Shown piece by piece: positions 1-37,299 of a DNA stretch of 37,299 nucleotides; position 1 is the first letter of the stretch, and every line of letters starts with the position of its first letter. The position numbers and the translations under genes are program-made. Where the stretch lies: IMG/VR virus record IMGVR_UViG_3300013103_000030, positions 1 to 37,299 of that record. The stretch is one strand, 5' to 3'. The stretch is from a virus. A model generated the notes under the pieces. That model had not been told where the DNA came from, searched no databases, and saw only the letters and a program-made list of their open reading frames with translations.

Positions 1-51
1 ATATTTAGATGTTTTTTATAGATGATTTTTTAAGCTAATTTTCAAAAGTGT

Positions 52-95
52 AATTTTTTGTACTACGGAAAATGCAATTTTTTGTACTACGGAAA
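52..95. repeat. two direct 20-bp repeats
   Basis: The 20-base unit AATTTTTTGTACTACGGAAA occurs at 52-71 and again, identically, at 76-95, giving a 24-base period. It is GC-richer in its centre than the surrounding AT-rich DNA. It lies upstream of the first gene of the window, outside any coding region. A protein-binding site or a small slip duplication are both possible; the sequence alone does not decide. Confidence 0.8.
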
Positions 96-325
96 TTCAA
101 AATTTGTCTTTAACGATATTTTTCTATTTTTAATCTATTTTCAAATATTGTAATTTTAAAGATTTATAGATATATATTATTACTTAGATAACTATCAAAA
201 TAAGAAAATAGATATTAAAATATTTCATCAAAATTATCTAATATATATAATCATATTTTGAAATATAATTTAATGGAAAGTTTTTGATAAAAATAAATTT
301 TATTAAATAAAGGAGATATTAGAAA
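96..325. other. AT-rich leader before the first gene
   Basis: This completes the gene-free stretch 1-325. Apart from the direct repeats at 52-95 and the promoter-like motif at 158-190, it is plain A/T-rich sequence with no supported reading frame. It ends in the ribosome binding site AAAGGAG at about 309-315, which serves the gene starting at 326. Confidence 0.6.
158..190 (+). promoter_or_regulatory. promoter-like motif, family member 1
   Basis: The stretch contains TTTATAGATATATATTATTA followed by CTTAGATA. The same 33-base arrangement recurs with few changes at 25176-25208, and its core recurs upstream of 6138, 21527 and 26727. It lies about 135 bases before the start at 326. Promoter function is inferred from recurrence and position; the core resembles a -10-type AT-rich element. 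Confidence 0.5.
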
Positions 326-931
326 ATGGGATCTATTCAGGTAATCAATGCTGATAATTCTAATATATCATCAGGGATATTAGGGACAGTAGCAACAACG
401 AGTCTATTATCACATCTAAAGAACAAATTTAATAATAACTATAATAGCATAAATGATATATTTCAGAAAGAAAAACAATTCTTTGTAAATAAGTTCGTTA
501 ATCCAATTAGAAAAACTATAACCACGATCAAAAATATAACTAGAGATTATAAATATAATAATACATTTAGATCTATTACTAAAGAAGAAGATTTGAAATA
601 TATTCCTCCGTCTATGTATGAACCGATATTATGTTATCGTCCAATATATGAATTATTAAAAGAAGAAAGAATATTTGGATTCGGAATAAATATAAAAGAT
701 ATAAGAACAGATGATCCGTATGAGAGAATGATAAATAATGGATTATGTGAGAATGTAGATGAGTTATTAAAACAAAATAAGAAGATTGAATGTGTAAATA
801 TCTGGAAAGATGATGATCCAGATATATCATATGAACAAATAGATTATATTGAAGATACTAGAAAATTTATAGATGAAATTTTAAACAATTCAAAATATGA
901 TCCAACAGATTATCCTAATAATAGAGGATAA
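326..931 (+). CDS. unknown 201-aa phage protein
   Basis: I do not recognise this protein. It begins MGSIQVINADNSN, has a Gly/Ser/Thr-rich patch at residues 14-27, a basic amphipathic middle (about 30-85), and an acidic C-terminal third rich in Asp, Glu and Tyr. There is no signal peptide, no clear membrane segment and no catalytic motif. AAAGGAG ten bases before the ATG supports the start. A promoter-like motif lies upstream and a T-tailed hairpin follows at 956-993, so it appears to be a single-gene unit just before the terminase operon. A virion or packaging role is possible from position only. The opposite-strand frame inside it is a shadow. Confidence 0.8.
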   Translation: MGSIQVINADNSNISSGILGTVATTSLLSHLKNKFNNNYNSINDIFQKEKQFFVNKFVNPIRKTITTIKNITRDYKYNNTFRSITKEEDLKYIPPSMYEPILCYRPIYELLKEERIFGFGINIKDIRTDDPYERMINNGLCENVDELLKQNKKIECVNIWKDDDPDISYEQIDYIEDTRKFIDEILNNSKYDPTDYPNNRG

Positions 932-955
932 TTATAATATTTCAATAATACAAAA

Positions 956-993
956 AAATATCACAAAGAGATTATGATTTCTTTGTGATATTT
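956..993 (+). terminator. intrinsic terminator, unrelated stem
   Basis: AAATATCACAAAG pairs perfectly with CTTTGTGATATTT across a 12-base loop and runs into a T-rich stretch. It separates the 201-aa gene from the terminase operon. Its stem differs from the GATACGAAGC family used at nearly every other unit end in the window. Confidence 0.8.
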
Positions 994-1027
994 TATTTTT
1001 TTCAAAAGAAGGATTTAAGAATTTATC

Positions 1028-3151
1028 ATGATATTATTCAAAAAAGATTTAATATATTCAAAAGGAATAATAGATTATAATACATCAAATAGATCATTTA
1101 TAAAGATGGCTTTTGTATTAAAGAAATTAAATATAAAAAATAATGATTTCTTTCTATATCTGAGACAACCGGAATTATCTGGAATAGATCCTCATTCAAA
1201 GAATTTAGATCTTGATACCAAGATGAAAATAGGATTAGAATGTAAGATAAATCCATGGTATTATTTCAGAGAAGTAATTAGAATACCTGGTACTGGAATA
1301 GTAAATGGGATGCCTTTTAAATTAGATAGGGCTAATCTTTCTACATTATGGGTAAATTTTAATCACATAGATGTTATTTTAATTGCACCTAGACAGCTAG
1401 GAAAGACAATAGCTGCTACTGGTTTAATTTCGTATATTATGTTTATTCATGGTGAAAATCTTAAGATATTGATGCTTACAAAAGATGATGATCTTAGGGT
1501 AGATAATGTAAAAAGATTACGGGATGTAAGAGATTCATTACCTACATATTTAATAGATAAAGTCTCATATAAAAAGTCTCAAGATAATACAGAAAAAATA
1601 GAATATAAACCTTTATCTAATTTATATTCATCATTAGTTGCACAGACAAATAAAATTGCAGCAGAAAAAAAAGGTCGTGGAGCTACAGTAGCAGTTGCTC
1701 ATATAGATGAAGTTCCTTATTGTAGTTTAATTCATATTACTTATCCTTCAATGATATCTTCTATGAATGCTGCTATAGAAAATGCTGAAAAATATAATCA
1801 GCTTCATGGAATTATATTAACTTCGACCATGGGTAGATTAGATACAGAAGAAGGAATATATACAGATAGATTAATATCGAAATCATTTAGATTTTTTGAG
1901 TCATTATATGATTTAGATAATAATGAAGAATTAAAAAGAATAGTAAAGAAAAATTCACAACATAAGATGATTTGCTGTGAATTTAATCATAGACAATTAG
2001 GAAAAACAGATGAATGGCTTAAAGAAACTATTCATAGATTAAATATAGTAGATAATGATGTAATAAAACGTGATTATTTAAATATTCCTACATATGGAAC
2101 AGCATCTTCTCCAATCCCACAAAATTTATTAATTAAAATAAAGAATTCTATCAAAGAACCTAAATATATTCAATACATAAATGATTATGAAATCAGATGG
2201 TATTTAGATAAACATATAATCAAATCTGATTTATTTAAAAAGATACCTATTATCATGGGAATGGATGGTTCTGAAAACATAGGTGAAGATTATACATCAT
2301 TAGTTTTCTTAAGAGCAACGGATGGTGAAGTAATAGGAATGATGCGTTGTAATGAATCTAATATAATTGCGTTAGCTTTATTCATAGCAAATATCTTAAT
2401 AGAAAATCCAAATATTTTATATATTCCGGAAAGAAATAGTACTGGAGTTACGATCATAGATTCTATCTTGATAGAATTTGAAAAACGTAATATTAATCCA
2501 TTAACAAGAATATTTAATACGATCATTCAAAATGAAAAAGAAGAAAATATAATACATAAGCTTAATAACGTTGATTTGTCTGGAAAAGATAGAAAATATT
2601 TAGGATTTAGAACTACAGGATCTAAAGCTACAGGAAGATCTTTTCTTCTAAAAACAGTATTATTAAAAGCTTTAAATCTTTTACATAGTAAATTGAATGA
2701 CGCAACTTTAATCAATGAGATATCTAAATTATATAAAAAGAATGGAAAAATATATCATTTGAATACTGAGCATGATGATGTCATGTTTGGATATATCATG
2801 GCAAGTTATCTTTTATTTTTTGGAAAGAATCTTAAATTTTATGATTTCCTAAAAAATACAAATAGTAAGATTTTATCAAATATTAAAGATAATGAAGATT
2901 CAGATTATATATCTAATGATATTTTAAAAAAGAAAAAGAAATTAATGAAATTAAAAGAAGAATATAAAAATAATGAATCTGAATTTCTTAAAATGAGATT
3001 AAAGCTTAAGATAAAAGAATTAGAAAAAGAAATTCCAAAAAAAGATTTAATTGATATAGATAAAGAAAAAGCAATTAGTGTTACACATCAAATGAAGAAA
3101 GAAAAGAAAAAATATAATATTGTAAATAAGATAAATTCGTATTTTCTTTAA
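1028..3151 (+). CDS. terL: terminase large subunit (packaging ATPase-nuclease)
   Basis: This is the motor that cuts concatemeric phage DNA and pumps it into the prohead at the portal. Walker A is APRQLGKT at residues 120-127 and Walker B is VAHIDEVP with D227 and E228. A TSTMGR coupling-type motif follows near 265-270. The C-terminal RNase H-like nuclease starts at IIMGMDGSE (D413) and has a late acidic pair in EHDDVMFGY (D583, D584). The family is usually 500-700 aa; this one has an extra Lys/Glu-rich coiled-coil-like tail from about 640 to 707. AAGGA lies about 14 bases before the ATG, a long spacing. It is first in an operon with the metalloprotease and an unknown gene. No small terminase subunit is recognised nearby. 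Confidence 0.93.
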   Translation: MILFKKDLIYSKGIIDYNTSNRSFIKMAFVLKKLNIKNNDFFLYLRQPELSGIDPHSKNLDLDTKMKIGLECKINPWYYFREVIRIPGTGIVNGMPFKLDRANLSTLWVNFNHIDVILIAPRQLGKTIAATGLISYIMFIHGENLKILMLTKDDDLRVDNVKRLRDVRDSLPTYLIDKVSYKKSQDNTEKIEYKPLSNLYSSLVAQTNKIAAEKKGRGATVAVAHIDEVPYCSLIHITYPSMISSMNAAIENAEKYNQLHGIILTSTMGRLDTEEGIYTDRLISKSFRFFESLYDLDNNEELKRIVKKNSQHKMICCEFNHRQLGKTDEWLKETIHRLNIVDNDVIKRDYLNIPTYGTASSPIPQNLLIKIKNSIKEPKYIQYINDYEIRWYLDKHIIKSDLFKKIPIIMGMDGSENIGEDYTSLVFLRATDGEVIGMMRCNESNIIALALFIANILIENPNILYIPERNSTGVTIIDSILIEFEKRNINPLTRIFNTIIQNEKEENIIHKLNNVDLSGKDRKYLGFRTTGSKATGRSFLLKTVLLKALNLLHSKLNDATLINEISKLYKKNGKIYHLNTEHDDVMFGYIMASYLLFFGKNLKFYDFLKNTNSKILSNIKDNEDSDYISNDILKKKKKLMKLKEEYKNNESEFLKMRLKLKIKELEKEIPKKDLIDIDKEKAISVTHQMKKEKKKYNIVNKINSYFL

Positions 3152-3185
3152 TTAAAATTTCTTAAGAAAAAAAAGGATATTTGGA

Positions 3186-4739
3186 ATGGATGTCAAAAAC
3201 AAACAAGGTGTTTTAGAAGCTATAAACTTTCAATCAAAAAGTAATTTAGGTGGAAGATTAACTAATCTTTTTAAAGAAATTATGGTATTTAGAGACGAAA
3301 TAGAAAAGAAATATGATCTAAAGTCATATGAAAAAAGATTATATTTTTTTGATAAATTAGAAGCATATGCTGAAAAAAGAATATCTGAAGATTTACAAAA
3401 TATAGTATTAGAAGAGACTGGAATAAATATAAGGAAAATTGCTATTATCCCAATCGAAAAATCATGTGGAATAATTGGGATAAGTTTAGCTATGAAAAAT
3501 AAAGAAATGATTCATGTCTATGGACAGGTATTAGCGGGATATGATATCAGGGAACTTAGAAGAAATAGATTATTATCTGATTATGTAGATGAGATGATAG
3601 ATTATTCGGAAAATTTAAATCTTAAAAATGGTTATTTTGATTTCAAGAGCATAAAATCTAAAATAAATTGTAATTTATATATAGATATGGGAACAGCTTT
3701 TATCATGGATATGGTAAATCTTGGTATTAAAAAAGAAGATAGATTAACTCCAGAAGAATTATCTAGTATAATAATACATGAAATAGGACATATAATAACT
3801 TCTATTGAATATGTAGCTTATCAACAATATCTTGGAATCCATGGCACGCAATTTATAACAGAAAAGAAAAAAGAAATAAACAATCCAAAAGAATATATAA
3901 AAGAATTAGAATTAATTAAGATATTAGATAAAATAGAAAAATCTGTAGCTCAAAAACAAAAAGGAAATATTAGTAAATTTAAAAAAATTATTTTTAAGAT
4001 AACGTCTACTACTATATCTAAAATATTTTTTTCAACAATTTTAATATTGATACAAATAGATATATTAATTACGATAATTTCAAATTTCATTGGAATTATC
4101 ATAATAAATAAGATAATTTCTATGATATCTTTTTTTGATAAAAAATCATTTATTTCAGAATATCAAACTAAAAGAAATGATTTTGTTATAGAAAGATTAG
4201 CTGATGAATATGTTAGTAGACATGGATATGGTGGATATTTAGCAAATGGATTACGAAAATTATTTGATTGTTCTAGTGATATGGAAATTAATAATCCATT
4301 TAATGTTTTTATGATGAAAAATATACCATTGATTAGATTGATATTAATAAGTTCGGATACTATAAAGAAAGGTTTTTTGAAAAATATATTTGATTTTAAT
4401 AATAGAAATTATGAAAAAGATAATGAAAGATTAATGAGATTATATCAGAATAATATGGCAATATTTAAAAATCCAAATCTACCAGCAGTAATTAGAAATG
4501 ATTATATTAGAGATACTGAGTTAACTATTCAAGCACTTAAAGATCTTAATAAATTATCGAAGCGAGTTCCAAAGATGGTTTCATCGACAATTGGTTTTGT
4601 TATTGATCTGTTAAATACACCAGATAAATTCATTAAGATATTAAGTGGAGATATTTCTAATGAACAATTTAAATTATTAGAAGATTTGGATAAATTAATG
4701 AATAATGAATTTTATTACTATTCTGCGAAGTTTAAATAA
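3186..4739 (+). CDS. HtpX/M48-like membrane zinc metalloprotease
   Basis: The zinc-site motif HEIGH is at residues 198-202. A long hydrophobic stretch at about 277-316 can hold two membrane passes or a hairpin. After it comes the M48-type third-ligand motif ERLAD (E336 to D340), followed by a Gly-rich segment and NGLRKLF. HExxH, then membrane segments, then ExxAD is the order seen in HtpX-type proteases, although the N-terminal 190 residues are not recognised and HtpX's two N-terminal membrane passes are missing. It should sit in the host inner membrane or a virion compartment. AAGGA sits 8-9 bases before the ATG. It lies in the terminase operon, 35 bases after terL. Substrate unknown. Calling it a protease is fairly secure; assigning it to HtpX itself is not. 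Confidence 0.72.
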   Translation: MDVKNKQGVLEAINFQSKSNLGGRLTNLFKEIMVFRDEIEKKYDLKSYEKRLYFFDKLEAYAEKRISEDLQNIVLEETGINIRKIAIIPIEKSCGIIGISLAMKNKEMIHVYGQVLAGYDIRELRRNRLLSDYVDEMIDYSENLNLKNGYFDFKSIKSKINCNLYIDMGTAFIMDMVNLGIKKEDRLTPEELSSIIIHEIGHIITSIEYVAYQQYLGIHGTQFITEKKKEINNPKEYIKELELIKILDKIEKSVAQKQKGNISKFKKIIFKITSTTISKIFFSTILILIQIDILITIISNFIGIIIINKIISMISFFDKKSFISEYQTKRNDFVIERLADEYVSRHGYGGYLANGLRKLFDCSSDMEINNPFNVFMMKNIPLIRLILISSDTIKKGFLKNIFDFNNRNYEKDNERLMRLYQNNMAIFKNPNLPAVIRNDYIRDTELTIQALKDLNKLSKRVPKMVSSTIGFVIDLLNTPDKFIKILSGDISNEQFKLLEDLDKLMNNEFYYYSAKFK

Positions 4740-5981
4740 ATGTCTGATTATATAAAGAAAACTTTTTCAAAATATATATCTATTGATATAAAGCAGAAAC
4801 ATATAAATGATATTATTCAGATGGTAATTGTATATGGACTTAGAAATGAGCATCCATTAGCTTTGAATACACCATTACTAGGAATAAATAAATTACATTT
4901 CACACATCTGGATCAGGAAGCTTTGTTTGAAATATTTGATTATAATAAACAAATGGTAACTGATGTGATTAAAGATATTCCTTCTATTAATAAAGATTGG
5001 GTAGTTACAAGTGATGCATATAATCTATTTTTGTTATGGGTTACATATATAATAAGAATAAGTAAGAAATCTCTTAAAGATAGAGAAAAATGTATATTTA
5101 GTTTATTTAATATGCTACAATACAAGTTCTTCTCTTCTTTTATAAATGCTAATTATCCATATACTCCAGATGAAGAGATAATGCGATTTACGATAGAGAA
5201 TCTTACGAATAAATTTGATATAGTTAAATATGGTACTTGGAGAAAAGTTATCTTTAGTAGAAGTGAATATTTTTTAAATAAATCAAGTATTCATTATAAA
5301 ACTTTACGTAATTTTAATAATGATAAAGATATATTATATGTATTATCAGATATTCAAACCAGGGTAAGATCTCAAATTGTAAATATAAATATTTTATTTT
5401 ATAAAAATAAAGAAGCAAATAACGTTATAAAGAGTTATTCTCCAATTAAAGATATAGATGGTTTAAAAATAATAAAAGATATTAAAGGAACAACTGATAT
5501 CGTTAATTACAATATGAGAATGCAAATTTTAAATGAAGATATATTCATTAATGATTCTTATTTAAAATTAATGAATTCTTTATATAAGAATATTAAGATA
5601 TCAATCATTGAAGGATTTTTAAGATATGTATGTAAATTAGCTAAAGAACAAGATAATGATAAAAATCTAATAAAGATTAAAGAAGAAAAAGATTTTAATT
5701 TTTATGATGATATTAATTCTTTAGCATATAAGATAATTAGGGTCATATATGAATATTGTTTTAATAACAATATTAATATAAAAAGCAAATTAGCAATTTT
5801 TCAAAATGCTAAAAAATTATTAGGTTCCAGCAGAGTTCAGAATAAAGATATATTAGATATTAGAAATAGTATTCGTAAACATATTTTAAAAAGTAATATT
5901 TCAAATAGAGAAACTACTATTTCATCTCTTACAATAATTTTCGGATTATATATCATAATTAAATCGTTTGAATTTATTTAA
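4740..5981 (+). CDS. unknown 413-aa protein, coupled to protease gene
   Basis: I do not recognise the product. It is a mostly helical, Lys/Ile/Asn-rich protein with no clear catalytic motif. The last 20 or so residues (about 393-413) are hydrophobic and could form a C-terminal membrane anchor (TISSLTIIFGLYIIIKS). The ATG directly follows the TAA of the metalloprotease gene and has no strong ribosome binding site, which points to translational coupling and a linked role. The shared hairpin terminator at 5998-6029 ends the operon. A tail-anchored partner or inhibitor of the membrane protease is an attractive but untested idea. Confidence 0.8.
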   Translation: MSDYIKKTFSKYISIDIKQKHINDIIQMVIVYGLRNEHPLALNTPLLGINKLHFTHLDQEALFEIFDYNKQMVTDVIKDIPSINKDWVVTSDAYNLFLLWVTYIIRISKKSLKDREKCIFSLFNMLQYKFFSSFINANYPYTPDEEIMRFTIENLTNKFDIVKYGTWRKVIFSRSEYFLNKSSIHYKTLRNFNNDKDILYVLSDIQTRVRSQIVNINILFYKNKEANNVIKSYSPIKDIDGLKIIKDIKGTTDIVNYNMRMQILNEDIFINDSYLKLMNSLYKNIKISIIEGFLRYVCKLAKEQDNDKNLIKIKEEKDFNFYDDINSLAYKIIRVIYEYCFNNNINIKSKLAIFQNAKKLLGSSRVQNKDILDIRNSIRKHILKSNISNRETTISSLTIIFGLYIIIKSFEFI

Positions 5982-5997
5982 ATATAATTAGATATAG

Positions 5998-6029
5998 AAG
6001 ATACGAAGCTTTCATTAGCTTCGTATCTT
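5998..6029 (+). terminator. GATACGAAGC-family hairpin, copy 1
   Basis: AAGATACGAAGCT and AGCTTCGTATCTT form a 13-bp perfect stem around the loop TTCATT, followed by TTCTTATC. It lies 17 bases after the stop of the terminase operon. This stem recurs at 11 other places in the window. Confidence 0.85.
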
Positions 6030-6052
6030 TCTTATCTATTATTTCTTTTATT

Positions 6053-6088
6053 AAAATATTTCAAATATATATTATTAATTAAGATATA
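6053..6088 (+). promoter_or_regulatory. promoter-like motif, family member 2
   Basis: ATTTCAAATATATATTATTA followed by ATTAAGATATA lies about 50 bases before the start at 6138. The 20-base core is identical to the one before the ankyrin-like gene at 21527. Promoter role inferred from this recurrence and from its place between a terminator and a start codon. Confidence 0.55.
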
Positions 6089-6137
6089 TAGGAAGCTTTT
6101 AATAAATATTAATCTTAATAGAAAAAGGAGAATTTGT

Positions 6138-7061
6138 ATGAAAAATGTTCGTGTTTTAATATCAGAATCTTTTGATTCACTTTTAGCAAATTTATCTACA
6201 TATGGAAAAACGATTACAATTGGAGCTAAATATGATGAAGGTATAGTTCCAGGTTCTATAGCTACATATGATTCAAAAGATGTGTGTATGAGAGAGAATC
6301 AAAAAATAAACGTAATGCATCCTAGTGCGATAGGAATTAGAAATTTTAATTTCAATATATTGGGTGGGATTTTATCTACGATAAATTCAAAACCGTCAAA
6401 TACTCCACAACAAAAAGGGTTTTGGATATATTTGAATTATTTAAATATCCATGGATTCAGAAGGATATTTGAATTGTCAGATTATTATAAAACTGCTATA
6501 TTTGGATATACTTCTTTTGCAAAGAAAAATCCAATTCCATATCATATGTCAGAACAACTTGCTATCAAATATCCAGTAATGGATATATCGGATAGGATTA
6601 GACTTTATGGAAATGTTTTAAAAGAAATGTTAACGAATTCAAAATCTAAGATATTACAAGATGGAAAAGAGATTTTGAAATCTTCATTGGATAAGATAGA
6701 AAAGACTCATGTTAAATCAAACAAAAGAGTAATGCTAAGATATACGGAAAATTTAAAAGAAGAATATTTCTATAATCCTAAAATGGAAATGTCTCATATG
6801 CTAATTAATTATAATGAAATATCAAAATCTTTTACTCTATCATATGCATATAACATTAGAAATAAAGCCAGGATCGAATTATCATTTTTACATAGTTTCT
6901 TTAAATCTTATAAAAAAACCGCACATCTGTATGAAATTTCTAAATCTCCTATTAAATATGTAAATGAAGTATTAGAAAATGTATCATTTGAAATGAAAGA
7001 TGTTCAAGCACTTTTTGATTATATCACGGTAAATAAAATATCTAAACCACAAGATAAATGA
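6138..7061 (+). CDS. unknown 307-aa protein
   Basis: I do not recognise it. The N-terminal half has Gly-rich beta-like stretches (TITIGAKYDEGIVPGS near 25-40, NFNILGGILSTI near 72-83). The middle is a charged helical segment at about 150-190. The C-terminal part is helical again. There is no signal peptide or membrane segment. AAAAAGGAG eight bases before ATG gives a firm start. It is a single-gene unit with its own promoter-like motif at 6053-6088 and its own hairpin at 7074-7107. Sharing the promoter motif with the ankyrin-like genes, rather than with the structural operons, suggests a common time of expression, not a known function. Confidence 0.8.
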   Translation: MKNVRVLISESFDSLLANLSTYGKTITIGAKYDEGIVPGSIATYDSKDVCMRENQKINVMHPSAIGIRNFNFNILGGILSTINSKPSNTPQQKGFWIYLNYLNIHGFRRIFELSDYYKTAIFGYTSFAKKNPIPYHMSEQLAIKYPVMDISDRIRLYGNVLKEMLTNSKSKILQDGKEILKSSLDKIEKTHVKSNKRVMLRYTENLKEEYFYNPKMEMSHMLINYNEISKSFTLSYAYNIRNKARIELSFLHSFFKSYKKTAHLYEISKSPIKYVNEVLENVSFEMKDVQALFDYITVNKISKPQDK

Positions 7062-7073
7062 TTAAAATATATA

Positions 7074-7107
7074 GAAGATACGAAGCTTTCATTAGCTTCG
7101 TATCTTC
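7074..7107 (+). terminator. GATACGAAGC-family hairpin, copy 2
   Basis: GAAGATACGAAGCT and AGCTTCGTATCTTC form a 14-bp perfect stem with loop TTCATT, 13 bases after the stop of the plus-strand 307-aa gene. Read on the minus strand it would also end any transcript started from the element at 7144-7254. Confidence 0.85.
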
Positions 7108-7143
7108 TTTATCTTTATCTATTTCTTTTTTATCTTTATATCT

Positions 7144-7254
7144 AATTTATCTAAAAGGCTTTTATAGACCCTTATCATCTCTATCTAAAAAATCTCTAAA
7201 ATAACTATATTTATGATATGCATATAGTTATACAGATTAAATAGAAATTAATCT
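7144..7254 (-). promoter_or_regulatory. repeated intergenic element, copy A (orphan promoter/leader)
   Basis: This ~110-bp element is nearly identical to 19151-19245 and similar to 27378-27478. All three hold AATTTATCTAAAAGGC at the left and a promoter-like core to the right. Read on the minus strand the core is ATAAATATAGTTATTTTAGA, matching the promoter of the gene at 7330-8184. No start codon or reading frame follows; transcription would run straight into the hairpin at 7107-7074. The distal end holds a small inverted repeat, GATTAA...TTAATC. In this copy the AAGGAG seen in B and C has become AAGGGT. An orphan promoter or a ~100-nt RNA are the two readings. Confidence 0.55.
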
Positions 7255-7279
7255 TAAAAATAAACAAAAAAGGTATATA

Positions 7280-7315
7280 GAAGATACGAAGCTTTTAATT
7301 AAGCTTCGTATCTTC
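7280..7315 (-). terminator. GATACGAAGC-family hairpin, copy 3
   Basis: GAAGATACGAAGCTT and AAGCTTCGTATCTTC form a 15-bp stem around TTAATT. It lies 14 bases beyond the stop of the minus-strand gene 7330-8184, so on that strand it acts as that gene's terminator. Confidence 0.85.
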
Positions 7316-7329
7316 CTTATCTTTTTTAT

Positions 7330-8184
7330 TTATTTTTTATAAAAATATTCAATTACCTTCAAATGATATTTCATCGTCTTTTTTAACCATAAATTAGTTT
7401 TCCAAGCCATGATCTCATTTAAATAAAATAAATTCTTAGTTACATAGAATAATTTAACGTAAGCATTAGGATTTTTCGATAATCCTTCTAAAGCTAAATC
7501 ACAAACATCATAAGCTAATTTTTGTGTTTTTTTCGTATTCAAATAAAGGATATCTAACATCTTTTTATTTTTTAAATATAAAGATGTAATCTCATGTGTC
7601 CTTTTAAATAATTCGTCATGATCATATCCAAGATCTTTAATCGTTGTAAATTTAAGATTTTTTTCCCAATCTGGCTTTTTATGTGGAATCTTCATTCCTT
7701 TCTTAAAAAGTTCATCTTCATTTATTTGTAATTCTAATCCAATTGAATCTAATGGTAATTTAGATAAATATTTCTTAGCAAGATTAATCGCTATATGTTG
7801 AATTTTAGCTAATTTATTTATATCTTTTCCATCAAAAGATTTTAATGCAGTTAAATAACTTAAGGATAAACTACCAATATTTAATCCTTCTATCGTATAT
7901 GTAAATATTCCTTTCGTGGCAATTAACATCTTTTTAGCTGTTTCATTATTAGGAGCTTTTATCGATTTAGAATAAATTTTTTCTAATTCTTCTGAAGATA
8001 AATTTTTCTTTTTTATCTTCATTAATTTTTTATTCATTTTTTCTAATTCTTCTTTTGTAGCTGGGATAAATTTATTTAAATTCTCCATTAGAAAATAAAT
8101 TTTTTGTTTAAACGTCTTTATTCTCTTTGATTGATTCGTATCTTTATTTATTATGTTAAGCATTTTCTCTAAATTTATGGTCAT
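7330..8184 (-). CDS. unknown 284-aa helical protein
   Basis: I do not recognise it. It is a Lys/Leu/Glu-rich, mostly alpha-helical protein with no signal peptide, membrane segment or catalytic motif; residues about 40-75 could form a coiled coil. The longest frame starts at 8193, but that ATG directly abuts the ribosome binding site AAAAGGAG (8194-8201 on the minus strand). The ATG at 8184, nine bases downstream, has ideal spacing and is taken as the start, dropping three residues. It is a single-gene unit with its own promoter-like element (8199-8260) and its own hairpin. It sits between two unrelated units and has no recognised partner. Confidence 0.78.
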   Translation of the reverse strand: MTINLEKMLNIINKDTNQSKRIKTFKQKIYFLMENLNKFIPATKEELEKMNKKLMKIKKKNLSSEELEKIYSKSIKAPNNETAKKMLIATKGIFTYTIEGLNIGSLSLSYLTALKSFDGKDINKLAKIQHIAINLAKKYLSKLPLDSIGLELQINEDELFKKGMKIPHKKPDWEKNLKFTTIKDLGYDHDELFKRTHEITSLYLKNKKMLDILYLNTKKTQKLAYDVCDLALEGLSKNPNAYVKLFYVTKNLFYLNEIMAWKTNLWLKKTMKYHLKVIEYFYKK

Positions 8185-8198
8185 TTTTAACATCTCCT

Positions 8199-8260
8199 TT
8201 TAAAAAATTTCTAAAATGATAATATTCATAATATCTATACGATTATGTAAATTATTTAAT
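8199..8260 (-). promoter_or_regulatory. promoter-like element, copy D
   Basis: Read on the minus strand this holds ATGAATATTATCATTTTAGA, then AATTTTTTAAAAGGAG. It aligns with the core of the three intergenic elements (ATAAATATAGTTATTTTAGA, then GATTTTTTAGATA). Here it leads directly to the ribosome binding site and start at 8184. This copy is the main reason to read the others as promoters. Confidence 0.55.
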
Positions 8261-8263
8261 TAA

Positions 8264-8309
8264 GATAAGGAAGATACGAAGCTAATGAAAGCTTCGTATC
8301 TTCCTTATC
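8264..8309 (-). terminator. GATACGAAGC-family hairpin, copy 4 (20-bp stem)
   Basis: GATAAGGAAGATACGAAGCT pairs perfectly with AGCTTCGTATCTTCCTTATC around AATGAA. This is the longest stem of the family. It lies 24 bases beyond the stop of the baseplate operon on the minus strand, where the loop reads TTCATT. Confidence 0.88.
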
Positions 8310-8333
8310 TAATTTATCTTTATTTTTTCTTTA

Positions 8334-10286
8334 TTATTCACTTGGTAGTTTAGAAATGGGATTTATTGCTGTTGTTACCTTGCCAACGAAAGAGTTTGTT
8401 CCGAATGAAAAGCCAAGTAATGTAGGATTTGCTTTAACATTACGAGTTATTAGATTGAGAATTCTAGTTTTTCTTCTGGCGTTACGCCAAAATAAAGATC
8501 TATCCCTTAATGATACTCCACCAAGATTTAAAAGATATTCATTAAAACTTGAACTTTGTCCTAATATTTCTAACCAAGATTTAGTTCCAGATACTCCCAT
8601 AAACATAGCTGAAGCTAAATCTTTTATTGAGAAAGTTACATCTACTGCGGTTGGAAAATTTTCATAACTCCATCCAAATTCAGCACTTCCTCGTTTAACA
8701 GATAAGGAATCTATTATACCTAGAGGAACACTAAATAATCCTTTTGAATAGCATCTTACTAAAAAAGGAGATGTATAAGCATTTCTACCCACTGCTCTTG
8801 GTAAAGCTGCTGCGAATATCATCAATAATGGAATATATATATTATATAAAATAGATACTCTATCTCCATATATACTTCTAAGTTGAATGGTGAAATTATA
8901 ACTTTTTGAAAATGATGAATTTTTCCATACTTCAGGAAAATCTAAATATCCATTTCCTATTAAAGTTTCACTGATTCCACCAATTCCAAATCTACTAGTT
9001 AGTCCATTAAGAAATCCTTTTAAAGATTCAAGGACGGTTCCTATTACTGGAATGTTTTCGATTCCACCAGCTGAAGATTTTAAATCTCTTATAGCAGCTG
9101 TTTTTGATTCTAAAGATTCTGCTAAAGAAGATTTTCCAATTGAATTTGAATAAGATTCACTTGAATCTGTAGATTTTTCTATTTTAAACCCAACGTATAA
9201 TTTAGATTCAGAAGTAGCAGTTGCAAATCCAGTTGCGAAATTTTTCCAAAAACTACTTTTAGAATTTCCTGCACCAGTATATTCTTTTATTTTTTCTATT
9301 TCATCATCTAAAGAAGTAATATCACCATTTTTAATTAATCTGTCATATATTTCTGTTTTTTGTAAAATAGCAAATATGTCTAATCCATGAGTCGAAAAAG
9401 CAGCTGGTAATCCATTTTTTAAAGTAGAATTAGAATCACCAATATGTCTTCCGTCTTCATTTATTTGATTAATAGATTTATTTTTAGTAGTAGTATCAGT
9501 TTCAACTTCTGCTCCATAATCATCAGAATATGCAGAAGTATCTATTTTTGCTTCTGGACTATATTCCTCTTCAACGTCATATAGATTCATATTAACAGCT
9601 AAAGTAGCTAATGCTGTATTTACTATTTTGTAATATAAAGGCATGGTTGGTTTAAAGTCATAATATCTAGTAGCATTATTTCCATACCAACCTTCTAATA
9701 ATTTATATGTATAAATAAACGGTTTTAATGGTAAAGATATAATAAATCCAATAGAAGATCCTAATAATCTAAAGAATCCAGGAATTGACCATTGATCACC
9801 TTTTTTCATTAAATTTGATAAACTTGGATTAATAGAAGTACTAAAGAAAGTAACAGGATCTACATATTTAGCAACTCCAAAAGACATATACATAATTTGT
9901 TGATTAGAATCTATGGTTTCATTATATACCCTACCTAATCCATTATCTCCATATTTATCAAGTGCAGTAAATGGATATATTATATCATCATTTTCATGAA
10001 ATTGAGGATAACAATTAATAGCATTATTTCCTCCTAATGACGTATCTCTTCTTTTTGGATTATCTAAATATCTGCTTGGTATAATAGGCTCTGTAGAATT
10101 ACCTAAGATAACATCTATATTTTTTGATAATTTTTCACATTCTTGTTTAGAATCAGTATCTATACTAAGACTTTCTTTTGTTATATATTCTAATTGTTCT
10201 TTATATGTATTAAATTGTCTCGGAATACTAACTCCAAATATATTTTTGACGATATATTCGTCATAAGTTAAATGTTCAGCCATCAT
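8334..10286 (-). CDS. tail/baseplate structural protein, gpU-like C-terminal motif
   Basis: A 650-residue protein last in the three-gene baseplate operon. The N-terminal part (1-240) is soluble with Tyr/Pro-rich stretches. The middle (about 240-400) is rich in Ser, Thr, Asp and Lys and looks like a low-complexity linker. A hydrophobic stretch near 484-496 (LLMIFAAALPRAV) precedes SLSVKRGSAEFGW and FPTAVDVTFSIKDL (527-556). That pattern resembles tube-end or baseplate proteins of contractile tails (P2 gpU-like, T4 gp48/gp54-like). Its start overlaps the previous stop as TAATG. Two ATGs stand in tandem; the second, at 10283, is equally possible. Location in a baseplate operon supports a tail-completion or tube-baseplate role. 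Family assignment is by motif only. Confidence 0.68.
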   Translation of the reverse strand: MMAEHLTYDEYIVKNIFGVSIPRQFNTYKEQLEYITKESLSIDTDSKQECEKLSKNIDVILGNSTEPIIPSRYLDNPKRRDTSLGGNNAINCYPQFHENDDIIYPFTALDKYGDNGLGRVYNETIDSNQQIMYMSFGVAKYVDPVTFFSTSINPSLSNLMKKGDQWSIPGFFRLLGSSIGFIISLPLKPFIYTYKLLEGWYGNNATRYYDFKPTMPLYYKIVNTALATLAVNMNLYDVEEEYSPEAKIDTSAYSDDYGAEVETDTTTKNKSINQINEDGRHIGDSNSTLKNGLPAAFSTHGLDIFAILQKTEIYDRLIKNGDITSLDDEIEKIKEYTGAGNSKSSFWKNFATGFATATSESKLYVGFKIEKSTDSSESYSNSIGKSSLAESLESKTAAIRDLKSSAGGIENIPVIGTVLESLKGFLNGLTSRFGIGGISETLIGNGYLDFPEVWKNSSFSKSYNFTIQLRSIYGDRVSILYNIYIPLLMIFAAALPRAVGRNAYTSPFLVRCYSKGLFSVPLGIIDSLSVKRGSAEFGWSYENFPTAVDVTFSIKDLASAMFMGVSGTKSWLEILGQSSSFNEYLLNLGGVSLRDRSLFWRNARRKTRILNLITRNVKANPTLLGFSFGTNSFVGKVTTAINPISKLPSE

Positions 10287-13246
10287 TAAACTACCTCAAT
10301 GAAATCTATAGAAATATCATCCTTTATATTAATTTCATTATTATTATCTAAATATAGATATTTTTTGATATTTATATTTTTATCTTTCGTCGTCTTTACT
10401 AATGTTTGTAAAGTAATATCATCATTTATTCCTTTTATATCTACATTTTGAATATAATCTGGAAATTTAGATTTAATCAAATTTGCTATAGTGATTAATG
10501 AAAATACATTATCATTTAATTTCTCTTTGACGAATGTGATTATATCTTTTTCTAATAGCGATAAAAATCCTTCATTAGAAAATAGATAAGAATGAAGATA
10601 AATTTTAAATCCAAGTGAAATATCCAAATCTATATCAATAGATTCATCTAATGAATTTTGAAATGTACCATATCCTAAAGTAGATATTGGTTTAAAATAA
10701 ATTAATGTATTTCCATAAAGGTTATTTTGTTTTTCTCGTATCAGAAGAAAATACGTTTGTAATAATGAATATATATATTTTAAATTAAATGATGGAACTG
10801 AGTAATATTTTAAATCTAATTGAAAAGTTTCTATAGTAAGGTTTAATATCCTATCTGAAATTAAGATCGGATTCCCATATTCATCAAATTTGATATCTCC
10901 TTTATTAAATTTGATTATATAATCAGAATCAAATTGAACTAATATTTCTTCTTCTTCAGTAGAATAATTATCAAATAAAAATTCTAATCTTTCAACTGGA
11001 ATTTCTTCATATGTTTTAATATCCCCACTTTCATGAAGTTTATGTAAAATCACACTATTTGTAACTTGATCGATGGTGTATTTTAAGGTACCATCATCAT
11101 TTCTTTCGTATATATCTTTTGTATATGTATCATATACATTCTCATCATAAGTTTCATATTGTTTTGGATTATATGAAGCGGTTAATGTATTCTGAACTAC
11201 ATCTTGTAAATTATATCCAAATATTAAACTTATAGATTGTTTAGATATGGCGATATTATTATTTCCATGATAAACTCCAATTAATTCTGTATTAAATATG
11301 TCATTATCTTGCGAAATTCCTGGAACATGAATATCTTTTATAAAAAAAGAAACATTCGCTTTAGTATTAAAATTCATGTTATGTCTTCCTATATATCCAA
11401 TCGAATAATCCATATTTATTAAAGATATAGTTTCTTTAGTTAAATAATAATCAGATTCCAATATTGTCGAATATACATAAAGATCACCTATAGTTTCTTC
11501 ATATATTAATCGTTTACCTACCAAAGAACCTACTTTAGTTTCACATGTAAGATATACTAAAAAATCTTCTTCAGATATATTCTTAAGTTCTTCTGATTTA
11601 TGTATTCCAATGGTAAATTTATATCCACCACATCCATTATTAAGATGCACTAATGTTGCATCTATGACCGATGCCTGTAGAGGTACATAAACATTTTCTT
11701 TTTCAAATAATATATCTTTAGCTTCACAAGAAATTAAATCAAAACTTATCGCTTCTGGATTAAATTTATTATTAGTAACAAATGTATGATATATATTCTT
11801 TGTATAAGTATTTTCATTTAAATCTGATATGTAATTTTCTGGAATTTTATTATTCAATGATTCCACTGCATCATCGGTTAATGGAACACTTTTATTTGTA
11901 TTTTTGTTATATAAGAATATAGTATTAGGCATTATGACTATATTCCCATCTGAGAAAGATTTTATACTTTTCTTATAAAGATCTAAATCGGATATGTTTA
12001 ATGATATATTCGAAGTTACTATAGGTAATTTATCTTTATTTATATCGTAAATATATTTTAAAGCATAATATACTCTTTCAGTTAAATTATCTACTTGTGT
12101 AATTACTTCAAATCCATCTTCTTGAAAATAATTTTCAATATCTAAATTTGATATTGGTACTCTATTCTTATATAGATTATAAATTACATTATTCTTTATG
12201 GTTTCAAAATCCACACTATTTTCTCCACCTAATATTTTAGAACTTATTGGAGAAAATATTATCGTTTGTAATGTCTTAAATGCATTTACATATTCCACAT
12301 AAGGATCGTTATCATCTATTATAAAAGTAGCTTTTATTAATTTCGTATTAGATGTATCGATATTTATTTCTGTCTCACCTAAAGTTGAATATAACTCAAT
12401 TTTTAATTTAGATGAAATTTGTTTATTTGTAAAATATATTTGAGGAATAGATAATTCTATCTCATTTTTATCTTGAAATATCTTTATAATACAAGTTGGC
12501 TTTAATGGATCATAAATCATATCTGAAAATGAATAATTAAATTCAAAATCATTTACAGTATCAAACATCCTTAGAGCATAAAATTTATTTTCAAAATTAT
12601 ATTTTTTGATAAATCCAATAGAATTATCTATAGTTTCTTCGATAACGAATCTTTCAAATTGATAGATTGGAATTTCAAATGATAAATATTTTATTCCTGA
12701 ATATGTAAATTCTCTAAATGGAATATCATAATTTTTCAATGTATATAAAGGATTTAGATCTTCTGTATTATATCCAAGAAGAATATTATTTGTATTCTTA
12801 TTTACTTTAATGAAGATATCATGATAAAGAGAGAAAAAAATATTTCCTACAGCAAATTTGGTATTTTTTGGAATAATTAATAATTTATAATGATCATTAT
12901 AATCGATTGCGTTATTTACTAAAAATGATTTTATTAAAGTTATCCCAATCGTCATATTAGATGGAGATGCTTGAAAAGATAAATAATCAAAATCAGATAT
13001 ATGATTATAAAGGTCTTCTATAGATTGAGCTCTTTTAGAATATAAGGAATTAAATTTACATTCTATTTTTTGAACGCAATTAGAAACTATGGTAGAAAAA
13101 GATTCTAATAAGAAGCCAAATGTATTATTTGGATCAGCTACATATCCTTTATTATCTATTCGTAATTCTAAATCATCTAAAATATCCTCTTGGATTATAA
13201 GAGGATTATTATAATAATACAAATCCGTATCTGTATTGTTTATCAT
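10286..13246 (-). CDS. baseplate wedge protein, T4 gp6/J-like
   Basis: A 986-residue protein with the layout of gp6/J-like baseplate wedge proteins. The N-terminal region contains FQASPSNMTIGITL (91-104) followed by LLIIPKNTKFAVGNIFFSL (122-140), the typical A-PS-x-x... ipr-t pattern. The J-like core carries GGENSVDFETIKNN (340-353), then RVPISNLDIENYF (362-374). A long beta-rich C-terminal half follows. gp6-type proteins form the ring of the baseplate that triggers sheath contraction. The ATG overlaps the upstream stop (ATGA), with AAGGAG 13 bases before it inside the upstream gene. It is the middle gene of the minus-strand baseplate operon. Confidence 0.72.
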   Translation of the reverse strand: MINNTDTDLYYYNNPLIIQEDILDDLELRIDNKGYVADPNNTFGFLLESFSTIVSNCVQKIECKFNSLYSKRAQSIEDLYNHISDFDYLSFQASPSNMTIGITLIKSFLVNNAIDYNDHYKLLIIPKNTKFAVGNIFFSLYHDIFIKVNKNTNNILLGYNTEDLNPLYTLKNYDIPFREFTYSGIKYLSFEIPIYQFERFVIEETIDNSIGFIKKYNFENKFYALRMFDTVNDFEFNYSFSDMIYDPLKPTCIIKIFQDKNEIELSIPQIYFTNKQISSKLKIELYSTLGETEINIDTSNTKLIKATFIIDDNDPYVEYVNAFKTLQTIIFSPISSKILGGENSVDFETIKNNVIYNLYKNRVPISNLDIENYFQEDGFEVITQVDNLTERVYYALKYIYDINKDKLPIVTSNISLNISDLDLYKKSIKSFSDGNIVIMPNTIFLYNKNTNKSVPLTDDAVESLNNKIPENYISDLNENTYTKNIYHTFVTNNKFNPEAISFDLISCEAKDILFEKENVYVPLQASVIDATLVHLNNGCGGYKFTIGIHKSEELKNISEEDFLVYLTCETKVGSLVGKRLIYEETIGDLYVYSTILESDYYLTKETISLINMDYSIGYIGRHNMNFNTKANVSFFIKDIHVPGISQDNDIFNTELIGVYHGNNNIAISKQSISLIFGYNLQDVVQNTLTASYNPKQYETYDENVYDTYTKDIYERNDDGTLKYTIDQVTNSVILHKLHESGDIKTYEEIPVERLEFLFDNYSTEEEEILVQFDSDYIIKFNKGDIKFDEYGNPILISDRILNLTIETFQLDLKYYSVPSFNLKYIYSLLQTYFLLIREKQNNLYGNTLIYFKPISTLGYGTFQNSLDESIDIDLDISLGFKIYLHSYLFSNEGFLSLLEKDIITFVKEKLNDNVFSLITIANLIKSKFPDYIQNVDIKGINDDITLQTLVKTTKDKNINIKKYLYLDNNNEINIKDDISIDFIEVV

Positions 13247-14352
13247 GATTTTGTTTTAACTCCTTTAATACTATCTAAGATATAAGAAATTGAAGAATAT
13301 GGATCTTGTGTTTTTTCTTCTGGATCTATTCTCCATTCTAATTCATTAGATCCTGATGAGATATTAATAAATGGAATTCCTTTGAAATTATTATAAATTT
13401 GTTCATCTTGTGTTAATACTTCATAATTTTCAATGTATGGACAAAATCGTTTTATCCACATATTAAAATCATTTAATATAATCGGATCCATCATCTCTGG
13501 TGCATTTACCATAAATGGAATTGAAATATCATTTCCAAAATTTGATATAGGAGATGTTACGTCGTAATTTAAATACCCTCCTATTGGATATGATAAAGGA
13601 AAAGAACCAGTTGCTTTTCCCCAATATTTAATATATTTTCCTGAAGTATCTAATACAAATCTATATATAGAACAAGAATAACACATTTTTCTTTCTTCAA
13701 TATACTTATTATAAGCTAAAACAATTCCACGTGTAACGAGATGAATAAATCTAAACCATATTGTGAATAAAGATAAAACAGGACTACCTTGAATATCTCT
13801 AAAATTCAAAGTTAATGTAACTGATTTTCTTAAATCATCGAAGCCTTTAGCGAAAGTAAAATTTTCACTAAAGAAACCTCCTTCAGTAGATTCTGTATTT
13901 AATACAGGATCTGGCCATCCTGACATAGTTTTTATTGTATTGGTTAATAATGGAATAAATGGTAGTTGATTATTTAATAGATTGCTATGTTCAATTATAT
14001 TTGATATTTCAATTTTATTAGAAAAAATTGGATCTAACATACACCTTATATAAAAAGCTACTGTATTAGAAGATATAGTATCTATAAGAGCTAAGATTCT
14101 ATCTTGTCTTAAAGAAGAAGATCTGAGATTTAAAACTGGTCTTCCTATGAATACATATCCCTGTCTTGATACATCACTTTCGATAAGTGTATTTTTAACT
14201 TTATCTATACCAGATAAATAACTTGAAAAAATATTAAATTTACTATTTCCAATCGATTTTTGGATATGTTCATTTAGAAGATCATTTAATTTTTCTATCT
14301 TATCTAAATTTAAATCAGCTCCTATATCCGAATATTCTTTATTATTATTCAT
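13243..14352 (-). CDS. virion structural protein of the baseplate operon
   Basis: A 369-residue protein, first in the baseplate operon. Visible features: VFIGRPVLNLRSSSL near 67-81, a Gly/Asp-rich segment (SGWPDPVLN near 142), a beta-type SVTLTLNFRDIQGSP (187-201), then an amphipathic hydrophobic segment, then a Tyr/Gly-rich region (KYWGKATGSFPLSYPIGGY near 240-258). The start is supported by GAGAGG 12 bases upstream. It overlaps the gp6-like gene by four bases. These features fit a tube-baseplate junction protein, but I cannot name a family. No membrane or signal sequence is convincing. Confidence 0.7.
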   Translation of the reverse strand: MNNNKEYSDIGADLNLDKIEKLNDLLNEHIQKSIGNSKFNIFSSYLSGIDKVKNTLIESDVSRQGYVFIGRPVLNLRSSSLRQDRILALIDTISSNTVAFYIRCMLDPIFSNKIEISNIIEHSNLLNNQLPFIPLLTNTIKTMSGWPDPVLNTESTEGGFFSENFTFAKGFDDLRKSVTLTLNFRDIQGSPVLSLFTIWFRFIHLVTRGIVLAYNKYIEERKMCYSCSIYRFVLDTSGKYIKYWGKATGSFPLSYPIGGYLNYDVTSPISNFGNDISIPFMVNAPEMMDPIILNDFNMWIKRFCPYIENYEVLTQDEQIYNNFKGIPFINISSGSNELEWRIDPEEKTQDPYSSISYILDSIKGVKTKS

Positions 14353-14436
14353 ATATGAATTTAACCTCTCTTTTTGTATAAAAATTATATATAATCTTTC
14401 ATAAAATATTTAAAAAATCTAATAAGGAGTTTTAAT
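14353..14436. promoter_or_regulatory. divergent promoter region of two structural operons
   Basis: These 84 bases separate the starts of the minus-strand baseplate operon and the plus-strand virion operon, so each must have its signals here. Plus strand: ATAAAATATTT at 14401-14411 before AATAAGGAG; the same ATAAAATATTT stands before the start at 20578. The ATATATnATTATTA-type motif of the other promoter family is absent, so structural operons may use a different promoter class. Confidence 0.4.
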
Positions 14437-15474
14437 ATGACAATTAATATAGAAGATGTTAAGAGTATTAATGATTTTGTTGAAAAAGTTAGAACTATAA
14501 ATGATCATTCAATAGATAATCTTCCACAATTTACAAAACCATGTATCATAACATCTCCAACTTTTGTACACGAAAGTATCGCAAATGAACAAATCATGAT
14601 AAATTTATATGATAATCTATATAACATGTATACTGGATATATTCTTACTGCTTTAAGATTAGAATCGGCAGTTTCTGGTTCTAAAACTGTAAGAGATATT
14701 TTAAGTGGAGTTTCTTCTAATCAAATGATTAGTTCTTATGAAGATTTAAACGGTATTCATAAAAGATTTATATCTGGAAGTATAGAAGAAAAAACACAAT
14801 TTATAGAATATCGTGGGAAAGAACGATTCCCAACTGGAAGAATTATTGAAGTTGAATTATCACCATCTAATCCAGAAACTAAAAAAGAAAAATTAAGTGT
14901 AAACCTTTTTATTCAATTGACTCCTAGATTTATAACAGATCATGTATTAGAACAATTTTTAGCAACAAAAATAGATTTAGGAATTAAGAAACGATGGTTT
15001 CAATACAAAGCAGAAGAGATTACTTTCTGGAAAGATTTTGTATTTCAAATAGATAGATTAAATAAATTATCAAAATCTTTATCAGAAGATAATTCTAATT
15101 CCTTAAGAGAAATGTTAAGAAATCATAATAAAAGTGTATTTCAAAGATTACTTAAATTCATCGCTTTAAATAAATCTCATAATGTTTCAAATAAGATATT
15201 TATAGTTGAAGAAAACAAAATGAAAAAATATTGTAATAATATTGGATTACGAATAGATAAATTTCCAGATAGACAGAAAATGTTTAATCGTTTGTATGGA
15301 ATGATAATAGTACTAATTAATCCAATGTATAATAACGTAACTATGTATGTCAATAGTTTTAATACTCCAGTTCAATTAACTTATAATCAATTGAAAAATA
15401 GTTCATTTTCTGATAAATTATCATTGATGGATGTAATGAATGCTATGTCTCAAAATAAGATGCCATCATTTTAA
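14437..15474 (+). CDS. unknown 345-aa protein of virion operon
   Basis: I do not recognise it. The N-terminal half includes TSPTFVHESIANEQIM and a helical segment (LYNMYTGYILTALRLESAVSG, of which residues about 65-82 are most regular). A beta-type stretch follows (GRIIEVELSPS, LSVNLFIQLTPRF), and a second beta segment lies near the end (IIVLINPMYNNVTMYVNSF). There is no catalytic motif, signal or membrane segment. AATAAGGAG eight bases before ATG supports the start. It is first in a four-gene plus-strand operon transcribed away from the baseplate operon and ending at 18758. A virion role is inferred from those neighbours. Confidence 0.78.
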   Translation: MTINIEDVKSINDFVEKVRTINDHSIDNLPQFTKPCIITSPTFVHESIANEQIMINLYDNLYNMYTGYILTALRLESAVSGSKTVRDILSGVSSNQMISSYEDLNGIHKRFISGSIEEKTQFIEYRGKERFPTGRIIEVELSPSNPETKKEKLSVNLFIQLTPRFITDHVLEQFLATKIDLGIKKRWFQYKAEEITFWKDFVFQIDRLNKLSKSLSEDNSNSLREMLRNHNKSVFQRLLKFIALNKSHNVSNKIFIVEENKMKKYCNNIGLRIDKFPDRQKMFNRLYGMIIVLINPMYNNVTMYVNSFNTPVQLTYNQLKNSSFSDKLSLMDVMNAMSQNKMPSF

Positions 15475-15512
15475 TCGATGATCAAAATAAAAAAAGGAGT
15501 ATATATTTAAAA

Positions 15513-16508
15513 ATGGGAAATACACAATTTAAAATTTCAAACATATTTAGTTCCATAGCAGCGTTTTTAAAAACAGAAATTAAATCTGAAATTAAATTTA
15601 GAAGTTTTAATAAACAATATCTTGCAGATATCATAAATCGTAATATAAATAATCATACATCTTTTTTATCACCAATCAGTGCTTTAAATAAAGAAGAAAG
15701 AATAACTTTATTTAGGATGATTCAAAAATCTCCAGATATAAAAAAATATCCTTATATGCTTCAATTTAGAAAATCTGTTGTCAAAAATGCATATAATCTA
15801 GAATCAGATATTCCATTTGAATCTATAATAGTTGCTAACAAAGCTTTTATATCTATAAATAAAGATCTTTTGAAAAATATAGATAAAATAATTAAAGGAA
15901 AAGAAATTGTAATCTTAGGTACAAATATATCTACATATGCATTTATGGGTATTTTAGAACAGTCTGATATATATGGGTTATATAGTCAATATCTATTAGA
16001 TTTATGTATGGTATTGGTATCAAAAGTATCTGATTATCCAAAATATAGAGATAAATATCTTAAAGAGAATTTTAAATTTTTTTCTGATATAACAAATAAT
16101 CTTTGTAATACTTCTATGAGATATAGTTTTTTAAAAGAGCTTGAAATTATCAATAAAAAAGGAATAGATTTTAAGATAAATGTAACTGATGAAAATACCA
16201 AAATAGATTCAATTGCTAAAGTTAGCGATTATAGCATGTTTGTTTTAAATCCATTATCTATGATACCTTTTATATTTAATATATTTAAAATGCCAGGTGA
16301 GATGTATTTGGAATATAAGCATGATAAAATAGAAAAAATCAAACAGACAAAAGAATGGTTAGAAACTCGTGTAGCTTTATTGAAGATGGAATTATCTAAA
16401 CATGATAAGGATGACATAGAATATATAAAGTTAGAAAATATCGTTAGGAAATATGAAGATATAATTATAAAACAAGATCAGAAATTAAATAATTATTTAG
16501 AAGGATAA
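15513..16508 (+). CDS. unknown 331-aa protein with C-terminal coiled coil
   Basis: I do not recognise it. It starts MGNTQFKISNIFSSIAAFLK, an amphipathic helix. The middle is helical with a moderately hydrophobic stretch near 243-258 (MFVLNPLSMIPFIFNIF), which might touch a membrane. The last 60 residues are strongly charged with heptad-like spacing, a likely coiled coil. AAAAAAGGAG lies 13 bases before ATG. The MGN start is shared with the next two genes. Position suggests a virion or internal-head component; nothing in the sequence proves it. Confidence 0.78.
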   Translation: MGNTQFKISNIFSSIAAFLKTEIKSEIKFRSFNKQYLADIINRNINNHTSFLSPISALNKEERITLFRMIQKSPDIKKYPYMLQFRKSVVKNAYNLESDIPFESIIVANKAFISINKDLLKNIDKIIKGKEIVILGTNISTYAFMGILEQSDIYGLYSQYLLDLCMVLVSKVSDYPKYRDKYLKENFKFFSDITNNLCNTSMRYSFLKELEIINKKGIDFKINVTDENTKIDSIAKVSDYSMFVLNPLSMIPFIFNIFKMPGEMYLEYKHDKIEKIKQTKEWLETRVALLKMELSKHDKDDIEYIKLENIVRKYEDIIIKQDQKLNNYLEG

Positions 16509-16517
16509 ATTTTAATT

Positions 16518-17456
16518 ATGGGCAATATCTTTGATCATGCGAATTATAAATATAGTCGTAATGAATCACAAAGAAATATAAACCAAGATTCAAATCTAAT
16601 TAAAATATTTTTGAATCATAATAATAAATTAAATCCATATAAATCTTTTAAGATTAATAATTTTCAAGTATTTACATTAAGTTATCTATTAGAACAAATC
16701 GATGAATCTTTATTTATTGATATTGGTAAAGATATTCAAGCTTTTTATAATCTTTATTTTGAAAATTTATCAGAACCTCAAATACCAGATCATACATTAC
16801 GACAATTTTGTTATTATAGAATAAATTCCATGATAAAAGATATATTATTTAGAGATATAACTAGAAATTTTAAGATACCATTAATTAAAATTCTAAAAAT
16901 ATTTAGTAGAATATTTAATGATGATATGAGAATACCATGGAATAAAAATATAATCCATAAAGATTATGTGACACAATTAAAGATAAATTTAAAATTTATT
17001 AATAATACATCATATAAATCTAATAATTCTATAGAAACATTAAAGGTAATTAGATCGCAAGTAAAAAATAGTATAGGTAATAATCAGACATATTCGATTC
17101 AGTCGATAATATGTAACATTTATTTAAGATTATTATCTTTATTCTCAATTAAGAAGCAAAAAATTACATATGAGGATTTTCAATATGGATTAAATATCAC
17201 ACAAATATTTTTATATCTAATAATAATCTCTAATGAGCAACATAGTTTAATTGATATTAAAAATTTAATTAATAAAGAGAAACATGAACATATTACATTT
17301 AATACAAATAATATTTCTCTATTACTGACATTGATTAGTTATAAAAATTTAGATATAACACATAAAGTATTATCTTTTTTCGACACAATCGATTCTGATA
17401 TTATATTTAGAAATGATGCTATTACAAATTCTTATATTTTAATGTATAAATTTTAA
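16518..17456 (+). CDS. unknown 312-aa protein
   Basis: I do not recognise it. It starts MGNIFDHANYKYSRNESQRN and is Asn/Ile/Lys-rich and mainly helical, with no catalytic motif, signal peptide or clear membrane segment. The start lies nine bases after the previous stop, and the ribosome binding site AGAAGGAT overlaps the end of that gene, so translation is coupled. An 86-base AT-rich gap without a family hairpin separates it from the next gene, so the operon may be read through or have an internal promoter there. Confidence 0.76.
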   Translation: MGNIFDHANYKYSRNESQRNINQDSNLIKIFLNHNNKLNPYKSFKINNFQVFTLSYLLEQIDESLFIDIGKDIQAFYNLYFENLSEPQIPDHTLRQFCYYRINSMIKDILFRDITRNFKIPLIKILKIFSRIFNDDMRIPWNKNIIHKDYVTQLKINLKFINNTSYKSNNSIETLKVIRSQVKNSIGNNQTYSIQSIICNIYLRLLSLFSIKKQKITYEDFQYGLNITQIFLYLIIISNEQHSLIDIKNLINKEKHEHITFNTNNISLLLTLISYKNLDITHKVLSFFDTIDSDIIFRNDAITNSYILMYKF

Positions 17457-17542
17457 ATTAACAAAAAAATGTTCTTGTTCGAATTTTTAAAATTATTTAT
17501 TTGAAAACAATTATAGTTTTTTTAACTAAAGGAGAATGAAAA

Positions 17543-18727
17543 ATGGGAAATATATTTCGTGCAATGGAAGCTTTGGATAATTCAGATCTTAACAATGACA
17601 CTTCTTTTGATAATATAATGTTTGATATAATTGATACAGATATAGCTTATGAAGAGTTTATTAATGCTGCCAATGATTATGATGATGCTATTGAGCTTGA
17701 AGAAGATCTGGAATCATCCGTTGAAGAGATAGAGTCTCTTATAGAAGTAATTTCTAAACATGGCATCTGTAAATCTACTATTTTAGCTGCCGATCCAACT
17801 GGAGAATTTAGGAATAGAAATATTCTACCATCGGTAGAAGATGTTAATGACGTTCCTACAAATGACGAATATGCTGAAGTTTCTATCGAAGGTCTTAAGG
17901 AAATGGCTAAGAAATTTTGGGAGACCATTAAGGAATATGTAAAGAAGATATGGGAATTTATTAAAGGTCTGTTTAGTAAAGTTATACATCTTATGCAAAG
18001 TAATATAAAATTAGCCATGAAATACAAAAAGGTATTAGACGATATATCTATCGATGATAAGAAAGCTGCTGATAAAAAGGTCATGTATTTTAAGAAGGAT
18101 GCAGAAGATAAAATTGTTAATAAAAAGATTTATCATGAAGCTGGTAGTAAAATGATGATTGGAATAACAGCTATGATGGATAAAGTATCAAATGAACTTT
18201 TTGATACAAAAATCGCCGATGAGGACAAGGCTATAGCCAAAGGTATGGATCTGAAAATGAAATTACTTAAAGATGTATTGGACAAAGTTGGTGAATCTGG
18301 GGATCCTAAATTTCTCAATATGAAAGTAATATCAGAAACTGACGAAACTTATGAAATTAAAATTGAAAGTGGTGAAACAGCTTATCCGTATGATTTGGAA
18401 GAAAGATCTATTAAGAATATCAGTGTAGCAACTGATTATTATAAGAATTTATGTGAGTTGGTAATTACTGGTAAAAGAATTTCGGATATGGTTTCTTCTT
18501 TTGTGAAATCTTTTAATTCATATACGAAAAAGTTTTTGTCATATTCAGCAGCTGCTGAGAAATATATTGATAAAGAAAAAATTGAAGCTGCTAAAACAGC
18601 GGTTAAAATGGCCAAAGAAATATCTGGACTTATAGTTAAAGTACAAAAAACACTTGTATCTTGTATGACTAAATCAGATAAAGTTATGCTTACAGCAGTA
18701 GCTAAAGCAATATCTTGTCAAGTATAA
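17543..18727 (+). CDS. probable internal head protein with acidic propeptide
   Basis: A 394-residue protein in three parts. Residues 1-115 are very acidic (for example IELEEDLESSVEEIESLIE, 50-68). At 113-117 stands VSIEG, which fits the S/A/G-x-E cleavage rule known for phiKZ-type prohead proteases. Then comes an amphipathic Trp/Lys helix (KKFWETIKEYVKKIWEFIKG, 122-141), and the rest is helical, Lys-rich and lacks Cys clusters. The acidic front suits a propeptide or scaffold-like part removed during head maturation; the basic remainder suits DNA contact. The prohead protease at 34936 carries a matching ISVEG. Codons here use more G/C than in neighbours (GCC, GAC, CTT, GGT), as in abundant proteins. 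AAAGGAG eight bases upstream fixes the start; the ATG at 17536 is out of frame. Confidence 0.68.
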   Translation: MGNIFRAMEALDNSDLNNDTSFDNIMFDIIDTDIAYEEFINAANDYDDAIELEEDLESSVEEIESLIEVISKHGICKSTILAADPTGEFRNRNILPSVEDVNDVPTNDEYAEVSIEGLKEMAKKFWETIKEYVKKIWEFIKGLFSKVIHLMQSNIKLAMKYKKVLDDISIDDKKAADKKVMYFKKDAEDKIVNKKIYHEAGSKMMIGITAMMDKVSNELFDTKIADEDKAIAKGMDLKMKLLKDVLDKVGESGDPKFLNMKVISETDETYEIKIESGETAYPYDLEERSIKNISVATDYYKNLCELVITGKRISDMVSSFVKSFNSYTKKFLSYSAAAEKYIDKEKIEAAKTAVKMAKEISGLIVKVQKTLVSCMTKSDKVMLTAVAKAISCQV

Positions 18728-18757
18728 ATAAAGGAAAATATAAATAAATAAGATATA

Positions 18758-18793
18758 GAAGATACGAAGCTTTTAATTAAGCTTCGTATCTTT
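18758..18793 (+). terminator. GATACGAAGC-family hairpin, copy 5
   Basis: AGATACGAAGCTT and AAGCTTCGTATCT form the stem around TTAATT, directly followed by a run of ten T (18791-18800). The strong T-run makes this the clearest rho-independent terminator of the family on the plus strand. It ends the operon 14437-18727. Confidence 0.9.
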
Positions 18794-18886
18794 TTTTTTT
18801 AAAAATTTATAAAAAATATGTAAAGACAATATCGTCATTTTTTAAAGTAAAAAATAATATCAAAAAAAAGAAATAAAGATAAGGAA

Positions 18887-18917
18887 GATACGAAACTTTT
18901 AATTAAGCTTCGTATCT
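18887..18917 (-). terminator. damaged GATACGAAGC-family hairpin, copy 6
   Basis: The right arm is intact (AAGCTTCGTATC) but the left arm reads GATACGAAACTT, leaving an A-C mismatch inside the stem. The outer bases no longer match either. It stands just downstream, on the minus strand, of the decayed ankyrin-like gene at 18929-19063, so it was probably that gene's terminator and is decaying with it. Confidence 0.65.
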
Positions 18918-18928
18918 CCTATGGAAAA

Positions 18929-19063
18929 TTATATCATTTCATTAGAAATCTTTATTGTTCTTTTTATTATTACCTCATTATCATTTTGAAGATTCTATTC
19001 TTTAAAATCTTTAGAAAAGATTTCTCTTCTAGCCATTTTAAATAATTTATTTATTTTCCTCAT
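18929..19063 (-). pseudogene. decayed ankyrin-like repeat gene (N-terminal remnant)
   Basis: On the minus strand from 19063 the frame reads MRKINKLFKMARREIFSKDF, then KE, a TAG at 18997-18995, then NL. The intact paralog at 26727 begins MEKIRDLFKMAKNGNLPEDF, then NMWNL. Ten of the first 20 residues match without gaps. The TAG falls exactly on the conserved Trp codon (TGG), flanked by NL in both. After it similarity fades and TAA follows at 18931-18929. An upstream in-frame ATG exists at 19090, but neither start has a good ribosome binding site. Promoter-like element B lies about 90 bases upstream and the damaged hairpin follows. A functional 22-31-residue peptide cannot be excluded. Recoding of TAG is unlikely, because TAG ends the gene at 26619. 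Confidence 0.62.
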
Positions 19064-19150
19064 TTTGGATAATTTTTTATATTTTTTCATTTTTATTCTT
19101 CACTAAATAATGTATATCTAAAATATCTTAAATATATATCTAAAATATTT

Positions 19151-19245
19151 AATTTATCTAAAAGGCTTTTATAGCTCCTTATCATTCTTATCTAAAAAAT
19201 CTCTAAAATAACTATATTTATGATATGTATGTAATTATACAGGTT
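19151..19245 (-). promoter_or_regulatory. repeated intergenic element, copy B
   Basis: This is almost identical to copy A: both share AATTTATCTAAAAGGCTTTT and, further right, AATCTCTAAAATAACTATAT. On the minus strand it reads promoter-like core, then GATTTTTTAGATA, then AAGGAG, then CTATAAAAGCC. No ATG follows at ribosome-binding distance. Its downstream side leads to the decayed ankyrin-like gene, which supports reading it as a promoter and leader. Confidence 0.58.
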
Positions 19246-19319
19246 AGATTAGAGAGTTTTATATAGCTATATGAAATAAGGTTATTTAAAATTATTTTAA
19301 AAAGAAATAAAGATAATAG

Positions 19320-19349
19320 AGATACGAAGCTTTCATTAGCTTCGTATCT
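19320..19349 (-). terminator. GATACGAAGC-family hairpin, copy 7
   Basis: AGATACGAAGCT and AGCTTCGTATCT form a 12-bp stem around TTCATT (AATGAA on the minus strand). It lies 18 bases beyond the stop of the holin gene and ends the lysis unit. Confidence 0.85.
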
Positions 19350-19367
19350 TCTATATATCTCATTTAT

Positions 19368-20042
19368 TTATTTAATGGATATTCCTTTCAAATGATTTTG
19401 AATGAATTTCCCAGAAGCTCTATCAGAAAACCAAAATGTCACAACAGATATAGTTAAATATATGATTGCGCTTATAAATTGATTTATGATAGAATAAGCT
19501 CGTTCTAAAATTATACTTTTACTTGCTTGATCCATTGAAGATATAGCAACTAAGATATCATCATTTTGACCAATCAGATTTATACATGTATAACAAATAT
19601 AAACACTAGAGAGTGTATAAAAAATTGTTAATCCAGGACGTATTGATTTTTGAAATATTTCTATTATTCCTAAAAAGAAAGCCAAGATTCCTCCTAAGAA
19701 TTTAAATACGAATGAAAATGATCCTGTTGAATCTATTAATTTATCTACTGTATTATATATTCTATTCTGATTTTTGAATATTAATTTCTGTCCTTCTTTA
19801 TATATTTGCGCATCTTCTATACTTTCTTTCCCTTCGTATTCTGTATTTATTATTTTTATTTCTTGTTCTTTTTCCAATATCATAGCTTTTGATTCAGCAT
19901 CGATTCGAGCTAATTCGTGATTCTGATCTAATTTCTTTTGTTCCATATCTAATTTTTTCATTTTAATATTCATATATCCTGTAGCTAAAGAACTGACTAA
20001 TCCAGTAAGCCCGCCTAATAATGCTTCAAATGGTATTAACAT
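19368..20042 (-). CDS. holin-like membrane protein (3-TM type)
   Basis: A 224-residue protein. An N-terminal amphipathic Gly/Ala/Leu helix (1-23) is followed by a charged coiled-coil region (about 28-66). Three hydrophobic segments follow at about 111-130, 137-157 and 186-204, then a conserved-looking VTFWFSDRASGKF and a basic tail. This layout fits phage holins of the three-transmembrane class, whose last segment ends in a W-F-x-x-R motif; they open the inner membrane to time lysis. AAAGGAG lies 11 bases before the ATG, inside the end of the DUF5675 gene, and the two frames overlap by seven bases. That coupling with a probable lysis gene supports the call. Another membrane structural protein is possible. 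Confidence 0.7.
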   Translation of the reverse strand: MLIPFEALLGGLTGLVSSLATGYMNIKMKKLDMEQKKLDQNHELARIDAESKAMILEKEQEIKIINTEYEGKESIEDAQIYKEGQKLIFKNQNRIYNTVDKLIDSTGSFSFVFKFLGGILAFFLGIIEIFQKSIRPGLTIFYTLSSVYICYTCINLIGQNDDILVAISSMDQASKSIILERAYSIINQFISAIIYLTISVVTFWFSDRASGKFIQNHLKGISIK

Positions 20043-20515
20043 TTTTTCATTTTCTCCTTTGATTTTGATATTGGTATTAATTCTCTTATATGTAATAAGA
20101 ATGTTTCATTATTCATATATGATACAAATTCACTTAATCCGATTCTTGAAGATAAAACTGCTTTTTGATTTCCTAAACGTCCAGAATAATTACCAATGAT
20201 TAAACATCCAGCGCTGTGTGTTTTATATCCAAGGCTTTTATCTCCTGCAAATGATCCATTATGAATCAAAATGGAAGTTCTATTAGGTACATTTAATAAT
20301 CTGAAAGCACTACGATATCCTCTATATTTATGAGGTACTACGACATAATCTCCATAAGGAATACATGATATATTTGGAGTATTATCTTTCCATGGTAATT
20401 CTATTATATGTTTCTTTAATCCTTTGATATCTATTAAAACTCCACAAGTCCCTTGATCTGAAGTTTCATATCTATATAAACAAATATTAGATAAATCATT
20501 TAAATCATATTTCAT
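20036..20515 (-). CDS. DUF5675-family protein, probable lysis role
   Basis: A 159-residue protein matching the DUF5675 pattern: GTCGVLIDI (22-30), ELPWKDNTPNISCIPYGDY (39-57), then FRLLNVPNRTSILIHNG (71-87) and HSAGCLIIG (100-108). The late His-x-x-Gly-Cys arrangement resembles the L,D-transpeptidase fold, so an action on peptidoglycan is plausible, but family function is not firmly known. His85, His100 and Cys104 are the residues to watch. The start has GGAGG 12 bases upstream; an ATG at 20527 abuts the ribosome binding site and is not used. No signal peptide is seen. It is co-transcribed with the overlapping holin-like gene, forming a lysis-type cassette. Confidence 0.75.
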   Translation of the reverse strand: MKYDLNDLSNICLYRYETSDQGTCGVLIDIKGLKKHIIELPWKDNTPNISCIPYGDYVVVPHKYRGYRSAFRLLNVPNRTSILIHNGSFAGDKSLGYKTHSAGCLIIGNYSGRLGNQKAVLSSRIGLSEFVSYMNNETFLLHIRELIPISKSKEKMKKC

Positions 20516-20577
20516 ATATCAAAACATCCTCCATATTATGAATAAAATATTTTTAAAGTTAAATACAAGGAGATATA

Positions 20578-21375
20578 ATGGAAAATTCTATTGAATATTT
20601 ATGTAAAGAGATATATTTAAATATCCCTTTAGAAATTTTAAATGAAGCATTTAAACCAAATGAACAATCTTTAGATGCTATTATAAAAGAAAATATAATC
20701 GTCGATATAGTCTTAAGAAGGTGTAATTTATATTCAGGTAAATTAGCTAAGATCCCTCTAAAGTCATCTTATCTAGTTAAATTAGAATCTTCAAATAATA
20801 GTTTTTTAGCAAACAATACATACGTTTATAAAATTCCACTCGAAGATAGAGAATATAGGGATATTTCTCATGTTATTGCGTTATCATATCCAATAGATTA
20901 TCTCTCATCTATTTCATATTCATACAGTATGGTTAATGAACAAAAATCTATCTGTAGTATGAAAGACAGGATATTAGGATCTAATGTTAATTATGATAAT
21001 ATTCCAATAATACCAGTTCCAATATTAATGAAAAATAATATGATTAGACTTGAACCTAATTTTGAAACTAATATTCAATTCATATTATCTTGCTTATTGA
21101 AATATGATTCTAATTTTACTAACATATCACCAAATTCATTAAGATATCTTTCTCAATTATGTATATTAGCAACAAAATCTTTTATATATAATAAATTGAT
21201 TATTCCTCTTGGTTCGGCCTACCTTGTGGGCGGCCAAGAGCTTGGAAGATTCAAAGAAATTGTTGAATCTTACGAAAACGCAAATGAAGAGTTTGAAGAT
21301 AAACTGAAAAAATTTAGAGCAGCTGAGGTATTTGACAAAGATATGATGTTGGGGATGATATCTTTGATGATTTAA
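20578..21375 (+). CDS. unknown 265-aa protein with GC-richer 3' end
   Basis: I do not recognise it. Residues 1-210 form a mixed alpha/beta protein (for example IPIIPVPILMKNNMIRLEP near 141-159), encoded by the usual A/T-rich codons. From about base 21205 the DNA changes: GGTTCGGCCTACCTTGTGGG and the codons after it are clearly richer in G and C. The protein there is a charged helix (FKEIVESYENANEEFEDKLK) ending DMMLGMISLMI. AAGGAG six bases before ATG supports the start. It forms a single-gene unit ending at the hairpin 21393-21424. Position between the lysis and accessory blocks says little about function; a virion role is only a guess. Confidence 0.78.
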   Translation: MENSIEYLCKEIYLNIPLEILNEAFKPNEQSLDAIIKENIIVDIVLRRCNLYSGKLAKIPLKSSYLVKLESSNNSFLANNTYVYKIPLEDREYRDISHVIALSYPIDYLSSISYSYSMVNEQKSICSMKDRILGSNVNYDNIPIIPVPILMKNNMIRLEPNFETNIQFILSCLLKYDSNFTNISPNSLRYLSQLCILATKSFIYNKLIIPLGSAYLVGGQELGRFKEIVESYENANEEFEDKLKKFRAAEVFDKDMMLGMISLMI

Positions 21376-21392
21376 AGAAATATGAGATAATT

Positions 21393-21424
21393 AGATACGA
21401 AGCTTTTAATTAAGCTTCGTATCT
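21393..21424 (+). terminator. GATACGAAGC-family hairpin, copy 8
   Basis: AGATACGAAGCTT and AAGCTTCGTATCT form the stem around TTAATT, followed by TCTTATATC. It lies 17 bases after the stop of the 265-aa gene. Confidence 0.85.
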
Positions 21425-21450
21425 TCTTATATCTATTTATTTTTTATGTA

Positions 21451-21491
21451 TTTTAGAATATTTCAAATATATATTATTACAATAGTAGATA
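21451..21491 (+). promoter_or_regulatory. promoter-like motif, family member 3
   Basis: ATTTCAAATATATATTATTA is identical to the core at 6053-6088. Upstream of it, ATGTATTTTAGAA is shared with the motif before the second ankyrin-like gene (26629-26665). It ends about 35-45 bases before the start at 21527. Confidence 0.58.
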
Positions 21492-21526
21492 TTAGATATT
21501 AACTTTAATTAAGGAGACATTAGAAA

Positions 21527-22489
21527 ATGGAAAACATTAAAAAATTATTTAAAATAGTTAAAAATGGTAATCTCCCAAAAGATTTTAGTAATTGGGAGAT
21601 TTGTGATGACGATAATTGGACAATAGCTCATGAAGCTGCTAAATGTGGTTACCTTCCCAAAGATTTTAATCAATGGGAAATTTGTAATAGGAATAGATGG
21701 AGTATAGCTCATATAGCTGCTAAATGTGGTTGTCTTCCCAAAGATTTCGATCGATGGGAAATTAAAAGTATTAATGGTTATTCGGTAGCTCATGAAGCTG
21801 CTGCTTATAATCATCTTCCAGATGATTTCGATAGATGGGAGATTAGAAAGAATAATGGATTAAGTGTAGCTCACACAGCTGCTAATTGTGGAACTATTCC
21901 AGATGATTTTGATAGATGGGAATTATGTGATAAAGAAGGTTGGAGTGTAGCTCATGAAGCCGCTAAGTATGATCATCTTCCAAAAGATTTTAATCAATGG
22001 GAGATTCGCGATGGTTATGGGTGGACCGTAGCTCATACAGCTGCTAAATGTGGTTGTCTTCCAAAAGATTTTAATCAATGGGAAATTCGTGATGGTTATG
22101 GGTGGACTGTAGCTCATACAGCTGCGTATTATAATCATCTTCCAAAAGATTTTAATCAATGGGAAATTTATAATGATCATGGTTGGAGCGTAGCTCATGA
22201 AGCTGCTAAGTATGATCATCTTCCAAATGATTTCAATCGATGGGATATTAAAGATGAAAAAGGCTGGAGCGTAGCTCATGTAGCTGCATTTCGTAATAAG
22301 CTCCCAGAAGGTTTTAATCAATGGAAAATTTCCAATCTTTGTGGAATAACAGTAGCTCATATAGCTGCCATAAACGGAACACTTCCCAAAAATTTTGATC
22401 AATGGGATTTAACTGATGAAAATGGAGTATCTGTAAAAGGATTGTGTAATATTCAAAAAACTTTAAATATATTTAAAAAGAGGAGATAA
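21527..22489 (+). CDS. ankyrin-like 27-residue repeat protein, long paralog
   Basis: A 320-residue protein: a 14-residue helical start (MENIKKLFKIVKNG), ten full repeats of 27 residues from residue 16, an eleventh partial repeat, and a basic tail (LNIFKKRR). The repeat reads LPxDFxxWEIxDxxGWxVAH followed by xAAxxGx. The G-W-x-V-A-H-x-A-A helix is ankyrin-type, but the unit is shorter than the usual 33. Such repeats bind other proteins; no enzyme domain is present. Repeats 6 and 7 are almost identical at the DNA level, pointing to recent expansion. AAGGAG ten bases upstream fixes the start. Its own promoter-like motif and a shared convergent hairpin frame it. A host-interaction or anti-defence adaptor is plausible but unproven. 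Confidence 0.85.
   Translation: MENIKKLFKIVKNGNLPKDFSNWEICDDDNWTIAHEAAKCGYLPKDFNQWEICNRNRWSIAHIAAKCGCLPKDFDRWEIKSINGYSVAHEAAAYNHLPDDFDRWEIRKNNGLSVAHTAANCGTIPDDFDRWELCDKEGWSVAHEAAKYDHLPKDFNQWEIRDGYGWTVAHTAAKCGCLPKDFNQWEIRDGYGWTVAHTAAYYNHLPKDFNQWEIYNDHGWSVAHEAAKYDHLPNDFNRWDIKDEKGWSVAHVAAFRNKLPEGFNQWKISNLCGITVAHIAAINGTLPKNFDQWDLTDENGVSVKGLCNIQKTLNIFKKRR
21572..22381 (+). repeat. ten tandem 81-bp coding repeats
   Basis: Ten in-frame units of 81 bases encode the ankyrin-like repeats of the gene 21527-22489. Units share blocks such as TTTTAATCAATGGGA and GTAGCTCATGAAGCTGCT. The high identity of units six and seven suggests unequal exchange. The same unit occurs about five times in the paralog 26727-27206. 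Confidence 0.88.
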
Positions 22490-22500
22490 ATAGAGATATA

Positions 22501-22536
22501 AGAAGATATGAAGCTTTTATTAGCTTCGTATCTTCT
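22501..22536. terminator. GATACGAAGC-family hairpin, copy 9, shared by convergent genes
   Basis: AGAAGATATGAAGCT and AGCTTCGTATCTTCT pair around TTTATT with one wobble (T-G at the ATATG position on the plus-strand RNA, A-C on the minus-strand RNA). It is the only hairpin between the ankyrin-like gene and the convergent Rad50-like gene, so it probably serves both strands. Confidence 0.8.
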
Positions 22537-22553
22537 GTATCTTTTTATCTCTT

Positions 22554-25079
22554 TTATTTTTTTATTGTTAAGTTCTCATTGTATTTTTCAGGGATAGCGA
22601 TATTATCCCTATTCAAAACAATAACGTCTCCATTAAAACCTTCCTGGAAAATTATATAATGATTCACAAGGAATATTTGACTTATTATATTTTCAGATAT
22701 TAAATATTTAAATAATTCTAATAATCTTGATTTATGGGTTTCATCTAATGCTTTATCTATTTCGTCTATAAATAATGGATACATTAATTTATTTAATATT
22801 ATCAATAATGCTAAATTAAATGATATCTTTATCATGTCTTTTTGACCAGATGATATTTTTGATATATCACTTATGTCAACATCATTTATCGTAATTGGAA
22901 ATAAGAAATCTATTTGATTTGAACTTAACTCATTTAAGGTCATTGGATAAGCTGCAATTTTAGATAAGAAGAAATTACTTATTTTAATTAATTTATCTAA
23001 AAATTCTTTTGTATATTCTAATGATATTTCTCGTAATCCTTTTTCTAATAACGATAAATTATATCTATCTTTGGTAAGGTTCCTAAGAGGGATGATTACT
23101 TCATTCTTTAATCTTTCTATGATAAATTCTTGATTCTTTATGGTATTTTTTATGGTAGATAATTTATCAGATATTTGATTAAAATAAGTAGTGATATCAT
23201 TTAAAAAAAGATTTAAAAATTCTTTCTTTTTTCTATATTCAACGGTGGTTAAAATATCATTTAATATATCTTTTTCTTTATTTAAATTATCTAAAATTTT
23301 CTTATATTCTAAATAAAAAATTAATTTTTTTTCTAATTTAGACTTATCAATATTTAATTTCTGAATTAAATCATATTTTTTCTTATATTCATCTTCATCT
23401 TGTTTTAATCTAATTTTAACAAAATCAGAAGATATTTTAGTAGAGGATTTCAATGAATTTAACTCATTTATTAAACTATCTTTTATATGTAGAAATTTTT
23501 CTTTTCTTATGATTTTTTCTATGATAGAAAAGATATATCTTAATTCTTTTATCAATAATAATGGTTCTGATATCAACAATTTCTTTATATTGATTTTTTC
23601 TTTTATTAATCGTTCTAAATGTGGACAAGTATTGAAGATAGATTTTAATTTAGATAATTTATTATGTAAAATATCTTGATTATTTATTTCTCTATTATAT
23701 CTAATTTGTACTTTTTCTAATTTAATCATCTTCTTTTTAATGGATTTATATTTCTTTATTATATGCTCATATTCATCATCAAATTTCTCACGTCCTGAGA
23801 GATATTCTATATATAAAGAACATATATCTTTTTTACAGTCTTCAGGAACGTTAAGATTCGTATATGATTTAGATTTTTCTTTCATTTTATTTTTTTTTAT
23901 ATTTAAAGAATTTATATCTAAAGATAATAATCGTATGGTATTTTTTATTTTCTCCGATTTTAATTTAAATGCATTAAGCTTGGATATAGATAATATATTG
24001 GAATGTTTATATTCTCTAAAATCATTTATCCAATCTATTAATTGCTGAAGTATATTATCTTTATTTTCATATAAAGTTTTTAATATATCAATATGCAATC
24101 CGGTATTATTATTTATATTTTCTAATTTCTTTAATTCTAATAAAGTATTTTTCAAATTGGTATCTATAAGTTCCATCTTCTCGGTTTGTGTCATATGTTT
24201 TAGATGAGTTTTATATTCTTCTATCCTTGATATTAATTTATCTATATTTATACTTTCATTATTTAACGACTCATTCATTTGAGCTAATTTAATCTTTACT
24301 AAATTTATCTTATTATCTATGTTAGAATATCTTTTATTTAATCTGGTAAATGATCTTATTAGATTATCTATTTTTTCTTTATCAAATTGAATATTAGATT
24401 CTTTTTCTATCTTATTTTCCAACATGGTTTGAATCTTAATTATCCATTGTGTAGTATTTATTTTTTCTTGTTCTAATGATTTTTTTAATTTATTCAATTC
24501 AGATAATTCATTTTTCTTTATCAATTGTTCTTTTAATTTTTCTTTTCTAGAAAATAACATAGAAATATTATTATTGACTTTATTCAATTCTTTTCTAATA
24601 CCTTTATGATATTCTGTAAAGATATCTATATTAACAGGATTAAGAGATAATAAAATTTGTTTTCGTTTAGATGGAATCATTTCGCATATATCTAAATCAC
24701 ATGATAAAATTTTTAACAATATAGGGGATATATCTAAATAAGATTCTATTAATTCTTGTTGAATATTAGCTCCTCCTCCTATATTTAATTCTTTTCCATT
24801 CTTTTTAAAACTATGAGCTTTTCCTAAAGATTTAAATTCAGAATACAATTCATAATTATCTTCATTATAAGTTAAAGATAATTTTTTCTCACCTTTCTTA
24901 TTGAAATCAGATTTAACTGGTACGGTTAATTTTAATTGTTCTAATAAAGATGATTTCCCGCTTCCATTTGTTCCTATTATACATTGAATCTTATTTGCTA
25001 TATTTAATTTAAATTCTTTTATATTAGATACTTTGAAACGTTTAAATTTATTCAGATAAATAGATGAAATAAATAGCAT
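22554..25079 (-). CDS. Rad50/SbcC/gp46-like recombination ATPase
   Basis: An 841-residue SMC-like ATPase. Walker A is GTNGSGKS (36-43). A long Lys/Glu/Leu-rich coiled coil runs from about 170 to 720, broken near its middle by a Cys pair (DCKKDIC) at the place of the Rad50 zinc hook, though spaced C-x4-C rather than CxxC. The C-terminal half-site has the signature SSGQKDMI (743-750), Walker B LFIDEID (769-775) with ALDE after it, and a switch His in LVNHY (about 806). In T4 the partner is nuclease gp47; none is seen here. Such complexes process DNA ends in recombination-dependent replication and host DNA breakdown. GGGAGG lies unusually far (13 bases) before the ATG. It is flanked by the two ankyrin-like genes. 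Confidence 0.88.
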   Translation of the reverse strand: MLFISSIYLNKFKRFKVSNIKEFKLNIANKIQCIIGTNGSGKSSLLEQLKLTVPVKSDFNKKGEKKLSLTYNEDNYELYSEFKSLGKAHSFKKNGKELNIGGGANIQQELIESYLDISPILLKILSCDLDICEMIPSKRKQILLSLNPVNIDIFTEYHKGIRKELNKVNNNISMLFSRKEKLKEQLIKKNELSELNKLKKSLEQEKINTTQWIIKIQTMLENKIEKESNIQFDKEKIDNLIRSFTRLNKRYSNIDNKINLVKIKLAQMNESLNNESINIDKLISRIEEYKTHLKHMTQTEKMELIDTNLKNTLLELKKLENINNNTGLHIDILKTLYENKDNILQQLIDWINDFREYKHSNILSISKLNAFKLKSEKIKNTIRLLSLDINSLNIKKNKMKEKSKSYTNLNVPEDCKKDICSLYIEYLSGREKFDDEYEHIIKKYKSIKKKMIKLEKVQIRYNREINNQDILHNKLSKLKSIFNTCPHLERLIKEKINIKKLLISEPLLLIKELRYIFSIIEKIIRKEKFLHIKDSLINELNSLKSSTKISSDFVKIRLKQDEDEYKKKYDLIQKLNIDKSKLEKKLIFYLEYKKILDNLNKEKDILNDILTTVEYRKKKEFLNLFLNDITTYFNQISDKLSTIKNTIKNQEFIIERLKNEVIIPLRNLTKDRYNLSLLEKGLREISLEYTKEFLDKLIKISNFFLSKIAAYPMTLNELSSNQIDFLFPITINDVDISDISKISSGQKDMIKISFNLALLIILNKLMYPLFIDEIDKALDETHKSRLLELFKYLISENIISQIFLVNHYIIFQEGFNGDVIVLNRDNIAIPEKYNENLTIKK

Positions 25080-25111
25080 CTTATTATCATTACCTCCCTG
25101 ATTTTATTAGC

Positions 25112-25140
25112 TTTATTATCTATGTAATAACTATATTAAA
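25112..25140 (-). promoter_or_regulatory. promoter-like motif before the Rad50-like gene
   Basis: Read on the minus strand this is TTTTAATATAGTTATTACAT followed by AGATAATA. It matches both the plus-strand motif (ATATATTATTACTTAGATA) and the core of the intergenic elements (AAATATAGTTATTTTAG), linking the two sets. It lies about 35-60 bases before the start at 25079. Confidence 0.5.
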
Positions 25141-25175
25141 ATAAAAAGATAAATAATCTAATTTTTCTTATCTTT

Positions 25176-25208
25176 AAAGATTTATAAACACATATCATTA
25201 CTTAGATA
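25176..25208 (+). promoter_or_regulatory. promoter-like motif, family member 4
   Basis: TTTATAAACACATATCATTA followed by CTTAGATA closely matches 158-190. It lies 60 bases before the start at 25268, back to back with the minus-strand motif of the Rad50-like gene. Confidence 0.55.
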
Positions 25209-25267
25209 TACAAAATTTAATAATAAAATAAATATTAACCTTATTGGATAAAAAGGAGAAATGATGA

Positions 25268-25687
25268 ATGAAAAAGGAAAAAGAAATGAAAAAATTCATG
25301 AGGATATTAAAAATAATATCACTTTTAAACAATTGCTATTTTGGTGATTTTGAAAAACCATTTGAATACAAATATTTTAATTATAAAAAATACTCATGGA
25401 TATTGCCATATGTTTTCAATAATGATTTCATCGAAATTTGGTGGAATATGCAATTATTTAATGAAAAAGATTATAATGTATTAATTGTATATTGTCATAA
25501 AAGTTTTGATGTTTGGTGGAATGAAGATTTTAAAATAAATAATTGTTTTAATCTTTTACTTAAATATTGTTTTAAGAAAATAGATATTTGGTATTTACCA
25601 GAAAAACTTAATAATAAAGAAAATTCGAAATTTTTATTTCAATATACTAATATCATTACATCTAAATTAAAACATAATTATCATTGA
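25268..25687 (+). CDS. small W-rich repeat protein
   Basis: A 139-residue protein I cannot name, built from about four units of roughly 25 residues. The pattern is F-N-x-x-x-Y/F-N-x-L followed by Y-C-x-K-x-F-D-V/I-W-W, for example FNEKDYNVLIVYCHKSFDVW, then FKINNCFNLLLKYCFKKIDI. Each unit looks like a helix pair, so this is a solenoid-type repeat protein of the same size class as the ankyrin-like ones, though not the same motif. The start at 25268 has AAGGAG nine bases upstream; two earlier ATGs at 25261 and 25264 are too close to it and lead to short frames. It opens a three-gene unit that includes a Zn-ribbon gene and the second ankyrin-like gene. Confidence 0.75.
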   Translation: MKKEKEMKKFMRILKIISLLNNCYFGDFEKPFEYKYFNYKKYSWILPYVFNNDFIEIWWNMQLFNEKDYNVLIVYCHKSFDVWWNEDFKINNCFNLLLKYCFKKIDIWYLPEKLNNKENSKFLFQYTNIITSKLKHNYH

Positions 25688-25764
25688 TAGATAAAATATT
25701 AATTTATTTTTAACAACTATTATTTAAGTAAAATATATTTAAAAATAAATTTGGAGATAACAAA

Positions 25765-26619
25765 ATGACAAAATTTTTAATATCTAATGTATATTCCGAT
25801 ATATGTGAATTATCTGGAAAGATACAATTCAAAGTTGTTATAAATGCGATGTCTCAGGTCAATAATCAATACGAATATTATAATACATATATATTTGGAT
25901 ATGATTCAAGATTAATGTTAGTAGATCATTCTGAATTTGAAATAAATCATCCATCAGAAAAAAAGATAATAAATAAATTATATAATATTTTATCAAAATC
26001 TTTATGTGGATATGATAATAAGCATATTGTAAATTTTCTATGTCCAATTTGTAATAATAATACATTCGTTGATTCAAATCATTATTGTATATCTATGGAT
26101 TGTATTTGTAATAATATCGAAAAAACTCTATATGAAAAGATAAATATAATCTATGGAGATATATTTGATTATGAATTATTTAAAATTTATATATATAGAA
26201 ATGCTATTGATTTAAGTTTATCTAAAATTGATATATTTTCTATATTTCATAGTTTATATTATTTGAATAAAAAATTTATGAATTCTATATCTAAAGAAAA
26301 TCAAAATAAAATAAATAGATTACTTAAATCTTTTTTTAATATGAAAATAAGTATATTTTTGAAGCTATGTAAATGTCCATTTGAATATATAGATATTTTA
26401 GATAATATAGATATTAATATACCATCTTTAGATAATCTATATATCTTATTATTTGGAAATCAAAATAATACATTTAATAAAGATATAGTTTCTTTATTTT
26501 ACATGATCGAAGATAAGAAAATATTAAATTATTTATCCATGACATTTAATATCAATTATGGGTTTATAGATAAATATATAAGATTTAAATCATATCTTAA
26601 TATTTATAATCCTATTTAG
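25765..26619 (+). CDS. unknown 284-aa protein with zinc ribbon
   Basis: The clear feature is a zinc-ribbon-like Cys cluster at about 94-116: CPIC, then 11 residues, then CISMDC and a further C (C-x2-C-x11-C-x4-C). The N-terminal 90 residues look beta-rich. The C-terminal 160 are helical and end YNPI before a TAG stop. A Cys cluster of this spacing, preceded by a beta-rich domain and followed by helices, is also the order of the OB-zinc-HhH half of NAD-dependent DNA ligases. No helix-hairpin-helix motif is obvious, so that is only a hint. The ribosome binding site is TTGGAG ten bases before ATG. No hairpin separates it from its neighbours. Confidence 0.7.
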   Translation: MTKFLISNVYSDICELSGKIQFKVVINAMSQVNNQYEYYNTYIFGYDSRLMLVDHSEFEINHPSEKKIINKLYNILSKSLCGYDNKHIVNFLCPICNNNTFVDSNHYCISMDCICNNIEKTLYEKINIIYGDIFDYELFKIYIYRNAIDLSLSKIDIFSIFHSLYYLNKKFMNSISKENQNKINRLLKSFFNMKISIFLKLCKCPFEYIDILDNIDINIPSLDNLYILLFGNQNNTFNKDIVSLFYMIEDKKILNYLSMTFNINYGFIDKYIRFKSYLNIYNPI

Positions 26620-26628
26620 AAATATGTA

Positions 26629-26665
26629 TTTTAGAAAATTTATAAATATATATTATTAAAATGAT
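26629..26665 (+). promoter_or_regulatory. promoter-like motif, family member 5
   Basis: TTTATAAATATATATTATTA lies about 70 bases before the start at 26727. With the upstream ATGTATTTTAGAA it matches the region before the first ankyrin-like gene, so the duplication of these genes seems to include the promoter. Confidence 0.58.
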
Positions 26666-26726
26666 ACATTTATGTCAGAGAAATAAACAATCTTTTTAAT
26701 AAACAAAAGAGGAGAATATTAAAAAA

Positions 26727-27206
26727 ATGGAAAAAATAAGAGATTTGTTTAAGATGGCTAAAAATGGTAATCTTCCAGAAGATTTTAATATGTGGAATCT
26801 TTGTGATGATTATGGATGGAGCGTAGCTCACGTAGCTACATTTCACAATAAACTTCTAAAAGATTTCGATAGATGGGAAATTCGTGATGAAAAAGGTTGG
26901 ACCGTAGCTCACGAAGTTGTTAAAAATGGTAATCTTCCTAAAGATTTCGACAAATGGGAATTATGTGATAAAGAAGGATGGAGTGTAGCTCACGAAGCTG
27001 CACGTAATAATAATCTTCCAAAAGATTTTAATCAATGGGATATTAAAGATAAACATCATTGGAGTGTAGCTCATGAAGCTGCTCGATATAACTGCCTTCC
27101 AGAAGATTTTGATCAATGGGAAATTCGTAATGAAAAAGGCTGGAGTGTAGCTCAGGAATTTTTAACTAATATACTAGATAAGATGATAAATAGAATTGTA
27201 AGATAA
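26727..27206 (+). CDS. ankyrin-like 27-residue repeat protein, short paralog
   Basis: A 159-residue paralog of the gene at 21527. It has the same helical start (MEKIRDLFKMAKNG), four full 27-residue repeats, a fifth that ends early (GWSVAQEF) and a short basic tail (NILDKMINRIVR). The repeat signature LPxDFxxWxIxDxxGWSVAH is kept throughout. The number of units, five against eleven, is the main difference from the long paralog, as expected for repeat gain or loss. A 20-bp tandem duplication (27181-27220) spans the stop codon and fixes the present C-terminus. AGAGGAG 12 bases upstream supports the start. The role is unknown; it is probably protein binding. Confidence 0.83.
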   Translation: MEKIRDLFKMAKNGNLPEDFNMWNLCDDYGWSVAHVATFHNKLLKDFDRWEIRDEKGWTVAHEVVKNGNLPKDFDKWELCDKEGWSVAHEAARNNNLPKDFNQWDIKDKHHWSVAHEAARYNCLPEDFDQWEIRNEKGWSVAQEFLTNILDKMINRIVR

Positions 27207-27220
27207 TAAATAGAATTGTA
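27181..27220. repeat. 20-bp tandem duplication at a gene end
   Basis: AGATGATAAATAGAATTGTA (27181-27200) is followed by AGATAATAAATAGAATTGTA (27201-27220), with one base difference. The TAA stop of the short ankyrin-like gene lies in the second copy (27204-27206). The duplication therefore resets the last codons of that gene. Confidence 0.8.
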
Positions 27221-27309
27221 TTCCTATGAAATTAAAAGAATATTTCCGTCCATATGGTATTAGAAAAAAGAAAGAAATTTATTTATTGATTAAGATAATT
27301 TCTTATAGA

Positions 27310-27339
27310 AGATACGAAGCTTTCATTAGCTTCGTATCT
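27310..27339 (+). terminator. GATACGAAGC-family hairpin, copy 10
   Basis: AGATACGAAGCT and AGCTTCGTATCT form a 12-bp stem around TTCATT, followed by CTTTATCTTT. It ends the unit 25268-27206, though it stands about 100 bases after the last stop, farther than other copies. Confidence 0.82.
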
Positions 27340-27377
27340 CTTTATCTTTATATCTTTATTTTTTTATCTTAATATCC

Positions 27378-27478
27378 AATTTATCTAAAAGGCTTTTATA
27401 GCTCCTTATTATTTCTATCTAAAAAATCTCTAAAATGATCATATCTACGATACATGTGTAATTATAGATTAAATAGAA
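27378..27478 (-). promoter_or_regulatory. repeated intergenic element, copy C (orphan promoter/leader)
   Basis: It shares AATTTATCTAAAAGGCTTTT and AAAAAATCTCTAAAAT with copies A and B, and GATTAAATAGAAATTAATC with copy A. The minus-strand core here is CGTAGATATGATCATTTTAG, closer to the element at the end of the window. AAGGAG follows but no start codon does. Transcription would run into the hairpin at 27339-27310. Confidence 0.55.
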
Positions 27479-27505
27479 ATTAATCCAAAAAGAAATAAAG
27501 ATAAG

Positions 27506-27541
27506 GAAGATACGAAGCTTAATTAAAAGCTTCGTATCTTC
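27506..27541 (-). terminator. GATACGAAGC-family hairpin, copy 11
   Basis: GAAGATACGAAGCTT and AAGCTTCGTATCTTC form a 15-bp perfect stem around AATTAA. It lies 14 bases beyond the stop of the tube gene and ends the sheath-tube operon on the minus strand. Confidence 0.87.
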
Positions 27542-27555
27542 TATATCTCATTTAT

Positions 27556-28416
27556 TTATATTTCTTTAAATTCATTTACAATTTCTTCTATTTCAGCGGA
27601 TATTCCAGTATCACTAAGTTTATGATCAATTTCTGTAGTTATTGGAATTTGATTGTCAAAATTGGCTTCATGAAGTTTAAGCATTTCCATAATTGTTTGA
27701 CAAGCTCTATAAGTAGAAGTTGATTTTTGAAGGACTGCATTAAATTCGATCGATCTCTCTTTACCTTCAACATCTCCACCAACTTCTCTCTTCACTCCAA
27801 GTTCACCACCATTATTCTTTGGCCACATACAAGTTAGAAAATATCCATCAATTATGTTCTTTGGAAGCAATGTAACATCGGGTTGGATTACTGCGATATC
27901 CATTGAGAAATATGAAAATACTAATGGATCTATTTCAGTTGAATTTAATACTGAAGATAATTTTGAATATCCGGTATTAGGATCACTCATCATAATAATC
28001 CAAGTTTCAAAAAATCTACTAACTAAATTTCCAGCTACTTCTTTAATTGTAAATGTTGGTGTTAATTGATCATATTTAGATATACCAGGCATCATAACTG
28101 GTTGTCCATTTTCCATTGTGTATCCATCTACTTCGGAAATGGTTAGATTAGGAGAAATTCCATCTACAGATTGAGCTTGACGTCCTATTAATGTAGTTAA
28201 AATCTCATTAGCATATGGGATTTCATCAAACATATCTGGCGTATGAGTTACAATAATTAATGCATTTGGAAATACTAATGGGGTGGCTGCATCAATGTTT
28301 GGAATCCTAGGTCCTACTCCAAGCTGTCCACCTTTAATAATATTACTATAAACTTGATTAGTTTTACCAGCAAAATAATCAACGTTCTTTATTAAACTAT
28401 CTTTCATCGTTGGCAT
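27556..28416 (-). CDS. tail tube protein (probable)
   Basis: A 286-residue protein directly downstream of the tail sheath, where myoviruses keep the tube gene. Its size and mixed beta-rich make-up fit (TPTFTIKEVAGNLVSRFFET near 119-138; PKNIIDGYFLTCMWPKNN near 185-202; RSIEFNAVLQKSTSTY near 222-237). Several tube proteins of large myophages carry a similar 'PNALIIVTHTPDMF'-like early strand and a late acidic helix, as seen here at 267-286. The tube is the inner channel exposed when the sheath contracts. AAAGGAG 11 bases before ATG supports the start. The gap to the sheath stop is 29 bases, and the hairpin at 27506 ends the operon. Position and length carry most of the call. Confidence 0.72.
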   Translation of the reverse strand: MPTMKDSLIKNVDYFAGKTNQVYSNIIKGGQLGVGPRIPNIDAATPLVFPNALIIVTHTPDMFDEIPYANEILTTLIGRQAQSVDGISPNLTISEVDGYTMENGQPVMMPGISKYDQLTPTFTIKEVAGNLVSRFFETWIIMMSDPNTGYSKLSSVLNSTEIDPLVFSYFSMDIAVIQPDVTLLPKNIIDGYFLTCMWPKNNGGELGVKREVGGDVEGKERSIEFNAVLQKSTSTYRACQTIMEMLKLHEANFDNQIPITTEIDHKLSDTGISAEIEEIVNEFKEI

Positions 28417-28445
28417 ATTCTATTTTTCTCCTTTAATTAGCATTT

Positions 28446-31010
28446 TTATTCTTTATCTTCTATACGTCTAACTTTAATAGGAACATTCCAAACTCGCTTA
28501 GCTACAGAATCGTATACTTGAAGTTCAACTGTCATGGCATATCCTAATAAATTATCTTCATCTGTTTGGTAAATAGATGTATCAATCGTCATGTATTCCT
28601 TGAATATATAATACAATTTAGGATCTAATTTCTTTTTAATTCTACCACTTAGTTTAGTTACTGATTCTGATATGCCTGAGAATATAGCCCACGTTTCTCT
28701 AACTACTTGCTTTAGATAAACTAAATATGTAGCAAATAAATCACTGGACATAACACTTGTATGAAATGGATAAATGGAAATTATATCAGGATAATGAAAT
28801 CTTGTCATATCATAAAATTGAGCATAATTCAATCCTGTATCCCAAGACAATTGTTTTACATCATCAGTCGAAGGTGACCAATTTATCCAATTAAATAAAT
28901 CAACAGATGAATTTGGAAGACCTTTCCATTCATTCTTAATATAATCTGCATTATGATAAATCGATCTTACATACAAACTAAACAATGTAAGTGGAACTAT
29001 ATTCTTGTATGTAGTGGAATAATTTATATATCCACATTGTTGAAATATTGTTACTCTACAAGTTTGAGTTCCATATAAAATAGATTCGGGATGCAGTAAG
29101 GCTGCTGCTCTTAATGACGAACCAGCGGACTGATCTTCTGCCATTGTATTAGGTTCTTCATATACCGATTGAGTCGATAATATTATATTAACATCTTTCC
29201 TAATTCCAAGGAAGTTTATTAAATACATCTTCGTATCTAATTCATATCCACTATCATACAAATGATTAATTGGATATCTGGCATAATCTTTAACTTCAGG
29301 AAATACTTCTCCAGTTAGCCATAATTTTGTAAGTTCTTCTAAATTTTCATCAGAAAGAGTACCATCAGATCCATTAGTAAGATAATGAATAACGCCTTTT
29401 CTCATTAAAGCAGCATCATCATCTTCTATATCTATTTCAAGGTTATAATATGGAACTTCGTTTGTACTTTCTGCTGTAAAAATATTTACCATCCAACTAG
29501 AAGTTAATTCAGAAATCCTAGTAGTATCTTCAAGTGCTAAGATCCTTGTTCCAAGTGTATTTACATTATCTGTATATACATGAAAATTAAATGGTAGTTT
29601 ATCTCGATAATTATTATTCATGATAGAAGAAAAATCTAATCTCATATTAATTGAAGTATCTATTGCAGTTGGTTTAAAAGCAAAATCATTATTACTACTA
29701 TCATAAAAATCTCTTACATATATTGGAGTATCTACACCATATGGTTTATCATATATAGCAATTTTATATAATAATGCTTCATTTTCAATCATCGTATCCA
29801 CATCAGTTTCTTCACTCCAATACAATTCTATTCCCATATTATTTCCAAATTTACCCATTCCATTAATCGGAGTAAACGCGAGAATTGGATATATTGTAAT
29901 TGTATCAGATCCCACAACGTCAGTAGTTACATCTAATGTATTTATTTTTTCATCTGATTCAAGTGGTCTAGTTTCCCATCGTATCATCGTACCAGGCTCA
30001 GTTAATTGCTGATAAGGCTGATTAGTTTTTACAGTAATATTATAAGTCATTACGATAGATTCAGGAACATCATTCGTAAGTGTCATCGTAAATTCAACAG
30101 GTGTATCTGTAGTAACTGATGGTAATATTATATCCCATTTATAAGGATCAGTTCCATCCTGAGTTAATGTAGTTCCAACTAAATCACATGTTAATGTATG
30201 TGTAAGAACTCCCGCAGAATAACCATGAAATTGCATTTTATATGATTTTTCACCATACATGGTTTCATTATTGAAAAAATAACCATATTTATCAGGATCG
30301 TCTGTAGGTGTATTTACAAACATACACATATGAGAAGTTGTAACGTTGTTTGCAGCATCTGTGACCGTAACTGTAAAATTAACTTCTGTAGGGTTTGTTG
30401 AATAATCTGGATATGTAACATCGAAAGAAAAGTTATCTACTGTATTTTGTTCGATGACTACACTCGCATCATCACATGTTACTTCGTATGTGAGATCTTC
30501 ACCTTCCGGATCTGTCGCATCTATGATAAGTTCATATGTAGTACTTTCCAAATGATGCCAATTAGACCATTGTAAACTATTGATTACAGGAAATGCATTA
30601 GCATCTATAGGAATCTTATCTCCTTCTTCAGTTAATATATATTTTCCGTTTACGTCACGTTGCCATTGTGGAATATCAGCATCCCATACATGAGCTTCTA
30701 ATACCTGAGAAGCTATAACAGCATCTTCTGGCACTAATCTGGCAAAAAAAGCTGGCTGATTTTGAAGTGCCATCTTAAAAAATAAATTTGGATGTTTAAA
30801 ATAATCAGAAAATTCGTCAAATGTGCCTTCTCCGATTTTTTTTACAACTTCATCATATGAGCCATATTGAATAACATTCGCTTCACCTTTTTCGGCAAAT
30901 GAAAGAAATAATGGTCTATGTAAAGGTAAGTCTTGTGATACAAAAACATCTTTTTTTGATTCATCCTTTACGTTAATTACAGGATGTGGAAAATCTTGGA
31001 ATCTTGCCAT
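28446..31010 (-). CDS. tail sheath protein with two Ig-like insert domains
   Basis: An 854-residue contractile sheath protein. The N-terminal FVSQDLPLHRPLFLSFAEKG (23-42) and the following YGSYDEVVKKIG (49-60) are typical of sheaths. So is the C-terminal part, with NHLYDSGYELDTKMYLINF and then LGIRKDVNIILST, and a last domain ending RVWNVPIKVRRIEDKE. Between them, residues about 155-330 form two beta-sandwich, Ig/cadherin-like modules (DATDPEGEDLTYEVTCDD; TEVNFTVTVTDAANNVTT; PVEFTMTLTNDVPESIVMT). Ordinary T4-type sheaths are about 660 aa. The inserts should sit on the outside of the tail. GCGAGG is a weak ribosome binding site 9-10 bases before ATG. Codon choice here is less A/T-biased than in neighbours, as expected for an abundant protein. 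Confidence 0.88.
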   Translation of the reverse strand: MARFQDFPHPVINVKDESKKDVFVSQDLPLHRPLFLSFAEKGEANVIQYGSYDEVVKKIGEGTFDEFSDYFKHPNLFFKMALQNQPAFFARLVPEDAVIASQVLEAHVWDADIPQWQRDVNGKYILTEEGDKIPIDANAFPVINSLQWSNWHHLESTTYELIIDATDPEGEDLTYEVTCDDASVVIEQNTVDNFSFDVTYPDYSTNPTEVNFTVTVTDAANNVTTSHMCMFVNTPTDDPDKYGYFFNNETMYGEKSYKMQFHGYSAGVLTHTLTCDLVGTTLTQDGTDPYKWDIILPSVTTDTPVEFTMTLTNDVPESIVMTYNITVKTNQPYQQLTEPGTMIRWETRPLESDEKINTLDVTTDVVGSDTITIYPILAFTPINGMGKFGNNMGIELYWSEETDVDTMIENEALLYKIAIYDKPYGVDTPIYVRDFYDSSNNDFAFKPTAIDTSINMRLDFSSIMNNNYRDKLPFNFHVYTDNVNTLGTRILALEDTTRISELTSSWMVNIFTAESTNEVPYYNLEIDIEDDDAALMRKGVIHYLTNGSDGTLSDENLEELTKLWLTGEVFPEVKDYARYPINHLYDSGYELDTKMYLINFLGIRKDVNIILSTQSVYEEPNTMAEDQSAGSSLRAAALLHPESILYGTQTCRVTIFQQCGYINYSTTYKNIVPLTLFSLYVRSIYHNADYIKNEWKGLPNSSVDLFNWINWSPSTDDVKQLSWDTGLNYAQFYDMTRFHYPDIISIYPFHTSVMSSDLFATYLVYLKQVVRETWAIFSGISESVTKLSGRIKKKLDPKLYYIFKEYMTIDTSIYQTDEDNLLGYAMTVELQVYDSVAKRVWNVPIKVRRIEDKE

Positions 31011-31085
31011 AATCTAACCTCGCTTTGTATATTATTTATTTAAAATGATATAGAAATACATTTTTATCTAAAAGGAGAAAATAAA

Positions 31086-32129
31086 ATGAAAAAAAATTTG
31101 TATGATAATGATCTTTTACAGATGTCAAATATCGAAAATAATCTAAATAAATTAGTAGAATTTATAATAAAAAATCGTCAAGAAATATACATAGATACAC
31201 AAAAAACTTCATCTATAACTTCTTTTCCTATGTTAAGTAAAAATTCAATAAATCTAATATATCATAAATATAAATTTTTATCTAATTTAGATTTACATTC
31301 TTTAATTTATATTTTCGATAAAGAAACTATTCCTGATATTTTGTTTTGGAAACATCTAAATGTTGATTTTTCGATAGTAAATGATATATATCCTAAAATT
31401 TCAAATACCATTTCTGTATTTCCAGAATATAATAAAAAGATTATTTATAATTTAACGGATATTCTAAATAAAGAAAGAACTAAAATTTTAAATGTAACTC
31501 AATTTCAAAAAGATATAGTCAGAGATTTATGTTCAAGATCATATAATGCTTTTGAAAATATGTGGTTAACTGGAAAATTACTTATAGACCTTGCCAATTT
31601 CTATAGTATGACTATTTCTTTCAATATTAGTAGGGTATATAATTTTTCATATCAAGAGCAAACATTATTAGCTACTATATTCTCATATTATTTCTTAACA
31701 AAATGTATCTCAAATAAGAAAGAAAAAATATCTTTTATGAATAATTTAGATTTTCTTGGAAATAGAAGTACTATTGTATCTATTGTTAATTCTATATTAG
31801 ATATAATTGATGAAAACAAATACGAAGATCTTGATGATCAAAATAAACTAATAAAAATAATATATGAAATATCTCCACACAGGATTAAATCTTTAACGAT
31901 TAAAACATTTAATTCTATGTGTAGGACTTTTAATCTTAATCAAATTGTATCATTACTTTCAATAGATAATCCAGGATATTGGTTATACAATATATTATCA
32001 TCTATGAGTGGTGATAAGACCAATTTGTTTTTCATATTCAAGAAAATAAATTATACTAAAAAAGCTATTGTATTTTGTGATGATATTTATAATTCATCTG
32101 AATTCTTTAAATCTTTAGAAAAGACATAA
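31086..32129 (+). CDS. unknown 347-aa protein of head/structural operon
   Basis: I do not recognise it. It is an Ile/Asn/Lys-rich helical protein. Short recognisable stretches are SITSFPMLSKNSINLIYHKY (42-61) and LLATIFSYYFLTK near 197-209. There is no signal peptide, no definite membrane segment and no catalytic motif. AAAAGGAG eight bases before ATG supports the start. It opens a five-gene plus-strand operon holding the prohead protease and ClpP-like gene and running to the hairpin at 37193. It diverges from the sheath operon across a 75-base gap. Confidence 0.77.
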   Translation: MKKNLYDNDLLQMSNIENNLNKLVEFIIKNRQEIYIDTQKTSSITSFPMLSKNSINLIYHKYKFLSNLDLHSLIYIFDKETIPDILFWKHLNVDFSIVNDIYPKISNTISVFPEYNKKIIYNLTDILNKERTKILNVTQFQKDIVRDLCSRSYNAFENMWLTGKLLIDLANFYSMTISFNISRVYNFSYQEQTLLATIFSYYFLTKCISNKKEKISFMNNLDFLGNRSTIVSIVNSILDIIDENKYEDLDDQNKLIKIIYEISPHRIKSLTIKTFNSMCRTFNLNQIVSLLSIDNPGYWLYNILSSMSGDKTNLFFIFKKINYTKKAIVFCDDIYNSSEFFKSLEKT

Positions 32130-32135
32130 AAGCTT

Positions 32136-34883
32136 ATGATAATTCAAAATAAGAAAAAAATGATAACAAATGAATTATTAACACTCATAAAAGAAACCAT
32201 ATTTAATGAACCTTTTCTTGAGTTATTTAATAATGTGAAAATTCATAAGTTATCGTTAGGTACAAATTTCAATTATTTCATTAAAGGCAATACTATATTA
32301 AAACTTCCTATAGATAATAGATCTGTAGTTTTATATAAAGTAGATTTAAGTAATGTCTCTGGATTATTCTTTACAAAAGATCCTAATTTTCCGTTTAAAC
32401 AAAGTGATTGGGTATCACTTAGTGATTATTGTGATGAATATGATTTAACTTTCGACATTTTCGATAATCAACATCGAATAATCCATAAATCAGCTGTAAA
32501 AATAAATACAGTAATGAGCACAAATACTCTTTATATAGCTATTGATTCTTCATTATTATATAAATTCAATTATGATTATGATGAATTATATATAAATGTA
32601 TATCGTGATAGTAATGTATCAAATGTAAAAACGATATATACATATAACAATATTGATAATGATATTTCTAAGATAGATGAGATTATAACTGTTGCTGATA
32701 ATCATGTTAATAAAGATGAATTATATATATACATAAATGGATATTATTATACATATAATCAATTTGTGATCTACATGAATGAGAATTATGATAATATATC
32801 TACATTAGATTTATATATAGATTTATATATAGATGAAAATGTATATTTAGCTTATACATTTGAATCTATTGATGAGTTAAAATATTATACAAATGAATCT
32901 ATGAAAGAGAAATATATTTTACATCTTTTAAAAGAATTAAACCCAGATAAAAAGATGTTTACGTTTAATACGATGGATATATTTTTATTAGATACAAATA
33001 CTGGATTTAAATATAATTATTTTGATAACGATTCGATATCTCAGCTTACATTTAATGATGTAAGTTTAAGTAAAGATATCGTAGATTCGATAATGGAGAA
33101 TTTTACAGATAAGAAGATATATATGAAAATTAGATATTATGATAAAAATAATACTTTATATAGAAATAAACCTTTAATAGATTTATTATATTTATTCTAT
33201 TCAGATGATGAAATTGTTGATATTTTATCTGAAAATCATACAGATGAAAGATTAAATTGTATTTGGGGTGGAAGTAAATTAGAAATTTCTGAATATTCAA
33301 TGTCTTTATTTGATTTTCCAAAGATAACAGATGAAGATGATTTTATATCTAAGTGTGTAAATATCTTAGGATATTATAAAGTACTTGAATTAATCAATAA
33401 TCTAGAATCTGAATATTCTAATTTTAATACGACAGATATTCAGATAGAAAAGTCTTTATTTTATAAAGGAGAAAATTTATATCCTTTAATAACGAAAAAT
33501 GGTTTATTAGAAACTTCTTTTTCATATATTCAAAATGATAATAATATTGATGTAACATTAGGAACACAGGCTGAATTTACAGATAAATTTCATGTTAAAT
33601 CATTACCTGAATTAAAAACAGATTATGAATATTTTACACCAATCTCAGGAAATGATTTATTGACGATAAATAAGACATCATCTCTTTTATTTTTAAAGGT
33701 ATTTTTAGATACATCTATAGATACAGAAATGTCTGATATAGATGGAAATAAATTAAATCCAACATATTTGGAAATAGATTTATTTAATAATATTTATTTC
33801 CAATTAACAGAAACTGAAGCTGATATTCAATTACAATTTACATCGGAAGCTTATGATTCTAATTTCGTTATTTCTCATGATGATCATTTTACTTATCATA
33901 TTCATAAGGAAAATATAGATTTAACAGGTATGACAGAATTTAGTTTCTTATTAAAGACAGTTTCAGATAATCCATTTTTATATATTCCTTCCATCATGGT
34001 TTTCTTAAATGGATATTATCTTTCAGAAGGTATAGATTTCTATCTAGTAGAATTTAAGAACGCAAATGGTTCAATTGGCGGATATAGATTAATGATTCAA
34101 AATATAAATCATCTTGATACTTTAAATGATGTAGATGTATATATATCATCTTTATCTAATCATGAAATTTTTAAACAAAGACATTTTAGTTATAATAATA
34201 TTATTTCATGTGATAATAAATTAGATACTAATCTCATAAATATGACAATTTCTACAAATGGGAAGATAATAAATCAAGATGAATATGAAAATAGAGATAC
34301 GGTTTTAATCAATTCGAATACTTATCCTGAAAGTAGTACGTATTCATTTGATATATATGCATCTAAAGCTGTTAAAGATTGGTTAATTGTAAAATCTACT
34401 ACGACAGATTGTAATGGAAATATATTTACAGAAGATGAGAATTTCGATTATATAAGACAAGTTACTTTAGATCTAAGAGATATGATAGAAAATTTAGATA
34501 CATTTATAAATACTATCGATTTAACATCTTCAGATGAAGAAATTTTAATAGAGATATTATCAAATTGTGATGATAATTTACCAACTAATTTCTATGAAAT
34601 ACATTCTCCATATGTAAATATGATATTAAAATTGATAGACGATGAAGTTATTATTATTCCACCTATTATTTATAATAGTGATAATCCTGATCCAGTTGAA
34701 ATAGAAAATCTATTATCTCCATATGAATATCTTAAGATATTTGATTTGATATTAAATAGTAATTTCTTAATAAAAAAATATGTAAATATCATATTAGCTT
34801 ATGATGAAGATTTAATTAATCTTGCACCAAATGGTACAAATAAAATTATTGATTATATTACAAATAATTATTTTCAAATTTGA
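32136..34883 (+). CDS. large virion structural protein (probable), 915 aa
   Basis: I cannot assign a family. The protein is long, beta-rich and packed with Asp, Tyr and Asn, with no catalytic motif, signal or membrane segment. A stretch near 626-640 (PSIMVFLNGYYLSEG) followed by a beta segment resembles strands found in phage tail and neck structural proteins. The ATG lies six bases after the previous stop and has no good ribosome binding site (AAAAGCTT). A second in-frame ATG eight codons later is no better, so translational coupling is likely. It stands directly before the prohead protease in a head/structural operon. A portal protein is not evident from its composition. Confidence 0.72.
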   Translation: MIIQNKKKMITNELLTLIKETIFNEPFLELFNNVKIHKLSLGTNFNYFIKGNTILKLPIDNRSVVLYKVDLSNVSGLFFTKDPNFPFKQSDWVSLSDYCDEYDLTFDIFDNQHRIIHKSAVKINTVMSTNTLYIAIDSSLLYKFNYDYDELYINVYRDSNVSNVKTIYTYNNIDNDISKIDEIITVADNHVNKDELYIYINGYYYTYNQFVIYMNENYDNISTLDLYIDLYIDENVYLAYTFESIDELKYYTNESMKEKYILHLLKELNPDKKMFTFNTMDIFLLDTNTGFKYNYFDNDSISQLTFNDVSLSKDIVDSIMENFTDKKIYMKIRYYDKNNTLYRNKPLIDLLYLFYSDDEIVDILSENHTDERLNCIWGGSKLEISEYSMSLFDFPKITDEDDFISKCVNILGYYKVLELINNLESEYSNFNTTDIQIEKSLFYKGENLYPLITKNGLLETSFSYIQNDNNIDVTLGTQAEFTDKFHVKSLPELKTDYEYFTPISGNDLLTINKTSSLLFLKVFLDTSIDTEMSDIDGNKLNPTYLEIDLFNNIYFQLTETEADIQLQFTSEAYDSNFVISHDDHFTYHIHKENIDLTGMTEFSFLLKTVSDNPFLYIPSIMVFLNGYYLSEGIDFYLVEFKNANGSIGGYRLMIQNINHLDTLNDVDVYISSLSNHEIFKQRHFSYNNIISCDNKLDTNLINMTISTNGKIINQDEYENRDTVLINSNTYPESSTYSFDIYASKAVKDWLIVKSTTTDCNGNIFTEDENFDYIRQVTLDLRDMIENLDTFINTIDLTSSDEEILIEILSNCDDNLPTNFYEIHSPYVNMILKLIDDEVIIIPPIIYNSDNPDPVEIENLLSPYEYLKIFDLILNSNFLIKKYVNIILAYDEDLINLAPNGTNKIIDYITNNYFQI

Positions 34884-34935
34884 CATGACATAATATAGAA
34901 AAAATCATTAGATATCTAAAGGAGTAAATTAAATT

Positions 34936-35745
34936 ATGAATGACATGTATTTTGTAGTTGAAACGTCATTAGTTGATGATAATAGAAAATTAAAATCATT
35001 GACTCCAGATAAAGATGGGTTTTATAAAGGAATTCCATTATGTGGCTTAGGTATGGTCACGAGAAATAATACATTTTACGATACAGATTCTTTAATAGAA
35101 AAAATCACAGATGAAAATTCCACTTTTAATAAAAGACTCAAGACTGGAGATCTTTTTGGAGAATATGGACATCCTTATGTGCCTAATTTAAATTCAGAAG
35201 AAGGTATGCAAAGGATTATGACATTACTTCCAGATAGAAAAACTATATTTTTTAAGAAAATATATAGTAAAAAAATAGAAGATTTAAATATGAATTTTGT
35301 ATTTGGTGATATTAAACCAGCTGGTCCATATGGACAATATTCAGAAGAATTATTAATTGATCCTAATATGAATTTTAGTACATCTCTTAGAGCAATTACA
35401 AGCAACAAGATGATAAATAATATTAGTAATAGAAAGGTCTTATTACTGATTACATTTGACGCAGGTGTTCCAGGTGGTGGATATAAAGAAGCTTCAAAAA
35501 GATATAGGGATATTTCTAGTGAAGATTTATGTGAAATATTATCACCAGAACAATTTCTAAATCTAAAAAAAGATACTTCAATTGCATTTGAATCTTTATT
35601 AACTGAAACTGAATTAAATGATATATTAAAATGTTCCAGAATAAGTGTTGAAGGTAAAATTAGTGGATATTTTATAAATAATGAGAATTTAATATATGAT
35701 GAATCTGAAGGTAAAAAGCGGAATATCCTTTCCGTTTTATTATGA
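34936..35745 (+). CDS. prohead maturation protease, T4 gp21-like
   Basis: A 269-residue serine protease that should cut head proteins and itself during capsid maturation. Visible signatures of the gp21-type fold: GEYGHP with His79 (75-80), NFSTSLRAI with the probable nucleophile Ser150 (147-154), and ITFDAGVPG with Asp175 (172-180). These supply a Ser-His-Asp set. Near the C-terminus stands ISVEG (236-240), a fit to the S-x-E rule of phiKZ-type proteases and a likely self-cleavage site that would remove the last 29 residues. The probable internal head protein at 17543 holds VSIEG. AAAGGAG 11 bases before ATG supports the start. A small hairpin overlaps its last codons, before the ClpP-like gene. 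Confidence 0.82.
   Translation: MNDMYFVVETSLVDDNRKLKSLTPDKDGFYKGIPLCGLGMVTRNNTFYDTDSLIEKITDENSTFNKRLKTGDLFGEYGHPYVPNLNSEEGMQRIMTLLPDRKTIFFKKIYSKKIEDLNMNFVFGDIKPAGPYGQYSEELLIDPNMNFSTSLRAITSNKMINNISNRKVLLLITFDAGVPGGGYKEASKRYRDISSEDLCEILSPEQFLNLKKDTSIAFESLLTETELNDILKCSRISVEGKISGYFINNENLIYDESEGKKRNILSVLL
35719..35734 (+). promoter_or_regulatory. small hairpin at protease gene end
   Basis: CGGAA and TTCCG pair around TATCCT and are followed by TTTTATTATGA, which includes the stop of the protease gene. The 5-bp stem is short for a terminator but could attenuate read-through to the ClpP-like gene, which has its own strong GGGAGGAAAGG ribosome binding site. Confidence 0.4.
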
Positions 35746-35769
35746 TAGGGAGGAAAGGAAAAAATATAT

Positions 35770-36405
35770 ATGGAAAAAGATATATTAGATTTTATTGATA
35801 AAAAAAGTAATAAAATCAATAAAGAATATAAGAAAGAATATGATAAATTTGTAGGAAGTAAAATCCTTCATTCTTCAGAATGTTTACTCATAATCGAAGA
35901 TGTAGTTGATAATGCATATAAAATATACATTTTCGATATCATAAGTTGTGATATTATAGATTATCATAGACTTATAGATTTATTACATATGGTAACGAAA
36001 GACGATGAAGTTAAGATATATATTGATTCTTTTGGGGGAAGTGTACAGACTGGATGTATGATATGTGCCGCAATGGAAGATTGTAAAGCTCATATTACCA
36101 CTTATGCATTAGACATGGCTTTTAGTATGGGTTCCACAATATGGGCATTTGGAGATACGTTAGAATTATTTCCTGGAGCTATCATAATGTTCCACAATAT
36201 GTCAACTTTTATGTATGGTTATTTAGGTGATATAAGAACAGATTTGAAAATTAAAGAGGATATATTCGATCGTATATTAGAAATATCTATAAAGAAAGGA
36301 ATATTATTACAAGAAGAAAAAGATGATATTATAAATAAGAATAAAGATATTTATATCCCTTATGAAGAAATGATTAAACGTTTAGATCGTATTAAGGAGC
36401 AATAA
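35770..36405 (+). CDS. ClpP-like serine protease
   Basis: A 211-residue protein of the ClpP/crotonase fold. IYIDSFGGSVQTGCMICAAM (83-102) is the oxyanion GG motif region. ALDMAFSMGSTIWAFGD (113-129) holds the nucleophile Ser119. IIMFHNMS (138-145) holds His142. NKDIYIPYEEM (191-201) gives the candidate third residue Asp193. The catalytic set therefore looks complete, and length is close to that of host ClpP (about 195-205 aa). No ClpX-like partner is present in the window. It lies 24 bases after the gp21-like prohead protease, within the head operon. ClpP-fold enzymes serve as prohead proteases in some phages, so a second head protease is one reading and modification of host proteolysis another. 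GGAGGAAAGG before ATG is a strong start signal. Confidence 0.85.
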   Translation: MEKDILDFIDKKSNKINKEYKKEYDKFVGSKILHSSECLLIIEDVVDNAYKIYIFDIISCDIIDYHRLIDLLHMVTKDDEVKIYIDSFGGSVQTGCMICAAMEDCKAHITTYALDMAFSMGSTIWAFGDTLELFPGAIIMFHNMSTFMYGYLGDIRTDLKIKEDIFDRILEISIKKGILLQEEKDDIINKNKDIYIPYEEMIKRLDRIKEQ

Positions 36406-36412
36406 ATAAATT

Positions 36413-37180
36413 ATGATAATAGAAGAGTTAGAAAAAGAAATTGCATTTGATGATAAATTAATTAGTTTAGAAACTTTGACATTTGATCAAACTGATATTA
36501 TAACTAACTATACTAATCTTATTAATTATCGTCAAAAACAAAAACAGATAATAAAAGAAAAATTATATTCTGACGAAAAACAATCATTAGCACCAGTTGG
36601 ACAATCTTCTAAAGTGAAAGAACGTTTATTTAAAAAGTTATCTAATACAGAATATTCTTTTTATTTTGACTTTAATGTATTTTTTGATATTATATATACT
36701 GAAAAGAAAATAGCTTTTTTTAGAGATATTGTAGATTTTAAGAATTTAATAAATGAAAATTATGAGAAATTTGGATTAATTACAATTTTACATTTTTATC
36801 CATCTGTTTCCATGTCTAATTCAATGATAGATATTGGAATTTTTGATGGTATAATTGATTTTATGAAGGATGATGGATTAGAAATACATGCTCATTTTTC
36901 AAATCCATTTATGGGCTTAATAGATGTTTATTTTGCATGTAAATATGGTGATAAATTAAAGTTTTATGAAAATATTTCATCAATTAAAATGTCATTATCA
37001 GTAATAGATTCTTTTTCTGATGACATTAAAAAGTCTATGAAATCTTTTTTTAGAATAAAATTAAATACCATTATGGATAGAGGTATAATAACAGAAGAAG
37101 AATTAGAGACATTATTAGCTAATGATATCGTTGCATTAATTATAAATAATGAAGAATTAAAGAAACGAATAAAACAATAA
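36413..37180 (+). CDS. unknown 255-aa protein, end of head operon
   Basis: I do not recognise it. The first 65 residues are acidic and helical and include ISLETLTFDQ (16-25), where S-L-E could be a prohead-protease site. The middle is Phe/Asp/Tyr-rich (YSFYFDFNVFFDIIYTEKKI near 81-100) and the end is helical. The ribosome binding site AAGGAG lies within the last codons of the ClpP-like gene, 13 bases before the ATG, so the two are translated in step. As last gene of the operon next to two proteases it may be a core, scaffold or head protein, but this is position-based only. The hairpin at 37193 ends the unit. Confidence 0.76.
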   Translation: MIIEELEKEIAFDDKLISLETLTFDQTDIITNYTNLINYRQKQKQIIKEKLYSDEKQSLAPVGQSSKVKERLFKKLSNTEYSFYFDFNVFFDIIYTEKKIAFFRDIVDFKNLINENYEKFGLITILHFYPSVSMSNSMIDIGIFDGIIDFMKDDGLEIHAHFSNPFMGLIDVYFACKYGDKLKFYENISSIKMSLSVIDSFSDDIKKSMKSFFRIKLNTIMDRGIITEEELETLLANDIVALIINNEELKKRIKQ

Positions 37181-37192
37181 ATAAGATATATA

Positions 37193-37226
37193 GAAGATAC
37201 GAAGCTTTCATTAGCTTCGTATCTTC
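37193..37226 (+). terminator. GATACGAAGC-family hairpin, copy 12
   Basis: GAAGATACGAAGCT and AGCTTCGTATCTTC form a 14-bp perfect stem around TTCATT, followed by TTTATTTCTTTATTTCTTTTT. It lies 12 bases after the stop of the head operon. Confidence 0.88.
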
Positions 37227-37246
37227 TTTATTTCTTTATTTCTTTT

Positions 37247-37299
37247 TAGGATGATTTTCATTTGATCTGTATAATTATATATGTATCGTAGATATAATC
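37247..37299 (+). promoter_or_regulatory. promoter-like element, copy E (cut by window end)
   Basis: GATCTGTATAATTATATATG followed by TATCGTAGATATAATC matches the minus-strand reading of element C (TAATTACACATGTATCGTAG, then ATATGATC). Here it faces the plus strand, just after a terminator, as expected for the promoter of a next gene beyond the window. Confidence 0.5.

Follow-up and report, generated by a model that had tools for sequence, protein, structure and literature searches.

Near-identical hairpins at the gene ends of a phiKZ-like jumbo-phage fragment: probable intrinsic-type terminators evolving in concert

Twelve of the 13 hairpin-bearing gene ends in a phiKZ-like phage fragment carry the same stem-loop. 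The explanation that we favour, and hold to be probable, is that these hairpins are intrinsic-type terminators acting as RNA structure, a single hairpin having spread by copying to almost all gene ends of the genome, its copies staying alike. Judged from sequence, such terminators would be ordinary in function and unusual in their concerted evolution.

The fragment, hereafter the window, is a solitary viral contig of 37.3 kb (IMG/VR record IMGVR_UViG_3300013103_000030, positions 1–37,299) with a GC content of 24%. By its gene content, it is a divergent fragment of a phiKZ-like jumbo phage: it encodes a terminase ~37% identical to PHIKZ025 (phiKZ gp25), a sheath of the phiKZ gp29 type, an S80 prohead protease, a phiKZ internal head protein, a PHIKZ087 homologue and two tail-tube-like families, and its proteins match PF20961, PF20034 and PF12699 (the phiKZ-type sheath, protease and head set). 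No RNA polymerase gene was detected within the 37 kb fragment. Relatives were gathered via alignment queries, the nearest IMG/VR contigs found showing 42–46% identity in terminase or sheath.

Sequence and placement of the hairpin family

The family comprises twelve hairpins with the arms GATACGAAGC/GCTTCGTATC, with 2 changes in their 240 arm bases (Table 1). All had been listed in the initial annotation and are present within 0–3 nt of the positions given there. The stems, described as 12–20 bp, run uninterrupted for 12–21 bp and enclose 6-nt loops of the same three types (TTCATT/AATGAA, TTAATT/AATTAA and TTTATT), which occur in either orientation. Two arm spacings are found, 18 and 20 nt from start to start, and the extended stem reaches up to 20–21 bp with few flaws. 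In the orientation of the neighbouring gene, the copies give the consensus AGATATAGAA-GATACGAAGCT-loop-AGCTTCGTATC-TTCyTTATCTTTATTTC, 11 of the 21 stem pairs being invariant across the twelve copies, and core and loop are far more similar among copies than are the immediate flanks. At one mismatch or fewer, the 10-mer arm occurs 26 times in the window against 0.68 expected in shuffles; 24 of these half-sites are paired into the twelve hairpins, and the other two are lone near-matches (8133 and 29228, one mismatch). A covariance model built from the twelve copies found no thirteenth in the window.

Every copy is intergenic (12/12; chance ~1.5e-13 given that the window is 91.5% coding). Ten lie 11–29 nt past a stop codon, one lies at 103 nt and one follows a decayed gene; this last, at 18884, fits the gene-end rule because the decayed start of an ankyrin gene precedes it. 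The sole exception among hairpin-bearing ends, which the initial annotation had set apart at 956–993 and which is here placed at 955–994, proved unrelated, so that the family sequence cannot be obligatory at gene ends. The broader observation that the hairpin ends almost every transcription unit is confirmed, with the refinement that no comparable hairpin was seen after 25268–25687 or 25765–26619.

Ankyrin-repeat genes are present in this jumbo phage at 21527–22489 and 26727–27206, in addition to the decayed third start (ATG 19063, minus strand), and one relative (L237) has a homologue at ~41%.

Table 1. Hairpins, intergenic modules and R elements of the window
Feature	Position	Strand	Context
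Unrelated hairpin, sole exception	955..994	+	18 bp, T-rich tail, after gene 326-931
Family hairpin	5997..6030	+	15 nt past stop of 4740-5981 (+)
Family hairpin	7073..7108	+	11 nt past stop of 6138-7061 (+); left end of module M1
Family hairpin	7280..7315	-	14 nt past stop of 7330-8193 (-); right end of M1
Family hairpin	8263..8310	-	Longest perfect stem, 21 bp; 23 nt past stop of 8334-10286 (-)
Family hairpin	18757..18794	+	T run behind; 29 nt past stop of 17543-18727 (+)
Family hairpin	18884..18919	-	Downstream of decayed ankyrin-gene start, ATG at 19063 (-); no intact gene
Family hairpin	19319..19350	-	17 nt past stop of 19368-20042 (-); right end of module M2
Family hairpin	21393..21424	+	17 nt past stop of 20578-21375 (+)
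Family hairpin	22501..22536	+	Convergent gap, 21527-22489 (+) / 22554-25079 (-); can serve both genes
Family hairpin	27310..27339	+	103 nt past stop of 26727-27206 (+); left end of module M3
Family hairpin	27505..27542	-	13 nt past stop of 27556-28416 (-); right end of M3
Family hairpin	37192..37227	+	11 nt past stop of 36413-37180 (+)
Module M1	7060..7345	.	Hairpin, R element, hairpin; convergent gap
Module M2	18870..19365	.	Homologous to M1/M3; insertion bearing decayed ankyrin start
Module M3	27295..27565	.	Hairpin, R element, hairpin; convergent gap
R element copies	7141-7252, 19153-19263, 27372-27480	-	~110 nt, 85-89% identical
R element, partial copy	~37259-37299	+	

Gene ends of relatives and a possible sequence-reading phage factor

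Seven phage regions and 80 IMG/VR loci, supplemented later by others, were screened for hairpins whose stems span 11 bp or more, giving 1112 hairpins on 164 contigs, the window included. A 10-mer arm is shared by 55 of 91 hairpin pairs in the window (60%), against 22 of 4670 pairs within relatives' contigs, window excluded (0.47%), and 0.063% of pairs between contigs, which upholds the earlier argument that identity of sequence needs a reason beyond structure. Gene-end hairpins in the window have a mean arm identity of 0.87; in none of the 38 other loci used for comparison does it exceed 0.65. Long near-perfect hairpins likewise stand at unit ends in phiKZ, BpSp, PBS1 and the IMG/VR relatives, on both strands and often common to convergent genes; unlike those of the window, however, their stems differ from gene to gene. 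A single shared terminator sequence is not normal in the phiKZ-like group. In some relatives a few stems of the same genome do have their outer portion in common, a weak general tendency to stem sharing. In L250, L043, L084, L086 and L288 the outer stem is partly common to the terminators of one genome, and many of the 3′ arms finish in TATG, the phiKZ late promoter motif.

At the homologous ends of 4740–5981, 8334–10286, 20578–21375 and 27556–28416, a hairpin no more than 75 nt from the stop was found in 65 relatives, ~42–46% identical at closest in conserved proteins, and none of the 65 carries GATACGAAGC; the group therefore needs a hairpin at these ends, and not the family sequence. Searched against 1.76 Mb of relatives, the covariance model returned a sole match at E < 0.01 (L033 8484, E 0.0007), which sits after a tRNA-like 3′ end, has two pairs changed on both sides and may be a distant cousin or a chance hit. 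The search that the initial annotation had proposed brought no clear family member to light among the relatives.

The exact arm pattern matched no other contig in IMG/VR, the relaxed pattern gave single matches only, and Rfam held nothing convincing for the hairpin. Single matches in Rickettsiaceae and others in a scan of a genome collection look like chance. Matches in the GC-rich Rhodospirillaceae bin-0134 have the same 10-mer arms, but there they belong to long, GC-rich stems that look like an unrelated dispersed repeat and were set aside; that bin carries a dispersed palindrome in ~20 copies, GATACGAAGCCCGAATGAATCATCCGGGCTTCGTATC being one example (most loci of L008 to L030), and the arm match is an apparent coincidence. 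The literature searched, from which most subscription papers were missing, yielded no account of a phage whose terminators have a single sequence in common.

One relative, G001 (IMG/VR 3300020048_000159; GC 28% in the part first read), resembles the window in having several near-identical gene-end hairpins in one genome, with five copies of ATACTACTACCATATGGTAGTAGTAT (at no more than 2 mismatches) in 59 kb. It differs in the sequence itself (ATACTACTACC-ATAT-GGTAGTAGTAT) and in the minority share that the repeat takes of the hairpins in the part read, most of those in 29 kb falling outside the repeated family. The copies read in context, two in L061 and one in L341, are all at gene ends, as is a further loop variant in L341; their flanks are unlike one another and the borders of the unit are sharp. 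Because the G001 repeat is of a different sequence, a repeated terminator arose at least twice, with unrelated sequences, and in G001 it does not take over every site.

These comparisons bear on the foremost alternative, that a phage protein (a polymerase part, an RNA-binding factor or an endonuclease) recognises GATACGAAGC/GCTTCGTATC as a sequence-specific terminator or processing signal, which we judge unlikely. Such a factor would be in keeping with a core that is near-invariant in twelve copies and in which 11 of 21 pairs never vary, with right-hand arms that are unchanged where the R flanks of the modules diverge by 11–15%, and with the greater likeness of core and loop than of immediate flanks, which can be read as sequence constraint; the genome-specific hairpin of G001 would in turn suit a factor that co-evolves. 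Against this, the relatives' homologous gene ends bear unrelated stems, one unit of the window itself ends in another hairpin (955–994), and most hairpins in 29 kb of G001 stand outside its repeated family. The two arm spacings and the two loop orientations are, moreover, unsuited to a DNA dimer or a loop reader, and a DNA-binding-dimer reading was rejected on these grounds. The initial annotation had suggested recognition by a phage factor or RNA 3′-end processing and had named unrelated stems at the same gene ends of relatives as the finding that would tell against both; such stems are what the relatives carry, and both suggestions lose support, although the closest relatives found, only ~42–46% identical in conserved proteins, are too distant for this to be decisive.

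Terminator-like anatomy and probable selection at the RNA level

By anatomy, the family hairpins look like intrinsic-type transcription terminators. In the sense orientation the twelve are A-rich on the 5′ side and U-rich in the 3′ tail (T makes up 67% of the 10 nt after the arm core, against 24% of the 10 nt before), and like known intrinsic (Rho-independent) terminators they place a stem-loop just past the stop; terminator-like sites numbered 17 and 15, against 2.6 and 3.2 expected. They depart from the known type in the U tract, which in most copies is interrupted (TTCTTTATCTTTATTTC) and not a pure T run. Intrinsic terminators also ordinarily share structure only, whereas here 12 of 13 ends share one stem sequence. 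Transcripts would end at these hairpins, and the enzyme acting there would be the phage's own multisubunit RNA polymerase; the stopping of such jumbo-phage polymerases is, to our knowledge, little studied.

Across 235 gene-end hairpins of relatives the tail is weaker (T 0.45 after versus 0.29 before). At the relatives' non-convergent ends, sense-strand stem flaws comprise 64 G-U against 12 A-C pairs (p 5e-10), and this bias argues that selection acts on the sense-strand RNA hairpin. At convergent ends the two kinds are even (40 G-U and 38 A-C), as expected for hairpins that can be counted from both sides. In the window, each of the two core changes still allows wobble pairing in the sense RNA: G to A (+ strand) at 18884..18919 gives a G-U pair in the minus-strand RNA, and C to T at 22501..22536 gives a U-G pair in the plus-strand RNA. 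Pooled over all stem pairs of the window, the counts are 9 G-U versus 7 A-C, which is not significant. No double compensatory changes were found in the core arms among the twelve copies, which recent copying explains, and selection on sequence would explain equally well.

Less likely again, and in our view distinctly doubtful, is that the hairpins serve mainly as 3′-end processing or stability elements (RNase III-type cleavage or an exonuclease block), with termination lying elsewhere. The extended stem of 20–21 bp, with its few flaws, is long enough for a double-strand RNase, and the sense-strand G-U bias suits any RNA-level role, but the conserved U-rich tail on the sense side is a feature of terminators that processing does not need. 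Under the terminator reading, the hairpin would work as RNA structure, its particular sequence being immaterial to termination.

Intergenic modules, probable copying and other dispersed repeats

Two processes probably contributed to the spread of the terminators. Whole intergenic modules, each made up of a hairpin, a promoter-like R element and a hairpin, would have been duplicated, and the palindrome alone would have been copied, in one orientation or the other. The homologous modules M1, M2 and M3 occupy three convergent gaps. The R element always lies just downstream of a family hairpin, on the same strand, and consists of a promoter-like stretch, also present upstream of gene 7330–8193, followed by AAGGAGCTATAAAAGCCTTTTAGATAAATT. 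No ORF is evident in it, and R elements are possibly a small-RNA family whose members end at the next hairpin.

Two lines of evidence concern the palindrome itself. Hairpins 7280 and 27505 match over 50 nt when one of them is inverted but over only 15 nt as they stand, with R flanks that are 85% identical in direct alignment; 50 nt would remain unchanged at 15% divergence with a probability of ~3e-4 (0.85 to the power 50), and an inverted 50-nt identity inside flanks diverged by 15% points to recent copying. The right-hand hairpins of M1, M2 and M3, in turn, have three different loops, which fits copying or conversion of the palindrome in either orientation after module duplication. Among the three reasons originally offered for the sequence identity, gene conversion or copying among sites is accordingly the best supported, by the inverted identical unit, by the differing loops at homologous sites and by G001. 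The simplest copying route would be template switching during replication, as in quasipalindrome mutagenesis; it is possible between copies because every arm is able to base-pair, from its 3′ end, with an arm of each of the others, and we infer that this was the route taken.

More tentatively, some jumbo-phage lineages could have a terminator dialect of their own, a palindrome either spread by orientation-blind copying or serving as the target of a co-evolving polymerase termination factor, with the terminators evolving in concert. Concerted evolution of this kind would mislead annotation and motif searches that take a shared sequence for a protein-binding site. Twelve near-identical terminators are also a natural substrate for the study of termination by jumbo-phage polymerases, and the window and G001 together offer a comparison of two genome-specific terminators.

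It is more improbable still than a processing role that the palindrome is a mobile REP/MITE-like element, mobilised by an enzyme of the phage or its host, termination being a side effect that decides where copies survive. Like REP/MITE palindromes, the copies are dispersed and occur in both orientations, and both the sharp unit borders in G001 and the ~50 nt unit common to unlinked sites are what such an element would leave. The copies of the window nevertheless all lie at gene ends or at a decayed gene end, with none inside genes; no transposase or similar enzyme was recognised among the genes of the window, which is a fragment of a larger genome, and neither a target-site duplication nor a fixed flanking word was seen by inspection.

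An uptake-signal-like dispersed word, doubled at terminators, is very improbable: the neisserial DUS, a 10-mer whose inverted pairs form terminators (PMC2397512), does resemble the inverted pairs of a 10-nt word at the gene ends of the window, but DUS also occur as isolated singles, whereas here two one-mismatch singles stand against 24 paired half-sites, with no excess of isolated single words and no uptake sign. The reading was rejected for this paucity of single half-sites, and no AT-rich host with many copies of the arm pair emerged when 84,980 species genomes were scanned for the pattern.

Two other repeats were observed in the window. A 24-nt tandem repeat with TTTTTTGTACTACGG is present in two copies at 45–92, near the contig end, and an AT-rich word of the form ATTTATAnATATATATTATTA recurs ahead of plus-strand units (genes 326, 6138, 21527, 25268 and 26727) as a candidate phage promoter.
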